A DNA stretch of 64,000 bases. It comes from Candidatus Altimarinota bacterium. GTDB taxonomy: Bacteria > Patescibacteriota > Gracilibacteria > UBA1369 > UM-FILTER-53-11. Positions 1 through 64,000 of the stretch are shown piece after piece. Positions within the stretch are counted from its first letter, which is position 1; each line of letters starts with the position of its first letter. Below the pieces are notes generated by a model. That model saw nothing but the letters and a program-made list of their open reading frames with translations, searched no databases and was not told where the DNA came from. The stretch spans positions 1 to 64,000 of the forward strand of contig JAGOUV010000003.1 of NCBI GenBank assembly GCA_018061065.1, given 5' to 3'. Both the position numbers and the translations under genes were made by a program.

Positions 1-152
1 AAGAAGTCGGCTCACTTCAATCTGCAAGTGTGGGGGTCGTACAAGTCTTGGCACCAAATTCTACCGATATTTCAGACTACGGCACCTACGACACCTCTAA
101 GATCGAAAAAGAGGTTATGGTAACGGTAAAGGCGGCATTTGTACTTAAGTAA
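1..152 (+). CDS. Unknown protein, C-terminal fragment
   Basis: An open frame entering from the left edge (codons in phase with base 3) ends at TAA 150-152 and gives the last 49 residues of a protein. The fragment has a run of small and hydrophobic residues (SASVGVVQVLAPNST) and ends KAAFVLK. It lies 9 bases before ftsE and could be in the same operon. No family is recognised from this piece. Confidence 0.55.
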   Translation, partial: EVGSLQSASVGVVQVLAPNSTDISDYGTYDTSKIEKEVMVTVKAAFVLK

Positions 153-161
153 ATCAAGCAT

Positions 162-809
162 ATGATCGTCTTTGACGGGGTCACAAAACGCTACGGAAAC
201 CGCACTATTTTGGATGAGATAAGTTTGTCGATTCGTCCGGGTGAGTTCATTTCGATTGTGGGAAATTCCGGCAGTGGCAAGACGACAATTATCAAACTAA
301 TTCTGGGAATCGAAACTCCTACGGAGGGCAGTGTGTTTGTGGAAGGCCGCAACGCAACAGGGCTGAAACCGCATGAGGTTCAGCATATGCGCAAACTCAT
401 GGGTTGTATTTTTCAGGATGCAAAGTTGCTCGCAGATAAAACGGTTTTTGAAAATGTTGCATTTCCGCTCGAGCTCACTGGCTATAGCCTGGCACAGATT
501 TCCGAGATGGTGCCCGCCGCACTGCGAGAAATTGGCATTGAGCATATTCAAGACAACTACCCCCACCAAATTTCCGGAGGTGAGGCTCAGCGTGTCGCGC
601 TGGCGCGCGCAATAGTTCATCGACCACGATTCATTCTAGCCGACGAGCCCACCGGGCACCTAGATAGTGAAAATGCAAAAATGGTCATCAAGCAGCTCGT
701 GAAATTTCACCTACAAGGCATGACGGTACTTCTCACCACGCACAATCGACCGCTCGTGGATTTAGTAGGGCAAAAGGTACTGCACTTGGAAAATGGCATA
801 TTAGTCTAA
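162..809 (+). CDS. ftsE: FtsE-like cell-division ABC ATPase
   Basis: ATP-binding subunit of the FtsEX type, which in bacteria couples ATP hydrolysis at the division site to activation of peptidoglycan hydrolases. At 215 residues it is close to the usual ~220. Walker A GNSGSGKTT is at about residues 34-42, the Q-loop Gln at 85, signature ISGGE at 137-141 and Walker B FILADE at 157-162, followed by the D-loop. FtsE is favoured over LolD/MacB-type ATPases by the short length and overall sequence, but these families are close. The next gene is purL, so no ftsX follows directly; the membrane partner is outside the window or elsewhere. Confidence 0.85.
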   Translation: MIVFDGVTKRYGNRTILDEISLSIRPGEFISIVGNSGSGKTTIIKLILGIETPTEGSVFVEGRNATGLKPHEVQHMRKLMGCIFQDAKLLADKTVFENVAFPLELTGYSLAQISEMVPAALREIGIEHIQDNYPHQISGGEAQRVALARAIVHRPRFILADEPTGHLDSENAKMVIKQLVKFHLQGMTVLLTTHNRPLVDLVGQKVLHLENGILV

Positions 810-872
810 GGATTTTCCGTATTCTCTCTTCCCTGTTCACTAGTCGATGTGTTACCCTTTTGACGTAATTAT

Positions 873-3368
873 ATGGCACACGTAGAACCCGTTTTAGAGT
901 TCAAAAATAAAACTGATAAGGAAATTGCGCGCGTACTGGCTGAAAACAAGCTCAGTTTAACTGTTGATGAAATTAAGAAAGTGGTGAAGATGCTCGGACG
1001 CAATCCGACCCTTACAGAAGCCACCGTATGGAATATTCAGGGCTCGGAACATTGTTCATATAAATCAAGCAGACGACATCTCAAGATGCTGCCCACCGAC
1101 GGACCGAATGTAATTTTGGGTCCAAGCGAAGATTCAGGAATTATTGAAATTGCAAAAGAACCGGGCAAACGCGGCAAACGTTTTGGCATCGTGGTATCTC
1201 ATGAAAGTCACAATCATCCCTCACAAGTTGTTCCCTATGAAGGATCGGCAACCGGCGTTGGCGGATGTGTCCGTGATGTTCTATGTATGGGTGCGCGCGT
1301 TATTGCAAGCGGTGACGGCCTGCGTTTTGGTGAACTCAAACGCCCAGAAACAACCTATATAGCAAATGAAGTTATCAGCGGCGTTGGCGGCTACGGAAAT
1401 CCCATTGGTGTATCAAATTTAGCGGGTGATACGTACTTCAATAAAAGCTTTAACGACAACTGTTTAGTAAATGTGGTGAGCTTAGGAGTATTGAGGGAAG
1501 ATGAGCTGATTCACTCCCGTGCGCCACAGAGTGCCGGCGAGCGTGGTTACGAGATTATTATTGTGGGAAAGCCTACGGACTATAGCGGCATGGGCGGCGC
1601 AGCGTTTGCTTCTTTGAAATTGCAGGAGTCTGACAAGGAAAAAAATAAGGGCGCGGTACAAGAGCCCAATCCTTTCTTGAAGCGTCATATCATGCAGTCG
1701 ACGTATGAGTTATTTGAGATTTTTAAGGAAAAAGGAATTCTTGAGCGCGTAGGTTTTAAAGATATGGGCGCGGGCGGAATCATGTGTGCAACAGTTGAGA
1801 TGGTGGCACATGGCGGCTATGGCGCAGATATTGATGTAAATAAAATTCACACGGCTATGGAGGGATTGCCTCCTCATGTCATTGCGTGCAGCGAGACTCA
1901 GGAGCGCATGTGTTGGATTGTACCTAAGGATTACACCAAGCTCGTGCTCGATCACTATAACAAGACATGGGACTTACCAAATGTTGCGAAAGGCGCATGT
2001 GCAAGCGTTGTTGGACGTGTCACAAAAGGCAACTACGTGCTCACCTACAATGGCACAAAAATCTGTGATGCAAAAGCTTCCGCTATTACCGAAGGACTTT
2101 CATACAATCGTCCGTACAAGGAAAAACGTGTCGCCCATAAAGAGCCTAAGCTGGCTCAGCCACGAGATTTGGGAAAGACATTGATGGAGTTATTGGCGCA
2201 TGAAAATATTGCCTGCAAGGTGCCGGTGTATGAGTCGTATGACAAAGATGTCCAGGGACTCACGGTTATTGAAGCGGGTGAAGCTGATGCAGGTGTTATG
2301 GCACCGCTGCGAAATCGCGATGATGTCGATGAAACTATGAAGAAAATTGGTGTGGCACTGAAGATGGATGCAAATCCACGCTATGGCCAGATCGACCCCT
2401 ACTGGCAAGCGGCAAACGCAGTCGTGGAGGGTTGCAGAAATGTTGCAGCAGTGGGAGCAGTTCCAATTTGTATTACTGACTGTTTAAACTACGGAAATCC
2501 AGAAGTTCCCGATCAAATGTATCAGTTTGTACGTGGCGTGGAGGGTATTACTGATGCGCTTAAAGGCGTGGGACTGAGACTTCCTCCCGCACCTATTGAG
2601 AAGCCAAAGAAAAAAGATAAAGGCAAGAAAAAGCCCGAGCCAGAGGCAACGTTTGTTCCCCTTCCATGTATCTCAGGAAATGTAAGTTTATATAATGTTT
2701 CTGATAAAAATGCGATCGCACCACAGGCGGTCATTGCAACTATTGGAAAAATGGATGATGTGAGCCGCGCCATTACCATGAAGATCAAGTCTCATGGTTC
2801 CACGCTATTTATGATTGGTCCCCGCAAAGATGAGTTGGGAGGAAGTGCATATTATGACCTTATGGGTGAATTAGGAGCGAATATTCCGCAGCCGGATTTC
2901 AAGGAAGCGTCAGCAGAAATTCACCTTGTTGCTGATTTAATTAGTGCAGATTTAGTTGAGAGCGCTCATGATATCTCTGACGGTGGACTTGCAGTCGCCG
3001 TGAGCGAAATGTGTTTTGGCGGCAGTGGTCAGGGAAATATCGGTGCAAAAATTGATATTACAAAAATCGCTGAGAGAAAGCTAAAAACGAAGGGCAAGAA
3101 AACTATCACGAGCTTTAACATGGATATGAGATCTGATACAAAACTCTTTTCCGAAACAGGTGGTTTCGTATTGGAAGTGAGCCGAAACAATGTAAAGAAA
3201 GCAGTTGATATGGCACGAAAAGCAGGCGTTGCTCTCATTAAGATTGGCTTCACTACACAGAAAAATAACTTTATCGTCTTTGAGCAAGGTAAAGAAATTA
3301 TCAACCTTAAACTTCCCGCAATGCGTCATGCATGGCTCAGTGGATTACGTCATAAATTGTCAGCATAA
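873..3368 (+). CDS. purL: Phosphoribosylformylglycinamidine synthase, PurL subunit
   Basis: Synthetase subunit of FGAM synthase (step 4 of de novo purine synthesis), converting FGAR to FGAM with ATP and ammonia from PurQ. The 831 residues carry GSEHCSYKSSRRHLK near residue 60, the SHNHPS nucleotide/metal motif with the following GATGVGG-like loop, KDMGAGG in the middle and HDISDGGLAVAVSEM in the C-terminal PurM-like half. It is longer than the usual small PurL (~730-750), partly because of a Lys-rich insertion around residues 571-590. It lacks the PurS-like N-terminal domain and glutaminase domain of large PurL; those functions are in the next gene, 8 bases downstream and surely co-transcribed. 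Confidence 0.95.
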   Translation: MAHVEPVLEFKNKTDKEIARVLAENKLSLTVDEIKKVVKMLGRNPTLTEATVWNIQGSEHCSYKSSRRHLKMLPTDGPNVILGPSEDSGIIEIAKEPGKRGKRFGIVVSHESHNHPSQVVPYEGSATGVGGCVRDVLCMGARVIASGDGLRFGELKRPETTYIANEVISGVGGYGNPIGVSNLAGDTYFNKSFNDNCLVNVVSLGVLREDELIHSRAPQSAGERGYEIIIVGKPTDYSGMGGAAFASLKLQESDKEKNKGAVQEPNPFLKRHIMQSTYELFEIFKEKGILERVGFKDMGAGGIMCATVEMVAHGGYGADIDVNKIHTAMEGLPPHVIACSETQERMCWIVPKDYTKLVLDHYNKTWDLPNVAKGACASVVGRVTKGNYVLTYNGTKICDAKASAITEGLSYNRPYKEKRVAHKEPKLAQPRDLGKTLMELLAHENIACKVPVYESYDKDVQGLTVIEAGEADAGVMAPLRNRDDVDETMKKIGVALKMDANPRYGQIDPYWQAANAVVEGCRNVAAVGAVPICITDCLNYGNPEVPDQMYQFVRGVEGITDALKGVGLRLPPAPIEKPKKKDKGKKKPEPEATFVPLPCISGNVSLYNVSDKNAIAPQAVIATIGKMDDVSRAITMKIKSHGSTLFMIGPRKDELGGSAYYDLMGELGANIPQPDFKEASAEIHLVADLISADLVESAHDISDGGLAVAVSEMCFGGSGQGNIGAKIDITKIAERKLKTKGKKTITSFNMDMRSDTKLFSETGGFVLEVSRNNVKKAVDMARKAGVALIKIGFTTQKNNFIVFEQGKEIINLKLPAMRHAWLSGLRHKLSA

Positions 3369-3376
3369 TTTTTTCT

Positions 3377-4723
3377 ATGCATAAAATTGCCGTTATTTTA
3401 TTTCCGGGTTTGAATACTGAGCAGGAGACCTTCCGCGAGATTGCCGCAGCAGGCATGAAGCCTTTTTATGTGAGATGGAATGAGAATCCAAGTGTATTGG
3501 AAAAATGCGATGGCATGGTAATTGGCGGTGGATTTTCTTATGAAGATCGTGGACGCGCAGGCATTATCGCCTCGCTTGATCCCATGATGGATGCAGTACG
3601 GAAACAGGCTCACGCAGGCAAACCGCTTTTAGGTATCTGTAACGGTGCACAAATTGTGGTGGAATCGGGCTTAGTACCAGGCGTAGAGGGTGACAAGTTG
3701 GCCGTATCGCTCGCTCGCAACAAACGAATTCAAAATGGAAAAGTGTTAGGAACGGGTTACTACAATGCTTGGGGGCATATCAAATGCACGACTGACCCTA
3801 CATCCTGCTTCTTTACCTATAACATGAAAGAAGGCGAGATATTGTATGCTCCGATTGCTCATGGTGAAGGCCGATTTACGACCGACATTCCTGATTTGAT
3901 GATGCAGCTACGCGACCGCGGACAGATGCCGTTTAGATACTGCACTACACAGGGCGTTATTATCGATGAATTTCCTACTAATCCAAATGGCGCAGCGTTT
4001 AATGCAGCTGCACTATGTAATCCGCAGGGAAATGTAATGGCTATTATGCCTCATCCAGAACGTGCGGAAGAAGCGAGCAAGAAATTATTTGGCTCACTTA
4101 AGAGTGCATTAGATGCAGGCGGCGTGAAATCAAAACGCGCTAAGTTAATCGTTAAAATTCCTACAGAAAAAATCGAGAATTATGAAGCTGCTAAAAATGC
4201 AATTCAGTTTTTGGTGAGTTTAAAAATCACCGATAATGAAAAAGAAACTTTTGAGATGGCAATTAAGCGAATGGGAATTGAAGATGTAAAACTCATGCGT
4301 GAAACTCATATTGAATTGGCGTTTAAAGGCGCCGTTCCCGAGCTTCCAAAAACAGTAAAAACCCTTATACAAAGCGGCTTATTCCTCAATACGAATAAGG
4401 AATCAGCGAAGATAGTGCAGGGCAAAAAACAGTTTACCTATGGGGGTTCAAAAGGCACGCTCACTCCCCTGACTCTTGAAAAAGATGCAGGTTTTGTGCG
4501 CCGTCTTCTGGTGCGCGAGCGTCCCGATTTCCTTGGTATTTCTAAGCGTGATACTGCGGTAAAACAATTAAAATTAGACAAGCTTTCTGACGTGCATTTT
4601 GGAACATTATGGACAATCGTATTGCCGGGCAAGAATCAAAAAAATGCTGATCTGACATTCAAAAAACTGCTTGAATCACATCTTTTTGCCAATCCACACC
4701 GACACGAAACGTTTGCGTATTAA
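3377..4723 (+). CDS. purQ: PurQ glutaminase fused to tandem PurS-like domains
   Basis: Glutaminase subunit of FGAM synthase, supplying ammonia to PurL. Residues 1-245 are a class I amidotransferase with nucleophile Cys88 in GICNGAQ and the His226/Glu228 pair in MPHPERAEE. Ordinary PurQ stops near residue 230-260; this protein continues to 448. The tail reads as two PurS-like units. Unit 1 (about 255-346) has an AKLIVKIP strand, a helix, GIEDVKLMRETHIEL and a closing SGLFLNTN. Unit 2 (about 372-448) has RPDFLGISKRDTAVKQL, LSDVHFGTLWTIVLPG and a closing SHLFANP. PurS bridges PurQ and small PurL, so a PurQ-PurS-PurS fusion next to purL makes sense. The PurS assignment is inference from motif pattern. 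Confidence 0.88.
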   Translation: MHKIAVILFPGLNTEQETFREIAAAGMKPFYVRWNENPSVLEKCDGMVIGGGFSYEDRGRAGIIASLDPMMDAVRKQAHAGKPLLGICNGAQIVVESGLVPGVEGDKLAVSLARNKRIQNGKVLGTGYYNAWGHIKCTTDPTSCFFTYNMKEGEILYAPIAHGEGRFTTDIPDLMMQLRDRGQMPFRYCTTQGVIIDEFPTNPNGAAFNAAALCNPQGNVMAIMPHPERAEEASKKLFGSLKSALDAGGVKSKRAKLIVKIPTEKIENYEAAKNAIQFLVSLKITDNEKETFEMAIKRMGIEDVKLMRETHIELAFKGAVPELPKTVKTLIQSGLFLNTNKESAKIVQGKKQFTYGGSKGTLTPLTLEKDAGFVRRLLVRERPDFLGISKRDTAVKQLKLDKLSDVHFGTLWTIVLPGKNQKNADLTFKKLLESHLFANPHRHETFAY

Positions 4724-4800
4724 TCAACGCTGAACCAGTACTAAGAAACATTTTCGCACCGCGCGAGGTTTTTTTATTGCCAAGAAAAACCCACGGTGCT

Positions 4801-5061
4801 ATGCCGGATATAGATCCTTACTCCATAACTCGCAAGAAAATGGCATTTTTTTCGATCATTTTCAGCGTCGTCAGTTTAGGCTCTATTCTACTTACACTCA
4901 TCGCTCTCTACCGACTGTATCGCTACATTCACCGATATCGTTTTTCCGAATCTAAATACACCCTTCTCTTTGGATTTATACATCTGAGATGGATCGCTGC
5001 TGCATATTTCATATGCATCATGATGTGGACAACGTTCACCTATTTAATCACTTCACCGTGA
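4801..5061 (+). CDS. Small membrane protein, two TM segments
   Basis: An 86-residue protein of unknown function. It has a charged N-terminus, a hydrophobic segment at about residues 15-40 (IIFSVVSLGSILLTLIAL), a basic loop rich in Arg/Tyr and a second segment ending ICIMMWTTFTYLI. An upstream TTG at 4777 is possible, but the ATG at 4801 is the better start. It ends 5 bases before the PH-domain membrane protein and the two are probably co-transcribed, which hints at a shared envelope role. No family recognised. Confidence 0.6.
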   Translation: MPDIDPYSITRKKMAFFSIIFSVVSLGSILLTLIALYRLYRYIHRYRFSESKYTLLFGFIHLRWIAAAYFICIMMWTTFTYLITSP

Positions 5062-5066
5062 TCCCT

Positions 5067-5702
5067 ATGACTACTACATCAGACAATGCCAATCGTTACT
5101 TTAAGGGTCAGCTTCCCAATGAAGAAGTGCTTTGTTTTACACGAAAACACTGGATGGTCATCATGCCGTATTTTGTAGGTTTGGGGTTGGTTTTTAGCAC
5201 TATTATTCTCTCGATGACACTGATTAATTTTAAAGAATTAAATTCATTTTTAGGTGATGTCCCTTACCACATGCTTATGTTTTTAGGGACAACTATTCTC
5301 ACGTATTTATTGCATCTTTCGTTTATAAAAATTCTCAATTACTACCTCAAGACGGTCATTGTTACGAATATGCGTATTATCGATATGAATAAGACGCTGT
5401 TTTTTTGTGATAGAAAAGACACGATCGACCTGGGAGAAGTGCAAGATATTTCAATGGGAAGAGAGGGCATTATTCACACGCTGTTTGATTATGGTGAGAT
5501 AAATATTACGCTCTCTGCAAGTGCACAGACGAAAATATTACATTACATTCCCAATCCCAATTACTATTTCAGGAAAATTGTAAAAACGAAACAGGCATAT
5601 GTATCTCAATTTATGACCCAGAATTTTGAGGCACAGCGCATTCAAGAAGCCCAAGCCAATGAGCTGCAAATGGCTGCTATTAGCGCTATTTCTGTAGGGT
5701 GA
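5067..5702 (+). CDS. Membrane protein with bacterial PH domain
   Basis: A 211-residue membrane protein of the bacterial PH (bPH2/YdbT-like) type. After a soluble N-terminus there are two hydrophobic segments (about residues 30-55 and 65-95), then a C-terminal beta-rich domain. That domain shows the hallmark order of a basic strand (TVIVTNMRIIDMNK), acidic turn, DLGEVQDISMGREGI and FDYGEINIT. The start at 5067 avoids overlap with the upstream gene; a longer frame from 4989 would overlap it by 73 bases. The 3' end overlaps the convergent purM by 17 bp. The role is unknown; such domains are often linked to membrane or envelope stress proteins. Confidence 0.75.
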   Translation: MTTTSDNANRYFKGQLPNEEVLCFTRKHWMVIMPYFVGLGLVFSTIILSMTLINFKELNSFLGDVPYHMLMFLGTTILTYLLHLSFIKILNYYLKTVIVTNMRIIDMNKTLFFCDRKDTIDLGEVQDISMGREGIIHTLFDYGEINITLSASAQTKILHYIPNPNYYFRKIVKTKQAYVSQFMTQNFEAQRIQEAQANELQMAAISAISVG

Positions 5703-6822
5703 ACGTGCTGTCAGTGAGGGTGATGTTCCAGGAGGGAACCGTAACCTCGCGGTGATCACAGGACTCAACGTGACCCGCGAGCGTTGCGTTAAGACCAAGC
5801 TGTTTTGCCAAATCTACAATCCGCTGTCCTTCTTCAGCAGTACGGGTAAAGATTGCATACCCCACACCATAGTTAAAAATTTCGATCATCTGCTGCGTAG
5901 TGAGCTCAAGCTGCTCTTGAACAAAGGTGAAAATTTCAGGAACAGGGAGTGGAGTTTCAATGACGTAACGTAATGTCTGCTTAGGACGCATGAGTTTTTG
6001 CCAACCGTGACCTGAGATGGGTTCGATATTGGTTGGCTGAATACCCGCCTCTAAAATGCTTTGAATAAGCGGTGTATAGAGAACAGACGGCGCATTTAAT
6101 CCTTCCCAATATTCCTTTCCGCTGGGAAGTTTCGTGCGATAGCCGTGAGGAAGTTTTTCTGCAAGCGCACGGAGCGTCGTATAGCCATTTTCATGGGGGC
6201 CTGAACTTTGAACAAAAACAATGTGATCGCCGCTCGCGAGCTGTTCACTGGAGACGGGATTTTTTCCTGCAGGCATAAGGCCAAAAAGAGCTCCCGCAAT
6301 ATCCATCTTACCCTCAACTAATTTATTTTTTAGCTGAGGAGTTTCGCCGGAGAAATACACACAACCAACCTGCTTACATCCCTCTACAAAGCCATTGAGG
6401 AAGCCCGTCATAAACTGTTCATGAAAAACAAGTTCGGGCTGAGCAGAAGGAAGATAGAGCGAAATTAAAATTGTCTGCATGCCAGAAGAAGCGGCGTCGT
6501 TGGTCATGACTGCCACAGTTTTGATTCCAATATTGTACCAAAATTGCTCAAGCTCTTGAGGAGTGAGATCGTCAGGGCGGGCATCATCTGCGGTACCGAG
6601 CCCTTCGGGTAACAGCGTTATCGAGAGGTGTTCCGCGCCCATCTTTAGAAACGGCTTTAGGTCGAGCTGAAAAACGTTCGCGCTTGCCCCTAAGCGATTA
6701 TTGGGAATAAAACCGTATTTTTCTGCAAAACGCATGGTGCGCTGACCCGCTTGTATAAAGGCACTTTTAGCCTTATCTAGGACGTTATAGTCTACGTGCT
6801 CGACTTTTTTAGGTGCTGTCAC
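5686..6822 (-). CDS. purM: Phosphoribosylformylglycinamidine cyclo-ligase (AIR synthase)
   Basis: Catalyses ATP-dependent ring closure of FGAM to AIR, the step after PurL/PurQ. The 378-residue protein shows the PurM/PurL-like fold: an N-terminal region with DYNVLDKAK, TNDAASSG in the ATP-binding half, SGPHENGYTTLR and GHGWQKLMRP. The sequence is fairly divergent from model PurM enzymes, but these motifs and the purine context fit. The start is GTG at 6822; an extended -10 box (TGC-TACAAT) 6 bases upstream points to a leaderless GTG start. It is convergent with the PH-domain gene (17-bp overlap). Confidence 0.85.
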   Translation of the reverse strand: MTAPKKVEHVDYNVLDKAKSAFIQAGQRTMRFAEKYGFIPNNRLGASANVFQLDLKPFLKMGAEHLSITLLPEGLGTADDARPDDLTPQELEQFWYNIGIKTVAVMTNDAASSGMQTILISLYLPSAQPELVFHEQFMTGFLNGFVEGCKQVGCVYFSGETPQLKNKLVEGKMDIAGALFGLMPAGKNPVSSEQLASGDHIVFVQSSGPHENGYTTLRALAEKLPHGYRTKLPSGKEYWEGLNAPSVLYTPLIQSILEAGIQPTNIEPISGHGWQKLMRPKQTLRYVIETPLPVPEIFTFVQEQLELTTQQMIEIFNYGVGYAIFTRTAEEGQRIVDLAKQLGLNATLAGHVESCDHREVTVPSWNITLTDSTFTLQK

Positions 6823-6828
6823 GGGGGC

Positions 6829-6837
6829 ATTGTAGCA
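6829..6837 (-). promoter_or_regulatory. Extended -10 promoter of purM
   Basis: On the minus strand TGC-TACAAT lies 6 bases before the purM GTG, so the transcript would begin at or next to the start codon. No good -35 hexamer is seen, as is common for extended -10 promoters. Confidence 0.5.
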
Positions 6838-6892
6838 GCTTTTTCATGTTTTTTTCATAAAAATTTCATCTTCATTTGATATAAGAGGAGCC

Positions 6893-7771
6893 ATGGAAAA
6901 AGATGAATTGAAAGTGATGAGGAAAGCAGATGGCTATTACCCTGAATTATTAAAGGGCATTCCCGATGCCCCACAACAGCTTTTTTGCCTAGGTGATGCG
7001 ACGATTCTGAGTGGAGCAGCTATGTTTGTGGCGATCGTGGGAACGCGGCGGGCGACTGATTATGGCCTGCACATGGCACATCAAATAGCGGCTGAGCTGG
7101 CGGCGGCGGGCTGTGTGATTGTGAGTGGTTTGGCGTATGGGATAGATGCTGCGGCGCACGAAGGTGCGCTCGATGGCGGTGGCACGACTATAGCGGTGCT
7201 CGGGAGTGGACATGAACATGTAGAGCGACATACAAACAAACTTTTGGCACAGGAAATCCGGAAACGTGGCTGCATTATTAGTGAATATCAACCCGCGATG
7301 GCGCCGCATAGAGGAACCTTTCCCCAGCGAAATCGCATCATTGCGGGACTCTCACATGCCACCGTAGTTATAGAGGCGCCACATGCATCTGGAGCGCTTA
7401 TTACTGCACGTCACGCAATCGACTACGGCCGTGAAATCTGCGCGGTGCCGGGAAGCGTGATGCATGAAAATAACTCGGGGACACACGCGTTGATTCAAAA
7501 AGGTGAGGCGGCGCTCGTGACGAGCGCACGCGATATTATTGCCTTGCTGGAGCTCAACCCCTCAATTGAAAAAGCTTCCGCCACTCCCCTGTCTTCATTA
7601 TCAGAATACGAACGCACGGTACTGGAAGCGCTCACCACAAAAACAACATCACTGGAGCAACTACATCAGCACGTTTCATTACATCAAAGCAAACTACAAA
7701 GCACGCTCTCTCACCTAGAGCTTAAACAGCTCATTACGATTCGCGGAGATCAGATATTTGTCACACGCTGA
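6893..7771 (+). CDS. dprA: DNA-processing protein DprA
   Basis: DprA/Smf binds incoming single-stranded DNA during natural transformation and loads RecA. At 292 residues it has the Rossmann-like DprA core: VAIVGTRRATDYG near residue 46, VSGLAYGIDAAAHEGAL, TIAVLGSG, SEYQP, FPQRNRIIAGLS and a final AVPGSV segment, followed by a C-terminal winged-helix-like domain (about 235-292). AGAGGAG just before the ATG resembles a Shine-Dalgarno site, unusual in this window. A pilB-type ATPase and recA nearby fit a DNA-uptake role. The 3' end overlaps the convergent pilB by 22 bp. Confidence 0.93.
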   Translation: MEKDELKVMRKADGYYPELLKGIPDAPQQLFCLGDATILSGAAMFVAIVGTRRATDYGLHMAHQIAAELAAAGCVIVSGLAYGIDAAAHEGALDGGGTTIAVLGSGHEHVERHTNKLLAQEIRKRGCIISEYQPAMAPHRGTFPQRNRIIAGLSHATVVIEAPHASGALITARHAIDYGREICAVPGSVMHENNSGTHALIQKGEAALVTSARDIIALLELNPSIEKASATPLSSLSEYERTVLEALTTKTTSLEQLHQHVSLHQSKLQSTLSHLELKQLITIRGDQIFVTR

Positions 7772-9429
7772 ACTTCCTCCAATGTCGTTATACCCGCCAA
7801 AACCTTTAACACACCGTCTTCTAACATCGTGAGCATGCCTTTCGTACGCGCTACTTTCATAAGTTCTCCCGGCGTTTTATTTTGCAACACTGCTTCGCGC
7901 AGCTCCTCGTCAAAATGCAACACCTCGGAAATAATTACCTGACCGCGATATCCTGTTACATTACAGATTTCACAGCCTTTTGCTGAGTACATCTCTGCAG
8001 GCAACTCCAATGATAAACCCGGCTGCGTCTCCTTAATTTTTCCAATAATTCCCGATAGATGATTTTGCTCCGGCTCAGTGAGGGGACGTGCCACACGGCA
8101 GACATCACACAGACGTCGTACCAAGCGCTGCGCCGCGACAATAGACAAAGCAGGCGCCAACATGAGGGGAGAAACTCCCATCGTCACCATACGTGTTATC
8201 GTCTCAATAGCGCTGTTCGTATGCAATGTAGAAAGGAGCACATGACCCGTGAGCGCCGCTTGCACCGCTACCTGAGCTGTCTCCAAATCTCTAATTTCAC
8301 CAATCATTACCACGTCAGGATCATGACGCAAAATTGCGCGTAACCCATCGGCAAAGGTATATCCATTTTTTTCATTAATTTGACTCTGTATTACTCCTTT
8401 CAAATGATATTCAATCGGATCTTCCAGTGTCACAATCTTCACGTCTGGTGTATTTAAAGCCGTTAATACCACATACAGACTTGTCGTCTTACCTGAACCC
8501 GTAGGACCTGTAACGAGCACCATACCCTGTGAAAGATCCTGTGCGCTCTTGAGAATCTGCATTGAGCGACCGGTAAATCCCAGTGAATCCAGCGAATCAA
8601 AATGTTTTCCATTATCCAAAATACGACAGACAAATGACTCTCCATACTCCAGCGGAATCGCGGAGACACGAACATCAATCTTGCGATCATTTACGAGAAA
8701 TCGGAAGCGCCCATCCTGCGGCATATTTTTCACATTCAACTTCATTCCCGCCTTATATTTCAATTGACTCACAATGCGCTCAGAGGCCTCATGTGAAACT
8801 GAAAACACTTCATGAAGCACTCCATCAATACGAAAACGCAAACGACAATCATGCTCTTGCTGTTCATAGTGAACATCAGAAGCACCTGCTTTTATAGCTG
8901 ACACGTTGATGGCATTGAGTGCATCCTCAGCTGGCAATGCCTCTATTTTTTCTTTTAAATAAGCCAAATTCTCAAGCTCTTTTTCATACGTTATCGACTT
9001 TTCTTCAACCACATTTTTTGTTTCTTCTAATTTTTGTTTGTACTGATCTGAGGCATATAATTTTTGTGCGTCAGCAATTCCTGAACTAGAAGCAATTTCC
9101 ACACTCACGGTGTATCCGTTTGCCACAAACTCTGCGATGAGTGCTTTTGTTTCTGCTTTTTCTGGATCAGCCACTGCTGCTTTCACTTTTTTGCCCGTTT
9201 TATAAAACAACATGAACGCCGCTGCCTGCGCTTTTTCCAATGGCACCAAGTGCAAAATATCTGGATTGATCGGGAATCCCGCAATATCCACATACGGTAG
9301 CTTCGACTGTTTTGCTTTTTCTAACGCAACCTTTTCTTCCAACTGGCGATTAATGTACGTCAGCGCCTGAGTTGAATCATTGAAGGTAACTGCGGAAGGC
9401 CCGTTTTGATGTGTTGGATCGGTAGACAT
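7750..9429 (-). CDS. pilB: Type IV pilus / type II secretion ATPase (PilB/GspE family)
   Basis: Hexameric cytoplasmic ATPase driving pilus or pseudopilus assembly. The 559 residues contain a GspE N-terminal domain (about 30-140), a coiled linker and the motor domain: Walker A GPTGSGKTT near 310, Asp-box LEDPIEYH, Walker B RHDPDVVMIGEIRD and His-box TGHVLLSTLHTN. A four-Cys zinc module follows (CDVC and CEIC). PilB is favoured over the retraction ATPase PilT by the N-terminal domain and zinc module. An extended -10 (TGG-TAGAAT) lies about 20 bases before the ATG. It is convergent with dprA; no other pilus gene is in the window. Confidence 0.92.
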   Translation of the reverse strand: MSTDPTHQNGPSAVTFNDSTQALTYINRQLEEKVALEKAKQSKLPYVDIAGFPINPDILHLVPLEKAQAAAFMLFYKTGKKVKAAVADPEKAETKALIAEFVANGYTVSVEIASSSGIADAQKLYASDQYKQKLEETKNVVEEKSITYEKELENLAYLKEKIEALPAEDALNAINVSAIKAGASDVHYEQQEHDCRLRFRIDGVLHEVFSVSHEASERIVSQLKYKAGMKLNVKNMPQDGRFRFLVNDRKIDVRVSAIPLEYGESFVCRILDNGKHFDSLDSLGFTGRSMQILKSAQDLSQGMVLVTGPTGSGKTTSLYVVLTALNTPDVKIVTLEDPIEYHLKGVIQSQINEKNGYTFADGLRAILRHDPDVVMIGEIRDLETAQVAVQAALTGHVLLSTLHTNSAIETITRMVTMGVSPLMLAPALSIVAAQRLVRRLCDVCRVARPLTEPEQNHLSGIIGKIKETQPGLSLELPAEMYSAKGCEICNVTGYRGQVIISEVLHFDEELREAVLQNKTPGELMKVARTKGMLTMLEDGVLKVLAGITTLEEVQRVTNI

Positions 9430-9549
9430 TTGTTTTTATTTATCTGTTCATTCTACCATATTTTCAGGTTAGATTGAAGCCTTAAGCCCTGTTTTGGGCT
9501 CGAGCGTATTTGACATAATCCCCTATTTGTATTACGTTACTCTCTTGAT

Positions 9550-10107
9550 ATGGAGAAACCACGCTATATTGATGTATGTATCCCCACCGCAACCGGTGTC
9601 GAAATTGACCCGGAGAGCGTAGCTGTTATGACGAGTTTTGAAGTACCTCTTGAATTAGAATTTTTTGAAGACGCCGAAATTGCTCTCGATGGTAATGTGC
9701 TTGGATCGGAAGACGAGCTTCCTTTAGTAATAGAAACTAGTCACATCCGACTACAATTTCCTGATACTCCCGAAGCACGAGAATATCTATTAAAAATGAG
9801 AGCTGAAATTAAAGCAGTAATGGGAACAATTGAGTTTGGTGTAGAAGCAGACTCAAATGCTGACGGACAAGATGACCCCGAAGCGGAAGTTATTATAGAA
9901 GCTCCACAGCAAAAGAAAGCAACTCCCACAAAAAAACCTCCTGATCGAACAGGGGCGTTATTTGAAACAATCGATGAAGAATTAGGATTTTGGGATGATG
10001 TTGAAGCTCCTGACGTGGATGCGTGGAATAGTGCTGCAGCAAGATCAAGATTGAGGGATGCTGATACCAGCAAAAAGGCCTCGAGAATTTCTCCCAAGGC
10101 CTTTTAA
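9550..10107 (+). CDS. Unknown acidic protein
   Basis: A 185-residue acidic, probably cytoplasmic protein of unknown function. Residues 1-95 look folded; about 100-150 are rich in Glu, Pro and Lys (PQQKKATPTKKPPDRTGA) and probably a linker; the tail is basic. A perfect TTGACA stands at 9510-9515 but the -10 is poor. The last codons (KASRISPKAF) form the transcription terminator hairpin shared with the convergent nusA. No family recognised. Confidence 0.6.
   Translation: MEKPRYIDVCIPTATGVEIDPESVAVMTSFEVPLELEFFEDAEIALDGNVLGSEDELPLVIETSHIRLQFPDTPEAREYLLKMRAEIKAVMGTIEFGVEADSNADGQDDPEAEVIIEAPQQKKATPTKKPPDRTGALFETIDEELGFWDDVEAPDVDAWNSAAARSRLRDADTSKKASRISPKAF
10073..10105. terminator. Bidirectional terminator shared by two convergent genes
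   Basis: Perfect 9-bp inverted repeat AAAAGGCCT / AGGCCTTTT (10073-10081 and 10097-10105) with a 15-base loop. It gives a U-tract on both strands. It ends the plus-strand gene (overlapping its last codons and stop) and the minus-strand nusA. Confidence 0.75.
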
Positions 10108-10127
10108 ATATTCGTTTTTCGCACCTA

Positions 10128-11417
10128 CTATTTCACTCTTCGCATCGCCTCCACGATGATCTGTGCATCGGTTTCGGTGATGCCTTCAATATACGTAAGG
10201 TCTTTTACTGACAAGCCTTTCAACTGTTCCACATTAGTAAGATTTGCAGAAGCGAGTTTTGCGGCAATTTGTGGAGTCACACGATCAAGCAATTCAACTT
10301 TTTCAATATGTTCACGTTCGCGAGGCGCATTAGGTGCAGGCTGACTATTTGACGACTCTGCTGCGCGTGCGACCATATCTTCTGGCATGTCTTTAACATC
10401 CAAAATATCAATCTCAAAACCACTCAACTGTGAAGCCAAACGTACGTTTTGTCCCTGCTTGCCGATTGCCAACGGACGTTGATCCTGAGCCACATACACA
10501 GATGCGCGGCGGCCACTATCATCAATGCCGATAAAGACAATTTTTGCAGGAGAAAGCGCTGCAGCAATAAACTTAGTTGGTGAGTCGTACCATTGAATAA
10601 CATCGATGCGTTCGCCGTTTAATTCCTCAGTTACATTTTGAACACGAACACCCTTCTGACCCACACAAGAACCAATCGGATCTACTTTTGGATCTGAAGA
10701 ATACACAGCAACCTTACAACGAACTCCGGGGAGACGTGCAATTGCTTTAATCTCAACAAGTCCGCCCTTAATTTCAGGAATTTCGAGCTCAAGCAATTTG
10801 CGCACCAAACTTGGATGCGTGCGTGAGATCAAAAGCTGTGGACCCTTTGTTGTCTTAATAACTTTGTCCAAATAAATTTTAATACGCTGACCACCAAAAT
10901 ATTTTTCTCCAGGAATCTGCTGATCGTAAGGCAAAATAGTCGTGATCTTATCCAAGTCGATAAAAACCTGGTTGCGCTCAACGCGGTGAACCAATGCGTT
11001 TAACAATTCATTTTCACGATCCTTGAAAGTGATGTACATAATGTCTCGCTCAGCCTCTTGCAAGCGCTGAATGATGACCTGTTTTGCTGATTGTGCTGCG
11101 ATGCGGCCATAACCAATCGGTGTAACATCAATGCGAATTTCATCGCCAATTTTTGGATCTTTTTTAAATTTCTTCGCCTCATCAACCGTCATCTCTTGCT
11201 CAGGAACTTCTACATTCTCCACTACCATTTTCAACATGTAGACCGTAATATTTCCAGACGCACCATCCAAATCAACATCTATATTCTGATCACGATTTCC
11301 GTAGTCTTTTCGGTATGCAGCGCGAAGTGCCGCCTTCACGGTCTCCAACACGACATCACGAGGAAGATTTTTCTCATCACAGAGTTGATTGATAGCTGCC
11401 AAAAATTGCGACTGCAT
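10128..11417 (-). CDS. nusA: Transcription termination/antitermination factor NusA
   Basis: NusA binds RNA polymerase and nascent RNA to modulate pausing, termination and antitermination. The 429-residue protein has the standard order: N-terminal polymerase-binding domain (about 1-125), S1 domain (about 130-200), two KH domains (about 205-345, including DPIGSCVGQKGVRVQNV and LAIGKQGQNVRLA). A short C-terminal helix-hairpin-helix-like domain (about 375-429, LTNVEQLKGLSVKDL) follows after a linker. Usual neighbours rimP and infB are absent: the gene stands alone, with its own promoter and a ~70-base leader holding a hairpin. Confidence 0.96.
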   Translation of the reverse strand: MQSQFLAAINQLCDEKNLPRDVVLETVKAALRAAYRKDYGNRDQNIDVDLDGASGNITVYMLKMVVENVEVPEQEMTVDEAKKFKKDPKIGDEIRIDVTPIGYGRIAAQSAKQVIIQRLQEAERDIMYITFKDRENELLNALVHRVERNQVFIDLDKITTILPYDQQIPGEKYFGGQRIKIYLDKVIKTTKGPQLLISRTHPSLVRKLLELEIPEIKGGLVEIKAIARLPGVRCKVAVYSSDPKVDPIGSCVGQKGVRVQNVTEELNGERIDVIQWYDSPTKFIAAALSPAKIVFIGIDDSGRRASVYVAQDQRPLAIGKQGQNVRLASQLSGFEIDILDVKDMPEDMVARAAESSNSQPAPNAPREREHIEKVELLDRVTPQIAAKLASANLTNVEQLKGLSVKDLTYIEGITETDAQIIVEAMRRVK

Positions 11418-11453
11418 AAATTAAAAAAGTTATTGAATGATATTGGAAATGGG

Positions 11454-11470
11454 CGGATCAACTCGATCCG
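11454..11470 (-). promoter_or_regulatory. Hairpin in the nusA leader
   Basis: CGGATC-AACTC-GATCCG forms a 6-bp GC-rich stem in the 5' untranslated region of nusA, just downstream of its promoter. No U-tract follows, so it is not a simple terminator; it could serve pausing or autoregulation, which is inference. Confidence 0.4.
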
Positions 11471-11477
11471 TGGCTCT

Positions 11478-11505
11478 ATTATAACAAAATAGACGTTATA
11501 TGCAA
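11478..11505 (-). promoter_or_regulatory. Promoter of nusA
   Basis: On the minus strand TTGCAT, a 16-base spacer and a perfect TATAAT preceded by TGT (extended -10). The start site would be about 60 bases before the nusA ATG, making this one of the few long leaders in the window. Confidence 0.65.
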
Positions 11506-11506
11506 C

Positions 11507-12007
11507 TTAATCTTCAAAAGATTCCTCTTCCCCGGTCAGCACGTCGAGAATGCGTGTATTGATCTGTGGCGCTCCGCCCTGAGATAACGTCTGCTCAAAG
11601 ACTTTGTAAGATCCAACTGCAGGAATTGAAAGTCGAGCTCTGAATTCAAAATACATATTTCGCAAAATTCGTTCATCTGGATAATAGTTGGCGTTCAGGG
11701 AAGTAAGTGTCTGCATAGCAACCCGCAGAATATTTTCCTCATTTTGAATTACGAGCATATCAATAGGCTCGTGTGGGTGAGTGAGTGATAGTGACTTCAC
11801 TACATCCGCAATTGCACCCATCATGAGTTTATTCCAAAATTCTTCTTTCCCAACTTCAGCAGCAATTTTTCCAATTTTTGCTTTATCTCCCTTAGTAGTC
11901 TGCACTCGTCTCAACGTTGTGACATCAGAAGAAAACGACCTATCAATCTCAGGGATTGAACACAGGTCAGTAAAATCACGAGCAGATGCGGGTGTATGTT
12001 TAAGCAT
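11507..12007 (-). CDS. Unknown protein, 166 residues
   Basis: A soluble, mixed-charge protein without signal peptide or membrane segment. The sequence suggests alternating helices and strands (EEFWNKLMMGAIADVVKSL, MLVIQNEENILRVAMQTL) and a short acidic tail. It lies between recX and nusA on the minus strand, 20 bases after recX, and may be transcribed with recX. The nusA -35 box begins around its stop codon. No family recognised. Confidence 0.6.
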   Translation of the reverse strand: MLKHTPASARDFTDLCSIPEIDRSFSSDVTTLRRVQTTKGDKAKIGKIAAEVGKEEFWNKLMMGAIADVVKSLSLTHPHEPIDMLVIQNEENILRVAMQTLTSLNANYYPDERILRNMYFEFRARLSIPAVGSYKVFEQTLSQGGAPQINTRILDVLTGEEESFED

Positions 12008-12027
12008 AGCTCGGACACTATAAATAT

Positions 12028-12504
12028 TTATCTTATTTTGTCAAGGGCACTCCAGATCGCATCAGAAGCAAATCCTCTGCTGGCCAACAATCGTTGCACC
12101 TTTTGCTTTTGCTTCATTCCCGTCAGTGATCGAAAAAGACGTTCTTTTGACTTGAGAAATTCTTTAATCAATTCACGCTCGTTAATATCTGCTTTATCCC
12201 ATTCCTCAAGTGCTTGATCCTTAGGAATACCTCGTTTTTGCATATCGTGAATAAAACCCCACTTTCCAACCGGATGCATGGGTAGGTGAAACTGAAGGTA
12301 ATTGATAATTACCTGTCTGTCGTTTATATAGTTTAATTCTTTTAAACGCGCCACGATCTGATCGATGATTGTAATCATCTCGGGCTCCTCTAGTTTTATT
12401 CGCTTAGCACGCAACTTGAGCTTTCCTCTCAACTGATGCTCGCTATAACTTTTGCGTCCCAAGAGACGGAAACAATACTGCAGTAGTGAATCGTACATTT
12501 TCAT
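12028..12504 (-). CDS. recX: Regulatory protein RecX
   Basis: RecX binds RecA filaments and limits recombinase activity. At 158 residues it matches the family: N-terminal LLGRKSYSEHQLRGKLKLR, then three-helix repeats including LKELNYINDRQV, HLPMHPVGKWGFIHDMQKRGIP and a C-terminal QRLLASRGFASDAIWSAL. It lies directly downstream of recA on the same strand, the classic arrangement, separated by a hairpin that probably lets only part of recA transcription through. Confidence 0.9.
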   Translation of the reverse strand: MKMYDSLLQYCFRLLGRKSYSEHQLRGKLKLRAKRIKLEEPEMITIIDQIVARLKELNYINDRQVIINYLQFHLPMHPVGKWGFIHDMQKRGIPKDQALEEWDKADINERELIKEFLKSKERLFRSLTGMKQKQKVQRLLASRGFASDAIWSALDKIR

Positions 12505-12513
12505 ACTGAAAAG

Positions 12514-12541
12514 GGGTTGTCCCGCGTGCGCGGGACAACCC
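12514..12541 (-). terminator. recA-recX intergenic hairpin (attenuating terminator)
   Basis: A perfect inverted repeat GGGTTGTCCCGCG / CGCGGGACAACCC with a 2-base centre (the real loop is probably 4-6) lies between recA and recX. Read on the minus strand it is followed by CC and TTTT. The strong stem with a short U-tract fits a leaky terminator lowering recX relative to recA, as known for recA-recX in other bacteria. Confidence 0.8.
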
Positions 12542-12552
12542 TGCTATGATTA

Positions 12553-13617
12553 TTAATCCTCACTTTCTACATCGTCGTCAAAATCTTTCTCCTTTGCCTC
12601 AGGTGGCTTTGCATCATTTGCTAAGACAAACTTACGGATGTCTGCATCGATTGCCTTCGCAATCTTTTCATTTCCCGTGAGGAAGCCCTTAGCACTCTCA
12701 CGTCCTTGACCCAACTTGATATCGCCGAAAGAGTAGAACGCACCGCTCTTGTGCACCCGGTCGTACTTAACACCCAAATCAATGAGCTCACCCGTATAAG
12801 AAATACCTTTGTTATACATAATATCGAACTCAGCTGTACGGAATGGAGGAGCCATCTTATTCTTAACTACCTTTACGCGTGCGCGCACTCCTACAATTGA
12901 TTTTTCATCTCCCGTACCATCTTCAATCTTACCGATTGAGCGAATATCCATACGTACTGAAGAATAAAACTTGAGCGCATTTCCACCCGTAGTTGTCTCA
13001 GGATTTCCGAACATAACCCCAATCTTCATACGAATCTGATTGATAAAGATAACTGAGGTCTTAGATTTGCTAATAGCAGAGGTGAGCTTGCGCAATGCCT
13101 GGCTCATAAGACGAGCCTGGAGACCCATGTGGCTATCACCCATGTCACCTTCGATTTCAGCCTTAGGAGTAAGAGCGGCAACAGAGTCCACCACTACTAC
13201 ATCAACTGCATTTGAACGTACCAAGGTTTCTGTAATTTCCAATGCCTGCTCACCACTATCAGGCTGTGAAACGAGCAAGTTATCAACATCTACCCCAATT
13301 TTGCGTGCATACTCAGGATCCAGAGCGTGTTCTGCGTCCACAAAGGCACACTGGCCACCGCGCTTTTGAGCCTCAGCAATAATATGAAGCGTAAGTGTTG
13401 TCTTACCAGAAGACTCAGGACCAAAGATCTCACAGACACGACCGCGTGGAATACCACCGCCGAGCGCGAGATCTAATGATATTGAACCCGTCGAAATAGT
13501 TTCAATAGGTAGTCTCTTTGAATCTCCCATTTTCATAATAGTTCCTTTACCAAAGTTTTTTTCAATCTGCGCAAGAGCCAGATCGAGGGCTTTCTTCTTT
13601 TCATTTTGCTGTGCCAT
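12553..13617 (-). CDS. recA: Recombinase RecA
   Basis: DNA-strand-exchange recombinase and coprotease of the SOS response. The 354-residue protein is typical: short N-terminal oligomerisation helix, Walker [10 protein letters not shown] at 66-74, Walker B-like [12 protein letters not shown], loop L1 region ([18 protein letters not shown]), [17 protein letters not shown] leading into loop L2, and an acidic C-terminal tail (DDDVESED). No intein is present. The promoter 50-80 bases upstream contains a palindrome between -35 and -10 that looks like an operator. recX follows. Confidence 0.98.
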
Positions 13618-13667
13618 ACGAATGAGTAGTTAGATTAATAGATATTAGATAATAGTAGGTAAATGTG

Positions 13668-13696
13668 AGTATATATGAGTGCACACTCACAGTCAA
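13668..13696 (-). promoter_or_regulatory. recA promoter
   Basis: On the minus strand TTGACT (13691-13696), a 17-base spacer and TATACT (13668-13673). The transcript would begin about 45 bases before the recA ATG. Confidence 0.8.
13676..13689. promoter_or_regulatory. Palindromic operator inside the recA promoter
   Basis: TGAGTG-CA-CACTCA is a perfect 6+6 palindrome filling most of the spacer between -35 and -10 of the recA promoter. A bound repressor would block polymerase. It matches neither the E. coli LexA box (CTGT-N8-ACAG) nor the Gram-positive one (GAAC-N4-GTTC). A LexA-type or other damage-responsive repressor is inferred. Confidence 0.55.
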
Positions 13697-13858
13697 CTAT
13701 TACCTGGCAATACCGATGACAAAAAGATTATTTATTGCATTTCTGCAGCGACGCAATTACTCTACTCTCTTTGATCAACCCCTGTATATCACTTCGACAT
13801 GAAATTTCTGTGAAAAAATTATGAAATAGTTTAACGTTAATTTTGTATAAGTATACGT

Positions 13859-14674
13859 ATGAGAAACAATAGAATACTTTTAGTGGCATTAGTGCTCATC
13901 CTCTGTGGAGCGGGGGTAACCTTTGCGTATCAATATCGAGGACAGGTGAAACAGTATCTTTCTGATTTGCGAGCACCTGAGCTGCCCATGGAAGAACCCG
14001 TAACCGTGAGCGTTTTAACGCCTGAGCCGTCACCTACTCCTAAAGCAGCAGAACCTAAGGTGGAACCTAAGATAGAACCAAAAGTTGAACCAAAAAAAGA
14101 GGAAAAAATTCCAGCACAAAAAAATCTCGCCGTTCCTTTTACCACTCAGGCTCCCCATCAAAATTGGGACATGCCCTACCAAGAAGCATGCGAGGAAGCG
14201 ACCGTATTGATGCTTGACGCTTTTATAAAAGGATACGCACTCACTCCCGACTCTGCCGATGCAGCTCTCTTGAAAATTGTGGACTGGGAAAATAAAAACC
14301 TTGGATACTATAAAGACACTACCACCGCGGAAACTCTGCAAATTCTAAAATCACACTTTGGGATAAAAAATGTAGTTATAAAAACGAATGTCACCGCCGA
14401 ATTAATTAGAAAAGAAATTGCATTAGGACATCCGGTAATCTTGCCCACTGCAGGACGTATGCTTAAAAATCCGAACTTTAAGGCACCCGGCCCGTTGTAT
14501 CACATGGTGGTGGTAAAAGGATATCTTGCAGATGGTCGTTTTATTACTCACGATCCGGGCACGCGCAACGGCAAAGACTATATCTATACTGAAGAGGTAC
14601 TGCTAAATGCCACTCACGACTGGAATGGAGGAGATGTTGCAAACGGTCAAAAAGTGATGATTACGATACAGTAG
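13859..14674 (+). CDS. Secreted or membrane-anchored C39-like peptidase
   Basis: A 271-residue protein with an N-terminal membrane anchor or signal (about residues 5-25, ILLVALVLILCGAGVTFAY). A Pro/Glu/Lys linker with PKVEP-type repeats (about 55-85) follows, then a papain-like C39-family domain. The likely catalytic Cys is in YQEACEEA near 117, the His in YHMVVVKGY and the Asp in ITHDPGT. Unlike true C39 leader peptidases there is no ABC transporter part, so this is probably a free exported hydrolase. The 240-base gap before it is AT-rich and holds the divergent recA promoter. Confidence 0.8.
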   Translation: MRNNRILLVALVLILCGAGVTFAYQYRGQVKQYLSDLRAPELPMEEPVTVSVLTPEPSPTPKAAEPKVEPKIEPKVEPKKEEKIPAQKNLAVPFTTQAPHQNWDMPYQEACEEATVLMLDAFIKGYALTPDSADAALLKIVDWENKNLGYYKDTTTAETLQILKSHFGIKNVVIKTNVTAELIRKEIALGHPVILPTAGRMLKNPNFKAPGPLYHMVVVKGYLADGRFITHDPGTRNGKDYIYTEEVLLNATHDWNGGDVANGQKVMITIQ

Positions 14675-14951
14675 GCGTCGGTTTCACTTGTTCTGGCTGC
14701 GGTGCGGATAGAGGTTGTGGTGGTGGAAGATCTTCACGCACGCGATAAAACTTACGGATGCTTTTTTCCGTACCAAAGGCGACATTTTTCGTGTGACACA
14801 CGGGACAGCGATACACGTATTTATTGCCAACTTTCGCTGCTTTTACAATATGCTGACAATCCTTGCAGAAAAAAACGATACTAACATCAACAGTGATGGG
14901 AGCCGTATTTGCTTCTGGAGTAGGAGCAATCGGCGTAGGGTTTGTTGTCAT
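14661..14951 (-). CDS. Small zinc-ribbon protein
   Basis: A 96-residue protein with a Pro-rich N-terminus, a central zinc ribbon (CKDC near residue 30 and CPVC near 50) and a Pro-rich tail. It overlaps the preceding membrane-protein gene by four bases (ATGA), so the two are translationally coupled. The 3' end overlaps the convergent peptidase gene by 14 bp. The ribbon could bind nucleic acid or only stabilise the fold; function unknown. Confidence 0.65.
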   Translation of the reverse strand: MTTNPTPIAPTPEANTAPITVDVSIVFFCKDCQHIVKAAKVGNKYVYRCPVCHTKNVAFGTEKSIRKFYRVREDLPPPQPLSAPQPEQVKPTPTVS

Positions 14952-15568
14952 AAATCCATGCGGATTTTATAGCTTCCTTGCGTATCCGTAGAAGTTGCTG
15001 AAGGCTGCTGCTCTACATTTGTCTCACGCGGACGTGCCACGGGGGTATGAGCACGCTCTTGATGATCAAGTTTTATAAGTGGCTCGAGACGACCCTCGAA
15101 ATTATCAGCATGACTTGCCTCTTCTTTACGCAACAAATAGCCACCGACAATCATCATTCCCAATGCGATAACCGCAAGCGTAACGCCGAAACGAATTTCT
15201 CTAATCAAAATATTTACGCCAAATTGCGGATGGAGAAAAACGGTGTTTGTAATAAGCAACAACACCGCTGCTTCTGCACTTAAAAACAATTGAAGTGTCG
15301 ATTCTTTTAACGGCAAACGTGAACGGCGACGCTCAAACAAATGATATGAAAAAAACCAGAGTGAAGCTCCGGCGAGACCTAAAATGGCGAAACCTAACAT
15401 GTAGGTAGGACCTGTTAATCCGCTGAACTGACCACCAACGCGATATGAATCAACATCGCTGTACCAAGGGAAAAACGTGGAGACAGCCAAAATCAACGCA
15501 CCAACACCAATAAGTTTTTGACTCAAAGGAAGGCGGAGGAAAATATCTTTTAATCGATTAATGCTCAT
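14948..15568 (-). CDS. Membrane protein, four TM segments
   Basis: A 206-residue protein of unknown function with four hydrophobic stretches (about residues 17-32, 50-72, 90-110 and 125-146). A soluble basic C-terminus of about 55 residues includes VARPRETNVEQQPSATS. The motif FFPWYSDVDSY near residue 30 lies in the first extracytoplasmic loop. It is coupled to the zinc-ribbon gene by an ATGA overlap. No family recognised. Confidence 0.65.
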   Translation of the reverse strand: MSINRLKDIFLRLPLSQKLIGVGALILAVSTFFPWYSDVDSYRVGGQFSGLTGPTYMLGFAILGLAGASLWFFSYHLFERRRSRLPLKESTLQLFLSAEAAVLLLITNTVFLHPQFGVNILIREIRFGVTLAVIALGMMIVGGYLLRKEEASHADNFEGRLEPLIKLDHQERAHTPVARPRETNVEQQPSATSTDTQGSYKIRMDL

Positions 15569-15639
15569 AATTTAGCCATAAAATACCAAGAAATAGCCAA
15601 GCCAGCAAGTTTTAAACCTATGATAGGATGAGGGTAGTT

Positions 15640-16725
15640 ATGAAAATAGCTATTGATATACGAGAGGCGGTACATCCACGATCAGGAAAGGCCGTGTACA
15701 CCTATGAGGTGGTGCGGAATTTGTTAGCGAATGAAAAGGACATTGAATGGGTGCTCTATACTCGTCCCCTCCCCGCAAATAGTCCTCTTAAAGAGTGGAA
15801 TCGCCATGATGTTCACATAAAAGAGATCAGTACACCGTCTGTGTTTTGGCATATCTCGGTGATGCGTGATGCGCTGCGCGAACATGTAGATGTATTTTTC
15901 TCGCCGACAAGTTTTATCATTCCAAGTCTTATGCCCAAGCGGGTGCGTACTGCCGTAACGGTACATGACATGATTGCTTTTTTATTCCCGAATTCTCACC
16001 AATTGAAGGCGACGCTTATTGAGAAATTATGTGCGCGGCGAGCGATTGAGCGAGCCGCGGCGATTCTGACTCCTTCAGAAAATACGAAGCACGACATTCA
16101 GAAATTCTTCAAAACAAAGAGCCAAAAAATCCATGTCACGCCGCTCGGCGTAGCCCTTTCTACAGAGCAAAAAGAAATCTCACGCAAAGATATTATTTTG
16201 ACCGTAGCGGGTCTAGAACCACGCAAAAATGTTGCACGTTTAATTGAGGCATTTGAAATTATTTCTAAAAAATTCCCCACTTATAAACTCGTCATTATCG
16301 GTGCACTTCACTGGCGTTCGCAGGCGGCACTTGAAAAATTAAGAAAGACGAACGCGCATATCGAGCATCTACAAAATGTCTCATATGACCAATTGGATAA
16401 GTACTATCGCGAAGCGAAACTTTTTGTGTTTCCCTCTCTCTATGAAGGCTTTGGCTTACCACCACTTGAGGCTATGGCGCGTGGTTGTCCCGTGATTTGT
16501 AGCAATCGATCGAGCCTACCCGAGGTCTGCGGTCATGCGGCACTCTACATAGACCCAGAGAACGCAGAAGATATTGCAGGAAAGATGAAAGAAATACTGA
16601 GCTCAGAAGAAATCCAGGCGGATTTCAGTAAAAAAAGCTTGGGACAAGCATCACACTTTACCTGGGCAAAAACGGCGGACTTAACAGCAAAGGCATTAGC
16701 GGGTAGACTGGACACTGATGTTTAA
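15640..16725 (+). CDS. Glycosyltransferase, GT4 family
   Basis: A 361-residue GT-B glycosyltransferase that transfers a sugar from an activated donor, probably to an envelope glycan. The N-terminal domain begins MKIAIDIREAV, typical of GT4; the donor-binding half has VAGLEPRKNVARLIEAF and the E-x7-E region FPSLYEGFGLPPLEAMARG, then SSLPEVCG. The frame is open from an ATG at 15628, but a -10-like TATGAT ends only three bases before that codon, so the ATG at 15640 is preferred. It overlaps the NAD kinase gene by 8 bp. Confidence 0.88.
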   Translation: MKIAIDIREAVHPRSGKAVYTYEVVRNLLANEKDIEWVLYTRPLPANSPLKEWNRHDVHIKEISTPSVFWHISVMRDALREHVDVFFSPTSFIIPSLMPKRVRTAVTVHDMIAFLFPNSHQLKATLIEKLCARRAIERAAAILTPSENTKHDIQKFFKTKSQKIHVTPLGVALSTEQKEISRKDIILTVAGLEPRKNVARLIEAFEIISKKFPTYKLVIIGALHWRSQAALEKLRKTNAHIEHLQNVSYDQLDKYYREAKLFVFPSLYEGFGLPPLEAMARGCPVICSNRSSLPEVCGHAALYIDPENAEDIAGKMKEILSSEEIQADFSKKSLGQASHFTWAKTADLTAKALAGRLDTDV

Positions 16726-17584
16726 ACGTATCGGCATTATCGCAAAGCACACACTGGCAACTTCCAAGCCTGAGTATGTAAAAAAGCTGGTTCAATTATT
16801 AAAAGGATACAAGGTTGATATTGTCCTGGATGAGACCATTGCTCCGCTCTTTAAACGAACCGGATACGAAAAAGCGGGCGTTATTAGCCGCAGTGACTTA
16901 GTCATTGTATTGGGCGGTGATGGAACATTATTAAAAACAGCACGATCACTTAATAAAAAACCGCCGATTATTGTCGGCGTGAATATGGGAAATCTTGGTT
17001 TTCTAACAGGCTTTTCGCCAGACGGGTTGATAAAGGCACTTCCCGATATTTTTGCGGAAAAATACGAGATGGATGAGCGTTTTGTACTGCGCGTAACGCT
17101 TTATCGCAACGGCAAAAAATCACACACCTCACTTGCGCTCAATGAAGCGGTTATAAATCAAGGTGGCTTCGCCCGTCTTATTAATTTAAAAGTCGAAGTG
17201 GATCAACGCGAACTGTGTACCTACCGTGCCGATGGATTGATTATTGCAACACCAACGGGCTCAACCGGTCACTCTCTCTCTGCCGGCGGACCGATCGTTC
17301 ATCCGAAAATCCCTTCACTTTTACTGGCACCGATCTGCCCCGTGCGCCTTACGTTACGTCCGATCATTATTCCTCACGATCGCAAAGTCACCATTAGACT
17401 TGAGACTGAATGGCGCGCTGAAAAAAAACCTATCGTTCTCACCATCGATGGCCAGCTAACATTTAACTTAAAGCGCGGAGATGTGATTCGCATCCGTGAA
17501 TCCAGCCGACGCTTCCGCATGATTCGCATGCCCGGCCATAATTACTACCGCATGCTACGAGAGAAGCTCAGCTGGGGTACGTAG
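16718..17584 (+). CDS. nadK: NAD kinase
   Basis: Phosphorylates NAD to NADP. The 288 residues contain the family's signature GGDGTLLKTAR (near 66-76), NMGNLGFLTGF, NEAVINQGG and YRADGLIIATPTGSTGHSLSAGGP. It overlaps the glycosyltransferase by 8 bp and is co-transcribed with it. Length and motifs are normal. Confidence 0.95.
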   Translation: MFKRIGIIAKHTLATSKPEYVKKLVQLLKGYKVDIVLDETIAPLFKRTGYEKAGVISRSDLVIVLGGDGTLLKTARSLNKKPPIIVGVNMGNLGFLTGFSPDGLIKALPDIFAEKYEMDERFVLRVTLYRNGKKSHTSLALNEAVINQGGFARLINLKVEVDQRELCTYRADGLIIATPTGSTGHSLSAGGPIVHPKIPSLLLAPICPVRLTLRPIIIPHDRKVTIRLETEWRAEKKPIVLTIDGQLTFNLKRGDVIRIRESSRRFRMIRMPGHNYYRMLREKLSWGT

Positions 17585-17590
17585 CACGTA

Positions 17591-17618
17591 TTGACATACT
17601 CCATTCCTAGAGTAGAGT
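17591..17618 (+). promoter_or_regulatory. Promoter of the 722-residue protein gene
   Basis: TTGACA (17591-17596), 16-base spacer and TAGAGT (17613-17618). The ATG follows after 9 bases, implying a leaderless or nearly leaderless mRNA. Confidence 0.6.
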
Positions 17619-17627
17619 ACTGGCAAT

Positions 17628-19796
17628 ATGGAAGGCTATCGAGGCGTAACGCTGGCAGCTCAAACACAGACTCCTCTCACCGAGAAGGCGGTTTTTGATA
17701 AAAAGTTGCTCGGACAGGCAGTGAAGGTCAGCGATTCAATTGATCTAAAAGAAGGGCTAGGAGTAAAACCTGAGGGAAGAGAGTGCCCAGAAAATGCTGA
17801 CATTCGCCCTCTTCCTATTGATGAGGTGCGTAATGGAACCGCAGCCCAAACATCATTGGCACTTGGATTATATTCTGGCAAAAATGTTTTAACGATCAAT
17901 CCAGGAAATGCCCGCTATGAGCGCATTCAGGCTGCCGACACAGGAGTGATGATGTTTCGCATTAGAACATACCCGACACCGAACCTATCCAGCATTGAGG
18001 TGCCAGCTGAACGCTTAGCGGAACATGGCGCGACACTCTTTGTAGATGGAGCGAATATTGTGGTCCTATTGAATAATCCATTGGGAACCAATTTTGCGAA
18101 AATTCATGAATCGATCGCCGGCTCAGTGGGAGCTTTTGCGCGAGGAAATGACATTGTAATTTCTGAGCCAATACATCTGCGTCGTGTTCCAGACCTGCAG
18201 CCAATTGCCGATGTGGGAAGAAAAAATACACTCCTATTAAAACACGGCCCGGATAAACCGCCACGCTACACCGAATGTGCGCTGGAGGATCTAAATGCAG
18301 AAATGCTCATCATCGACTACTCAAATGCACGTCCAGGATTTGATGCAGAAAAATTAGCAAACGGACTTCAAATGTCGGGAGCAGATTTTGAGGTACGCCA
18401 CAGCAAGCAAAATAGAAGGGATACAGTGATACTGGTAAAAAGAAATGGCACTAAAACTGGGCCATTCAACTCAGACCTCGGAACACATATTCTGAGTATG
18501 ATGGCACGCAATGGCTTGCAGATCGTATGCGGAAAATTAGCTACGCCAGGAGCACCATCCACACCACCAGCCATAAACCCACAACGACCCGGCTCTACAC
18601 CATCGGCTCCCGCTCGCCCTGCTCAAAAACCACTCGCCACATTACCTCCTGCCGTCCGTGAAACGATCACTCTACCAGAAGGTTGCGAATTCACTGAAGA
18701 TGCGAACGAAGCAAGTGATCTTGTGCTTGAGTTCCAGAGACGAGAAGATCTCGATAGATACATACAACGATCGTTGGGTATTGGCTTTGTTACAGAAGGC
18801 GGACGTGCGATTTCACAGGGACGAAGTAGACTCTTTGGAGCAACGGAATTTGACCGCTTGGATGCCACACACCTTATGGTGCAATTCCCTGAGCATAGTG
18901 AACGTCGGGAGCGCATCTTACAATCTGTTAGAAGTAACCCATCATTTACCGGAGCGGCATTTGTAATGGAATTTGCAGTCACCAAAAGCCCCGTTAAATT
19001 GACGGGGGACCCTGTGCTAAGAGATAGCGATCCAACACCCCCCAAAAAAGCCGCCGAGACAAAGCGCGACCCCCCAACTCCCGACATAGCATCTGAAATG
19101 CCCATCAGCGATTTTGAAAGATACCTACGGGATGAGCGGCTTATTGCAAATTCAACTGCATGGATCACCTCAGCACGAAGATTTGCCATACCCAACGAGG
19201 GATCAGGAGGTGAATCACGGATAAGAGAACGATTGGTGGAAAAAATGGACGAAGAGTTCTGCGTCATCAGCCGGGATGGAATAAGAATTCACTACGAGGA
19301 ACCCATATATATTATTGAATTTCCCAAGTCGGGAGGCAGCACGAGTGAGATTAATAATATGATGAGTAAGTGGGGTCAGCTTGTATTACCATTAGCAACA
19401 AGGGGCATGAGCCATGTGGAGGGAGAAAGTGAGGTAACCGAAAAATTTTTCCCGAGCGAAAAAGGCTATAGCCGCGTCGCAGAAGGATCAGTAACTGAAT
19501 TGACAGAGACGTATCAGATAAAGGAATCTGATGGACTAATCATTGATTGCCAAAATCCTCATACTGCTCAGCGAATCGTCGTTGAGTCGAGTGTAAATTT
19601 CGATTCATATACCGCCCTACTGGAAAACATACGCGTTGTAGGACGTTACATTGTCGTGCGGGATGTTCCACACATAGCAAGAAATTTCTCTGATGTGCTG
19701 ACCTACGCTAAGGTAGAAAAAAATCCCAACGGTGACACAATAAACATGGATACGTTCCCCGTTCAAATCTTCCGCAAAACTAAATCACGTCCTTAA
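17628..19796 (+). CDS. Unknown 722-residue multidomain protein
   Basis: No family recognised. There is no signal peptide or membrane segment, so it is probably cytoplasmic. The chain seems to have several alpha/beta modules of about 90-120 residues separated by Pro-rich linkers (about 308-345 and 470-490). Modules share a loose pattern of a short strand (IVVLLNN, LMVQFPE, IYIIEFP, LIIDCQNP) followed by a helix with Ile/Leu repeats, which may mean diverged internal repeats. It has its own promoter, and its 3' end overlaps the convergent alaS by 17 bp. Confidence 0.65.
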   Translation: MEGYRGVTLAAQTQTPLTEKAVFDKKLLGQAVKVSDSIDLKEGLGVKPEGRECPENADIRPLPIDEVRNGTAAQTSLALGLYSGKNVLTINPGNARYERIQAADTGVMMFRIRTYPTPNLSSIEVPAERLAEHGATLFVDGANIVVLLNNPLGTNFAKIHESIAGSVGAFARGNDIVISEPIHLRRVPDLQPIADVGRKNTLLLKHGPDKPPRYTECALEDLNAEMLIIDYSNARPGFDAEKLANGLQMSGADFEVRHSKQNRRDTVILVKRNGTKTGPFNSDLGTHILSMMARNGLQIVCGKLATPGAPSTPPAINPQRPGSTPSAPARPAQKPLATLPPAVRETITLPEGCEFTEDANEASDLVLEFQRREDLDRYIQRSLGIGFVTEGGRAISQGRSRLFGATEFDRLDATHLMVQFPEHSERRERILQSVRSNPSFTGAAFVMEFAVTKSPVKLTGDPVLRDSDPTPPKKAAETKRDPPTPDIASEMPISDFERYLRDERLIANSTAWITSARRFAIPNEGSGGESRIRERLVEKMDEEFCVISRDGIRIHYEEPIYIIEFPKSGGSTSEINNMMSKWGQLVLPLATRGMSHVEGESEVTEKFFPSEKGYSRVAEGSVTELTETYQIKESDGLIIDCQNPHTAQRIVVESSVNFDSYTALLENIRVVGRYIVVRDVPHIARNFSDVLTYAKVEKNPNGDTINMDTFPVQIFRKTKSRP

Positions 19797-21714
19797 TCCC
19801 CTCCACAATCGCCTTGATACGGCGCACGCCGCGTGAGCAGGCTTCTTCTTTGAGGATTTTGAAATGTTTGAGAACGCCCGTGTGTTCTACATGTGGACCA
19901 CCGCACACTTCTTTACTGTAGTCGCCCATAAAGTAGACTTTTACTTTGTTACCCAGTGAGGCGTATTTGTCCTCAAAAATACCGATTGCACCGCGGGACT
20001 TGGCCTCAGTAACATCAAGAATTTCAAAGTGTATCGGCATATCTTTCTGAATTTGCGTATTCACAATTTCTTCAACTTTTTTGATCTGTTCCGGTGTCAT
20101 CTTGTCGTCCTGAGCAAAGTCAAAGCGCAAACGCTCTTTAGTAATATTTGAACCACGCTGATAAACATGTGTTCCCAAAACATCACGCAATGCCTGGTGC
20201 ACCAAGTGCGTAGCCGTGTGGTGCATCTTGCACTGCTCTGAATCATCCGCCAAACCACCGGAAAATTTCTGTGTAGCACCTGCGCGAGAAAGCTCCTGAT
20301 GTTTTTTAAATGCCAGACCAAAGGCCTTTCTAAATTCATCATGCGAAACGGTATGGCCCTTCTTTGCCAACTCCTCTTCAATCATCTCAAGTGGAAAACC
20401 ATATGTTTCAAATAGATGAAATGCCTCTTCTCCACTAATTTGACCAAGAGACGTGTCAGATTTTTTGTTCTCAATTAATTTATCGAATTCCTTAAGCCCA
20501 TGCTCAAGTGTTCGGCTAAATAATTCTTCCTCACGCTGCAGCTCATCCATAATAAATGCACCGTTGGTCACGAGCTCCGTCCATACATCGCCATAAATTT
20601 TAATGTACTCAGCAGCAATCAACGGTGTGAAATGCCCCTGAATACCAATCTGTTTTCCGTGACGTACCGCGCGACGAATCAAACGGCGCACGATATATCC
20701 CTGATCTACATTCGATGGCGAAACCCCCATCTTATCACCCAAAATAAAGGTCGCTGCACGGAGGTGATCCGCAATAATGCGCACAGAAACGGCAATGTCT
20801 TCGGGAATTTTTCCGTCACTCGATTCACGGCTCGCCTTCTCCAAAATCACACGCACCGCAGACCAGAACAACTCTGTTTCAAATGGTGATTCTTTGCCCT
20901 GTAGAATCGCCGTCACGCGCTCCAAGCCCATGCCCGTATCCACATTTTGCTGTGCGAGCGGCTCAAAAACACCCTCGCCTTTTTTGTTGTACTGCATGAA
21001 AACGTCATTCCAAATTTCCACATAACGGCCACAGTCACAGGCAACGTCACAGTGAGGCTGAGAAACACGGCCGCCTTCTTTGTGTAAGGTCGAATTTTCT
21101 TTGTATCCGGGTAACTCATAACACACATCATAAAACATCTCAGTATCTGGACCACATGGCCCTGTCTGACCAGCTGGACCCCACCAGTTTTTCTTTTTAG
21201 GCAAAAAATAAATGCGATTTTCTGGAATTCCGTGACCCTCCTTTGTCTTTTGTGAAAGCCAAATATTCTTAGACTCCTCGTCTTTAGGTGCGTCTTTATC
21301 TCCCTCAAAACATGAAACCGACAACCGCTCAACCGGCAATCCTAGGCCTCCCTCTTCCCATGGTGTCGTCATCAACTTGAAGCTCATCTCAATCGCCAAT
21401 TCTTTAAAATAATCTCCCAATGACCAGTTACCCAACATCTCAAAAAACGTACAGTGCGTAGCATCCCCCACCTCATCAATATCATCGGTACGTACACATT
21501 TCTGTGAATTCACTAAGCGCGTTCCCTGGGGATGTGGCTCACCCATAAGAAACGGCACGAGCGGATGCATACCCGCAGTGGTAAAGAGCACCGTTGGATC
21601 ATTTTCTGGGATCACCGAACTGCTGGCAATTTCCTTATGCGCGTAGTTTTTTACAAAAAAGTCGATATAGCGACGTCTGATCTCGTTTGCCGTAGGCCGT
21701 TTAGTAGTCATCAT
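19780..21714 (-). CDS. alaS: Alanyl-tRNA synthetase lacking the C-Ala domain
   Basis: Charges tRNA-Ala. The 644 residues include the class II catalytic core (RRYIDFFVKNYAHKE, TTAGMHPLVPFLMGEPHPQG, FEMLGNWSLGDYFK), the tRNA-recognition region and the editing domain with HTATHLVHQALRD and CGGPHVEHTG. It ends there, about 200-230 residues short of usual bacterial AlaRS, without the C-terminal DHHA1/C-Ala region. The end is a clean stop and no C-Ala coding is seen downstream, so this looks like a natural short form. A TTGCCT-17-TAGAAT promoter ends 9 bases before the ATG. Confidence 0.93.
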   Translation of the reverse strand: MMTTKRPTANEIRRRYIDFFVKNYAHKEIASSSVIPENDPTVLFTTAGMHPLVPFLMGEPHPQGTRLVNSQKCVRTDDIDEVGDATHCTFFEMLGNWSLGDYFKELAIEMSFKLMTTPWEEGGLGLPVERLSVSCFEGDKDAPKDEESKNIWLSQKTKEGHGIPENRIYFLPKKKNWWGPAGQTGPCGPDTEMFYDVCYELPGYKENSTLHKEGGRVSQPHCDVACDCGRYVEIWNDVFMQYNKKGEGVFEPLAQQNVDTGMGLERVTAILQGKESPFETELFWSAVRVILEKASRESSDGKIPEDIAVSVRIIADHLRAATFILGDKMGVSPSNVDQGYIVRRLIRRAVRHGKQIGIQGHFTPLIAAEYIKIYGDVWTELVTNGAFIMDELQREEELFSRTLEHGLKEFDKLIENKKSDTSLGQISGEEAFHLFETYGFPLEMIEEELAKKGHTVSHDEFRKAFGLAFKKHQELSRAGATQKFSGGLADDSEQCKMHHTATHLVHQALRDVLGTHVYQRGSNITKERLRFDFAQDDKMTPEQIKKVEEIVNTQIQKDMPIHFEILDVTEAKSRGAIGIFEDKYASLGNKVKVYFMGDYSKEVCGGPHVEHTGVLKHFKILKEEACSRGVRRIKAIVEGIKDVI

Positions 21715-21723
21715 AGTAGCGAA

Positions 21724-21752
21724 ATTCTAACAAGGCAGCCGCCAGGAGGCAA
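21724..21752 (-). promoter_or_regulatory. Promoter of alaS
   Basis: Minus strand TTGCCT (21747-21752), 17-base spacer, TAGAAT (21724-21729) preceded by TGT. Nine bases separate it from the alaS ATG, so the mRNA should be nearly leaderless. Confidence 0.6.
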
Positions 21753-21765
21753 TAGCACCGGTTTC

Positions 21766-21774
21766 TGCTAAAAT
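21766..21774 (+). promoter_or_regulatory. Extended -10 promoter of the 512-residue protein gene
   Basis: TGC-TAAAAT ends 6 bases before the GTG at 21781, pointing to a leaderless GTG start. No convincing -35 is seen. Confidence 0.5.
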
Positions 21775-21780
21775 AGCCAG

Positions 21781-23319
21781 GTGCAAGAATATACTCCCCA
21801 TATCATAGAAAAACCCGAGGCATCTGCCGCATCCCTTGAACGTCTTGATCGTGCACGCATATTGATTATGGGGGGGCTTTGTACTTTGTTGCTTATCGTC
21901 GGCTATTTTTCACTCGCACCGCAACCTATCAAGGGCGTTTCAGAATTTATCCTTGCTCAACGTACCCTGTTATACATCCAGATGGCACCGACCGTTCCTC
22001 CACAAGTTGCGGATTTTTTAGACAAAACACTTGAAGCGGATTACACAAAAACAATACAACCGCTCGTCACGCAACTTACCTTACTCTCACTACAACAGGA
22101 TCAGTCTGCCGAAAGTATTTTAGTACTTGATAGCGAACAACCGCAGGAGGTGCTTGCAAAACTGAATGAATCTTCTGACCATCAAAAAACTGACCTCGCG
22201 ATTAAAAATGCCACGTATACGGCATATATCGGCAAGAATAATGTGATTACTCAAAACGGCTCTTATATCATCATCACACCAAGCATTCAGGCGTTACAAC
22301 GTATCTTGGAAGGGATTCATGCGCCCGTGGGAGGCACCCTCAACAACGACCCCGATTTTGCGCGCCTCGTACATGAATTACCCGAGCCTTATTTTATTTT
22401 TGGGCGACCGGGAGACATCTCCGATTACATTACTCAATTAAGTTCACTCTATCTTCCCACGCCGTTACTGCAAGATCTTTCATATCGGGCCGTGGGCATA
22501 GGAGCACGTTATGAAAACAATGTTTTATTGGGAAAAATGATTGGCTTGCTGCCCACCTCTCTACAACGCGCAGAAGAAAAGGCATATCGTGCCATTTTAT
22601 TACCCTATATTCCCCTCGACACCGAACTGTTAATTGGCGGACAACAACTTAATACTCAGCTGGAAAAAAGCGCTCCTCACGGCAACGAACTCAATCGCAT
22701 TATTGAAAATACCATCTCCACTTACCTGCCTGGCAGTGATGCAGAGAAAGAAATTTATCCACTTATGGATGATGAGTTCGCCTTCAGTAAAAATGCAGAG
22801 ACATGGGCTTTCTTGCTTCAACTCAACACACGCCATGAAAATGAGCTCGTGAATGTACTATGGGATCGATTTTTAACAGGCGCACAACTATTACGTACGA
22901 CACAAAAACCGGTAACTATCGTAGACGGCACCGAGGGCGAGGAGCTTTTTCCTGCGGAAACAAAACTTACTGACACGACCATTACCTTCCAAGACATAAT
23001 AATCCACCAACTTGATTTAGGAAAAGATGGGCAGTTATTTCAAGCGGTCGCACAGGACAAATTATTATTAAGTAACGACCTTGAGCAGATTAAAAAAATT
23101 ATTGTACTGACACAGGAACTGGGGCATAGCACACGCGAAAGTGAGCTCTACACCAAAATGCTTCAACCGATTCTTAAAAATCCTGAGCTCTTTGGAGCTG
23201 GCTATATGAACCTGAGCCAAAACGCACCGTATATTCTGCATGGATTAAAAAGCACTTTTGGATTTTCAAAACGCACGTTCACCGATTATATCGAAACACA
23301 ATTTTCGCTGGCCCTCTAA
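21781..23319 (+). CDS. Envelope protein, possibly DUF3352-like
   Basis: A 512-residue protein with a single membrane segment near the N-terminus (about residues 28-48, RILIMGGLCTLLLIVGYFSL) and a large, probably extracytoplasmic domain. The layout (anchor, then repeated alpha/beta units with LVHELPEPYFIFGRPGD and MLQPILKNPELFGAGYMNL) resembles DUF3352-type proteins, but this is tentative. It starts at GTG 21781, supported by the promoter. The DUF4012 gene follows after 11 bases, so both are likely made together. Confidence 0.7.
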   Translation: MQEYTPHIIEKPEASAASLERLDRARILIMGGLCTLLLIVGYFSLAPQPIKGVSEFILAQRTLLYIQMAPTVPPQVADFLDKTLEADYTKTIQPLVTQLTLLSLQQDQSAESILVLDSEQPQEVLAKLNESSDHQKTDLAIKNATYTAYIGKNNVITQNGSYIIITPSIQALQRILEGIHAPVGGTLNNDPDFARLVHELPEPYFIFGRPGDISDYITQLSSLYLPTPLLQDLSYRAVGIGARYENNVLLGKMIGLLPTSLQRAEEKAYRAILLPYIPLDTELLIGGQQLNTQLEKSAPHGNELNRIIENTISTYLPGSDAEKEIYPLMDDEFAFSKNAETWAFLLQLNTRHENELVNVLWDRFLTGAQLLRTTQKPVTIVDGTEGEELFPAETKLTDTTITFQDIIIHQLDLGKDGQLFQAVAQDKLLLSNDLEQIKKIIVLTQELGHSTRESELYTKMLQPILKNPELFGAGYMNLSQNAPYILHGLKSTFGFSKRTFTDYIETQFSLAL

Positions 23320-23330
23320 ACTGCTGACCT

Positions 23331-25451
23331 ATGATTTTCCGCGATATAATTTCACGACTCAATAGCGAGCTGAAAAAAGTTCCGGATATCGTATCGCTAA
23401 AAAACACATTTCGTCCTAAACACGCGACTCCAGTTGGGAAAGTGGCACAAAATAAAACGATGCGTGGACCGATTATTATCCCACCACATCAACCTCACCA
23501 GAAAAGACGGGCACGGCATTTGGCGTATCTTTTTATTGGTACATTTTCAGTTATTTTAATTATAGCTGGCATATCTCTCGTACATCGCGGCTGGCTTTTT
23601 GAAAGCGAAATAAAGCAAAAAGTGAAAAACAGTTTTACGCTTATCGCGAGCGGCATGCAGGCGTTACAAGCGGGAGCGTTAGACGAGGCACGCACTACAT
23701 TTCAGAAATCTGCGGATTCATTTGAGAAGATCGATGAACAGGCTTGGTTTGCACAGATAACAGAAAAAAATCAGGTGAGTCAGGATGCAGCGCTCAAAAG
23801 TATCTCGGCAATTATTGTAATGGGAAGTGAGTTGAGTAAAGCTGGTAGTGCAGGCGTCGATCTCACCGAGCACCTAAAAAAAACCGAAAGCCTTTTCATG
23901 CATCAATTTACGCCAAGTGGCCTGGTAAGTGCCTCACGGCCGTCTATCACGATGGAACTCGCCCAGGCACAACCCTCAATTATAAACGTCGGACAGGCAC
24001 TACAGCACGCCCAGGACGCAGCAAGAAATATCGACGAGAGCTTGGTACCTACTACACTTAAAAATGAGTTTAATTTTGCGCAGAGTGCACTGACCAGCGC
24101 AACGACACTTTTTGGTAATCTTGATACTCATCTGCCCGCGCTCCTTGAACTGCTCGGCGACAAAGAGCCTCATTCGTATCTCGTGTTATTGCAAAACAGC
24201 GGTGAGCTACGTGCCACCGGCGGATTTATTGGAAATATTATGTTAGTTGAAGTGAATGATGGGTACATTACGAAGTCGGAAATTCACGATGTATACAAAT
24301 TCGACCATCAGCTAACCGAACGCATAGAACCTCCTGCCGAAATCAAACCCGTAAGTGATTTCCTGTTTTTGCGCGATTCAAATTATTCTGCCGACTTCCC
24401 CCTTTCCGCACAACGCGCAGCAGAATTTTTAGAAAAAGAAAATGGACCAGGCGTAGATAGTGTCATCGCGATAAATGAGCAATTACTGATAGATGTCTTG
24501 CGCATTACCGGCCCCATATCTGTTCCGGGCCTGAGCGCTCCGATCACTGCAGAAAATTTCTATCCGGTGATCTCATACATGGTGGAAAGTAAGGCAAATG
24601 GAAATGAAGACCCAAAGGCAATTGTGCGCGAAATGTTTCCCGTGGTGCTGCAAAAGCTCTTTGAGCAGCCAAAAGACAAAGTAGGCGCCGCATTAGTTCA
24701 GCTTGGTCTCAAGCGACTGCGTTCAAAAGATATTTTGTTTTACTCAAAAAATGAAGCCGTAGAAAAATTTTTCCAACAACTTGGTGGCAGTGGCGCATTT
24801 ATTACACAGACAAAAGATCCAACTGATATCCTGAATATTTCCCACACCTCAATCGGAGGGAACAAAACAGACGCTTTTATACACGAAGATGTGACCCATA
24901 CTACCTACATACAGGACAACGGGGCGATCGAAGACGAGCTGACGATCACGCGCAAAAACACCTGGAATAACGCGGCATATCGAACACTAGAAAAATATAT
25001 CAAACCATTTGGATTTAAAAAAATAGATCCCGAGGTGCTCTCTATATTAGGGACTGATGAAAACGTTCATCTTCTGCGCATATATGTCCCTACGGGCTCC
25101 ACCATTATAAGCTCAATAAATGGAAATATAGCGGCTCACTACGATGACGAGCTAAAATCCACCTACTTCTCTGCGGTTATCGGCGCAACGCCGGGCGAGA
25201 GCAGCAGTATCACCGTACGCTACCGCCTTCCTTACAAATTGCGTTTTGTACCGATTGACCAGTACACGCTACGTCTACAAAAACAACCGGGACAGCAAAA
25301 TATTGTCTTACATAAAAAAATAATCGCTGGTAACGAGCTCAGCATAAAAGATACTTTTCCTCAAACGAATGCCAACGTAAGCGAAAGTGTTTGGGAGCTC
25401 AATCAAAACTGGGAGAGCGACGTGGAAATTCGCGCAGCAATTAGTAATTAG
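23331..25451 (+). CDS. DUF4012 envelope protein
   Basis: A 706-residue protein typical of CPR genomes. It has a basic cytoplasmic N-terminus, one membrane segment at about residues 66-86 and a long extracytoplasmic part. The DUF4012 core is at about 270-420, with YLVLLQNSGELRATGGFIGN, FLFLRDSNYSADFP and the following ITGPI segment. The role is unknown; the domain is often seen in proteins tied to cell-surface polysaccharide or adhesion. It shares an operon with the preceding gene, and the stop overlaps the convergent CofE-like gene by 4 bp. Confidence 0.88.
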   Translation: MIFRDIISRLNSELKKVPDIVSLKNTFRPKHATPVGKVAQNKTMRGPIIIPPHQPHQKRRARHLAYLFIGTFSVILIIAGISLVHRGWLFESEIKQKVKNSFTLIASGMQALQAGALDEARTTFQKSADSFEKIDEQAWFAQITEKNQVSQDAALKSISAIIVMGSELSKAGSAGVDLTEHLKKTESLFMHQFTPSGLVSASRPSITMELAQAQPSIINVGQALQHAQDAARNIDESLVPTTLKNEFNFAQSALTSATTLFGNLDTHLPALLELLGDKEPHSYLVLLQNSGELRATGGFIGNIMLVEVNDGYITKSEIHDVYKFDHQLTERIEPPAEIKPVSDFLFLRDSNYSADFPLSAQRAAEFLEKENGPGVDSVIAINEQLLIDVLRITGPISVPGLSAPITAENFYPVISYMVESKANGNEDPKAIVREMFPVVLQKLFEQPKDKVGAALVQLGLKRLRSKDILFYSKNEAVEKFFQQLGGSGAFITQTKDPTDILNISHTSIGGNKTDAFIHEDVTHTTYIQDNGAIEDELTITRKNTWNNAAYRTLEKYIKPFGFKKIDPEVLSILGTDENVHLLRIYVPTGSTIISSINGNIAAHYDDELKSTYFSAVIGATPGESSSITVRYRLPYKLRFVPIDQYTLRLQKQPGQQNIVLHKKIIAGNELSIKDTFPQTNANVSESVWELNQNWESDVEIRAAISN

Positions 25452-26215
25452 AAATTGAGCACGCCCGAAAAGATATCATCCTTAAGAGTCACAAAGGTTT
25501 TTGAGCTATCGACTTTTTTATTTGTAAAATGTACGGGCGCCGCACGCACGAGCACAAAGGGTGTTTTTTCGGCGCCCTCCCCCATCACCAACTGGCTTGC
25601 TGATGCCAAATTATCTGCCACCGCCTTTTGCGTCACATGCAATGTATTCCCCATAAGATCTTTTGTTCCGCGCACATCTTCTATCCCCTCAAAACCCGCC
25701 CACGCCAACGCTATTCCCGTTGTTCCCCAACGTAATGGCTGGCAATGTGAATCAATAATAACGACACCGATTTTTTTTAGCCCATACTTTTTCTTTAAAG
25801 CATTCCACAGTTCACGCGCTGTCTCCCACGGCTTATTGGGCCACAATATTGCCTTTCCCTTTTCAACATTGGATAGATCAATTCCCGCCGCCGGAATTAA
25901 TATATGATCTTTTAACGCAAGCAACATATTCCCCGGCATCACTTTGTCGGCCTCTCGCAGCACCAGCTCCACCACGCGTGGGTCTTCCTTCCCTTTTCCA
26001 TAACGACTCAATTTTAGTTTCCTGGCACGCGGAGACGGTATCACCGAATCCAACTCCACTACTCGTCCCTGGGTAACTGCTACTACTTTTGAGCTCACTA
26101 CAAAAATATCTCCTTCTTTTACCGCCACCTTTGCTCGGGAAACCGCCTTGAGAATAACCTCAAAAAGATCGTTTTTCGGCATAATTAATTGTGACTTCAA
26201 TCTGATTAATTCCAT
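25448..26215 (-). CDS. CofE-like gamma-glutamyl ligase (F420-0:gamma-glutamyl ligase family)
   Basis: CofE adds glutamate to coenzyme F420-0 with GTP. The 255-residue protein follows the fold: GDIFVVSSKVVAVTQGRVVEL near the N-terminus, ILIPAAGIDLSNVE, GVVIIDSHCQPLRWGTTGIALAWAGFEG and the C-terminal ADNLASASQLVMGEGAE. No other F420 gene is in the window, and CPR bacteria are not known to make F420, so the acceptor may be a different molecule (another glutamylated cofactor or peptide). Substrate is therefore open; family assignment is firm. Confidence 0.88.
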   Translation of the reverse strand: MELIRLKSQLIMPKNDLFEVILKAVSRAKVAVKEGDIFVVSSKVVAVTQGRVVELDSVIPSPRARKLKLSRYGKGKEDPRVVELVLREADKVMPGNMLLALKDHILIPAAGIDLSNVEKGKAILWPNKPWETARELWNALKKKYGLKKIGVVIIDSHCQPLRWGTTGIALAWAGFEGIEDVRGTKDLMGNTLHVTQKAVADNLASASQLVMGEGAEKTPFVLVRAAPVHFTNKKVDSSKTFVTLKDDIFSGVLNF

Positions 26216-26375
26216 ATCTACAAGCTAAGTCTATTCTATCTTCTTGCGATAAAAATAGAAATTGATAAGATTACATGATTTTTAAAGATATTATTGATCT
26301 TTAGAAATCCAAACAAAAAAGGAAGACAAAAACAAAGAAAACTAAAACACACAAAAAGCAAAAAAACAATAAAAT

Positions 26376-26408
26376 AAAAGGCCCCACCTATGTAAGGAGG
26401 AGCCTTTT
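26376..26408 (-). terminator. Terminator of the Gly-rich protein gene
   Basis: Inverted repeat of 13 bases per arm (26376-26388 and 26396-26408) with one wobble and one mismatch, followed on the minus strand by TTTTATTTTATT. It lies just past the stop of the 505-residue protein. Confidence 0.8.
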
Positions 26409-26426
26409 GTTGTGTTTAAAATAGAA

Positions 26427-27944
26427 TTACTCAGTAACCCAGTAGTAGAAAATATGAGGATTTGTTGCACTTGCGGCAGCTGCCATGGTGATATCAAACG
26501 TAGTTGCACTTACCGTTCCTACGTATGGCTGTGCGACTGCTGCATATGAGTTAGCAGGAGTGACAATCACCGACTTAGGAGCAGCTCCAAATGGCAACAG
26601 GAAGGTCACACGAGCAGTACAATCTGTTGCAGGACCGGCTCCTGCGGTAACAGTAATAGAACCATTCGTATCCGTAGAACTAGCAGCAACACTAAATGTA
26701 GGACCTGCTCCACAGTTAGTACCAAATTCAGCAACCGTAGGTTTTGAACTTTGTGTAAGACGCACATGAGCTGCTGAATCAACTGATCCTGACTTACCTG
26801 CAATCAAAAAGTAAGGTGCTGCACCTGCACCAGCACGGCTTCCCAGTGTCATTGAGATGCTTGATCCATCAGTAGCAGGCGTGCCCAGTGGAGAACCAGC
26901 TACAAAGCTTATACTTCCTCCCTTGCCACTTGTAACACCTCCATTACCAGCAGTGATAACGACACCACCACCGATTCCCGTACCCGTAGAGCTACCTGCA
27001 TTTCCGGCGGTTAGATTAACCGCACCGCCATTGGCACTACTTGCTTCACCAGCAGCACCAGCGACCAAGTTAATTGCGCCGCCAGCTCCGCCTGTTGCCC
27101 CCACTGATCCACCAAGACCAGCAGTCAGCGTAATACTTCCACCAGCACCTGCCACTCCACTACCTGAGCCGTTTTTACCAGCACCAGCTGTCAAAAGAAC
27201 CGCACCACCACTACCACCGTTGGTACCAGTGCCGCTCGTAGTGCCGCCGGCTCCACTTTCTAATTTAACTAAACCACCATTTCCTCCATTAAATACACTT
27301 GAACCTCCAGCACCTGAAGTAAGATCGAACTTACCTCCAGTACCACCGGCACTTACTGAGTCACCCGTACCACCCGCACCCAGTGCCCATGTAGATGAAC
27401 CACCCGTTCCAGCAGTAGTGCCAGCCGTGTGTGATCCACCAGTACCAAGTGTTACATTAAAAGCACCACCAGTTCCTGATGAAGAGGTTCCAGATCCTGC
27501 CGCAGCGCCCAGACCTGTTGTAATAGTAACATTTCCTCCCGAACCACCATCATTCATACCCGTGACGCCATCTGTACCCGCGCCCGTTGTAAGGCTAAGA
27601 TTTCCGCCATTTAATCCAACTGTTGAGGCAACACCACCATTTCCCGTCGTCAATGTAATCAAACTACCATCGTAGTTCGTGAGAGAAGTTGCACCAGTGA
27701 GTGAAATATCACCCGTATCACCCGCAACAGCGGTGGCATTACCTACACGAAGCACGACATTACTTCCATTGCCAGAGGCGAGAGTAACTACTTTTCCCGC
27801 AGCACCGTTATTTATAAGATCACCGGTATTTTCAATTCCATCATTTAATGTGACTGTTGCAAATACTTGTGGAACGTACAATAGACTCAGCAACGCTGCA
27901 GTTGTCGTATATACGCCAAGCTTTCTAAGCCGTGATATTTTCAT
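26427..27944 (-). CDS. Secreted Gly-rich repeat protein
   Basis: A 505-residue exported protein. A signal peptide spans about residues 1-29 (basic start, TTTAALLSLLYVPQVFA). From about 85 to 370 are roughly 17-20-residue Gly-rich units of the form GGxhxLTxGAGG, probably a beta-solenoid-like fibre. A compact C-terminal domain (about 400-505) has two Cys (GTNCGAGPTF and ATDCTARVTF) and ends FYYWVTE, a tail type seen on many bacterial surface proteins. It probably forms a cell-surface fibre. There is no sortase motif or membrane anchor. It has a good promoter and terminator, so it is a single-gene unit. Confidence 0.75.
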   Translation of the reverse strand: MKISRLRKLGVYTTTAALLSLLYVPQVFATVTLNDGIENTGDLINNGAAGKVVTLASGNGSNVVLRVGNATAVAGDTGDISLTGATSLTNYDGSLITLTTGNGGVASTVGLNGGNLSLTTGAGTDGVTGMNDGGSGGNVTITTGLGAAAGSGTSSSGTGGAFNVTLGTGGSHTAGTTAGTGGSSTWALGAGGTGDSVSAGGTGGKFDLTSGAGGSSVFNGGNGGLVKLESGAGGTTSGTGTNGGSGGAVLLTAGAGKNGSGSGVAGAGGSITLTAGLGGSVGATGGAGGAINLVAGAAGEASSANGGAVNLTAGNAGSSTGTGIGGGVVITAGNGGVTSGKGGSISFVAGSPLGTPATDGSSISMTLGSRAGAGAAPYFLIAGKSGSVDSAAHVRLTQSSKPTVAEFGTNCGAGPTFSVAASSTDTNGSITVTAGAGPATDCTARVTFLLPFGAAPKSVIVTPANSYAAVAQPYVGTVSATTFDITMAAAASATNPHIFYYWVTE

Positions 27945-27987
27945 ATATTTGTTTGGTTTAAATTATTTTATTTTTATATACATCTAA

Positions 27988-28016
27988 ATTATAACATCAA
28001 AAGCGCAATCGGGCAA
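27988..28016 (-). promoter_or_regulatory. Promoter of the Gly-rich protein gene
   Basis: Minus strand TTGCCC (28011-28016), 17-base spacer, perfect TATAAT (27988-27993) preceded by TGT. The leader before the ATG is about 40 bases and almost all A/T. Confidence 0.7.
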
Positions 28017-28023
28017 TAGCGGG

Positions 28024-28434
28024 TTACTCTTCAAACGCCTGATGAAAAACAAATACAATAGCAGGTTCAATTTGCGCATAATCTAATGCCGTCCGATCCT
28101 TTTCTATCATCTTTTTGCCTTTTTCATGGCCAACTTCAGCGTGTAATTTATACGTTCGCGCGCCTGTATTTTCTCGATTAACCCGAAATTGTGCGTTATA
28201 TGCTTTACCCTCTCTATTAAAAAATACCGTCAGGCCTGATTCTGATTTCTCAAAACGCGCATCATCAATTTCTGAAATTTTTGAAATAGCCGTCATTGCA
28301 GCTGCAAAATCATATTTAGGATGCAGTAGCCCTTCCGTAGTATCTGCAACCTTATGTTCTGCTGCCTTTTTCACCTCTGTCTTTTCTGATTTTATGGCCT
28401 TTGAGCTGATTTTTTTTCTGAAAAATTTGAACAT
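28024..28434 (-). CDS. Unknown basic protein, 136 residues
   Basis: A small soluble protein with a strongly basic N-terminus (KFFRKKISSKAIKSEKTEVKK) and a folded remainder with strands such as SGLTVFFNREGKAYNAQF. Its stop is next to the promoter of the Gly-rich protein gene. There is no signal peptide and no family is recognised. Confidence 0.55.
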   Translation of the reverse strand: MFKFFRKKISSKAIKSEKTEVKKAAEHKVADTTEGLLHPKYDFAAAMTAISKISEIDDARFEKSESGLTVFFNREGKAYNAQFRVNRENTGARTYKLHAEVGHEKGKKMIEKDRTALDYAQIEPAIVFVFHQAFEE

Positions 28435-28496
28435 AGTGAGCGTGATTATTTTCTACAATTTCAGGTAATTATAATGGATTAAAATCCAATGTAAAG

Positions 28497-28525
28497 TTGC
28501 AAGACGGAAATGTATACACTAGAGT
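28497..28525 (+). promoter_or_regulatory. Promoter of purN
   Basis: TTGCAA (28497-28502), 17-base spacer, TAGAGT (28520-28525), then 8 bases to the purN ATG: leaderless layout. Confidence 0.55.
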
Positions 28526-28533
28526 AATCTTAT

Positions 28534-29124
28534 ATGTTACGCATCGCAGTTTTGGCCTCTACAAATGGCACCGATCTTCAGGCAATTATTGATGAAATCG
28601 TAGCAGGACGCTTGAATGTAGAGCTGACCTGCGTAGTGAGTAACAAGAAAAAGTGCTACGCGCTAGAACGTGCACAACAACAGGGATATAAGACGTATTT
28701 CATTGATCCTAAAGGCAAAACGCGTGAAGAGTTTGATGCGCAAATGGTGGCCTTATTGCAGACTGAACGTGTAGATCTCGTAGTGCTCGTGGGATATATG
28801 AAGATACTTACTCCCCTTTTTGTACGGGCATTTCCGCAACGCATTATTAATGTGCATCCCGCACTTATTCCCAAGTACAGCGGAAAAGATTTTTTTGGTG
28901 CAAGCGTGCATGAGGCGGTGTTAAAATCAGGAGATGCGGAAACCGGAATGACGATTCATTATGTAGATGAAGGCGTAGACAGTGGCGAAATTATTATGCA
29001 AAAAAAATGCCCGGTACTTCCCGGTGATACGGTTGAGACGCTCAAGGCACGCGTACAAGCACTTGAGAAAGAGTGGTATCCAAAAGCAATTGCGCAGATT
29101 GCTAACGCTTCCGCCACTTCATAA
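28534..29124 (+). CDS. purN: Phosphoribosylglycinamide formyltransferase
   Basis: Transfers a formyl group from 10-formyl-THF to GAR (step 3 of purine synthesis). At 196 residues it has LASTNGTDLQAIIDEI, NVHPALIPKYSG with the catalytic Asn/His, and HYVDEGVDSGEII with the catalytic Asp. Its presence implies formyl-folate is available. The 3' end overlaps the convergent GT2 gene by 23 bp, and the gene is isolated from the other purine genes. Confidence 0.95.
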   Translation: MLRIAVLASTNGTDLQAIIDEIVAGRLNVELTCVVSNKKKCYALERAQQQGYKTYFIDPKGKTREEFDAQMVALLQTERVDLVVLVGYMKILTPLFVRAFPQRIINVHPALIPKYSGKDFFGASVHEAVLKSGDAETGMTIHYVDEGVDSGEIIMQKKCPVLPGDTVETLKARVQALEKEWYPKAIAQIANASATS

Positions 29125-29899
29125 AATACTTTCGCGCCGAGTTCAGATGAATCCAGAAGACTTTTTTGCGCAACAAGGAAAAAAGGCCGCCTTCAGACAA
29201 ACGTTTATGATAATGGAGCGCACGCGCATGCGGATAATAGACGACTTTGTATCCGTGCTTCCATAGTGTGCGACACAGATCAGCGTCTTCCATAAACATA
29301 AAATAGCGGGGATCAAAACCACCCATTTTCTCAAAAATATCTTTGCGCATGATAAAACAAGCACCCGTCACCATATCAACTTCTTGTGGTATTTTTTTAT
29401 CATAATCAACCATCAAATATTCTCTTACGCGCTTTGCTAGAATTGGAATTCTCTTGAGCGGAGTGCGCTTAATAATCAAATCCATTGGACGCATAAAACG
29501 TCTACAGGAATCTTGAATCTCGCCATTAAAAAAATACAACTGCGGACCTACTAATCCTACCTTGGGATGTTCGTCCACGTAGGCAACAAGTTTTTGAAGC
29601 ATGTCCTCCTCTACTCCCACATCCGGATTTAAAATAACTACATATTCTCCTTTTGCATGTTTCACACCAAGATTATTCCCCTTCCCATAGCCTAAATTAG
29701 CCCCTGCCTGCACGAGAATAATTTCTTTATCTTCATGCATTTTTTTTAAATATGAGAGGCTCTCATCCTGTGAATCGTTATCGACCACTATAATTTCAAA
29801 ATCAAAATCACATTTACTGCGCTGCAATGCTTCTACGCACACGCGCGGCAAATATTTAGAATTCCAGGTGACGATAATGCACGAAACTTTTGGCTTCAT
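29102..29899 (-). CDS. Glycosyltransferase, GT2 family
   Basis: A 265-residue GT-A inverting glycosyltransferase, probably adding sugars such as rhamnose to surface glycans. It starts with VSCIIVTWNSK; the donor-binding region has VVDNDSQDESLSYL, and VILNPDVGVEED holds the DxD-like metal site. TGACFIMRKDIFEKMGGFDPRYFMFMEDADLC is the acceptor-side segment with the catalytic Glu-Asp. A short hydrophobic/basic tail follows. It lies 4 bases after the GlmU-like gene and is in the same operon. Confidence 0.9.
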   Translation of the reverse strand: MKPKVSCIIVTWNSKYLPRVCVEALQRSKCDFDFEIIVVDNDSQDESLSYLKKMHEDKEIILVQAGANLGYGKGNNLGVKHAKGEYVVILNPDVGVEEDMLQKLVAYVDEHPKVGLVGPQLYFFNGEIQDSCRRFMRPMDLIIKRTPLKRIPILAKRVREYLMVDYDKKIPQEVDMVTGACFIMRKDIFEKMGGFDPRYFMFMEDADLCRTLWKHGYKVVYYPHARALHYHKRLSEGGLFSLLRKKVFWIHLNSARKYFMKWRKR

Positions 29900-29903
29900 A
29901 TTT

Positions 29904-31190
29904 TTATAATGGCTTACGCACTGGTATTTTTTCTCGATTTGGACGAATTTTGAGTGTGTGCTCGCCCGTCACAAACATGCCATCTTCTATATCTTGCGCA
30001 ACGGTAATTCCCGCTCCGATAAAACAATTTGAACCAACTTTTATTCCTGGCATGAAACTCGTATTTACTCCTACGCGAATATTATCGCCCGTAATGAGAC
30101 CAAGTTTGTTGCGCCCTGCGCCGATTTTCTCGCCCTTCACTGTGCAAACAATCTGCCCTTCATCAAGCCGTAAATTGCCCGTTACCGTGCCTGAACCAAA
30201 CGAAACATTATTTCCAATAACGCTATCACCCACATAATTTGTATGCGTCCAGACATGATCACCCACATAGCTGCGCGCGATCTCCGATCCAAAACCAATG
30301 ACACAGTCGGTACCCACGTGCGAGCCGCGCACGAGCGCACCATTTGCGATAATACTATTTTTGCCAATATATGCGGGGCCTTGAATCACCGCATTATCAA
30401 ATACTCTCACGCCATCCGCCAACACTACCGGCCCACGAATCACCGCACTCTTTGCAATCGTCACGTTCTTGCCCTTGCGTACTGTCGTACCGGTACGCGG
30501 AAGAAAGTGCATCATCAAATCAATAATATGCCATGGAAATTTCACCGGCTGCCAGTAACCATCATAGGGCACGGCCACATAACTCAACCCCTCATCAAAA
30601 AGGCTTTGCAGAGCCCGTTCATAGCGATCATCTTTATCCGAAGAAACCTTTTCCAGAGCCACCAAAAGCGCCTTACTATCGGCATGATAGTGCACCACCA
30701 TATTTACCAAATCACTCGGCTCTTTGCCCGCGCCTGGCTTCTCCACAATTCCCGTAATCTGATTTTTCTTATCGACGCTGAGATATCCACCTGGGAAATA
30801 TTCAGTAACCTTTTTTGCCAAAAGGGCAGAGGTTTTTTTCTTAGCCTGTAGCAAAACTTTCTTATACGCAGAAATTTCTAAAACATCATTTGAGCTCACC
30901 AATAAAAACGGCTCCCCTTTTATAAACGACTTTGCAGACAAAACCGCACCCGCCATTCCTAAATCCAGCTCTTTTTGCTCGACGACCTCACACTTCATCT
31001 TCTTGGCAACTGCCTTCAATCTTTCCAAGTTATGCGCCCCACCCACCAATACAATCTCCTTCAATCCTGCCTGCCGCAGCATCTTGATCTGATGCTCCAC
31101 CAACATGACTCCACAGAAACTAATAAAATTCTTATCCTCAATCGGCTTCATCCTAAAACTTCTCCCGGCGGCTAAGATAACTGCTTTCAT
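29904..31190 (-). CDS. GlmU-like sugar-1-phosphate nucleotidyltransferase with left-handed beta-helix
   Basis: A 428-residue enzyme making an NDP-sugar. The N-terminal domain (about 1-235) has the nucleotidyltransferase signature MKAVILAAGRSFRMKPIEDK. The C-terminal part (about 250-410) has hexapeptide repeats (GKNVTIAKSAVIRGPVVLA and later) forming a left-handed beta-helix, as in GlmU. Whether it acetylates is uncertain, so another sugar-phosphate is possible. The start is the ATG at 31190: a TTGTCA-17-TATATT promoter ends 8 bases before it, ruling out a longer frame from 31208. Confidence 0.82.
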   Translation of the reverse strand: MKAVILAAGRSFRMKPIEDKNFISFCGVMLVEHQIKMLRQAGLKEIVLVGGAHNLERLKAVAKKMKCEVVEQKELDLGMAGAVLSAKSFIKGEPFLLVSSNDVLEISAYKKVLLQAKKKTSALLAKKVTEYFPGGYLSVDKKNQITGIVEKPGAGKEPSDLVNMVVHYHADSKALLVALEKVSSDKDDRYERALQSLFDEGLSYVAVPYDGYWQPVKFPWHIIDLMMHFLPRTGTTVRKGKNVTIAKSAVIRGPVVLADGVRVFDNAVIQGPAYIGKNSIIANGALVRGSHVGTDCVIGFGSEIARSYVGDHVWTHTNYVGDSVIGNNVSFGSGTVTGNLRLDEGQIVCTVKGEKIGAGRNKLGLITGDNIRVGVNTSFMPGIKVGSNCFIGAGITVAQDIEDGMFVTGEHTLKIRPNREKIPVRKPL

Positions 31191-31198
31191 ACCTGAAG

Positions 31199-31227
31199 AA
31201 TATAGCAAAAAGCCCGATACTTGACAA
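31199..31227 (-). promoter_or_regulatory. Promoter of the GlmU-like gene
   Basis: Minus strand TTGTCA (31222-31227), 17-base spacer, TATATT (31199-31204) with TGC before it; 8 bases to the ATG. Its -35 overlaps the -35 of the divergent promoter. Confidence 0.65.
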
Positions 31228-31248
31228 ATATATAAATATATATAAAAT
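31221..31248 (+). promoter_or_regulatory. Promoter of the first small paralogue gene
   Basis: TTGACA (31221-31226), 16-base AT-only spacer, TAAAAT (31243-31248). The -35 lies one base off the divergent -35, so the two promoters may compete. Confidence 0.6.
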
Positions 31249-31269
31249 CAATATCCCTGTAACCTGTTC

Positions 31270-31710
31270 ATGGCTATGGAAAATCTAGATTACAACCCAC
31301 TCGAAGTAGGAGGATGGTATGAGTTAACAGAAACAATTGACGCTAGAGATGCAAAGCTAGATGGATATCCTGGTGCAGATAAAATAAAGACCGGCTTTAT
31401 TCTTACAGCGGGCACACGAATTGCGAAACTTGAGAATGAAGAAGTAAAAAATGAAGCAGATATTCGCGTCACTTGGAAAGCAAGGGGTGCATCCGGTACC
31501 GCGACCATAAGAAAAGCTGATTTTAGAGATAATGTTGAAAAAGAGCGTCGCAAGAAAACTTATGCCTATGATGGTCCAGACCGTCTGGGTGAGATATTTA
31601 ATCCCAATGATGCAGCAGTAAAGGTAAGACCCGGAGAAACGGTACAAGCAATCCGCGCCAACGCTCATCCACAACTGATAAAAGCATTATCTACCGTAAA
31701 GGGACTTTAG
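31270..31710 (+). CDS. Unknown small protein (paralogue family, member 1)
   Basis: A 146-residue soluble protein with no signal peptide. It begins with GGWYELTETID and has a central beta-rich part (TAGTRIAKLENEEV) that looks like a small barrel. A C-terminal segment (LGEIFNPNDAAVKVRPGETVQAIRANAHPQL, about 110-140) is shared with the protein encoded at 32167. Two more genes of the same type follow. Function unknown; an ATG at 31276 is an alternative start. Confidence 0.65.
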   Translation: MAMENLDYNPLEVGGWYELTETIDARDAKLDGYPGADKIKTGFILTAGTRIAKLENEEVKNEADIRVTWKARGASGTATIRKADFRDNVEKERRKKTYAYDGPDRLGEIFNPNDAAVKVRPGETVQAIRANAHPQLIKALSTVKGL

Positions 31711-31724
31711 ACTCTTTCTCTAAT

Positions 31725-32063
31725 ATGAATACACCACAACCATCGCAGACCCCTGAACTTGGCAGAGAATATGCAATAACGCACGATTTAGATACGGAGT
31801 TTAATTTGGCTATGCATAGTGGACCCCGATTGCGGCATCCTGAGAGTCCCTACTGCGAACGTCTTACAGAGAAGGGAACTCCAAATGGTTTAAACGGAGT
31901 ATTTCAGGGTGAAATTATAAGAGTTCTGCGTATTCAAGACCGGGATGTCGTAGCAACAACTGTTCTAGACCAAAGATTAGTGATAATCGATAAAAGAATT
32001 TTTGAAGCGAACACGCGTTGTGTACAAGACGTGAATAGTGAGACAGACAGAAACCTTGATTAA
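31725..32063 (+). CDS. Unknown small protein (paralogue family, member 2)
   Basis: A 112-residue protein beginning near LGREYAITHDLD, with NGVFQGEIIRVLRIQDRDVV that parallels NGTFKAGTQLTVLRVEEG in the third gene. It lacks the C-terminal helical segment of its neighbours, ending in a short polar tail, so it may be a shortened copy. It lies 14 bases after member 1 and is likely co-transcribed. Confidence 0.6.
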   Translation: MNTPQPSQTPELGREYAITHDLDTEFNLAMHSGPRLRHPESPYCERLTEKGTPNGLNGVFQGEIIRVLRIQDRDVVATTVLDQRLVIIDKRIFEANTRCVQDVNSETDRNLD

Positions 32064-32114
32064 ACTCTTTCTCATTTTCGGTGGAGCCACAATATCCCCA
32101 GAAAAGTCGTTAAT

Positions 32115-32143
32115 TTGACATGCCAGTAAAATAGTATTAAAAT
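32115..32143 (+). promoter_or_regulatory. Promoter of the third small paralogue gene
   Basis: TTGACA (32115-32120), 17-base spacer, TAAAAT (32138-32143); about 23 AT-rich bases then lead to the ATG. Confidence 0.65.
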
Positions 32144-32166
32144 CATATTAAATTAATATCATACTT

Positions 32167-32679
32167 ATGACTCTAGAAACATCCGGCGCAAAGGAAATTC
32201 AACCAGGAAATCACTACTATTTAACAGGGCCAGTGAGCTGGAAGAGAGATATTCCACAAGATATTGCGGCAAGGGCACGTAGAGCCGGAGAGGCAGCTGA
32301 ACGTCATCGCGGCCAATATAATGCCCCAGAAACAAATGGCACCTTCAAAGCAGGTACACAACTTACGGTATTAAGAGTAGAAGAAGGTAAAATATTTTTT
32401 CAACAAAACTTCCCCGGAGATCGTGCTTCGGAAATTAACGAAGTTTGGGTGAGTGCAGCAGAGTTTGAAAATCTCGCACGACCCGAACGACGTACGGGAG
32501 GAGAGTTTAGTAACTCGAGACTTGCAGAATTATTTGATCCTTCACTTGTCCAATCAAGTGAAGTGAGAGAGGAAAATCTGATGGCAGCGCGTAGAGCAGC
32601 CTACCCACAACTAAAGGCAATACTACAAAGCTTAACTACTGATACAGAAGCTGACGACGAAGAGGATACTCATCGTTAG
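32167..32679 (+). CDS. Unknown small protein (paralogue family, member 3)
   Basis: A 170-residue soluble protein, the largest of the three. IQPGNHYYLTGPVSW at the start and NGTFKAGTQLTVLRVEEGKIFF in the middle match the barrel-like core of member 2. LAELFDPSLVQSSEVREENL and AAYPQLKAILQSL near the end match member 1. The tail is acidic (DTEADDEED). It has its own promoter, and its end is one base from the convergent PEP carboxylase gene. Function unknown. Confidence 0.65.
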   Translation: MTLETSGAKEIQPGNHYYLTGPVSWKRDIPQDIAARARRAGEAAERHRGQYNAPETNGTFKAGTQLTVLRVEEGKIFFQQNFPGDRASEINEVWVSAAEFENLARPERRTGGEFSNSRLAELFDPSLVQSSEVREENLMAARRAAYPQLKAILQSLTTDTEADDEEDTHR

Positions 32680-32680
32680 A

Positions 32681-34189
32681 TCAGCCTAAGCTCTTTCTCA
32701 TCTGGGCTGCCGCGACTATATCTTCAGAGAAGTCGGCGCCCATTTGAAGTTTGTAGTAGATACTTGAAACGGTATTGCGGTGTAGAAAGTGGTGATTTTT
32801 ATGCGGGCCCAATTCGCGTCCCAGGAATTTTTCAATTTCGAGAACGTCTGTCTGCACATCTTTAAATGCAGGATGTTGTTTTGCGAGCAGCTCCAAATTT
32901 TCTTTATTCAGATATTTCCCCGCGTGAATTAGATCGCGCTCCAGATTAATATACGTCCGTTTAATAACTTCTGTCAGACCCTTTTTAGCTGCAGCTGCAA
33001 GCCCACGACCGGTACCAATCAATTCTGGCGGAACACCGAGAGAATACAGCGCACCGGTAAATGAAATCGCACGAGGCAGACGCACTTTTCCCATGCCACG
33101 TGAATATCCAAAGAGCCCAATGTGCAACATGCGCTCACGACGTGCGGGAATAAAAGATGCAATGTGATTTATAAATGGAGCCAATGTTTCAATCGTCGCC
33201 GCATATGGCTTAGAAAAAAGTGGTGTCGCTTTTTTAAGCGCCTCAACTTCCTCATCATTCAGCATATCCGGCTTCAACTTGGGCAATGTTTTTTTAATAA
33301 AATCGAGCGCTTTCTGCACTGTCTTGATTGGATAATCGTATTTAAACGCTGACTGAATCGTGACGGTACGGATGCCTGAATATTCTTTAATCGCCTCGTG
33401 AATATTTTCTGGATTCACACTTCCACGGAAGGGCAACGAGCCCGTTCCAATGATCGGATACACGGGAATACCATAGCGATCTTGCAGCTTATATAAGAGC
33501 GAAATCGCCACCTTAGAAGCCAAAACCGCCGGAATCAACCCCGCATTCAATGCCGGATCAGACCGCGCAATAAACGGCCGAATATACTCGGGCATTTTTT
33601 GATAATGATCTTTGTAGCTATCCAGATACGGATTGAGAATCGTATCGATATTCATCAAATCCTCCACGCGCTCCACGAGCGGTATGACCTCAACATGATT
33701 AAATTTAATAACTTTTCCTGGATTAAAAACCTCATACTTTAACCGTGCCACACGGCGAAACAACTCATCAGTCTCAAAAATCTGTTTATGACTTTTTGTC
33801 ATGGGCAGAATCACTTCGAAAATCGGAGGACTGTGAAATTTCAACTCACTCGCCAAGTCTGCAGAGGTGAGGATATTAATAAAGGCACGAGCTAAACGGT
33901 AGCCACGCTCCTCCCAAATATTCGGGATGCGATACGTTAAAAACTTTTTTTTGCCGAGGGGATTTTTTTTGAAATAGGTTTCGTAGCGGCGCAGCAATTT
34001 ATCAATCACCGCCTCATCCACAAACTTCCCCTCCCAGTCCCACATATACTCATCGCAACCCAGCTCTTCAAAAGCGCGATATGCCTCTTCAATTTCATCC
34101 GTCGTCGAGAGAAAACTTTTATTACACCAATAGGCCGGACTTGCATTATCGGGGTGTTGGGTCGACATGGTCGCGGGAATTTGGCGCAT
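32681..34189 (-). CDS. ppcA: Phosphoenolpyruvate carboxylase, archaeal type
   Basis: Makes oxaloacetate from PEP and bicarbonate. The 502-residue protein is the short archaeal-type enzyme, about half the size of bacterial PEPC. It has the N-terminal RQIPATMSTQHPDNA hallmark, YMWDWEGKFVDE, IARSDPALNAG, GTGSLPFRGSVNPEN and IGLFGYSRGMGKVRLPRAI. The ATG at 34189 is supported by an extended -10 (TGG-TACACT) 8 bases upstream; the frame is open further to 34225. A stray anaplerotic enzyme of archaeal type in a bacterium suggests horizontal transfer. Confidence 0.93.
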   Translation of the reverse strand: MRQIPATMSTQHPDNASPAYWCNKSFLSTTDEIEEAYRAFEELGCDEYMWDWEGKFVDEAVIDKLLRRYETYFKKNPLGKKKFLTYRIPNIWEERGYRLARAFINILTSADLASELKFHSPPIFEVILPMTKSHKQIFETDELFRRVARLKYEVFNPGKVIKFNHVEVIPLVERVEDLMNIDTILNPYLDSYKDHYQKMPEYIRPFIARSDPALNAGLIPAVLASKVAISLLYKLQDRYGIPVYPIIGTGSLPFRGSVNPENIHEAIKEYSGIRTVTIQSAFKYDYPIKTVQKALDFIKKTLPKLKPDMLNDEEVEALKKATPLFSKPYAATIETLAPFINHIASFIPARRERMLHIGLFGYSRGMGKVRLPRAISFTGALYSLGVPPELIGTGRGLAAAAKKGLTEVIKRTYINLERDLIHAGKYLNKENLELLAKQHPAFKDVQTDVLEIEKFLGRELGPHKNHHFLHRNTVSSIYYKLQMGADFSEDIVAAAQMRKSLG

Positions 34190-34197
34190 CTGGAGCC

Positions 34198-34203
34198 AGT
34201 GTA
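34198..34203 (-). promoter_or_regulatory. -10 box of the PEP carboxylase gene
   Basis: Minus strand TACACT preceded by TGG (extended -10), with a weak TTGCTT 16 bases upstream. Eight bases to the ATG: leaderless layout. Confidence 0.45.
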
Positions 34204-34209
34204 CCACAG

Positions 34210-34238
34210 TTGCGGCAATAAGCAATTAATGGTATAAT
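34210..34238 (+). promoter_or_regulatory. Promoter of the 143-residue protein gene
   Basis: TTGCGG (34210-34215), 17-base spacer, perfect TATAAT (34233-34238). The start site would be about 19 bases before the ATG, and the leader has no Shine-Dalgarno sequence. Confidence 0.65.
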
Positions 34239-34263
34239 ATAATCAAATTAAAACAAAATCTAT

Positions 34264-34695
34264 ATGGTAGATGATGCACGCGCCGAATCTGAAATCGGTT
34301 TAAATGTCGTTGATGGCCTAGAAGAGTTGGCTCGTCTTTCGGTAGGGATTGATGTTGATGATCCAGAATCACTCCAAGGATTTGCTCAAGCATTTTTGGA
34401 AACTACTAAATTGGTTGATACGGGAACAATCGGTGCACGAACAAATGAAGAGTATGAAGATATTGAACGCGCACTGGCGGATGAAACTGCAACACTAAAA
34501 GAACTAGTTTTGGCTGGGCAAGGAGATAAGCTTCTAAGAGTAAAAACCCTCAGAGAGCGCATTCTTGCAGCAGCACAAAATAGAGGGGCTGCCAGAAGTA
34601 CGGTGAATCCCCAAATGGTAACTTCTCGATTGAATTTGGTGTCGAGGCGTATTGGCGGAACACTGCGAGATAACGATCTAGATATTGCTGCCTAA
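34264..34695 (+). CDS. Unknown helical protein, 143 residues
   Basis: A soluble, mostly helical, acidic protein with segments such as GFAQAFLETTKLVDTG and IERALADETATLKELVLAG. It has no signal, membrane segment or Cys. It sits between the PEP carboxylase and PurP-like genes with its own promoter, and the two flanking genes run on the other strand. No family recognised. Confidence 0.6.
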   Translation: MVDDARAESEIGLNVVDGLEELARLSVGIDVDDPESLQGFAQAFLETTKLVDTGTIGARTNEEYEDIERALADETATLKELVLAGQGDKLLRVKTLRERILAAAQNRGAARSTVNPQMVTSRLNLVSRRIGGTLRDNDLDIAA

Positions 34696-34704
34696 GGCTC
34701 AAGC

Positions 34705-35883
34705 TTAGGTCACAATCCGATCCAGTTTGCCCTGTTTGATACCCTCGGCAATCTCCATAGCCACGCGTTCACCAACGCTTATGTTTTCGCCGTAGAGATA
34801 TCCTGTATACGGCGTAAAACGCGTCCCCGGAGAGCCAGGGATTCTCATGCTGACATCGAAGATCACAAACTCCTCCTTCCCCTCCTCCGCCGTCACCGCA
34901 CCCTGTAATGCAAACGGTCCAATAATTCCGGGAGCGCACTCTTTTTGCGTCGTCTTCACAAACCGTTCACCCAAGTCATACATTTTTTCCAAAAGGGATT
35001 CCTTTACCGTCACTGCTACATGTCCCGTCTCTACCATCTTTGGCTGCCAACTTTCCGGCAGCAACATTTGCTGACGCGCAGGCATGCGAAGCAGCCCATC
35101 CAAATTTGTCTGACGACGCATATCCGTTCCCATGACCTCAACCTCGTTGCTATACGGTGTGTAGAAATAATTTATGTTCACCTGTGCACCGATGATAAAT
35201 TCCTCCACCACCGCCTTCATCAAACCCTCTTTTGTAATCGTTCCTTTTGCCATCAGCTCATCGGCTTTGCTGCTGAGCTCCTCACGAGTTGTTGCGACAA
35301 AAAACGCACGCTCATAGCCACGCGTGGCCTCATTTACCTTTACCATCACGGGCTGATTAATATCAATTTTCTTTTCAAAAATTTCGCCAACTGTTCCAAA
35401 AATCTTCGGCGTTCTAATTCCCGCCTGCTTGAGTAAGTAATACTGATTGTTGGGCTGATCACGCTCCTCTAGTTTCAACATGTGACGCGTTCCGAAAATT
35501 GGCACATTAAAATCATTTTCAATTTTATTGAAGTCGCAGTAGACCCAAAAATAACGATTGTGCACAAAAATCGTCTTCATCTTACGCAAACGTTCCTGAA
35601 CCTCCGGATTCACGATATCTCCAAATGAAGGCAAAATAATGACATCATCAATACATCCAATTACATCGCCTGCACGATTAGCTGCATCGCGCGTTTTAAA
35701 ATATTTTGAGTAAGTGCTACTTCGCCCGTCCTTGCATACCGCTACCGTTTTAAATCCATATTTTTTTGCGCCCGCACATACATCTAAAGCACTATGCCCT
35801 CCGAGCACGCCAATCGTAATATCACTTGGGCTGTGAGCTCCATATGAGGCAACCAGTTTGCTGATCTGTTCAGGTGAAATCAT
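34705..35883 (-). CDS. PurP-like ATP-grasp ligase, paralogue 2
   Basis: PurP of archaea formylates AICAR with formate and ATP. This 392-residue protein has the PurP N-terminal domain (ITIGVLGGHSALDVCAGAKKYGFKTVAVC), FGTRHMLKLEERDQ and the ATP-grasp part with VMVKVNEATRGYERAFFV, VEEFIIGAQVNINYFY, GIIGPFALQG and FVIFDVSMRIPGSPGTRF. It is longer and more diverged than its upstream neighbour, so it may have another substrate. It has a TTGAGA-16-TATACT promoter ending 6 bases before the ATG, inside the end of the neighbouring gene. Confidence 0.82.
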   Translation of the reverse strand: MISPEQISKLVASYGAHSPSDITIGVLGGHSALDVCAGAKKYGFKTVAVCKDGRSSTYSKYFKTRDAANRAGDVIGCIDDVIILPSFGDIVNPEVQERLRKMKTIFVHNRYFWVYCDFNKIENDFNVPIFGTRHMLKLEERDQPNNQYYLLKQAGIRTPKIFGTVGEIFEKKIDINQPVMVKVNEATRGYERAFFVATTREELSSKADELMAKGTITKEGLMKAVVEEFIIGAQVNINYFYTPYSNEVEVMGTDMRRQTNLDGLLRMPARQQMLLPESWQPKMVETGHVAVTVKESLLEKMYDLGERFVKTTQKECAPGIIGPFALQGAVTAEEGKEEFVIFDVSMRIPGSPGTRFTPYTGYLYGENISVGERVAMEIAEGIKQGKLDRIVT

Positions 35884-35889
35884 GGCTGT

Positions 35890-35917
35890 AGTATAGCTTA
35901 TCCCAAAACCTTCTCAA
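35890..35917 (-). promoter_or_regulatory. Promoter of PurP-like paralogue 2
   Basis: Minus strand TTGAGA (35912-35917), 16-base spacer, TATACT (35890-35895), 6 bases to the ATG. It lies in the last codons of the upstream purP-like gene, so the two are not merely one operon. Confidence 0.6.
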
Positions 35918-36923
35918 TTTTTCCCGCCGCAATGGCTTCTTTGATATCGCGTGCGATCCTCCTTCCCGTCGACATCGGTACATCGTAGCGTAGCTGAGTA
36001 TACGGCGATCCTTCGATATATAAATTTGTTCCCGCCACAATGCGTGCAGAGATCTCAAAAACATAAAAATTTAAATCCTTATCCACAATCATCTCCAAAC
36101 AAAATGGCCCAAACAAACCACCATCAACAAATTCCCGTGAAGCCTTGATCACATTCTCACCCATTTCAAAAAGTTGCGGCAAAAGAGATTCACGAATCAC
36201 CAACGGGCTATTTCCCACAATCGTATAGCTCGTATTGATCTTTGTGGCGAGCTGATCGCGCGCAGCAATACGACCGATAGAATCAGCATTTGATTCATAT
36301 CGTTTATCAAAACTCATGATCTCCAACTCGCCTGTTAAACGCGAATAAAAATAATGGCAGTACACCGGCACACCCACGATATATTCTTGAATTGCGTAGT
36401 CTTTTTCCTTTGGATAACGCTTCATCGACTCATAAAATTCATCGGGCGTATTGGCAATAAAATAGCCCAATCCTCCACGAGCACCATGGAATTTCACAAT
36501 CACGGGACGATCAATATCATCGGGATGCTTGTAAACAGCAGGCAATTTCAATCCAGCTGAAAGCAGCCACTGACGTTCCTTGGTACGATCCGATTCCCAC
36601 TCCAAAATCGCTTTTGTTCCATAATGCAGACACTTAAGTTCCTGCACGCGCTGCCATCCAAGATAACTGACAAAAGAACCATGGGGAATAATAATTGCAT
36701 TCTGTGCCATGAGCTCTTTCTCCACTTGAAAAAAATGCTGGAAGCTATCAATCTCAATAATTTTATCGGCCACACGATAGCTCTCATAAGGCTTACTTGA
36801 GCCCTTTTGGCATATGCATATTGTTTCAAAACCCTCGTCACGCGCACCCTTCAAAATTTGCAGCGCAGTATGACTGCCCATCGTTGCAATCTTGTACTTT
36901 TTGGCTTTTTGCTGCGATTTCAT
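35898..36923 (-). CDS. purP: PurP-like FAICAR synthetase, paralogue 1
   Basis: A 341-residue ATP-grasp enzyme of the 5-formaminoimidazole-4-carboxamide ribotide synthetase family. YKIATMGSHTALQILKGARDEGFETICIC starts the N-terminal domain; then come YGTKAILEWE, VIVKFHGARGGLGYFIA, IQEYIVGVPVYCHYFY, GLFGPFCLEM and FEISARIVAGTNLYI. Its length and motifs fit archaeal PurP better than paralogue 2. The start is ATG 36923, because a perfect TTGACA-17-TAGAAT promoter ends 7 bases before it; a longer frame to 36959 would run through the promoter. purH, with the same reaction, is nearby. Confidence 0.85.
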   Translation of the reverse strand: MKSQQKAKKYKIATMGSHTALQILKGARDEGFETICICQKGSSKPYESYRVADKIIEIDSFQHFFQVEKELMAQNAIIIPHGSFVSYLGWQRVQELKCLHYGTKAILEWESDRTKERQWLLSAGLKLPAVYKHPDDIDRPVIVKFHGARGGLGYFIANTPDEFYESMKRYPKEKDYAIQEYIVGVPVYCHYFYSRLTGELEIMSFDKRYESNADSIGRIAARDQLATKINTSYTIVGNSPLVIRESLLPQLFEMGENVIKASREFVDGGLFGPFCLEMIVDKDLNFYVFEISARIVAGTNLYIEGSPYTQLRYDVPMSTGRRIARDIKEAIAAGKIEKVLG

Positions 36924-36930
36924 TAAAGAG

Positions 36931-36959
36931 ATTCTACTCATTTTCTCAATACCTGTCAA
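36931..36959 (-). promoter_or_regulatory. Promoter of PurP-like paralogue 1
   Basis: Minus strand TTGACA (36954-36959), 17-base spacer, TAGAAT (36931-36936), 7 bases to the ATG: a clear leaderless layout that fixes the start. Confidence 0.75.
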
Positions 36960-36973
36960 AAAATAGTGTCATC

Positions 36974-36982
36974 TGATATACT
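36974..36982 (+). promoter_or_regulatory. Extended -10 promoter of the lipoprotein gene
   Basis: TGA-TATACT, divergent from the purP promoter, about 25 bases before the lipoprotein ATG. Confidence 0.5.
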
Positions 36983-37007
36983 CTGTTCAACTTTTTAATC
37001 TTCAAAT

Positions 37008-37469
37008 ATGCAAAATACATCAAAAATTGCACTGACATTGGCCACCCTAGCGGTCTTCAGCTTGGTGCTTGCTGGTTGTAATAGAGATGAGATAAAACCC
37101 GATACTAATCTGTATCAAGTGGTACTCTTAAACAACGATCAGGTCTTCTTTGGAAAATTACACAATGCTGACGATAGAAATCCTTATTTAACCGACGTAT
37201 ATTACCTCAAACAAGAAGAGGCAAAAACAGACCAGAAAGGCAAATTAGTACAGCCTGCACAGCCTTCATTCCGTGTTATCAAACGTGGATTTGAGGAGCT
37301 TCACTCACCAACAGACCAAATGCATTTGAATAGTGATTCAATTGTATACTGGGAAAACGTAGGTGCTGAATCACTTATGGCAAAAGGCATTGCTGCAGAC
37401 ATCGCTGATCGCGCAAAACGTGCACAGGCGACACCTGCACCGACGCCCGTTCCTGCTCCCGTAAAATAA
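37008..37469 (+). CDS. Small lipoprotein
   Basis: A 153-residue exported lipoprotein. The signal peptide ends in the lipobox LVLAGC (Cys at about residue 23), so it should be lipidated and processed by LspA, whose gene is in this window. The mature part is beta-rich (LYQVVLLNNDQVFFGKLHN, DVYYLKQEEAK) and ends in a Pro/Ala tail (TPAPTPVPAPVK). Function unknown. It is followed by a bidirectional terminator shared with purH. Confidence 0.75.
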   Translation: MQNTSKIALTLATLAVFSLVLAGCNRDEIKPDTNLYQVVLLNNDQVFFGKLHNADDRNPYLTDVYYLKQEEAKTDQKGKLVQPAQPSFRVIKRGFEELHSPTDQMHLNSDSIVYWENVGAESLMAKGIAADIADRAKRAQATPAPTPVPAPVK

Positions 37470-37486
37470 TCGCACAAAAAAATAAG

Positions 37487-37525
37487 CCGTCCGTATCTTG
37501 AGTAATCAGGAACGGGCGGTTTTTT
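37487..37525. terminator. Bidirectional terminator between the lipoprotein gene and purH
   Basis: CCGTCCGT / ACGGGCGG (37487-37494, 37512-37519; one wobble) with a 17-base loop. TTTTTT follows on the plus strand and a T-rich run on the minus strand. It overlaps the last codon region of purH. Confidence 0.75.
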
Positions 37526-39071
37526 AGTGCCTAAACATTCGATATCCTGTGAAAACCATCGATATCCCCAGCTTATCAGCGACATCGATAACCTCTTGAT
37601 CGCGGATAGAACCACCAGGAGAAATAATTGAGGTAACCCCTGCAGCTGCTGCCTGTTCTACCGCATCAGGAAAAGGAAAAAACGCATCAGAGGCCATCAC
37701 CGATCCCGGAATATTCTCGCCTCCTTTTTTCACTGCAATCGTAACTGAATCCACGCGTGACATCTGACCTGCTCCAATTCCCGTAGCCCAATCACTCTCG
37801 CCATTTGATTTCGCAAAAATAACGGCGTTGCTCATGACGTGCTTACAAATAATATTTGCGAACAACATGGCGTGAATTTCCTCTTTTGTTGGCTGTTTTT
37901 TGGTTACCACTTTCAAATCACTTTCAGAAACAATATACGTATTTGCGTTTTGCACCAACAATCCCCCCGCCACTTTTTTAATATCACGCTTTTCTTCATC
38001 AAGTTTCAACGGGCCCGTCTCAAGCAGACGAATATTAACCTTCTCTTCCAAAAGCGCGAGCGCATCAGCGTCAAAAGACGGACACACAATGAGCTCTACA
38101 AAAATTTTATGCTTCTTAATATACTCGGCAATCGCGAGCGTCACCGGACGATTGAGTGCGATCACCGAACCAAATGCAGACAATGTATCCACATGAAATG
38201 CTCGATCAAACGCATTTTCAATGCTTGTACTCACCGCTACGCCACACGGGTTATTATGTTTGATAATCGCCACAGCCGGCTTCTCAAATTCCTTAACTAA
38301 CTCCAACGCAGAGTTCGCATCCACAATATTATTGAAAGATAATTCTTTACCGTGCAGCACTTTTGCATTGGTAACATTTGCATCGTGATTTTTCTTATTG
38401 CGGAAGAAAGCCGCACGCTGATGCGGATTTTCGCCATAGCGCAACGTTCGTACTTTCTCATAATTGAGATCCAACAACTCAGGCATATCTAATTTTCCAC
38501 GGAACCATTTATAGATATGTGTGTCATAGTTGCTCGTTCCTTCAAAAGCTTCGAATGCTAATTTCTTACGTGTTTCTGGGCTCGTTTCGCCATTTGCTGC
38601 AATTTCTTTAATCACTTCATCATACTGCTCTGTTCGTGTCACCACGGTCACATATTTATAATTTTTTGCCGCTGCACGAATTAAACTTGGACCACCAATA
38701 TCAATTTGCTCGATCGTATCATCCTCACTCAAACCCTCTTGTGCTGCTGATTTTTCAAATTCATACAAATTCACACAAACCAAATCAATGGGAGTGATTC
38801 CCTCTTTTGCTGCGACTTCAATATCTCCTGCATTTTCACGACGCATCAAAATGCCACCAAATACTTTTGGATGTAGGGTCTTCACGCGTCCGCCCATCAC
38901 TTCTGGGAAACCAGTATGTTCAGAAACATCTTCAACACTAATACCCGCTTCTCGCAGTATTTTTGCCGTTCCACCGGTTGATAAAATCCGGATATTCTTT
39001 TTAGCGAGCGCAGCCGCAAAATCGACTATGCCACTCTTATCAGTTACAGATATAAGAGCCGTTTTAATCAT
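37524..39071 (-). CDS. purH: Bifunctional AICAR formyltransferase / IMP cyclohydrolase
   Basis: Carries out the last two steps to IMP. At 515 residues, the N-terminal MGS-like cyclohydrolase (about 1-140) has ALISVTDKSGIVDFA, STGGTAKILREAGI and GGRVKTLHPKVFGGIL. The C-terminal transformylase has LRYGENPHQRAAF, GKELSFNNIVDANSALELV and KHNNPCG with the catalytic Lys/His, then IVCPSFDADAL. It needs 10-formyl-THF. It duplicates the proposed reaction of the purP-like genes just upstream. No clear promoter near the ATG was found. Confidence 0.96.
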   Translation of the reverse strand: MIKTALISVTDKSGIVDFAAALAKKNIRILSTGGTAKILREAGISVEDVSEHTGFPEVMGGRVKTLHPKVFGGILMRRENAGDIEVAAKEGITPIDLVCVNLYEFEKSAAQEGLSEDDTIEQIDIGGPSLIRAAAKNYKYVTVVTRTEQYDEVIKEIAANGETSPETRKKLAFEAFEGTSNYDTHIYKWFRGKLDMPELLDLNYEKVRTLRYGENPHQRAAFFRNKKNHDANVTNAKVLHGKELSFNNIVDANSALELVKEFEKPAVAIIKHNNPCGVAVSTSIENAFDRAFHVDTLSAFGSVIALNRPVTLAIAEYIKKHKIFVELIVCPSFDADALALLEEKVNIRLLETGPLKLDEEKRDIKKVAGGLLVQNANTYIVSESDLKVVTKKQPTKEEIHAMLFANIICKHVMSNAVIFAKSNGESDWATGIGAGQMSRVDSVTIAVKKGGENIPGSVMASDAFFPFPDAVEQAAAAGVTSIISPGGSIRDQEVIDVADKLGISMVFTGYRMFRH

Positions 39072-39117
39072 AATTCAAACCGGGTGCTAGCGTACTCCCT
39101 AGGAGCATTTGGGTAAA

Positions 39118-39146
39118 TAGACAGATATTGACAGATAGCGTATAAT
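39118..39146 (+). promoter_or_regulatory. Promoter of the DUF1704-like gene
   Basis: TAGACA (39118-39123), 17-base spacer, perfect TATAAT (39141-39146), then 10 bases to the ATG at 39157. A leader of about 4 bases is expected. Confidence 0.7.
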
Positions 39147-39156
39147 ATTGGTAGCT

Positions 39157-40500
39157 ATGGAACCAACTGAAGAAAAAATCACCACAGAGACTCACCTTGA
39201 TGCAGATCTCAGCAATCGACTTCAGGAAATTTTTGATGAGGGAGAGGTTGAGGTATTAAAAGTAGTAAGCCCCTCAGTTGATACAGACGAGGAGGCAGCT
39301 TTTCTCAATGGCGCAGAAAAAATTCCTGCGCTCACCTATCCCAAACTACAAGATCCGGCAACCATTGAAAAAATTACAAAGTACATAGAACGGCTTGAGT
39401 CATTTAAGCAAGAACTCAAGGCCACAATGATGCCACACTTCAAAGCAAAGGAAACAAAAAATCCAGAATATATTTTAGCGCTGTTGTATCTAAAAAAAGT
39501 AAATGATTTACTCGCCAGCTATAAAGGGCTGATTGCAACTTCACAAATTAAAGATAAGAGACAAACTGCCTACTCGCGCTTTCTTTTTGGCGATGCAAAT
39601 CCAGAAGAAGCTGCTCGCTATAATCAAGCGCTCGACGCCCTGGTAGAAGAAAAACGTTCAGCGGCCACTGCTAACGATGGGGCGGAAAAAGGTCCTACAT
39701 CAAAGCCAAAATTAAGTGGCTCGCAAATCGCTGAGGTATTTAACATGTATCTACAGAAATACGGCTGGGATGAGTGGAAAGCCGAAGCTAATAGTAAGGT
39801 GGCGGTTGTTACCACCTATCCACAGACTAAGACAATTGCTATACCCGAAGGTTTTAATTGTACCTACGAACGCGTGATACAGCTCCTGGCGGGTCAGCTT
39901 AAAACCCGTGTTTTTACACAACATGATGAGACGACGAACCCAGAGGGAAAGCGTTTAGCGCTGCTGAAGAATGGCCCCGGCTATGAAAATCTGCTTGAAG
40001 GTATGGTGATGCATCACGAGGGAATGGTGAGTGATGAGAGCAATGACGAGTTTACTGCACTGCTTCGCGCAAGTGCGGTGGGCTGGGCGCGCACTGAGGC
40101 GCCTACTGAGGTCTTCAAAAAGATTAATTCATACTACAAAGAATATTTAGGTCTCAAGGAAAAAACTGCCCGAAAAAAATCATGGGATATGTACAAGCGC
40201 TTATATAGAGGCACTCGTGGCCAGAATACCGGAGCATACTCGACACGCTTGGTCACTTACCAAAAAGGACTCGAATTAGTAAACGGATATCTTGAGCACG
40301 GGCTCGATGGAAAGACGCCAGGAAAATTTGAGGATTTATTTATCGGAAAAATCAGCCTTGATGACCTCGAGCGCTACCACGAATTGGGCTTCAAAGAAGG
40401 ACCAGAACATCGAAAACCACCTGCAGATCCTACCGCAATCCAGGGCTACCGTGATGAGGTGCACCAGATGATCGATGACGTTACGGGTACTGCCGCCTAA
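39157..40500 (+). CDS. Unknown protein, possibly a degenerate DUF1704-like metalloprotease
   Basis: A 447-residue soluble protein. The layout of its middle and end ([34 protein letters not shown], then [11 protein letters not shown]) recalls the DUF1704/MATCAP-like fold, in which HExxxH and a downstream glutamate bind zinc. Here the place of HExxxH reads AGQLKTR, so zinc binding would be lost; the match is tentative. The N-terminal ~120 residues are acidic and helical. ATG 39157 is chosen because the promoter places transcription just before it; an in-frame TTG at 39148 is less likely. The stop overlaps yidD by 4 bp. Confidence 0.65.
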
Positions 40501-40748
40501 ACTTGGTCCACGCCTCCCCTGCTACACGGATTACACCGTAATATGCGCCAGGTGCCCTTTAAACCACCCCAAAGCACGCCGTGCTTCTCGATAGCTTGTT
40601 TGGTGTACTCGGAACATGTCGGCGAGAATTTACAGTAGCCCTCAGGAAAAAGAACCTTCATCGGCCCGTGATCGGGCGAGAGGGTTTTTTGATAGAGTTT
40701 GATGACCGCAATAAACGGCCACCGAATTATTTTTTTTATTGTTCGCAC
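40497..40748 (-). CDS. yidD: Membrane protein insertion efficiency factor YidD
   Basis: A small (83-residue) membrane-associated protein that helps YidC insert membrane proteins. It carries [51 protein letters not shown] and the closing GVDQV, all YidD hallmarks. Usually it sits between rnpA and yidC; neither is here, so the gene has moved. It follows the LysM/M23 gene by 12 bases on the same strand. Confidence 0.93.
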
Positions 40749-40760
40749 AGATGAATTTTA

Positions 40761-42020
40761 CTATTTCTTTGCCAAGTAATTCATAAAGTTCTGCTTCATT
40801 CCCTTCACATACAATTCAATGTGCAAATGAATACCCGTCATACCATATACATTTCCTGAAGAACCCATCTGACCGATTGCGTCACCTGAAGCTACGACAT
40901 CACCAACATTTTTATACTGAGCATCCAAGTGAGCATAGAGCGTCTGATAACCATTACCGTGATCGATAATATAGTAGTTACCAAATCCACCACCACACTT
41001 ACGCTGACGGCTTACCTTAAGCTGAGGACAACCTGAAACTTTCTTAATAATTTTACCATCTGCTGCCGCCACAATATCTGGCTTAGCAGGATTACCAATA
41101 TCGATAGCAAGATGCGCTTTCTTAAATCCTTGAGTAACCTTGCCATTTGTAGGGAAGACAAACTTGCCACCTGCAGTTCCCTCATACTTATCATTTGAGA
41201 CTGAGATCTGAGCCTTGCTTGATCCACTCACAGGAATCACACGTCCACCACGTACATCTGCACGGACAATGACCGGAACATCTTGTACCTGTTGCTTACC
41301 ACCTGGGATGAATAAGCGCTGCCCCTGAGTAATAGTGTCAGTGAGTAATTTATTGTGATCTTTGATTGCCTTCACCTCGACTCCATATGTCTTAGCGAGC
41401 GAAGCGAGCGTCTCTGTCTTGCTTGCAATAACATGAGAAACACCATCGACAGGAGGAATCGTCACTACCTGACCTACACGAAGCTTCTCTGGATTAGTAA
41501 TGCCGTTCTCCCACATAATCGTCTGCTGCTTCACGCTATACATAGCTGCAATAGCTGAAAGTGTCTGTCCGCTCGTAACCGTATGTTGAATGCTATCTGA
41601 GTAAGCAACTGCTGCCTGAGCATCCCCTCCCTCTACCGAGCTCTTCATCATAACTCCATCGTCGGTCATTACCATTGAAGGTAAATCACCTGGATCAATA
41701 TCTCCGATATAATCAGTATCGGTAAAATAATCTGCAGTAAAACCTGTCTCAAGAAGAGTTGCAGGCTGGAATGAAGTAAAGATAAGGAGCGCTGATGCGA
41801 TTGCAACAGTCTGCTTAGTAAATTTCTTAATAGGATCTTGTTGTGTGCTTGATACTTTTACTGACTTTGATGAACTGAAGATGTTCAATCGAGAGACTGC
41901 GCTGAGCAGACTACCCGCATTTAAAAACACTTTCTTGTGACGGCGCAGCTTTGCGCTCTTGTTTACCTTCAGTACCTCCTCGCTCTCTGTGTTATCGTTG
42001 AGTGAATTGTTTTGAAGCAT
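40761..42020 (-). CDS. LysM and M23 domain peptidoglycan endopeptidase
   Basis: A 419-residue cell-wall hydrolase. A basic cytoplasmic N-terminus of about 70 residues precedes one membrane segment (about 72-90, VAIASALLIFTSFQPA). Two LysM modules follow (about 145-192 and 195-240; HTVTSGQTLSAIAAMY and HVIASKTETLASLAKTY), then the M23 domain (about 275-419). The M23 zinc-site residues are in HLAIDIG, DHGNGYQTLYAHL and the final GIHLHIEL. It probably cuts peptide cross-links in peptidoglycan. The 5' leader holds a weak TTGCCG-16-TAAAAT promoter. Confidence 0.92.
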   Translation of the reverse strand: MLQNNSLNDNTESEEVLKVNKSAKLRRHKKVFLNAGSLLSAVSRLNIFSSSKSVKVSSTQQDPIKKFTKQTVAIASALLIFTSFQPATLLETGFTADYFTDTDYIGDIDPGDLPSMVMTDDGVMMKSSVEGGDAQAAVAYSDSIQHTVTSGQTLSAIAAMYSVKQQTIMWENGITNPEKLRVGQVVTIPPVDGVSHVIASKTETLASLAKTYGVEVKAIKDHNKLLTDTITQGQRLFIPGGKQQVQDVPVIVRADVRGGRVIPVSGSSKAQISVSNDKYEGTAGGKFVFPTNGKVTQGFKKAHLAIDIGNPAKPDIVAAADGKIIKKVSGCPQLKVSRQRKCGGGFGNYYIIDHGNGYQTLYAHLDAQYKNVGDVVASGDAIGQMGSSGNVYGMTGIHLHIELYVKGMKQNFMNYLAKK

Positions 42021-42124
42021 ATTTTTTTGATCCGCCCGGAAACCGAAAGATGAACTTAGTGCGTTTCCAATTAGATCTCACCAATTTTAGGCCTTTAGGC
42101 GATATCGGCAAGCTGAGGTATTTG

Positions 42125-42141
42125 ACATTTACCATAAATGT
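42125..42141. promoter_or_regulatory. Inverted repeat upstream of the M23 gene
   Basis: ACATTTA-CCA-TAAATGT, perfect 7-bp arms, in the 243-base gap between the LemA-like and M23 genes, overlapping a plus-strand TTGACA. A regulator site is possible; no partner is known. Confidence 0.35.
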
Positions 42142-42170
42142 TACCTATTCACCTATTTTTGTCTTCAGGT

Positions 42171-42197
42171 TAAAAAGCCCTATTAACAGATAGGACT
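42171..42197 (-). terminator. Terminator of the LemA-like gene
   Basis: Minus strand AGTCCTAT / ATAGGGCT stem (42190-42197 and 42176-42183, one wobble), 6-base loop, followed by a U-tract at 42171-42176. Confidence 0.6.
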
Positions 42198-42264
42198 AAA
42201 AAACAATTAAGTCTATATACGTCAAGGGGTTGTACCTTGCGGTAAATGGATTATATTCTGTAAT

Positions 42265-42765
42265 TCACACGTTTTTGAGGGGGCTTGATAGCCCTTTTGG
42301 GAAGGCGAACGACACTAATCTATACCAAACCTTACTTATTCTGTTACACCATTCAGCTACTAAAAAGTTATGGATGCCGATGTGTGCCCGTATTGCTTCC
42401 GTGGCTTGTGCAAGCTCTGTTTTGACTGCTAAATAGCTCGTATCGGAAGCACTTGAGGCCTCTTTTTCCAGGTGGATCTCCTGTACCAAATGGCTTATTG
42501 TTGCCTCAAATCCTAGTTCATCAGCAAGTGTTAGTGACGGGGAAGTGGCTTGCGTACGCAGCTCTATAAGCTTTGCTATCAGTTCAGGCTTTACCGAAGT
42601 ACGCGTCAGCTCTATATAGAGAGGTAGGAGATGACGACGTTTCCAGAAGAGATTACGCACCTCATCCTGTGCTTTTTCTATCTTATCTTTGAGCTGAGAT
42701 AATAAGCTATAGAGGATGGCGATTCCAAAGATCGCTACTATTATAAGGACGGTGACCAAGTACAT
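42265..42765 (-). CDS. LemA-like membrane protein
   Basis: A 166-residue protein with one N-terminal membrane segment (about residues 2-22) followed by a long helical bundle. AQDEVRNLFWKRRHLLPLYIEL resembles the LemA start and TEAIRAHIGIHNFLVAEWCNRI its last helix, ending FPKGLSSPLKNV. LemA proteins have no firm biochemical role. Its start region overlaps the upstream side of the divergent ligase-like gene. Call is by pattern only. Confidence 0.6.
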   Translation of the reverse strand: MYLVTVLIIVAIFGIAILYSLLSQLKDKIEKAQDEVRNLFWKRRHLLPLYIELTRTSVKPELIAKLIELRTQATSPSLTLADELGFEATISHLVQEIHLEKEASSASDTSYLAVKTELAQATEAIRAHIGIHNFLVAEWCNRISKVWYRLVSFAFPKGLSSPLKNV

Positions 42766-42769
42766 ACGC

Positions 42770-42775
42770 TATAAT
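42770..42775 (+). promoter_or_regulatory. -10 box of the ligase-like gene
   Basis: Perfect TATAAT, 9 bases before the ATG at 42785. No good -35. The frame extends upstream to 42716, but transcription should begin near 42782, supporting the later start. Confidence 0.5.
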
Positions 42776-42784
42776 TATACCCAA

Positions 42785-44032
42785 ATGCCCCAATTAAAAC
42801 TAAGTGTAAGACATATTTTAGTACTTATATTAGTAGGGCTGATTCCCTTTCATGCCTTTTTAATCACCTGGCTGCGCGATGTGTGGCCGGCCGGCGGCTT
42901 TCTAGCAGCCTGGAAAGAGGGGTTAATGGTCCTCTTACTACTAATAGGAGGAGGTGAACTTATACTAAAGAGACATAGTATTAAGCTTGATCGGCTAGAT
43001 CTGGCGCTTAGTATCTATATAGGAGTGGCTCTGATATGGGGAATCGTTCAGAAGGAAACAGTTACTCAATGGCTTTTTGGAATGCGTATCGATGTGCTGC
43101 CTTTTATCGTGTTTGGCGTGCTGCGGCATGTCACCTGGAGTGAACAGCAAAAAGAGCAGCTGTATAAGGTTATCTATATAAGTAGTGTGATCATCTTGAG
43201 TTTTGGAATTTTGCAGGCGCTTGTGCTCCCCCGAGATTTCTTAGTGAATTTTGGCTATGGGACGGCTCAAGATATGCTAACGGCAGGAGAAGCAATCACG
43301 GGATGTCAGTATTTGGAGCATACGGCAAAAGTCTGCCGCGCGATCGCTACTTTTGGGGGACCAACGCGCTATGGTGTGTATCTCCTAGTGATTGCCGGTG
43401 TGGTACTACCGTTTTTGCGAACTAAAAAACGTCACCTTACTATAGTAGGAGGTTTGATTGCCTTGAACATCTTCCTCACCTACTCGCGTTCTGTGTGGGT
43501 AGCGGCAGCGGTTATGGTAATCATAGGAAGTTTCTTTTTTGCCTCGAAAAAAATGCGCCGCGTGTTGGCGGGACTGATTATTATCGGAGTGGTCGCGGTG
43601 GGCGTCACCGGAATATTGGTAAAAGATCTGGATCAACATCAGTCGCTGCTGCGCAGTATTATTGTGCGAGCCTCTTCTTCGGGCGAGCACATGACCTATC
43701 TCAAAAAAGGACTAGACGTCTTAGTCGCGCATCCAATGGGTATTGGCTTGGGTACGGTGGGGCCTGCCTCGCTGAGATTTACGCCTTTTCTTACTGAAAA
43801 TTGGTTTTTACAAATTGCGATTGAGATGGGAATGGTAGGGATTGCCGCATTTATGTGGATGCTTATTGAAATGGGAATGCGATTATATAAAACCATGACC
43901 GTGGAGAATCGTGGACTGCTTTTGGCTCTTATTGGAATATGTGTAACCGGATTATTTACCCATTCTTTTGAAGAAAGCGCGGCAACGGTGACACTCCTGA
44001 CTGTAGGGTCTGCGCTTTTACGTGGAGATTGA
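42785..44032 (+). CDS. O-antigen ligase/polymerase-like membrane protein
   Basis: A 415-residue polytopic membrane protein of the Wzy/WaaL (O-antigen ligase) superfamily, which joins or polymerises surface glycans. It has about 10-12 membrane segments, YSRSVWVAAAVMVIIG near the middle and a large extracytoplasmic loop (about 170-215). The conserved late segment HPMGIGLGTVG is followed by ENWFLQIAIEMGMVG. The start is ATG 42785, matching the promoter. It ends in TGA, and the -35 of the next gene overlaps this stop codon. Confidence 0.8.
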   Translation: MPQLKLSVRHILVLILVGLIPFHAFLITWLRDVWPAGGFLAAWKEGLMVLLLLIGGGELILKRHSIKLDRLDLALSIYIGVALIWGIVQKETVTQWLFGMRIDVLPFIVFGVLRHVTWSEQQKEQLYKVIYISSVIILSFGILQALVLPRDFLVNFGYGTAQDMLTAGEAITGCQYLEHTAKVCRAIATFGGPTRYGVYLLVIAGVVLPFLRTKKRHLTIVGGLIALNIFLTYSRSVWVAAAVMVIIGSFFFASKKMRRVLAGLIIIGVVAVGVTGILVKDLDQHQSLLRSIIVRASSSGEHMTYLKKGLDVLVAHPMGIGLGTVGPASLRFTPFLTENWFLQIAIEMGMVGIAAFMWMLIEMGMRLYKTMTVENRGLLLALIGICVTGLFTHSFEESAATVTLLTVGSALLRGD

Positions 44033-44057
44033 CTAAAGAGTTAAAATATTATATAAT
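44029..44057 (+). promoter_or_regulatory. Promoter of the interrupted lipoprotein gene
   Basis: TTGACT (44029-44034), 17-base spacer, perfect TATAAT (44052-44057), 6 bases to the ATG at 44064. A near-consensus leaderless promoter, evidence that the upstream ATG is the original start. Confidence 0.8.
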
Positions 44058-44063
44058 AAGTGG

Positions 44064-44204
44064 ATGGAAAATAACTATTCCTATCCAAAAGTCCCGAATC
44101 CTCAATCAAAATCTCCCCGCTTAGGCAGACTACCAACTATAGTTGCTGGATTGGCGTTAGCTACGAGTTCAGCATGCCAACGTATTGATCTTCACCAAGA
44201 TTAA
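44064..44204 (+). pseudogene. Lipoprotein signal fragment cut off by an in-frame TAA
   Basis: From the ATG at 44064 the frame codes 46 residues with a Sec lipoprotein signal (RLPTIVAGLALATSSAC, lipobox ending in Cys near residue 38) and then stops at TAA 44202-44204. The same frame continues without further stops through a Ser/Ala/Pro linker (VPASAAPSSTAS) into the large domain downstream. The TAA therefore appears to split one ancestral lipoprotein gene. The change could be a real mutation, a population variant or a sequencing error. Confidence 0.7.
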
Positions 44205-44252
44205 ACTGATGGAGCTGTTCCTGCGAGTGCGGCACCAAGCTCAACTGCCTCT

Positions 44253-45380
44253 ATGCCCAGTGTGGCCGAAACGAATGAGCACAAAGAAGTCGTCGTTCCT
44301 CCATCACACGATATTGCTCTCTTACTAAATGCAGAAAGACGAGCAGCAGGAAGAGACGATTTAAGAATTGATACAGAATTAAGCAAAAAATCTGGAGAAG
44401 AAGTTCTATCTGATCCTCAATTGAGCGACCATCTCTATACGGTAGATGGCGTTGATAGCATCGCAGTTACACGGGAACTCTTAAGAAATCCACGTACTCG
44501 TGAAGATATGTTAGATCCTTCGTCAGATCGCATCGGATTATGGATAATGAATGGCGAAAATAATACCTTAGTCCTCACTGTTGCTGTAGAAAAATCTCCA
44601 CCTAAAGAACCAACTGTAGCAGAGAAACCAAAGGCACCAGTAAAAGGAAGCTTTGCTTTAGATACAGAGGAAATGAATCGTTTAAGTCACTACAAGGCAT
44701 ATAGTATTTCCCGGCACACGGATAATCAAGTAGCGCGTACGTACGTGCATCGCCTGGATGATCACATCCATTTTATAGAAGATGTTATGAGGGGTGAAAG
44801 TGACGCTTTAAAGGCTTTGAATTCAGCAATTTTCGAAGGACGTCCTGATCCGGTATTTATAGATATTGGGCCAGGATTAGCAAATACAATTGCACCTGCG
44901 GTAACTTCTGCGGAAGTTGCTGAAGCTTTTCCTAACATGAAAGTCGTGGCATTTGATCTTCCAGAAGAATTAGGCGATTATCAAAAAAAAGTAAGTCCTA
45001 AATTAAAAGGACAACTCGAGGCACATGAAAATATTGTTATTGTGGGTGGAGATGGATTAAAACCTATGCCGGGTCAGCTTCCAAAAGATTTGGTAAGCGA
45101 TAAGACACCAATAATGATCCGATCCGCAAATGCAATTGATATTTATTGTGACTGGAAAGATGTGGAACCGGCACTATTAAAAGTAGCTGAAGATTATGCA
45201 CATCAGCCGGTCATTTATTTTTTCAACAAAGATATTATGTACAAGCCGGCAGGTAGCGGTGCTTGGGAAATTATTGGTCAACTTTCAGAGAGAGGCTTCC
45301 AGCATAACGCGACTAAGTATCCAGCAACTATTCCTCCTTATCAGTTAAAAAATAGCCGTCAGTTTGTGGCCAATAAGTAA
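44253..45380 (+). CDS. CAP-like plus methyltransferase-like protein (3' part of a split lipoprotein gene)
   Basis: The first start codon after the TAA at 44202 gives 375 residues. About residues 12-115 resemble a degenerate CAP/SCP domain (IALLLNAERRAAGRDDLRID, LRNPRTREDMLDPSSDRIGLWI). About 190-360 look like a Rossmann methyltransferase, with a motif-I-like FIDIGPG near 203-210 and VVAFDLPEEL near 231. In the intact gene both would sit outside the membrane as a lipoprotein, which is strange for a methyltransferase-like fold. Domain calls are inference. There is no promoter or ribosome-binding site before 44253. It overlaps murG by 22 bp. Confidence 0.65.
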   Translation: MPSVAETNEHKEVVVPPSHDIALLLNAERRAAGRDDLRIDTELSKKSGEEVLSDPQLSDHLYTVDGVDSIAVTRELLRNPRTREDMLDPSSDRIGLWIMNGENNTLVLTVAVEKSPPKEPTVAEKPKAPVKGSFALDTEEMNRLSHYKAYSISRHTDNQVARTYVHRLDDHIHFIEDVMRGESDALKALNSAIFEGRPDPVFIDIGPGLANTIAPAVTSAEVAEAFPNMKVVAFDLPEELGDYQKKVSPKLKGQLEAHENIVIVGGDGLKPMPGQLPKDLVSDKTPIMIRSANAIDIYCDWKDVEPALLKVAEDYAHQPVIYFFNKDIMYKPAGSGAWEIIGQLSERGFQHNATKYPATIPPYQLKNSRQFVANK

Positions 45381-46417
45381 GTCATATCCTTTGCAATACG
45401 CAGCGCGGCATCTAGATGTGGCTGTTTTTCGCTCGATTGTTTTGTCGTTCTGGCGGTACGAATTGCTGAGACAAAATCATGTGTGCTCAAATGATCTTGG
45501 TCGAGAACCGTTGCCCATCCATGTTTGGCACACGCCTCGGCATTTTCAATTTGGTCGCCACGGCTGGCGCTACGAGGAAGTGGAATAAGGATCAAAGGTT
45601 TATGAAGTGCAAGTGACTCAAAAATACTGCCGCTTCCTGCACGCGTAACGATAACATCACAAGCCGCATAGATATCGGCGAGCTGTTCATTCAGAAAAGG
45701 AAACGCACGATACGAATGGTGATACGGCGCTGTCGCAACTGGATCGTGATGAGGCCCCGTGAGGTGAACCACATTTGCGAACGTAGTGAGCTCTGCCAAC
45801 GAACGCACAACTATTTCATTGAGTGAACGTGCACCGGTTGAACCTCCCATGATCAACACAAGCGGTTTACGATGCGTGAACGCGGGAGCAATGAGTGACT
45901 CACCTTTTTTAGCATCCCCTTTTTGCATTTCTTTACGAATCGGATTGCCAACGACACGAACATCTTTGTGGCGAATGAGTTTCACTGTTTCATCAAAAGA
46001 CACATATACACGCTGAGCTACCTTGCTCGCGAGCTTAGTAGAAAGACCTGGCGAAAGGTCAGACTCGTGAATCCATACGGGAATTTTCAACAGACGTGAC
46101 GCATATACCACCGGGACACTGACATACCCGCCTTTTGCAAAAACGAGATCCGGCTTAATGTTGCGCAATGTGATAAAAGCTTTTCCCAAACCTCCGACTA
46201 CCTTAAACATATCAACAACATTTTGCAGTGAAAAATAACGCCGCATTTTTCCCGCAGGAATTGCATAAAAAGGAATGTGTGCAGCCTCAATTATTTTCTG
46301 CTCGACTGAGTGGGCACTTCCCATGTAGGAAACCTCAACGTTTTTGAGCTCATTAATAACCGCGATATTGGGGAAGATGTGTCCCCCGGTTCCGCCGCCG
46401 GTGAAGAGAATTCGCAT
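45359..46417 (-). CDS. murG: MurG, lipid II-forming GlcNAc transferase
   Basis: Adds GlcNAc to lipid I to make lipid II on the inner face of the membrane. The 352 residues start MRILFTGGGTGGHIFPNIAV and have FAKGGYVSVPVV, IHESDLSPGLSTKL, VVGNPIRKEM, LIMGGSTGARSLNEI and TRAGSGSIFESLALHKPLILIPLP. ATG 46417 is chosen by homology; the frame is open further upstream, but that part lies inside ftsW. Even from this start it overlaps ftsW by 65 bp. FtsW and MurG act in the same pathway. Confidence 0.93.
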   Translation of the reverse strand: MRILFTGGGTGGHIFPNIAVINELKNVEVSYMGSAHSVEQKIIEAAHIPFYAIPAGKMRRYFSLQNVVDMFKVVGGLGKAFITLRNIKPDLVFAKGGYVSVPVVYASRLLKIPVWIHESDLSPGLSTKLASKVAQRVYVSFDETVKLIRHKDVRVVGNPIRKEMQKGDAKKGESLIAPAFTHRKPLVLIMGGSTGARSLNEIVVRSLAELTTFANVVHLTGPHHDPVATAPYHHSYRAFPFLNEQLADIYAACDVIVTRAGSGSIFESLALHKPLILIPLPRSASRGDQIENAEACAKHGWATVLDQDHLSTHDFVSAIRTARTTKQSSEKQPHLDAALRIAKDMTYLLATN

Positions 46418-47591
46418 AAGGTGCTGTGCCACGTGATATCTGCAACAGTATACCGACTGCAATGAGAGTCGCCACCATTGAAGTTCCCCCGTAACTGATA
46501 AAAGGAAGTGTAATACCGGTCACCGGCAATAATCCCACATTTACGCCAATATTAATAAATGCCTGGAATACAAGCCATGCAGTAAGTCCCACGGCAGTTA
46601 ATTTTGAAAAGGTATCATCTGCATTTTGAGCGATAAGAATCCCGCGATACGCAATAACTAAATAGGCCAAAATCAAAAGGGTGATTCGCGCGAATCCAAG
46701 CTCTTCTGCCGTCGCGGCAAAAATGAAGTCATCAGTTGCCTGAGGAAGCCAATATGATTTTTGAATTCCCTGTGTAAGACCCTTACCAAAAAACTTACCG
46801 CTGCCCACCGCAATCTGCGCCTGCTGCGTCTGCCAACAATAATTACGCGTCTGCTCCTGATCCCCCACGGCCGGCTGACAATTTTCCACGGTAGGGTTAA
46901 CAAATGCAGTAAAGCGATGTTTGAGATAGCCTACATTGGGAACCACAAGTGTTAAAAAAAGCGTCACTGCTAAAAGTCCCAACCCAATGTGACGTAATCG
47001 CGCACCAGCGGCAAAATAAATAACCGTGGCAATTGAGGCATATACTAATGTAGAGCCAAAATCGGGCTGCAATAAAACCGGCAAAACGATAATAGAAACC
47101 ACCGCACAAAACGACAAAAATCCATTTTTAAAATCTTGAATATCCTTGCCTTTGCGCTCCATCCACGCCGCCAGATAAAACACGAGCGCTATTTTTGCAA
47201 ATTCAGCGGGCTGAATAGAGGTATTTGCTAATCTCAACCATGCACGAGCCGTCGTATTAAATGTCTGACCAATAACCAACACACCAAAAAGCACAATCAC
47301 CATAAGCAGAAACATAGGAATCGCAACTCTACGCCAGAAGCGCAACGGAATACGATACGCTACATAGAGCGCCACGAGTCCGGCCAAAATACGCATTGCA
47401 TGACGTCGGAGTAAAAAATAACAATCGACACCATCTTCACCACAACTGGGAAAAAGACTTCCCGCAGGTTTAGTGAGAGAAATGCTTTTTGGAACGCCAA
47501 TGCTGGTAATCATCACAATACTAAAAACCAACAGAATAGCGACTGTTAAAAGCAGGACCATATCGACACGACTTGTCCTTGGTGACATCAT
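46353..47591 (-). CDS. ftsW: FtsW/RodA-type peptidoglycan glycosyltransferase
   Basis: SEDS-family membrane protein polymerising lipid II at the septum or along the side wall. It has 412 residues and about ten membrane segments. TARAWLRLANTSIQPAEFAKIALV, LLQPDFGSTLV, PQATDDFIFAATAEELG and GLLPVTGITLPFISYGGTSM are SEDS hallmarks. ATG 47591 is supported by a TTGAGG-17-TATTAT promoter ending 9 bases upstream; a GTG at 47600 is also in frame. The last 21 codons overlap the beginning of murG. FtsW is preferred over RodA because murG follows directly. Confidence 0.88.
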   Translation of the reverse strand: MMSPRTSRVDMVLLLTVAILLVFSIVMITSIGVPKSISLTKPAGSLFPSCGEDGVDCYFLLRRHAMRILAGLVALYVAYRIPLRFWRRVAIPMFLLMVIVLFGVLVIGQTFNTTARAWLRLANTSIQPAEFAKIALVFYLAAWMERKGKDIQDFKNGFLSFCAVVSIIVLPVLLQPDFGSTLVYASIATVIYFAAGARLRHIGLGLLAVTLFLTLVVPNVGYLKHRFTAFVNPTVENCQPAVGDQEQTRNYCWQTQQAQIAVGSGKFFGKGLTQGIQKSYWLPQATDDFIFAATAEELGFARITLLILAYLVIAYRGILIAQNADDTFSKLTAVGLTAWLVFQAFINIGVNVGLLPVTGITLPFISYGGTSMVATLIAVGILLQISRGTAPYANSLHRRRNRGTHLPQYRGY

Positions 47592-47600
47592 TGCCGACAC

Positions 47601-47629
47601 ATAATAGCATTATGCTGCATGTTCCTCAA
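47601..47629 (-). promoter_or_regulatory. Promoter of ftsW-murG
   Basis: Minus strand TTGAGG (47624-47629), 17-base spacer, TATTAT (47601-47606) preceded by TGC, 9 bases to the ATG. It overlaps the end of the upstream gene. Confidence 0.6.
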
Positions 47630-48257
47630 AAGCAGGAATATCCAAGGCAGGTTGAGCAAAATGTGTCTCAGCAAAAGAAGTATCCAGTGAATTATCCTGG
47701 ATGGTTTCGGCAGCTTCTTCAGAATAACCGTCATCATAGAACTCCACCGGAGCAACGGCCATAGGAAGATCGCTCGTAATATCGTGATGATCTGAAAAAT
47801 CTTGGATAGTAGGCTCCAATAGCATAACGCGCGCCATAAATCGCGCATGCATTCTATTCATCAATGTAATAACTTCAGGTGTGCCAATAGTCCACTCAAC
47901 CGCCGCTCGACCAATTTTTGAGACTTTTTCCACTACCATTTGTTGCTGTTCGGGCTCAACAATTGAAGCAATTTTTGCCCCGACATCATCTGACACAGAG
48001 CGACCTAAAGTAATGATATCTTTTTCCGCATCGTCTTCATGGATTGCAGCAGTTGTGGCCATGGCACGTATCATTTTCAATAATTTGAACTGAACTTCAC
48101 CCGCAATTGCCTTAACCAAATGTTCCGAACCACGCTGGTCACGGTTTAGAATAGCGCTAATTCTTGTTTCATTGAGGCCCGTGAGCGAGACCTGCAACTG
48201 TGGCCCTGAGATAGTGGCAGACTGTCGTACCGACGGAGAGGATGGTAAAGTATTCAT
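47610..48257 (-). CDS. Unknown helical protein, 215 residues
   Basis: A soluble protein with a long helical middle (LVKAIAGEVQFKLLKMIRAMATTAAIHEDD and beyond) and an acidic, probably disordered C-terminus (about 165-215, Asp/Glu/Ala-rich). It has no signal peptide. Its start codon at 48257 directly abuts the divergent lspA ATG at 48258, so no base separates the two genes. It precedes ftsW on the same strand. No family recognised. Confidence 0.6.
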   Translation of the reverse strand: MNTLPSSPSVRQSATISGPQLQVSLTGLNETRISAILNRDQRGSEHLVKAIAGEVQFKLLKMIRAMATTAAIHEDDAEKDIITLGRSVSDDVGAKIASIVEPEQQQMVVEKVSKIGRAAVEWTIGTPEVITLMNRMHARFMARVMLLEPTIQDFSDHHDITSDLPMAVAPVEFYDDGYSEEAAETIQDNSLDTSFAETHFAQPALDIPAFEEHAA

Positions 48258-48728
48258 ATGTTTAAAGATGTGCTCCGTACTAGAGCGGTTATTAAGGGAA
48301 TCTTATCGGGAGTTGTTTTACTTTTCCTGGATCTCTTTACAAAGTGGTTAGCGGTAAAATATTTCGTAGGTTCATACACCTTGATTGAAAATGTGTTACA
48401 GCTAAAATTGAGCTATAACCCGAATATTGCATTCAGTTTGCCAGTTCCCGGGTGGATTGTATTAGCTTTGTTACCGGTGATTTTATATGTGATTACGCGT
48501 TTTTTCATGGAAACGTTTTCTTTTTCACATCCGGCAACGCGCTGGTCGCTCATTTTGATATTTGCAGGAGCGCTGGGAAATGGGATAAATCGGGTTTGGC
48601 CCGGAAGTGTGATCGACTTTATCAGCTTTTCCTTTTTCCCCAGCTTTAACCTGGCAGACGCCTATATCACCGTTGGGGCGTTCCTTTTAGTAGTGTTTTA
48701 TGGTAAAATAGTATTGCATGGGAAATGA
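48258..48728 (+). CDS. lspA: Signal peptidase II (LspA)
   Basis: Aspartic protease that cleaves signal peptides of lipoproteins. At 156 residues it has four membrane segments; LDLFTKWLAVKYF is the N-terminal element and GALGNGINRVWPGSVIDFI holds the first catalytic Asp. FNLADAYITVG holds the second, the common family pattern FNxAD. The usual GNxIDR reads GNGINR. Substrates in this window include the lipoprotein at 37008. It overlaps the next gene by 11 bp. Confidence 0.92.
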   Translation: MFKDVLRTRAVIKGILSGVVLLFLDLFTKWLAVKYFVGSYTLIENVLQLKLSYNPNIAFSLPVPGWIVLALLPVILYVITRFFMETFSFSHPATRWSLILIFAGALGNGINRVWPGSVIDFISFSFFPSFNLADAYITVGAFLLVVFYGKIVLHGK

Positions 48729-49515
48729 AATACAAACAGAAAACCTAGTTCCACGATCACCTAGTTTTTTAACTTTGGTGACGAAAACGTTCGCCGGTTT
48801 GGGAGGTGGCATTATTGGCGTCGTTATTTTATTGGCAATTTTCTTGGGAGCGTCGACTATTTTGCAACCTGCTTTTAATCCTCAAGAGTTGGGAGAAGAA
48901 GTGGCGAGTAAAAATCCGCTTTTTATTTTCGTCTTTATGGCGATGATTTTTTTAACCTCACTGGCAGCGAACATGATTGGTTCTCTATTTTTCACCTATG
49001 CCGATCATGAGAAATACTCACGCCGCTCAACTGCGATCTATCAAATTTTCTTTATTAATCTTGTTACGTTTTTCATTTTGGCGCCCATCTATATTTTATT
49101 GGATGCGCGCGGCATGATGAATGTTGTTGGTTTTTTGGCAGGCTTTCATGTATTGATTACCGCAACCGCAAGCGCCATGGTACTAGAAGTGATTGGCAAT
49201 TTGCGTTACGCACTTGTGGGCATTTATGGAGTCATTCTCTCGGTTGTTAGCTCAACTGCGGTGATTATGGGCATGTATGAACTCAGCGGACACAATGTGA
49301 CGATCGTCTTGTTTTCAACTCTTCCGGTTGTCTGGATGGCACTGGGATTTGTCTCAGTAATTTCCGAAATGTTTTACCACTGGATTTGGACAATTTACGG
49401 AACGGATTTCCTCCGCAGCACCATGGACTATGGCCGCGATTATGGTGAACCAGAAGTAGAAGACACTCCTCCTCCACCAGATGTAAGCGGAGCTGAATTT
49501 CTGGAGAAAAAATAA
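48718..49515 (+). CDS. Membrane protein, about six TM segments
   Basis: A 265-residue integral membrane protein of unknown function with about six hydrophobic segments (first at about 22-45, last at about 200-225). It ends in a soluble acidic, Pro-rich tail (PEVEDTPPPPDVSG). It overlaps lspA by 11 bp, so it is translationally coupled to it. A conserved-looking FTYADHEKYSRRSTAIY loop sits between segments 2 and 3. No family recognised. Confidence 0.7.
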   Translation: MGNEIQTENLVPRSPSFLTLVTKTFAGLGGGIIGVVILLAIFLGASTILQPAFNPQELGEEVASKNPLFIFVFMAMIFLTSLAANMIGSLFFTYADHEKYSRRSTAIYQIFFINLVTFFILAPIYILLDARGMMNVVGFLAGFHVLITATASAMVLEVIGNLRYALVGIYGVILSVVSSTAVIMGMYELSGHNVTIVLFSTLPVVWMALGFVSVISEMFYHWIWTIYGTDFLRSTMDYGRDYGEPEVEDTPPPPDVSGAEFLEKK

Positions 49516-49516
49516 A

Positions 49517-50302
49517 TTATATTTTCTTGCCGGTCCAAAGCTCAAAGGCTTTTTTTGCTTGTCCGATGAACATGTGATCACCCGTAATAATTGCGCAGCC
49601 AGCTGAGCGAGCATCTTTTAGAAGCTTAGTCATCTTTGGATTGTAGACGATATCCATGACAATCGGCTTTTTCTGAGTATTCTTTAAAACTGATTTTAAA
49701 TTGGACAGCGGCGTCGTATTTTTATCCTTTAAACCGACACTTGTCGCATTGATAATTATGTCTACTTTTTCATACTGCCACTCGGCAAGATTAATCGCCT
49801 GTACATCAAACTCACGCGCGAGTTTTTTGGCTTTAGAAAGGGTTCTATTCGCGATGACGACATGCGCCTGCGCAGTGGACAACCCATAGACAATGGCTCG
49901 AGCCGCACCACCGGCACCTACGACTAACACGCGCTTATTTTTGAGTGACCTCACTCCCCCATTTTTCAATGACGAGAGGGCGCCATACATATCCGTATTA
50001 TGGCCAAAAAGTTTCCCCTTTTTATTTACGATCGTATTTACCGCGCCGATTTTTTTCGCCTCATCACTAATTACATCCAAATACTTCATCACTTTTTCTT
50101 TGTGAGGAATGGTCACATTCCCACCCGCATATTTCTCACGAAACGTTTTCATAAAAACGCGTAAATCCTCCGGTGCCACCTCAACCGCCTCATACCTCGC
50201 TTTTATGGCTAATTTACGAAACCAGCCGTTGTGCAACCGCGGTGAGGCGGAGTGCGCAATCGGCTGGCCAATAACACAATAAAGTTTTTTTTCGACGCTC
50301 AT
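49517..50302 (-). CDS. aroE: Shikimate 5-dehydrogenase
   Basis: NADPH-dependent reduction of dehydroshikimate in the aromatic amino acid/chorismate pathway. The 261-residue protein has CVIGQPIAHSASPRLHN, NVTIPHKEKVM with the catalytic Lys, GAVNTIV, GHNTDMYGA with the catalytic Asp, and a Rossmann site VLVVGAGGAARAIVYGL with the NRT NADPH motif. No other shikimate gene is in the window. It shares a TAATG stop/start overlap with the SPFH gene, so the two are coupled. Confidence 0.93.
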   Translation of the reverse strand: MSVEKKLYCVIGQPIAHSASPRLHNGWFRKLAIKARYEAVEVAPEDLRVFMKTFREKYAGGNVTIPHKEKVMKYLDVISDEAKKIGAVNTIVNKKGKLFGHNTDMYGALSSLKNGGVRSLKNKRVLVVGAGGAARAIVYGLSTAQAHVVIANRTLSKAKKLAREFDVQAINLAEWQYEKVDIIINATSVGLKDKNTTPLSNLKSVLKNTQKKPIVMDIVYNPKMTKLLKDARSAGCAIITGDHMFIGQAKKAFELWTGKKI

Positions 50303-51066
50303 TATTTCTTGCTAAGGGCCTCTTTAATCCCCTGAACTGCCTGGAGAACTTCGATAGGCATCATCCAGATGGTCGTGTTGTTTGGGCTTTCAGAAACATC
50401 ATTAACGGTCGCCAATGTACGCAAGTGAAGCGCTCCTGGAGCTTGTGACAGAATGCTTGCTGCCTTTGCCATATTTTCTGCAGAAGCTACCTCACCTTCA
50501 GAAGCAATAATAACTGCACGTTTCTCACGTTCTGCCTCAGCAGCACGAGCAATCACGCGCTTGAGTGACTCAGGCAAAATAATATCTTTTAACTCAACAT
50601 TTTGAACATCGATTCCCCACTCGTCAGTTACTTTATCCACATTTGCTTGGATGCGTCCTGAAACCTCTTCCTTGTTCTGCAAGAGATGATCCAACGTCAC
50701 CTCACCCACCATATTACGCATCGTCGTCTGGGCTAACTGACTTGTCGCATAGAGGAAATTCTCAACTGCAAGAACTGCACGTGAGGCATCAGCAACTTTG
50801 AAATAAATAACTGCATTGATACGAATCGGAATATTATCTTTTGTAAGAGATTCTTGATCGGGAACATCCATAGCACGCACACGAATATCCACCTTTCTCA
50901 TCGACTGAAAAACGGGGATCACAATACGCCATCCAGGCTGTGCAATCTTAGTAAAACGACCGAGCATAAACTTAATACCGCGCTCATATTCGTTGACCTG
51001 TCGGATACTTGCCAACAAGACGATTATGATAAAAAACACCAGTGGTGATACGAAAAATAGTTCCAT
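50302..51066 (-). CDS. SPFH/stomatin-like membrane protein
   Basis: A 254-residue protein with an N-terminal membrane hairpin (about residues 3-22) and an SPFH (Band 7) domain. VNEYERGIKFMLGRFTKIAQPGW starts the domain; RVRAMDVPDQESLTKDNIPI and GEVTLDHLLQNKEEV follow, then a helical oligomerisation part with RAAEAEREKRAVIIASEGE. The closing segment is Ala-rich. Stomatin-like proteins form membrane scaffolds. ATG 51066 is supported by an extended -10 (TGC-TATAGT) 6 bases upstream; the frame is open to 51135. It is coupled to aroE. Confidence 0.92.
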   Translation of the reverse strand: MELFFVSPLVFFIIIVLLASIRQVNEYERGIKFMLGRFTKIAQPGWRIVIPVFQSMRKVDIRVRAMDVPDQESLTKDNIPIRINAVIYFKVADASRAVLAVENFLYATSQLAQTTMRNMVGEVTLDHLLQNKEEVSGRIQANVDKVTDEWGIDVQNVELKDIILPESLKRVIARAAEAEREKRAVIIASEGEVASAENMAKAASILSQAPGALHLRTLATVNDVSESPNNTTIWMMPIEVLQAVQGIKEALSKK

Positions 51067-51072
51067 GTACGT

Positions 51073-51081
51073 ACTATAGCA
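51073..51081 (-). promoter_or_regulatory. Extended -10 promoter of the SPFH gene
   Basis: Minus strand TGC-TATAGT, 6 bases before the ATG at 51066; leaderless layout. Confidence 0.55.
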
Positions 51082-51091
51082 AAAAGCTGAT

Positions 51092-51820
51092 TTAATGAAA
51101 GACCAGCGCATGGATAGTCCGCAGCGTCTGGGCAACTTCGGTGTTTTCTATAAGTATTGCAAAAGCATCCTGATAGAGATTTAAGAGCAGCACTTTATCG
51201 TCAAAAATGGCGATGGAAGAGTAGAGGCGACCGGCCTTTTCTGGATAGAGAAAAATTTTGCGGCGCTCTTTTATATTATGTTTTATAAGCTGTTGATGAA
51301 TTTTTGTACGTGGAGCAACTGCTTTAATAAATATTTTCCGCTTGGAGCGCTCTTTTATAAAATTTTTCATATAGGCGCTGCCGAGCTTGAGTAAATCATC
51401 ATGGACACCGAACTCCAGGATTTCCGTCTTACTCTCCAGGAGAAGATTATAGGCTTTTCGACAGCCATTAATTCCCTCAAAAAATGTAACTTTTGGCTGT
51501 GAAGTCAGCGGATGTTTAAGCTCTTTTAAAAGGGGCATGACCGTATCCAGGGCATCTTGATGAGTTTTCAATGTCTGTTTTTGTGCGGTTTCTAAATCTT
51601 CTGGAACGGCAAAAAAATATTGAACTCTTCCGCGCTGAGATTTGCGAACATAACCGCGCTTCACAAGCCGATCAAAGAGAAAAAGCACGGTAGCCTTGGG
51701 GTAGCTCACTTTTTTTGCGATCACCGATGCAGGCTGCGTACCGAATTCAAGCAGCGCAGCATAGACATGTGCCTCTTTTTCATTGAATCCGATAGTAAGC
51801 AGTTTTTTATGCAGCAGCAT
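51092..51820 (-). CDS. TrmB-family transcriptional regulator
   Basis: A 242-residue regulator of the TrmB type, mostly known from archaea as sugar-responsive repressors/activators. The N-terminal winged helix (about 1-75) has LLTIGFNEKEAHVYAALLEFG, SYPKATVLFLFDRLVKRGYV; the rest (about 95-242) is the effector-binding-like part with GINGCRKAYNLLLESKTEIL. It is divergent from the giant surface-protein gene, with only 95 bases between the two starts. It is therefore a good candidate regulator of that gene and of itself. Confidence 0.85.
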   Translation of the reverse strand: MLLHKKLLTIGFNEKEAHVYAALLEFGTQPASVIAKKVSYPKATVLFLFDRLVKRGYVRKSQRGRVQYFFAVPEDLETAQKQTLKTHQDALDTVMPLLKELKHPLTSQPKVTFFEGINGCRKAYNLLLESKTEILEFGVHDDLLKLGSAYMKNFIKERSKRKIFIKAVAPRTKIHQQLIKHNIKERRKIFLYPEKAGRLYSSIAIFDDKVLLLNLYQDAFAILIENTEVAQTLRTIHALVFH

Positions 51821-51846
51821 CCGCAGTGATTATTACCACATAACAC

Positions 51847-51875
51847 TTGAGTAAAGAACCGAATTGTGATATGAT
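51847..51875 (+). promoter_or_regulatory. Promoter of the giant surface-protein gene
   Basis: TTGAGT (51847-51852), 17-base spacer, TATGAT (51870-51875). Transcription should begin near 51882. This shows that the open frame from TTG 51847 is not translated from that codon. Confidence 0.75.
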
Positions 51876-51883
51876 GACACAAT
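51863..51883. promoter_or_regulatory. Inverted repeat over the -10 box, candidate TrmB operator
   Basis: ATTGTG-N9-CACAAT, perfect 6-bp arms, covering the -10 element and start site of the giant gene and lying between it and the TrmB gene. Binding there would block transcription. TrmB as the ligand is inference from position. Confidence 0.5.
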
Positions 51884-51902
51884 GCATTTTTTCGTCAATT
51901 AA
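51882..51902 (+). other. Possible six-codon leaderless upstream ORF
   Basis: ATG at 51882, exactly where the promoter predicts the 5' end, reads MHFFVN then TAA (51900-51902), 13 bases before the main ATG. It is out of frame with the main gene. It could couple or tune translation; it may also be chance. Confidence 0.3.
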
Positions 51903-51915
51903 GCGTGGGGTTCTT

Positions 51916-54900
51916 ATGCTAAAAACAAAAAACATTCTCTGGCTCTTGACCCCACTTCTCTTATTTTCCCTGGGAAGTCAGAAAGCTTTTGCTGCAGCCG
52001 TAACGTGGGCAGGTGGTACAACGGGCACCTGGGAAACGGGCACAAACTGGAGTAGCGGCACACCTCCAACCTCAGCGGATGATGTGACTATTAATCGTGG
52101 GACAGCCGGGGCGGCAGTGACTCTTAGCGCGGGACAAACCGCTGATTTTAGTACGCTTACTATTGGAGGTAGTACTACGACGAATTCTCTAACTTTAGAG
52201 GGAAATATTGGCACGGGTGGCAGTGTAACCATCAAAAATCTATCTACCATTACTCAAAAAAATGCAGTACAGCAGATAATTTCCGGAACGTTGACGATTG
52301 AAAGTGGTGGCTCACTGACCCATACGGCAAATACAACAACTGCGCTCGGCCAACTATATTATATTAACTGGTCAGCTGCCACTATCAATGCACAGAGTGG
52401 ATCAACTATAACAGCAGCGGCAAAAGGATACGCAGGAGGTTCATCAACCACCGCCGGTCAAGGTCCGGGTGCTGGTGCTTTCTCAGGTGGTGGTGGTGCA
52501 CATGCAGGTAATGGAGGAAATAATTCGCTCAGCAGTGCAGCAGGTGGCACCGCATATTGTGATATGACCGATGTCGACACCATGGGTTCAGGTGGTGCCG
52601 GTGGTAACTTCAGTGGCAATAACTATTCAGGTGGCGCCGGTGGTGGATTAATTATTTTAAATGCATCGGGAACTGCAACCTTAAGTGGTGCAATTACCGC
52701 GGCCGGTAGTGCTGGTTCAAATAATGGCCGCTCGGGTGGTGGTGCCGGTGGTGGTATCAGAATTACTGCAAATACTATCGCGGGTACCCCAACCAGTTTG
52801 ACGGCGGCTGGTGGTACCGTAACCAGTGGTGGTAGTGGTGGTGGTGGATGTATCCAATTTACCTATACAGCCGCAAACAGTGTTTCAGCCAGCACCTTTC
52901 TCTCCACCTCTGCCATGATCGTGACCGGCTCAACTGGCGGCGCTTTTATCGGCGGTTCCGGTTCATTTTACGTGAAAGATACTGACAGTACCTATGGTGA
53001 CCTCGTCTTGAAAAATACTTCCACCGCTAGTACTGCCACGAGCACCACGGTCTCAAGTGCTTATGTATCAACTCTAACCTATGACAATCTATATCTAAAT
53101 GCAGCTGTAGTGGCGTCATCGGGAGTGACGGTGAATACCAGTGTGACGATGAATAATGCCAGTACCTTCACTATCCCTACTAATACAACAACTACCTTTG
53201 GATCCAGCGTCACTAGTATTGGAGTAACTGGTACAGCGCCTACTATTACAGTTGAAACTACGGGAAGCACGTTCAATGCGACCTCACTGACTGACTATAG
53301 TAGCGTGGGTTTATCTGTAGCAGATGGGGCTATATGGGGAAATGCTTCTACGTTGACTTCCAATACTTCCACAAGCATCACTCTTTCTTCTGGTTCAACT
53401 ATTTCAAATATATTTACCAGCATGAACTCGGCGGGAACATTAAACCTGCATCGTTTAGCCAATTTCACTATCAATGATTTAACGCTTAGCGGTGGTACTA
53501 CGACACTCACTGCGTATACCACGACAAATCCTCTGTCTCTTTCAACACTGACGATGACGACGGGAAGTTCACTGACACATACGGCAAATACAACAACTGC
53601 AGCAGGACAAGTTAATGTCCTTAATATTACTGCTACGACCATTGATCTTCAAAGTGGATCCACCGTCACGGCAGCGGGAAAAGGATATGCGGGAGGTTCA
53701 TCAACCACCGCTGGTCAAGGTCCGGGTGCAGGTGCTTTTGCGGGTGGTGGTGGGGCACATGCAGGTAACGGAGGAAATAATACGCTCACCAGCGCAACCG
53801 GTGGTACCGCATATTGTGATATGACCGACGTCGACACCATGGGTTCGGGTGGTGCGGGTGGGAACTTCAGTGGCAACAACTATTCAGGTGGCGCTGGTGG
53901 TGGATTAATTATCCTAAATGCATCAGGGACTGCAACCTTAAGCGGTGCAATTACGGCAGCCGGTAGTGTCGGTTCAAATAATGCCCGCTCAGGTGGTGGT
54001 AGTGGTGGTGGTATTAGAATTACCGCAAATACTATCGCGGGTACCCCAACCAGTTTGACGGCAGTCGGTGGGGCCGTGACCAGTGGTGGTAGTGGTGGTG
54101 GTGGATGTATTCAATTTACCTATACGACTTCAAATAGCGTTTCCGCCAGCACCTTTCTCTCCACTGCTGCCATGACAGTGAGCGGCTCGGTCAATGGTTA
54201 CCAGATTGGTGGTGCCGGTTCATTTTTTGTGAAAGATACCGATAGTACTTATGGTGACTTAGTTTTGGAAAATACTTCAACCGCTAGTACTGCCGCTACG
54301 ACCACAGTCTCAAATGCGACCATTGATAATTTATACACGAGTGCTGTGCGTATGAAATTGCCAGGCAGTACGATAAATACAAGCGTAACAATTAATAATG
54401 GTAGTGCGTTAGATATTGATTCCGGTGCTGAAAATGCGGCGACGTTCGGTTCAAGCATAACAAGTATAAGCGTAACGGGCACTGCTCCAACTATTACCAA
54501 TGCTGGAACTTTTACCGCTAATGGGCTTACCAGCCTAAGCGGAACAATTACCAATAGTGGAACGTTCAATGCAAATGGCCTTACGAGTTCGAGTGCCACT
54601 ATTACTACAACCGGAATTTTGAATGTCACTTCACTATCAAACCTGAGTGGAACTACACTTACTGTTTCAAGTGGAGGTGATTGGAATAATAATTCAACAA
54701 TAACTACTGACGGCACCTCGAGCATTACATTGAGCTCGGGTGGTGAAGTGCTCAATACGCTTACAAGTTTTACTTCAGCGGGAACGTTGGCTATATATCA
54801 GGGCGCTACACACACAATTACGGATTTAACTTTGAGCGGAGGCACGACGACGTTAAGTAACTTCACTACTACAGCGGCATTTTCTGTTTCTACGCTCACC

Positions 54901-57900
54901 ATGACCGGTACAAGCGTATTAGAACACACGGCAAATACAACTGCTCAAACACACATACTTAATATTGCGGCAACAACTATAAATATCGGTGCATCAGCAA
55001 GTATTAATGTGGATGGCAAGGGATACAATGCAGGAAATGGTCCCGCTGCAGGTACATCTACCGGTGGTGGTGGCCACTGCGGTAACGGTGGTGGTACAAC
55101 CGGAGGAACCGCAAACTGTAGCATAAGTAATTTAGTTACCATCGGTTCTTCAGGTGCTTATTACAATGCCACACATACTGGTGGTAGAGGTGGTGGATTG
55201 GCCATCATTACTGTCACTGGTACCGCAACAATAAATGGTACCATTTCAGCAAATGGTAGCTCGGGAGGCACCACTATCACGGGAGGAGGTGGTGGTGGTG
55301 GTATTAAATTAGTTGCAGGTACGGTTGCAGGAACACCGGCAAATTTCAGAGCTAATGGAGGCGCAAAAGGATCCGGCGGTTCAGGAGGAGGAGGTGGTGG
55401 TGGTGGTATTTATATTAGCTACAGCGTAAGCAGCAGTATCTCTTCAGTGAGCGTAACCGCTGGCTCTGGAAGTGGAACCGCTGCAAGTGCTGGACTAAGT
55501 TCTATCGTTCAATCAAACGCTGCTCCCACCGCAACAACTCCAGCAACTCCAGAAACTATTTCTCAAGCGACCGATGGTACCGGTTATGTTACCTTCCAAA
55601 CAACAATTTCAGATGCCAGTGATACTAAATTAAAAGTTGAATATTCAGATGATGGCGGATCAACATGGTACGACCCACTTTTAGTTTCAGCGACTCCAAG
55701 TGCTGGTACGACTGCTGATCTTGATAATGCCAATGCATATCAAATCGGCACATCGGATGCTATCGACACTTCTGGCGGTGATAAGACAATTACCATAGTT
55801 TGGGATACGCTTTCTGCCAGCAACGGCGGTGGTTCACTTGATACTACAACTCAAGCTGATATCCAAGTACGATTGACTGCCAATGATGCTACATCCGACA
55901 GTAGTGTTGCAACTTCCTTGTCGTTCTCAGTAGACAACCTCGATCCAACAATTTCCAGCAAAGCTACTGCTGATTTAGATGGTGATGGATATATTGACGC
56001 GGTACATGTTACTTTTGCAGAAAATATCGCTGATTCCAGTGTGGCCTTTGGTGATTTTGCAGTTACCGGGACTACTTCATTAGCGTTTAGTTCAACAACA
56101 AATTCCGACACAGCAAATGATGACGATATCTATCTTACCTTTACCGACGGCGTCCTAAGTACAAGCGCTGTACCAAATTTTGCCTATACTGCAGGAACAC
56201 TAACCGACGCATACGGAAATGCTCTCTCATCAGCCGTAGCGGCAGCATCCACCGATGGTGCAGGTCCTGCAATTATGTCAGCGGTCGCCTCCGATGAAAG
56301 TGTGTTTGGAGTCGGCATTGATAATGGCGATACAGTGACCATTACATTTAGCGAAGACACCAATCAAGCGACTATAGATGCAAGTACTATTAATAGCGCT
56401 CTCGCGCTGAATAACAGTCATGTGTGGACAGACGGAGGAGGTGCAATTGGCTCGGCAAGCTGGAGCAGTGCTTCTGTTTTAGTGATTACACTTTCAACGG
56501 GGACTACTGCACCGACTGTCGCTCTCAGTGATACGATCATTTTAAACGGCACTACCATTACTGACGGCACAAATAATTCAAGTACCGTCGCCTTCTCATC
56601 TATAAGTGGCGTCTTTGCAAGTGCTACGCCAGCCGTAACCGTCTCCGCAATTTCAGGAGCTACGGCCGAAGCGGGTGACACGGGAACTTTTACCGTTGTG
56701 TTAGGTACCCAGCCGACGGGAGATGTTGTGGTTGGGCTTTCAAGCAGCGACACAACGGAAGGAACTGTTTCTCCTGCCTCACTAACTTTCACTTCGGGCA
56801 ACTGGAGCACACCTCAAACCGTGACCGTAACGGGAGTCAACGATGATGCAGTTGATGGCGATATTGCCTATTCAATTATCACCGCTGCCGCGACTTCTAC
56901 GGATGGAAATTATAATACGCTCAACCCTGCTGATGTCTCCGCAACTAACACCGACAACGATACTGCCGGTATTACTATTTCAGCCATTACAGGAAATACT
57001 ACCGAGCCCAGTGGAACCGCAACTTTCACCGCGGTGCTCACCTCACAGCCAACTGCGGATGTGACATTTGAACTCTCAAGTAATGATACAACAGAGGGTA
57101 CTGTCTCTCCCGCTTCACTGACATTTACTTCAGGCAACTGGAGCACGCCACAAACGGTTACCGTAACGGGAGTCAACGATGATGTGTCTGATGGCGATAT
57201 TGCATATTCAATTATCACCGCAGCCGCAACTTCTACTGATGGAAATTATAATGCACTCAACCCTGCCGATGTTTCTGCCACTAACACAGATAATGACACG
57301 GTCGGTTTTACGATTTCTTCGATCACAACAGCTACGACCGAAGCGGGTGGTACTGCCACCTTTACGGCAATGCTCAATTCACAGCCAACTGCTGATGTGA
57401 CATTTGAACTTTCTAGTAATGATACTACGGAGGGCACCGTCTCTCCCGCTTCACTGACTTTTACTTCGGCTAACTGGAGTACACCTCAAACAGTTACCGT
57501 GACCGGCGTGAATGATGATGTGGATGATGGCGATATTGCTTTCTCAATTATCACCGCAGCCGCGACTTCTACTGATGTGAATTATAACGCGCTCAACCCT
57601 GGGGACGTTTCTGTCACTAACACGGACAATGACACCGCTGGATTTACCGTTTCTTCGATTTCAGCTGCTACAACAGAAGCTGGTGGAACCGCTACTTTTA
57701 CGGCAGTGCTCACCTCTCAGCCAACTGCTGATGTGACGGTTGAACTCTCAAGCAATGACACAACTGAAGGTACGATCTCCCCTGCTTCACTTACCTTCAC
57801 CTCGGGCAACTGGAGTACACCTCAAACAGGAACGGTGACCGGCGTGAATGATGATGTGGACGATGGCGATATTTCTTACTCGATTATCACGGCAGCAGCG

Positions 57901-60900
57901 ACTTCTACTGATGCTACCTACAACACCATAAACCCAGGCGACGTCTCTGTGACGAATACAGACAATGACACGGTCGGCTTTACGATATCTTCTATTTCAA
58001 CAGCTACAACAGAAGCGGGTGGCACTGCCACCTTTACGGCGGCACTGAATTCACAGCCAACTGCCGATGTGACATTTGAACTCTCAAGTAATGATACAAC
58101 AGAGGGTACTGTCTCCCCTGCTTCACTGACATTTACTTCCGGCAACTGGAGCACTCCACAAACCGTTACCGTGACCGGCGTGAATGACGATGCGGTCGAT
58201 GGTGACATTGCATATTCAATTATTACCGCAGCCGCGACTTCTACCGATGTTACCTATAATGCTATAAACCCAGGCGACGTTTCCGTAACGAATACGGACA
58301 ATGACAGTGCCGGTTTTACCGTTTCAGCAATTTCAAATGCCACGACAGAAGTCGGTGGCACCGCTACTTTTACGATGGTGTTAACTACTCAGCCAAGTGC
58401 AAATGTTTCCGTTGGCCTCACAAGTAACGATACAACTGAGGGTACTGTTTCTCCTGCTTCACTAACTTTCACCTCGGGAAACTGGAGCACGCCTCAAACC
58501 GTGACCGTAACGGGCGTCGATGATGATGCAAACGATGGAGACATTTCATACTCGATTGTCACCGCGGCTGCTACTTCAACGGATGGAAATTACAATACGC
58601 TCAATGCTTCCGATGTCTCAGTTAGCAATACTGATAATGACACTGTTGGTTTTGTTATTTTAGCTATTTCAGATACTACGACCGAAGCAGGCGGCACCGC
58701 TACCTTCACGGTGGTTCTGAACTCTCAGCCAACAGCGAATGTTTCCGTAGGACTCTCTAGCAGCGATACAACTGAGGGTACCGTCTCTCCTGCCTCACTG
58801 ACATTTACTTCTGGAAACTGGAGCACGCCTCAAACCGTGACCGTAACGGGAGTCAACGATGACGTGGTTGATGGCAACATTGCGTATTCAATTATCACCG
58901 CAGCTGCTAGTTCTACCGACCCAGAATACAACACAATGAATTCAAGCGATGTGAGCCTGACAAATAATGACAATGATATCGTGGGCATCACCGTGACTCC
59001 GACATCCGGTCTGACGACTACAGAGGCAGGAGGAACAGATACGTTTACCGTAGTTTTAGATACTCAACCAACTGCTGATGTATCTATCGAAATTTCAAGT
59101 GGCAGCACAGATGAAGGCACTGTTTCTCCTGCTTCACTTACCTTTACTTCAGGCAACTGGGCAACGCCACGGACAGTAACAGTGACTGGTGTGAACGACG
59201 ATGTTGATGATGGGGATGTCGCCTATACAATTGTAACTGCAGCAGCAACGTCTTCCGATGAAGACTATAATACCGTGAATGCAGCAAACGTATCAGTTAC
59301 CAATACCGACAATGATACAGCGGGAATAACGGTGACTCCAACATCTGGTTTAACGACTACAGAAGCGGGTGTGACAGATGAATTTACCGTAGTGCTTGAT
59401 ACAAAACCAACTGCAACCGTATCTTTTGGTGTTTCAAGCAGTGACACAACAGAAGGAACTATTTCAGCAAGTTCATTGAGTTTTACGACAACCAACTGGG
59501 CAACGCCACAAACGGTTACCGTGACGGGCGTAAACGATGATGTTGATGATGGCGATGGCACTTATTCAATTGTCACCGCTGCCGCGACTTCCACTGACAA
59601 CACCTATAACAATATAAACCCCAGCAACGTTTCCGTGACCAACACAGACAATGATACCGCTGGATTTACCGTTTCTTCGATTTCAAATGCTACGGCTGAA
59701 GCGGGCGACACTGCTACCTTCACTGTGGTACTCAACTCTCAACCAACGGCAGATGTGAGCATCGAACTCTCGAGCAGTGATACATCCGAAGGCACGATCT
59801 CTCCGGCTTCACTCACCTTTACTTCAGGCAACTGGAACACACCTCAGACGGGAACCGTAACGGGAGTCAACGATAATGTAGATGACGGCGATATAGCTTA
59901 TTCGATTATATTAGCTGCTGCGACTTCAGCAGACAGTATCTATAACGGTATAAATCCAAGCAATGTTTCTGTTACCAATACGGACAATGATACTTTTGGC
60001 ATTACTGTTTCAACTATTTCAAATGCTTCAGCCGAAGCTAGTGGTACAGCTACTTTTACCGTAGTGCTCACCTCTCAGCCAACGGCAAACGTGAGCATCG
60101 GGATCTCAAGCAGTGATACGACAGAAGGAACCGTCTCTCCTGCCTCACTGACGTTTACAACGCTTAACTGGAACACAGCACAAACAGTTACCGTAAGCGG
60201 AGTTAACGATGACGTGGTTGATGGTGATATCGCTTACTCAATTGTCACCGCAGCCGCAACTTCAAGCGACGGTAATTATAATACACTCAACCCCGCCAAT
60301 GTTTCTGTCACCAACACAGATGACGACACTGTTGGATTTACCGTTTCAGCTATTTCAGAACATACAACTGAAGCAGGTGGTACTGCTACTTTTACGGTGG
60401 CTCTCAATTCACAACCGACTGCAAATGTGAGTATCGCACTCACAAGCAATGATACAACAGAGGGCACCGTCACTCCCGCCTCACTCACCTTCACCTCCGT
60501 TAACTGGGATACACCCCAGACAGTTACGGTTACGGGAGTAAATGATAACGTGGTTGATGATGATATCGCTTACTCAATTATCACTGCTGCTGCTACTTCT
60601 TCTGACAATGATTACAACGATATAAATCCAGGCAATGTTTCCGTCACGAATAATGACAATGACACTGTCGATATTATTATTACTGAATCGGGTGGATCAA
60701 CTCGACTCACGGAGGGCAGTACGACCGATAGCTATACCGTGGTACTTAACTCAGAACCAACCGCGAGTGTAATTGTAACGGCTGTCTCAAACACACAAAT
60801 CACCAATTCAAGTCCGCTCACTTTTACGACCGCAAATTGGGACACACCACAAACAATAACGCTCACCGCCGTTGACGATACGACCGTCGAAGGAGCTCAC

Positions 60901-61638
60901 AGCGCTACCGTCACTCATACGGCGACATCCGATGATAGTTCATACCATGGCATTACAATGGATTCGGTAACTGCTTCTATCACTGATAATGACGTGGCTG
61001 CACCGACCACTGAAACTATTACTAATGTCACTAGTCCAAGTGGCTCTGCTCCGGGCGGAGGGACTTCAGTAGTCGAAACTCCTATTGTATTTACCTCACC
61101 ACGACCAGCTGCCTCTTTCTCCTTACCTATGAATCTTCCTATCGCAGTCTCCGTCGCAAATTCTGTTAATAGCGTTACTATCAACACTGCCAACCAGAAT
61201 GTTATTAACCTCAAGATTGGTTCGCTTAAACTGCCGGTAAAATTGCTAAAAAATAAGACGATAGACATTAGCACTGATGGAGATAAGCGCAACGACTTGC
61301 GCGTTACCTATATTGGTCTCACTAAAACAAATAAAGTATCCGTGCGTTTTATCTCTCTTGTTGATCCATCAGAATTAAAGCAAGGAGTGACCATAGAACG
61401 CGGTAACTATGAGACAGAAGATCATACGGTCGTATTGCAATTTAATCCTCCTAAAAAAACAGAGAGCATTTCAATCTCCAATAACCCAGATTTTGAGAAT
61501 GCTTCCTGGACAAAATACACATCGAGAAAAAACTGGCGGTTATCTGCTGGCAGTGGCAAAAAAAATATCTATGTAAAATTCCGCCTGGAAAACGGAGAAA
61601 TCATACAGGCTCAAGATTCTATTATGATTGCGAAGTAG
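51916..61638 (+). CDS. Giant secreted repeat protein (3240 residues) with Calx-beta-like array
   Basis: A very large exported protein, presumably a surface adhesin or fibre. The signal peptide is MLKTKNILWLLTPLLLFSLG... ending near AFA (about residue 26). Residues 133-374, 552-793 and about 1002-1195 are three copies of a Gly-rich beta module with Cys residues. About 1200-1570 has Ig-like/big domains (YSDDGGSTWYDP, DLDGDGYIDAVHVTF). Residues 1571-2916 are twelve near-identical 112-113-residue Calx-beta-like repeats with PASLTFTSGNWSTPQTVTV, followed by a diverged thirteenth. The C-terminal ~200 residues end in a domain with KKNIYVKFRLENG and no sortase motif or membrane anchor. ATG 51916 fits the promoter and signal peptide. 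Confidence 0.88.
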   Translation: MLKTKNILWLLTPLLLFSLGSQKAFAAAVTWAGGTTGTWETGTNWSSGTPPTSADDVTINRGTAGAAVTLSAGQTADFSTLTIGGSTTTNSLTLEGNIGTGGSVTIKNLSTITQKNAVQQIISGTLTIESGGSLTHTANTTTALGQLYYINWSAATINAQSGSTITAAAKGYAGGSSTTAGQGPGAGAFSGGGGAHAGNGGNNSLSSAAGGTAYCDMTDVDTMGSGGAGGNFSGNNYSGGAGGGLIILNASGTATLSGAITAAGSAGSNNGRSGGGAGGGIRITANTIAGTPTSLTAAGGTVTSGGSGGGGCIQFTYTAANSVSASTFLSTSAMIVTGSTGGAFIGGSGSFYVKDTDSTYGDLVLKNTSTASTATSTTVSSAYVSTLTYDNLYLNAAVVASSGVTVNTSVTMNNASTFTIPTNTTTTFGSSVTSIGVTGTAPTITVETTGSTFNATSLTDYSSVGLSVADGAIWGNASTLTSNTSTSITLSSGSTISNIFTSMNSAGTLNLHRLANFTINDLTLSGGTTTLTAYTTTNPLSLSTLTMTTGSSLTHTANTTTAAGQVNVLNITATTIDLQSGSTVTAAGKGYAGGSSTTAGQGPGAGAFAGGGGAHAGNGGNNTLTSATGGTAYCDMTDVDTMGSGGAGGNFSGNNYSGGAGGGLIILNASGTATLSGAITAAGSVGSNNARSGGGSGGGIRITANTIAGTPTSLTAVGGAVTSGGSGGGGCIQFTYTTSNSVSASTFLSTAAMTVSGSVNGYQIGGAGSFFVKDTDSTYGDLVLENTSTASTAATTTVSNATIDNLYTSAVRMKLPGSTINTSVTINNGSALDIDSGAENAATFGSSITSISVTGTAPTITNAGTFTANGLTSLSGTITNSGTFNANGLTSSSATITTTGILNVTSLSNLSGTTLTVSSGGDWNNNSTITTDGTSSITLSSGGEVLNTLTSFTSAGTLAIYQGATHTITDLTLSGGTTTLSNFTTTAAFSVSTLTMTGTSVLEHTANTTAQTHILNIAATTINIGASASINVDGKGYNAGNGPAAGTSTGGGGHCGNGGGTTGGTANCSISNLVTIGSSGAYYNATHTGGRGGGLAIITVTGTATINGTISANGSSGGTTITGGGGGGGIKLVAGTVAGTPANFRANGGAKGSGGSGGGGGGGGIYISYSVSSSISSVSVTAGSGSGTAASAGLSSIVQSNAAPTATTPATPETISQATDGTGYVTFQTTISDASDTKLKVEYSDDGGSTWYDPLLVSATPSAGTTADLDNANAYQIGTSDAIDTSGGDKTITIVWDTLSASNGGGSLDTTTQADIQVRLTANDATSDSSVATSLSFSVDNLDPTISSKATADLDGDGYIDAVHVTFAENIADSSVAFGDFAVTGTTSLAFSSTTNSDTANDDDIYLTFTDGVLSTSAVPNFAYTAGTLTDAYGNALSSAVAAASTDGAGPAIMSAVASDESVFGVGIDNGDTVTITFSEDTNQATIDASTINSALALNNSHVWTDGGGAIGSASWSSASVLVITLSTGTTAPTVALSDTIILNGTTITDGTNNSSTVAFSSISGVFASATPAVTVSAISGATAEAGDTGTFTVVLGTQPTGDVVVGLSSSDTTEGTVSPASLTFTSGNWSTPQTVTVTGVNDDAVDGDIAYSIITAAATSTDGNYNTLNPADVSATNTDNDTAGITISAITGNTTEPSGTATFTAVLTSQPTADVTFELSSNDTTEGTVSPASLTFTSGNWSTPQTVTVTGVNDDVSDGDIAYSIITAAATSTDGNYNALNPADVSATNTDNDTVGFTISSITTATTEAGGTATFTAMLNSQPTADVTFELSSNDTTEGTVSPASLTFTSANWSTPQTVTVTGVNDDVDDGDIAFSIITAAATSTDVNYNALNPGDVSVTNTDNDTAGFTVSSISAATTEAGGTATFTAVLTSQPTADVTVELSSNDTTEGTISPASLTFTSGNWSTPQTGTVTGVNDDVDDGDISYSIITAAATSTDATYNTINPGDVSVTNTDNDTVGFTISSISTATTEAGGTATFTAALNSQPTADVTFELSSNDTTEGTVSPASLTFTSGNWSTPQTVTVTGVNDDAVDGDIAYSIITAAATSTDVTYNAINPGDVSVTNTDNDSAGFTVSAISNATTEVGGTATFTMVLTTQPSANVSVGLTSNDTTEGTVSPASLTFTSGNWSTPQTVTVTGVDDDANDGDISYSIVTAAATSTDGNYNTLNASDVSVSNTDNDTVGFVILAISDTTTEAGGTATFTVVLNSQPTANVSVGLSSSDTTEGTVSPASLTFTSGNWSTPQTVTVTGVNDDVVDGNIAYSIITAAASSTDPEYNTMNSSDVSLTNNDNDIVGITVTPTSGLTTTEAGGTDTFTVVLDTQPTADVSIEISSGSTDEGTVSPASLTFTSGNWATPRTVTVTGVNDDVDDGDVAYTIVTAAATSSDEDYNTVNAANVSVTNTDNDTAGITVTPTSGLTTTEAGVTDEFTVVLDTKPTATVSFGVSSSDTTEGTISASSLSFTTTNWATPQTVTVTGVNDDVDDGDGTYSIVTAAATSTDNTYNNINPSNVSVTNTDNDTAGFTVSSISNATAEAGDTATFTVVLNSQPTADVSIELSSSDTSEGTISPASLTFTSGNWNTPQTGTVTGVNDNVDDGDIAYSIILAAATSADSIYNGINPSNVSVTNTDNDTFGITVSTISNASAEASGTATFTVVLTSQPTANVSIGISSSDTTEGTVSPASLTFTTLNWNTAQTVTVSGVNDDVVDGDIAYSIVTAAATSSDGNYNTLNPANVSVTNTDDDTVGFTVSAISEHTTEAGGTATFTVALNSQPTANVSIALTSNDTTEGTVTPASLTFTSVNWDTPQTVTVTGVNDNVVDDDIAYSIITAAATSSDNDYNDINPGNVSVTNNDNDTVDIIITESGGSTRLTEGSTTDSYTVVLNSEPTASVIVTAVSNTQITNSSPLTFTTANWDTPQTITLTAVDDTTVEGAHSATVTHTATSDDSSYHGITMDSVTASITDNDVAAPTTETITNVTSPSGSAPGGGTSVVETPIVFTSPRPAASFSLPMNLPIAVSVANSVNSVTINTANQNVINLKIGSLKLPVKLLKNKTIDISTDGDKRNDLRVTYIGLTKTNKVSVRFISLVDPSELKQGVTIERGNYETEDHTVVLQFNPPKKTESISISNNPDFENASWTKYTSRKNWRLSAGSGKKNIYVKFRLENGEIIQAQDSIMIAK
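52312..53037 (+). repeat. Large duplicated Gly-rich module, copy A
   Basis: 726 bp repeated with high identity and no length change at 53569-54294, exactly 1257 bp downstream. It encodes the module with THTANTTTA at the start and VKDTDSTYGDLVL near the end. Confidence 0.85.
53569..54294 (+). repeat. Large duplicated Gly-rich module, copy B
   Basis: Second copy of the 726-bp unit. Differences are mostly silent or conservative, so the duplication is recent or the copies are being homogenised. Confidence 0.85.
54921..55500 (+). repeat. Diverged Gly-rich module, copy C
   Basis: A shorter, more diverged relative of copies A and B (EHTANTT, GKGYNAGNGPAAG, GGGLAIITVTGTATINGTI, GTPANFRANGG), with two of the Cys kept. 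Confidence 0.65.
56626..60663 (+). repeat. Array of twelve Calx-beta-like coding repeats
   Basis: Units start at 56626, 56962, 57298, 57634, 57970, 58306, 58642, 58978, 59317, 59656, 59992 and 60328. Ten are 336 bp and two (the eighth and ninth) 339 bp. Each encodes the core EGTVSPASLTFTSGNW...VTVTGVNDD and ends NTDND. A thirteenth, clearly diverged unit follows from 60664 to about 60990. Confidence 0.92.
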
Positions 61639-61645
61639 CAACATC

Positions 61646-61661
61646 GTCAGTAACTATTGAC
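61646..61661. promoter_or_regulatory. Imperfect palindrome upstream of alaX
   Basis: GTCAGTAACTATTGAC, nearly palindromic, just after the giant gene. GTAACTATT recurs directly before the alaX ATG. Possible regulator site, weak evidence. Confidence 0.3.
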
Positions 61662-61680
61662 GTTAAAGTATTCCATGCTA

Positions 61681-61708
61681 TTGAAAGTTTCCAATAAGCC
61701 AATATAGT
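61681..61708 (+). promoter_or_regulatory. Promoter of alaX
   Basis: TTGAAA (61681-61686), 16-base spacer, TATAGT (61703-61708); the start site would be about 27 bases before the ATG. Confidence 0.5.
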
Positions 61709-61741
61709 TATATCAGCTTTTACTGACGTAACTATTATTAT

Positions 61742-62488
61742 ATGAAGCAAACAATACTTGCATACTTTGATACACCATTCACTTGTGAGGGAAATGCAAA
61801 AATAATCGCCGTAGAAAAAGATGAAACGGGAACGGATGTAATTATATTAGATCAGACGATTTTCTATCCGCAGGGCGGCGGTCAGCCATATGATTTAGGA
61901 ACGATAGAAAGTAAAAAGGCAGTATTTCAAGTTACTTCAGTGCGCTATAAAGAAGGTATTGTTTACCATGGAGGAGTTGTGATTTCTGGCTTATTTAAAG
62001 CCGGAGACGAAGTTATATGCAAAGTTGATATAGAAAGAAGAAAGCTCAATAGTCGCCTCCATTCGGGCGGACATTTAGTAAGTGCGGCACTTGAACAGCT
62101 CGGCTATTTCTGGGAACCCCATAAAGGACACCATCATCCTGACGGGCCGTATGTTGAGTATAAAGGAACGATAGAGCTAGCAGAAATCGAACCGCTCAAA
62201 AAAGCACTCGAAGAAAAAATGGCAGAGATTCAAAAAACCGATGCAGACGTATCATTTCACATTATGACTCTTGAAGAATTAAAACGAATCTGCCGTTTTG
62301 TACCGCCCTATATTCCTAAAGACAAACCGAGCCGCGCTGCTATTTTTCATATGACACCCGAGCATGGTGGTGATATGGCAATCCCCTGCGGCGGAACTCA
62401 CGTGGCTCGATTAAGCGAAATTGGGCCGATTATAATTCCAAAAATTAAGTGCAAAGAAGGCATCATAAAGATCTCATACCGCTTGTAG
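61742..62488 (+). CDS. alaX: Alanyl-tRNA editing protein AlaX
   Basis: A free-standing editing enzyme that hydrolyses mischarged Ser- or Gly-tRNA-Ala. The 248 residues hold an AlaRS second-additional-domain-like N-terminus (DQTIFYPQGGGQPYDLGTI) and the editing core with HSGGHLVSAALEQLG and CGGTHVARLSEIG (zinc ligands His, His, Cys, His). The length fits the AlaX-L/M class without the C-terminal domain. The window's AlaRS already has an editing domain but lacks C-Ala, which makes a separate editing factor notable. Confidence 0.9.
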   Translation: MKQTILAYFDTPFTCEGNAKIIAVEKDETGTDVIILDQTIFYPQGGGQPYDLGTIESKKAVFQVTSVRYKEGIVYHGGVVISGLFKAGDEVICKVDIERRKLNSRLHSGGHLVSAALEQLGYFWEPHKGHHHPDGPYVEYKGTIELAEIEPLKKALEEKMAEIQKTDADVSFHIMTLEELKRICRFVPPYIPKDKPSRAAIFHMTPEHGGDMAIPCGGTHVARLSEIGPIIIPKIKCKEGIIKISYRL

Positions 62489-62547
62489 AAATTGACAAGA
62501 AAAAGCCGCCTCGATACGATCATGTCTTATTATAAAATAAGGCTCTT

Positions 62548-62721
62548 ATGAGAGAACGATCTGAATGGGGACGGAGACCGATGATGACACCTGGGCATTG
62601 GACATCGTACATCGAATCACTGAAAGGTTGTGCATCACGTCCTGAAGCAGCAAAGTCTACGGATGTTGACGGTGCACGCGAACGCTATCAGCGGGCATTA
62701 TTGGAGGCCACCGGGGAGTAA
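62548..62721 (+). CDS. Small unknown protein, 57 residues
   Basis: An ATG-to-TAA frame in the 270-base gap between alaX and the MscS gene. It codes a basic, soluble peptide starting MRERSEWGRRPMMTPGHWTS and ending GARERYQRALLEATGE. An AT-rich TATAAAAT lies about 9-12 bases before the ATG, matching the leaderless promoters elsewhere. Codon content looks like that of the neighbours, but homology is unknown. Confidence 0.45.
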   Translation: MRERSEWGRRPMMTPGHWTSYIESLKGCASRPEAAKSTDVDGARERYQRALLEATGE

Positions 62722-62743
62722 ACTGGCTCTGGAGGGCATTTTG

Positions 62744-62752
62744 TGCTATAAT
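62744..62752 (+). promoter_or_regulatory. Extended -10 promoter of the MscS gene
   Basis: TGC-TATAAT (TATAAT at 62747-62752), 8 bases before the ATG at 62761; leaderless layout. Confidence 0.65.
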
Positions 62753-62760
62753 TACTAGAT

Positions 62761-63876
62761 ATGTTTTTAGCATATTTAGTAGCAAAAGCAGGCGAAGGAG
62801 ACTCAGCAGAAGTGAGTGGTTTGGCGCAAAAAATTGCGGGGTTTTTCGACTATATAATTGCGCAGGTACCTAGCTGGATCGCCGGAGGTATCGTGTTTAT
62901 CGCGAGCTTCCTTATGGCAAAGCTGGCAAAGGCAGCGGTGGAATCACGCATTGGAGATAAAATTGATGAGGAACATCAGGAAGTCTTGGTATTGGCCGGT
63001 CGTGTTACATATTTTGTAACACTGATTCTAGGAGTTACGATTGCACTCAAAATTGCAGGTATCGATTTAACAACCATCCTCGCCGCCGTGGCGTTTGGTA
63101 TTGGTTTTGCGCTGCAAGATTTAATTATGAATTTCTTATCGGGTGTTTTGATTTTAGTAAGCCGGCAGTTTACCATTGGTGATTTTATTAAAGTGGGTTC
63201 TACAACGGGAAAAGTGATGGAAATCCAAACGCGTGCCACGATTTTAAAGGCAACTGATGGAACAAAAGTGATCGTGCCGAACTCGGAAATTTTCCGCAAT
63301 CAAGTGGTAAGTTATACGACAAATCCTACCCGCCGTGTCATTATTCCAATTTATGTTTCTTACGATACGGATATTAGCTATGCGGTAAAAATTGCATTGG
63401 ACGTTCTTAAAAACCATCCGAAAATTTATAAAAAACCTGCGCCTTCTGTGGTAATCAATGGCTATGGAGATAGCTGTATTGAAATGACCGGACGTTTCTG
63501 GGTGGGCTCACGCGATGGTTGGTTTAAAATTAAGAGTGAGCTCAATCAACAGATGCTCGAGGCACTTACTGAAGCGGGCATTGAGATTCCCTATAATATT
63601 TTGCACTTAGAAACGAGTTCTGATACAAAAATGGACAACGAATCAAATGCTTCATTGCGAAAAAAACGCATGGAAGAAATGCGATTGTCTAAGGCAATTG
63701 CAGCAAGTGCGCCAAGTGCTCCCCCACTCGAAGCGCAGCTTCCTGCTAACCCAACGGTTATTGCTATCGGAGCTGCTACGCCTCCACCAACACCCGTTCC
63801 CGCACCCGTGATGGTTGAGTCAGTAGATCCCGTGGGCTCGTATCAGGATCAGCTGGAGATAGATGGGCAAGCTTAA
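62761..63876 (+). CDS. mscS: MscS-type small mechanosensitive channel
   Basis: Channel that opens under membrane tension to release solutes after osmotic downshock. The 371 residues have three membrane segments (about 35-55, 75-95 and 100-125). The MscS signature GFALQDLIMNFLSGVLILV forms the pore helix TM3, then RQFTIGDFIKVGSTTGKV and the beta domain with VPNSEIFRNQVVSYT. The cytoplasmic alpha/beta domain has FWVGSRDGWFKIKSELNQ. A tail of about 80 residues, rich in Ala and Pro, extends beyond the usual end. It is a single gene with its own promoter. Confidence 0.94.
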   Translation: MFLAYLVAKAGEGDSAEVSGLAQKIAGFFDYIIAQVPSWIAGGIVFIASFLMAKLAKAAVESRIGDKIDEEHQEVLVLAGRVTYFVTLILGVTIALKIAGIDLTTILAAVAFGIGFALQDLIMNFLSGVLILVSRQFTIGDFIKVGSTTGKVMEIQTRATILKATDGTKVIVPNSEIFRNQVVSYTTNPTRRVIIPIYVSYDTDISYAVKIALDVLKNHPKIYKKPAPSVVINGYGDSCIEMTGRFWVGSRDGWFKIKSELNQQMLEALTEAGIEIPYNILHLETSSDTKMDNESNASLRKKRMEEMRLSKAIAASAPSAPPLEAQLPANPTVIAIGAATPPPTPVPAPVMVESVDPVGSYQDQLEIDGQA

Positions 63877-63937
63877 TAATTACGTTGATTTTATGGGTGT
63901 TATCGTTTAACTTGAGACCCTCATTTTAAATGCATCC

Positions 63938-64000
63938 ATGGAACATAGAACATTAGACCCTACTTCTCTTTTTGAGATGTTCGCCGCAATCCCCAACCAC
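63938..64000 (+). CDS. Unknown protein, N-terminal fragment
   Basis: An ATG at 63938 opens a frame of 21 codons that runs off the right edge (MEHRTLDPTSLFEMFAAIPNH). An AT-rich TTTTAAAT lies 6 bases upstream and may be its -10 box. Too short to assign. Confidence 0.4.
   Translation, partial: MEHRTLDPTSLFEMFAAIPNH

Follow-up and report, generated by a model that had tools for sequence, protein, structure and literature searches.

The anti-Shine–Dalgarno (anti-SD) sequence in the 16S rRNA tail, with which bacteria normally locate their gene starts, is one of the best-conserved parts of bacterial RNA, and the Deinococcota and Actinomycetota keep its CCUCC. In these groups, a TA-type (−10) signal is located approximately 10 bp before the start codon, in proportions ranging from ~20% (Actinobacteria) to ~40% (Deinococcus–Thermus) of genes (Zheng et al. 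2011, PMC3160421). Leaderless mRNAs occur together with a lost CCUCC in the archaea Nanoarchaeia and Sulfolobus (PMC10783764), and Table 4 of the same 2024 study includes Ca. Peribacter riflensis (Candidatus Peregrinibacteria), which is SD-scarce at 7% and has no conserved CCUCC; the loss of CCUCC in one Peregrinibacterium is already known from that table. In 128 organisms without CCUCCU, SD sequences are generally also lacking, and no variant SD fits the variant anti-SD (PMC6107228). Flavobacterium johnsoniae has no SD and favors adenines before the start codon; its leaders are longer than 10 nt in 87% of predicted transcripts, and leaderless mRNA does not explain its SD absence (PMC6847099).

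The window, that is, the whole stretch of 64,000 nucleotides analyzed here, belongs to a patescibacterium whose nearest named record is Ca. Peregrinibacteria. A sequence-only reading had listed at least 15 genes with a −10-like hexamer 6–10 bases before the start, and all 15 do have one. Eleven match TATAAT at five or six positions, with T1, A2, and T6 intact. On the minus strand, these are purM (6820–6834; TACAAT at 6829–6834, 6 bases before the GTG at 6822, with a TGn extension), the alaS-like gene (21712–21729; TAGAAT at 21724–21729, 9 bases before the ATG at 21714), the GlmU-like gene (31188–31227; TTGTCA-17-TATATT, 8 bases before the ATG at 31190, a start mis-called by the gene caller, which chose a later ATG at 31151), the first purP-like gene (35881–35895; TATACT at 35890–35895, 6 bases before the ATG at 35883, with TTGAGA at 16 bp), the second purP-like gene (36921–36959; box 7 bases before the ATG at 36923), and the SPFH/Band_7 gene (51064–51078; TGCTATAGT, hexamer 6 bases before the ATG at 51066). 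On the plus strand, they are the DUF3352 gene of 512 aa (21769–21783; TGCTAAAAT, hexamer 6 bases before the GTG at 21781), the MATCAP/DUF1704-like gene (39141–39159; TATAAT at 39141–39146, 10 bases before the ATG at 39157), the O-antigen ligase-like Wzy_C gene (42770–42787; TATAAT at 42770–42775, 9 bases before the ATG at 42785), the split lipoprotein gene (44029–44066; hexamer at 44052–44057, 6 bases before the ATG at 44064), and mscS (62747–62763; TGCTATAAT, hexamer 8 bases before the ATG at 62761). Both −35 elements quoted earlier are present, as TTGACT-17-TATAAT before 44064 and TTGACA-17-TAGAAT before 36923.

The remaining four listed genes have weaker boxes. Three match TATAAT at four of six positions: the 722-aa gene (17591–17630, plus; TTGACA-16-TAGAGT, 9 bases before the ATG at 17628), which matched no Pfam family at E 1e-5; the purN-like Formyl_trans_N gene (28520–28536, plus; TAGAGT at 28520–28525, 8 bases before the ATG at 28534); and the PEP carboxylase (PEPcase_2) gene (34187–34203, minus; TGGTACACT, hexamer 8 bases before the ATG at 34189). 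The weak box of ftsW (47598–47614, minus; CATAAT at 47609–47614) is near the start, at 8 bases, only if the uncertain GTG at 47600 is the start. Outside that list, boxes precede a 166-aa gene (12005–12044, minus; TTGACA-16-TATAGT, 9 bases before the ATG at 12007), a C39-like peptidase gene (13870–13885, plus; TAGAAT, 7 bases before the GTG at 13883), and a 265-aa gene (48704–48720, plus; TAAAAT, 8 bases before the ATG at 48718). Counting the window by itself, a strict box lies at 5–9 bases in 11 of the 46 called genes.

Box position was tallied in 524 kb (359 genes) of the 1.30-Mb genome, with dinucleotide shuffles (200), internal in-frame ATGs, reversed sequence, E. coli genes, and D. deserti plasmid genes as controls. 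This comparison with shuffled upstream sequence, which the sequence-only reading had proposed as a check, revealed the enrichment: a strict hexamer ended exactly 6 bases 5′ of the start in 33 of 359 genes, against a shuffle mean of 2.8 (maximum 8 in 200 dinucleotide shuffles), and lay at 5–9 bases in 71 (shuffle mean 13.6, maximum 23). The latter is 19.8% of genes, ~14% above the upstream background of 5.5% of genes per 5-base interval; at internal in-frame ATGs, the figure was 1.4%. The 280 kb sampled later reproduced the peak, with the box at exactly 6 bases in 14 of 184 genes. When gene calls were dispensed with, ATG or GTG followed exactly 6 bases beyond the box at 31 of 186 TGnTATAAT-like sites versus 3 of 188 in reversed sequence, and in the pooled relatives this test was not distinctive (47 of 963 at +6, 11–51 at other offsets). 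The background is what AT-rich intergenic DNA would supply if TATAAT-like hexamers arose everywhere by chance, a reading that the shuffles, internal ATGs, reversed sequence, E. coli, and the later-sampled stretches contradict; we give it next to no weight.

Motif models agreed on the position. An EM model seeded with a TGnTATAAT-like word, its position left free, found the motif in ~45% of the 359 genes and put 58% of the position mass at a distance (d) of 6–9 bases, none of it nearer; the fits to shuffled and internal-ATG sets were degenerate, with largest single positions of 7% and 12%, respectively. A fixed-weight model placed a box at 5–10 bases in 27.9% of genes, versus 1.2% in shuffles (maximum 1.9% of five), 0.1% among 110 genes of E. 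coli, and 8.4% among 86 plasmid genes of D. deserti. This proportion reaches the ~20% or more of genes by which a genome counts as leaderless-rich, and ~72% of genes fall outside the class.

The gene caller was simple and home-made, recovering the annotated start for 33 of 39 E. coli genes and misplacing 6 of 39, which leaves room for the view that starts were mis-called and that the true starts lie downstream of promoters with normal leaders. However, moving to the next in-frame start abolished the peak (3 at d = 6), whereas longest-ORF (24) and first-ATG (15) starts preserved it. The box was also present in this genome in 40 of 162 orthologue pairs whose alignments agreed on the start, and mis-calling leaves unexplained the excess of GTG starts near boxes (18 of 71 genes versus 14 of 288 elsewhere, p = 1.5e-6); we judge it highly improbable. 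Across orthologues, the box was conserved at the start with an odds ratio of 6.4 (p = 8e-4), in a test whose pairs are not independent and which leaves out 195 of the 361 reciprocal pairs because their starts disagree.

RNA polymerase starts ~6–8 bases beyond the −10 box. The extended TGn element accompanies 28 of 71 near-start boxes and none of 41 chance boxes beside internal ATGs. Among 128 boxes pooled from six genomes, which were chosen for showing the peak, 25 have a −35 element (four or more of six positions matching) with a 17-bp spacer, whereas the 21 other spacers tested gave 2–13; taken by itself, this genome shows a weak signal, with 8 of its 71 boxes at 17 bp and 0–7 at other spacers. 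The TGn extension, the GTG excess, and the orthologue conservation identify these boxes as promoters, with transcripts predicted to begin at the start codon. They could instead be AT-rich translation initiation elements in the style of the SD-less Bacteroidota, with transcripts starting further upstream. The weak −35 signal of this genome would fit that idea, as would the rarity of SD-like motifs and the A-rich upstream regions of leadered genes described below, and Flavobacterium johnsoniae manages without SD on leadered mRNAs (PMC6847099). A translational element nevertheless accounts poorly for the promoter grammar, for a sharp peak where a −10 box usually stands relative to +1, and for a leadered class of different composition, and we consider it improbable.

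SD-like 4-mers (GGAG, GAGG, AGGA) precede 4.5% of genes versus 12.2% of internal ATGs, and are thus rarer at genes; in the window alone, they precede 5 of 46 called genes, two of the five at doubtful starts. This bears out the near-absence of SD sequences claimed earlier. The one exception then named, dprA (a name taken from that reading), also has TG-A-TATAAG (6880–6895, plus; TATAAG at 6880–6885, 7 bases before the ATG at 6893) overlapping the AGGAG-like SD, a box that is weak because its sixth base is not T. SD-like motifs were rare in 13 of 14 sampled genomes of the order, and a second class of genes across the order has A-rich, G-poor leaders, at least ~14 nt long, that lack an SD motif and lead to ATG in 128 of 131 cases. 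Distances of 10–19 bases form a thin zone for boxes in the relatives, a hint that very short leaders are selected against. The sequence before genes without a near box was also searched for a new SD that would fit the altered anti-SD. Among the 4- and 5-mers complementary to the tail, enrichment was confined to words that include ATAA or TAAT (and, weakly, to AATC and GATAA). We do not take these as a new SD because they look like −10 boxes and AT-rich leaders, and the core words that contain G (AGAG, GAGA, GAGAT) were depleted.

The leaderless promoters might be real but incidental, tolerated rather than adapted, with most protein made from SD-less leadered mRNAs. The ~72% of genes without a detected near box would suit this, as would three relatives (G053, G012, and G045) that have almost no near-start boxes and also lack SD. 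Conversely, diverged orthologues (10 pairs) tend to retain the box at the start, and the thin zone described above points to selection; we hold this alternative possible but doubtful.

The 16S rRNA tail of this genome, at a locus outside the window, is UUAUCUCUUUU and not UCACCUCCUUU; this loss of CCUCC is the likely reason for its SD-less, leaderless-rich starts. Among the 52 genomes of the order matched by the 16S anchor, ACCUCC is missing from 15, and the anti-SD varies between genera of one family. As a simple driver of leaderless starts, anti-SD loss was rejected: across 14 genomes (seven lost, seven kept) its relation to the leaderless share was not significant (Mann–Whitney p = 0.097), with clear exceptions in G043, which keeps CCUCC with 17% leaderless, and G020, which lost it with 2%. 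We do not rely on a phylum-wide exact-pattern count (12 of 286 genomes), since its anchor is overly specific where the 16S genes are distant. At further 16S loci, CCTCC was present in 16 of the 17 tails read, these being the highest-scoring of 27 new loci and not a random draw, with the other 10 left unread; the exception, G132, has CCGCC and belongs to the same class.

Loss of IF3 was rejected, as IF3 is present in the genome, and loss of S1 is unsupported, a 397-aa frame with three S1 domains being present. Loss of bS21 was considered as an explanation too: its profile PF01165 matched nothing in this genome, but it is weak throughout, with matches in 24 of 59 genomes and six over the cut-off, so that a bS21, a small divergent protein, may still be present. 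The hidden anti-SD of the Bacteroidota, in which an intact CCUCC is sequestered by bS21, bS18, and bS6, does not apply here, CCUCC being changed. The Era profile TIGR00436 had a match in 59 of 59 genomes, 52 over the cut-off. The best three of its seven matches in this genome comprise two G domains of a single 462-aa frame whose layout is Der-like (profile positions 3–171 and 2–163 of 270), and a third covering positions 2–159 of 270; we infer that an Era with a KH domain is absent. This agrees with the report that era is mostly missing in Gracilibacteria and three other classes, as far as the available part of that source goes (PMC12641178).

Systematic leaderless transcription in this genome, as claimed from the window, is supported by the sharp 6-base peak, TGn, GTG excess, pooled −35 elements, conservation, and controls. 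The further claim that it is the main mode is unsupported, because the motif model places ~28% of genes in the class and, even when weak boxes and misplaced starts are taken into account, the order shows an SD-less leadered class. Our main reading, to which we assign a probability of about 0.87, is that roughly a quarter or more of the genes are leaderless from sigma70-type promoters, with pairing-free initiation and a decayed anti-SD. From promoter position, grammar, and conservation, SD rarity, and the rRNA tail, all read in the sequence, we infer the 5′ ends, the ribosome's route, and the cause of the decay as follows. Ordinary sigma70-type promoters, with a −10 box ending 6–9 bases before the start codon, would drive these genes, and the transcript would begin on the start codon's A or G, or no more than ~3 bases from it. 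The 70S ribosome, or 30S with IF2 and initiator tRNA, would load on the 5′-terminal AUG or GUG. Other genes of the order would use the A-rich, G-poor leaders of at least ~14 nt, nearly all with ATG and no SD. Neither mode would require mRNA–16S pairing. The anti-SD has decayed (UUAUCUCUUUU in this genome), perhaps helped by the absence of Era, a reader of the same tail.

A broader proposition, which we rate at even odds, is that the order abandoned SD for two pairing-free modes, start-codon-fused leaderless promoters and A-rich leaders no shorter than ~14 nt, with few intermediates, the anti-SD decaying in several families and being held only by pre-16S trailer pairing, with this genome the most leaderless of the 14 sampled. 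The order offers an anti-SD that varies inside one family, and promoter positions that show how genes may start without it; together, these open the role of the anti-SD, and the succession in which SD use, leaderless starts, and Era disappear, to comparative test. Gene finders that expect an SD may misplace starts in these genomes. Our literature searches turned up no earlier description of leaderless promoters in this group.

In comparison with known systems, a −10 signal close to the start codon is common to this genome and the leaderless-rich Deinococcota and Actinomycetota; the available part of that survey does not name Patescibacteria among the leaderless groups and also counts one unclassified genome (PMC3160421). 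Unlike those groups, this genome combines very low SD use with a decayed anti-SD. It agrees with the organisms lacking CCUCCU in its scarce SD and its changed anti-SD without a matching SD; that study names Bacteroidetes, Tenericutes, Proteobacteria, and Firmicutes, and the word Peregrinibacteria does not occur in its main text (PMC6107228). As in Flavobacterium johnsoniae, the leadered class is SD-less and A-favoring, whereas the sharp leaderless class sets this genome apart (PMC6847099). Like the SD-scarce organisms of PMC10783764, it has no CCUCC and rare SD motifs before genes; the available part of that paper does not treat promoters of this group, and our analysis goes beyond it in tracing the 16S tail over 52 genomes of one order and in deriving leaderless promoters from sequence. 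The pairing of leaderless mRNAs with a lost anti-SD is the same as in Nanoarchaeia and Sulfolobus (PMC10783764), but is found here in a bacterium with sigma70-type promoters and a bacterial IF3.

A −10 box was found 6–10 bases before the start codon of all 15 window genes for which the sequence-only reading had claimed one as a sign of leaderless transcription; 11 of these boxes were strong, three matched at 4/6 positions, and that of ftsW was doubtful. A tally against shuffled sequence, run on 359 genes in 524 kb of the window's own genome (G000; 1.30 Mb in 28 contigs, 98.5% complete), agreed with that claim. Distances are given as d, which counts the bases lying between the −10 hexamer and the start codon; at d = 6, the expected transcription start falls on the start codon. 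Genes were called with a codon-usage model blind to upstream sequence. Tried on a 50-kb E. coli stretch with 42 listed genes, this caller found 39 with the right stop, and for 33 of these the start agreed with the annotation. A strict hexamer (T1, A2, and T6 fixed, at least 5/6 matches) occurred at d = 6 in 33 genes, against a mean of 2.8 and a maximum of 8 in 200 dinucleotide shuffles and 10 of 2,869 internal in-frame ATGs. The other distances held far fewer genes (1–4 each at d = 0–4, 4 at d = 5, 11–12 each at d = 7–9, and 0–8 each at d = 10–30), and TGn-extended boxes (hexamer at least 4/6) numbered 1 at d = 0–5 versus 37 at d = 6–9. The peak was repeated in 280 kb added after the first analysis, with the coding model retrained on all stretches (14 of 184 genes at d = 6); boxes at d = 5–9 preceded 16.0% of 119 genes with free upstream space and 23.1% of 65 genes lying <40 bp behind a same-strand neighbour. 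The peak was kept when starts were set by the longest ORF (24 genes) or the first ATG (15), and was lost with the next in-frame start (3). In a caller-free test, ATG or GTG lay exactly 6 bases past 31 of 186 TGnTATAAT-like sites in G000 (other offsets 2–12) and past 3 of 188 in the reversed sequence; in the pooled relatives, this offset was not distinctive (47 of 963, versus 11–51 at other offsets).

Several window genes showed further features. The lipoprotein-like gene at 44064–45380 has a promoter at its start codon, and its frame stops after ~46 codons and resumes at 44253, reflecting either a frame break or an assembly error. Two tandem purP-like genes (DUF1246/DUF1297; 34705–36923) lie close to purH (AICARFT/IMPCHase; 37524–39071), placing genes for the two late-purine routes next to each other. 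The gene at 39157–40500, first read as DUF1704, encodes a bacterial relative of MATCAP (microtubule-associated tyrosine carboxypeptidase), and 51847–61638 is one reading frame of 3,263 codons (3,240 from ATG). The 248-aa protein at 61742–62488, separate from alaS (19780–21714), matched only tRNA-synt_2c positions 478–551 and is perhaps an AlaX-like editing protein. The closest of three named relatives of the window's last ORF was from a Candidatus Peregrinibacteria MAG (61% identity).

By their grammar and conservation, the boxes are promoter-like in sequence. An EM search seeded with a TGnTATAAT-like word, with position left free, converged on TGnTATAAT; 58% of the positional mass fell at d = 6–9 and none nearer. 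TGn was present in 28 of 71 boxes near starts versus 0 of 41 chance boxes at internal ATGs, and in 33 of 136 boxes at d = 15–49, a set that may include other real promoters. A −35 element (at least 4/6 matches) stood at 17 bp in 25 of 128 boxes pooled from six genomes picked for showing the peak (18 bp: 13; the other 21 spacers, 18 bp included, 2–13); in G000 alone, this signal was weak (8 of 71 at 17 bp, 0–7 at other spacers). GTG starts made up 18 of 71 genes near a box versus 14 of 288 elsewhere (p = 1.5e-6, G000). Transcription starts favour pyrimidine–purine steps, and the base before the start codon was C in 21 of 33 genes with d = 6, which fits such a start. Among 162 of 361 reciprocal-best orthologue pairs with agreeing starts (195 were dropped for start disagreement and 4 for length), the box was shared by both members in 10, confined to G000 in 30, confined to the relative in 6, and missing from both in 116 (odds ratio 6.4, p = 8e-4; the pairs are not independent). 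In the two GTG/GTG pairs whose boxes both sit at d = 6, the surrounding sequence appeared by eye to differ except for the box and its distance.

The suggestion that leaderless translation is the main mode was not borne out: fixed-weight EM placed a box at d = 5–10 in 27.9% of G000 genes versus 1.2% in shuffles, and the strict hexamer at d = 5–9 gave 19.8% over a 5.5% background. Both figures are probably undercounts, because weak boxes escape detection, misplaced starts conceal some others (as for GlmU), and Deinococcus deserti was scored low by the same weights (8.4% of plasmid genes); around 40% of genes are described as leaderless in Deinococcus–Thermus genomes in the part of the source consulted (PMC3160421).

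Among 13 relatives, the EM share ranged from 17.9% (G057), 17.3% (G043), 13.4% (G034), 12.8% (G029), 10.8% (G003), and 8.9% (G019) through 7.5% (G002), 6.9% (G023), and 6.8% (G044) to 1.8% (G020), 1.6% (G012), 1.4% (G045), and 0.2% (G053); E. coli gave 0.1%. The shares of G023 and G044 fell inside their own shuffle maxima (9.1% and 7.7%), as did those of G020, G012, G045, and G053. The rarity of Shine–Dalgarno (SD) sequences noted in the window held in 13 of 14 genomes, in which SD-like 4-mers preceded 0–6.1% of genes versus 8.5–22.2% of their own internal ATGs; G002 (57 genes) showed no difference (12.3% versus 13.1%). The supposed exception, dprA, also carries TGATATAAG at d = 7. TGn boxes in the pooled relatives (1,328 genes) were two-peaked, with 2 at d = 0–5, 46 at d = 6–9, 19 in total at d = 10–19, and 5–12 per position at d = 20–33. 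Between −15 and −2, the leaders of the d = 20–32 class (131 genes from all 14 genomes) contained 40–59% A and 4–11% G; 56% of these genes had T at −1, 128 began with ATG, and 2 had SD-like sequences, whereas the d = 6–9 class (83 genes) had 66 ATG, 16 GTG, and 1 TTG (Fisher p = 7e-6 for GTG). From these two peaks and differing classes, genes of this order seem to be either leaderless or preceded by a leader of ~14 nt or more. T at −1 occurred in 37–62% of genes in all 14 genomes, including those in which no leaderless boxes were seen.

The usual 3′ end of 16S rRNA is GGTTGGATCACCTCCTTT; that of G000 is GGATGGATTATCTCTTTTTATAG. An exact anchor before the tail matched in 52 of the 89 genomes of the order, and the count settles these 52: 37 continue with NNACCTCC and 15 do not. 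CCTCC was absent from the 14 tails read of those 15 (G005 was left out), to which G020, with a different anchor, was added; in the wider phylum, CCTCC was present in 16 of 17 tails read. The losses fell in five families (f1, f4, f14, f15, and f16), four of which also have members that kept the motif, a distribution by family from which the number of loss events can only be inferred. The changed tails ranged from mild (ATCTCC) to strong (CTCTTTT, TTCCCTT). In 26 tails chosen for folding from 48 read in the order, the anti-SD was predicted, with no shuffle control, to pair with the pre-rRNA trailer in all 26 as a short hairpin (−2.3 to −8.1 kcal/mol); that of G000 (L001 2990–3020, the 16S 3′ end) was among the weakest (−2.6 kcal/mol). 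The trailer covaried with the anti-SD across families (AGGAG/CTCCT, AGAG/CTCT, AGGGG/CCCTT), which speaks against sequencing error.

Promoter-like boxes near starts, scarce SD sequences, and a changed anti-SD are all shown by the sequence of this genome. In the mechanism that we propose, transcripts would begin at the start codon, ribosomes would load on the 5′-terminal AUG or GUG, and leadered genes would be recognised via unstructured A-rich leaders. IF3 and an S1-domain protein are present in G000, making both known routes possible. Era is described as binding GAUCA and CCUCC (PMC10582724, in part); it was not recognisable in G000 among the matches listed in a profile search, and its absence would lift a second constraint on the 16S tail. 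The portion of the open-licence literature searched contained no description of leaderless genes in Patescibacteria, the candidate phyla radiation, Saccharibacteria, or Peregrinibacteria. The spread and grading of CCUCC loss within one order are not in the part of PMC10783764 consulted; that part does name Ca. Peribacter riflensis as one of the SD-scarce organisms lacking CCUCC, and the loss itself is therefore not new in this group.

Follow-up and report, generated by a model that had tools for sequence, protein, structure and literature searches.

The recA promoter and its inverted repeat

In the stretch of DNA analysed here (64,000 nucleotides, hereafter the window), a short inverted repeat lies between the two hexamers of the recA promoter, which raises the question whether it is an operator and, if so, which repressor would recognise it. 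Read directly on the minus strand from 13696 to 13668, the promoter is TTGACT-gTGAGTGTGCACTCAta-TATACT, with the -35 hexamer TTGACT at 13691..13696 and the -10 hexamer TATACT at 13668..13673 (both minus strand). The spacer between them is exactly 17 bp long, and most of it is taken up by the 14-mer TGAGTG-N2-CACTCA. This element, annotated as a predicted LexA operator or SOS box (TGAGTGCACACTCA, 13676..13689, no strand assigned), consists of perfect inverted arms of 6 bp around a centre of 2 bp. An earlier note on this DNA had placed such a 14-mer within a 17-base spacer between TTGACT and TATACT, which the direct reading bears out, and had called it a perfect palindrome; this description fits the two 6-bp arms but not the central CA/TG, which is not self-complementary. 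The assignment of the promoter to recA, likewise made in that note, is corroborated by the gene at 12553..13617 (minus strand, 354 aa), which scores 541 bits with TIGR02012 (cut-off 325) and whose start codon is situated 58 bp downstream of the operator. The divergent neighbour of recA (window 13859-14674, plus strand) encodes a C39-like peptidase (PF13529).

Concerning its occurrence in the genome, a pattern search found TGAGTGNNCACTCA only once in 1.30 Mb, and the degenerate form TGAGYRNNYRCTCA six times, as compared with about 1.2 occurrences expected from base composition. Three of these six sites are located at recA, lexA, and dinB; the chance that all three genes have a site at a distance of at most 240 bp is of the order of 1e-11. 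The other three exact sites (C11:25280 and C4:31407, both intragenic, and C11:31084 at a pab-like operon) were rejected as operators and judged to be chance occurrences, because they lack the promoter frame.

The dyad cannot be identified with any of the established LexA boxes that were searched for, as CTGT-N8-ACAG, GAAC-N4-GTTC, and GTTC-N7-GTTC are without a match both in the whole window and upstream of the lexA gene of this genome. The first two of these are the E. coli-type and the Bacillus-type consensus. This agrees with the initial impression that the dyad matches neither known LexA box.

Conservation of the dyad within the order

The recA upstream regions of 82 genomes from 16 families of the order were compared with those of nine genomes from other orders of the class. 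Within the order, 79 of the 82 recA promoters contain a recognisable dyad (61 with the strict form TGAGYRNNYRCTCA, 17 with one mismatch, and one with a looser match), with the consensus TTGACGGTGAGYRNNYRCTCACCTATAMT; the earlier note had proposed this comparison, with absence from the promoters of relatives as the outcome that would speak against an operator, and the palindrome is instead kept almost throughout. It is absent from all nine recA promoters of the other orders. Among shuffled recA upstream regions, the strict form appears in 17 of 82,000.

Nearly all recA sites of the order are situated directly 3' of TTGAC and directly 5' of TAnnnT, and among the recA-associated strict sites that were classified, both elements are present in 32 of 32. 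Concerning the three promoters scored as lacking the dyad, that of G072 contains by eye a one-mismatch copy in the right frame (TGATTGTTTACTCA), the contig of G031 ends within the upstream region, and in G011 no site was recognised; in G024, which belongs to the same genus as G011, the recA match has a degenerate context. The consensus of 105 promoter-framed sites is TTGACGGTGAGTGNNNNCTCACCTATANT. In the family to which the window belongs, the outer GG/CC of the dyad is changed to RT/YA. The recognition helix of LexA is likewise different in this family; it reads SDGFVVHCIKSL in this genome and SDNSILKHLKAL in most of the order.

Of 45 genomes of the order, 42 contain the framed pattern TTGACN(1-4)GTGAGN6CTCAC, as opposed to one of 196 elsewhere in the class and one of 275 when the phylum apart from the order is considered. 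If the frame is not required, 76 of 99 relatives contain GTGAGYRNNYRCTCAC, with at most 15 sites per genome, and its reversed form, used as a control, occurs only twice in total across these 99 genomes. In a contig scan for recA comprising 80 mostly distant loci, a strict site is present only in L046 ('Candidatus Peregrinibacteria'), the stretch of which is identical to G081, a member of the order; the order is thereby placed as Peregrinibacteria-like.

Different dyads are seen after TTGACA in other orders of the class, namely AGTGAACATCTGTTTACT upstream of recA in G096 (L315) and AGTGTAAATATTATCACT upstream of lexA in G090 (L385), and these may be the SOS boxes of their respective orders.

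LexA and the lexA promoter

The genome encodes a single S24-domain protein above threshold, which is LexA (202 aa; TIGR00498 with 138 bits against a cut-off of 111). It comprises the DNA-binding and the self-cleavage domain (PF01726 and PF00717) and could be aligned from end to end with crystal structures of LexA, the Ala-Gly of the cleavage site, the Ser, and the Lys being in register.

The lexA promoter of this genome, TTGACTA-TGAGCGCGCGCTCA-TATATACT, contains the same dyad at the same place as in the recA promoter. The element TTGACTATGAGCGCGCGCTCATATATACT occupies positions 7-35 bp ahead of the lexA start codon, and given a gap of no more than 6 bp between the predicted -10 element and this codon (G000:C20:11327-11355), lexA may be transcribed into a leaderless mRNA. 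Operator-like sites, some of them with one or two mismatches, are present at recA as well as at lexA in each of the six genomes of the family. In other families of the order, the lexA promoter often carries two sites 21-23 bp apart, i.e., at a distance of about two helical turns. In some members of the order, the sites at lexA or recA are degenerate or were not recognised (e.g., lexA in G011 and G014, recA in G011).

Predicted regulon

In the genome under study, the recognised regulon amounts to about four genes, namely recA (followed by the recX-like gene), lexA, dinB, and a gene for an HNH-type nuclease. The dinB site overlaps the first codons and is without a clear -35 element, and the HNH-type nuclease gene has a one-mismatch site (TGAGTATTTACTTA) shortly 5' of its start. 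A search at other repair genes, suggested in the earlier note, has thus turned up the same dyad at the lexA promoter and at dinB, and a one-mismatch copy at the nuclease gene.

For the order as a whole, 176 distinct sites were considered, and the genes that follow them were clustered and then identified. Here too, the dyad is found 5' of repair genes (lexA, radA, dinB, dinD, and rmuC), and the number of sites per target is 32 for recA, 29 for lexA, 8 each for radA and dinD, 6 for dinB, and 4 for rmuC, in a sample in which TTGAC-framed sites are favoured, since this frame was a requirement in one of the searches. Apart from recA, lexA, radA, and dinB, the targets identified comprise dinD (NF008573), rmuC (PF02646), and DUF2130, as well as a DNA-methyltransferase-like gene (recognised by eye) and genes for RhuM (PF13310), Bro-N (PF02498), KilA-N, and AntA proteins. 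The latter four, all phage-antirepressor-like, are frequent targets in the order (L288, L286, L143, L151, L155, and others). At recA, radA, dinD, and rmuC, the sites exhibit the TTGAC and TAnnnT frame in every case.

In the order-wide clustering, at least 28 strict sites lie just 5' of members of one HNH-like family, and only one of 28 has the TTGAC frame. The C-terminus of these proteins is HNH-like by eye, and the family has no confident match in Pfam or NCBIfam. Its members are dispersed proteins of about 280-400 aa (G000:C16:14901-15722 in the genome under study; L223, L244, L281, and L429-L457), and a genome contains many matches, the maximum being 45 in G011, with fragments included.

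Interpretation of the dyad

The dyad in the recA promoter is very probably the LexA operator, i.e., the SOS box, of this order, to which LexA is predicted to bind. The suggestion that it might be the SOS box of the lineage, with which the study of this locus began, is supported by its conservation at recA and by the sites at lexA, dinB, and the HNH-type gene. The reading draws on the anatomy of the promoter, on the order-wide conservation at recA and lexA, on the identity of LexA together with its catalytic residues, and on the bias of the targets towards repair genes. Points against it are the degenerate or unrecognised sites at lexA or recA in some members of the order, the position of the dinB site over the first codons without a clear -35 element, and the chance-like character of three of the six exact sites in this genome.

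A chance palindrome deserves mention, as a degenerate dyad of 14 bp is expected about once per genome; conservation in 79 of 82 recA promoters, set against the 17 strict matches among 82,000 shuffled regions, leaves this explanation a practically negligible probability, and together with the reversed-pattern and composition controls it rules it out. The constant TTGAC/TAnnnT frame at recA, radA, dinD, and rmuC would also be expected of a special spacer sequence that characterises a strong or stress-sigma promoter and involves no repressor. The two-fold symmetry with free central bases, the tandem copies at lexA, and the sites of the HNH-type genes, which mostly lack the TTGAC frame, nevertheless point to a bound dimer and not to polymerase, so that such a promoter feature is highly improbable.

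Another repressor, either a different HTH protein or a different S24 protein, might use the dyad to co-regulate the repair genes, with LexA binding elsewhere, and several relatives indeed have more than one S24-domain protein. This is improbable as well, though less so than the promoter feature, for in the present genome LexA is the only S24 protein above threshold, and a site in the promoter of lexA itself is the usual mark of LexA autoregulation.

If the dyad is the LexA operator, established knowledge of LexA suggests the following course of events: A canonical LexA dimer would bind TGAGYRNNYRCTCA between the -35 and the -10 box and would bar RNA polymerase from the recA promoter as well as from the lexA promoter. 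Upon DNA damage, RecA filaments formed on the damaged DNA would bring about self-cleavage of LexA at the Ala-Gly bond, and this cleavage would release recA and the recX that follows it, along with lexA, dinB, and all further genes bearing a site.

A wider reading, which is held tentatively and falls somewhat short of an even chance, is that TGAG-N6-CTCA constitutes an undescribed class of LexA box confined to this order, which has been adopted by a multicopy orphan family of HNH-type nucleases and by Bro-N, RhuM, and KilA-N proteins. Were this true, DNA damage would turn on mobile-element-like nucleases along with repair genes in bacteria with small genomes.

Comparison with known SOS boxes

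The SOS box of Firmicutes and Actinobacteria is GAAC-N4-GTTC, and that of Escherichia coli is CTGT-N8-ACAG. With Firmicutes and Actinobacteria, the present system shares a canonical LexA (LexA_DNA_bind and Peptidase_S24), a palindromic operator overlapping the promoter, and, here as a prediction, autoregulation of lexA and targets that include recA and dinB, whereas the arms differ (TGAG-N6-CTCA instead of GAAC-N4-GTTC). The position of the operator in the promoter and targets of the recA, lexA, dinB, and dinD type are shared with Escherichia coli; the differences lie in the sequence itself, in the fixed position of the dyad within the 17-bp spacer, and in a recognised regulon of only about four genes in this genome.

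LexA motifs specific to a lineage have been derived by comparative genomics also in other phyla, and 17 distinct motifs had been counted by 2021 (PMC8565304). Examples of lineage-specific motifs are the direct repeat TTACACATATTTTWTACATA of Balneolaeota and the motifs GGA-N5-TCC or CTAA-N5-TTAG of Bacteroidetes (both PMC7739468, PMC8565304). The latter are bound by a non-canonical repressor, whereas the LexA described here is canonical. An SOS network of Patescibacteria, i.e., of the same superphylum, is the subject of a study by Sanchez-Osuna, Barbe and Erill (2017, Environ Microbiol 19:3465), as cited in PMC7739468 and PMC8565304; PMC7739468 groups it with reports in which LexA proteins have evolved towards direct-repeat motifs, whereas the motif found here is an inverted repeat. 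The 2017 study may already list the motif of this order. In the searchable literature, of which that study is not a part, no prior report of TGAG-N6-CTCA as a LexA box was found. As it is known that the LexA box differs from one phylum to another, TGAG-N6-CTCA is considered a new sequence form of a known device, with priority subject to the 2017 study.

An uncultivated order is hereby given a concrete sequence for its SOS box, together with a prediction of its regulon. The sequence of the LexA box has changed while the core targets (lexA, recA, and the error-prone polymerase) have been kept, and the change has a sharp boundary at a single order. The motif allows DNA-damage regulation to be read from metagenome-assembled genomes of the order, and it flags accessory genes predicted to be under damage control, above all the HNH-type family.

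The region downstream of recA

Behind recA, a recX-like gene (12028..12504, minus strand) with matches to PF21981 and PF21982, and with sub-threshold matches to several RecX models of NCBIfam, is probably part of the recA operon. Between the two genes, a GC-rich hairpin of 12 bp is followed by CUUUUC (12514..12541, minus strand; -26.6 kcal/mol, z = -5.5). Judged by its structure, the hairpin with its short U-rich run is possibly an attenuator that lowers the expression of recX, or else a weak terminator.
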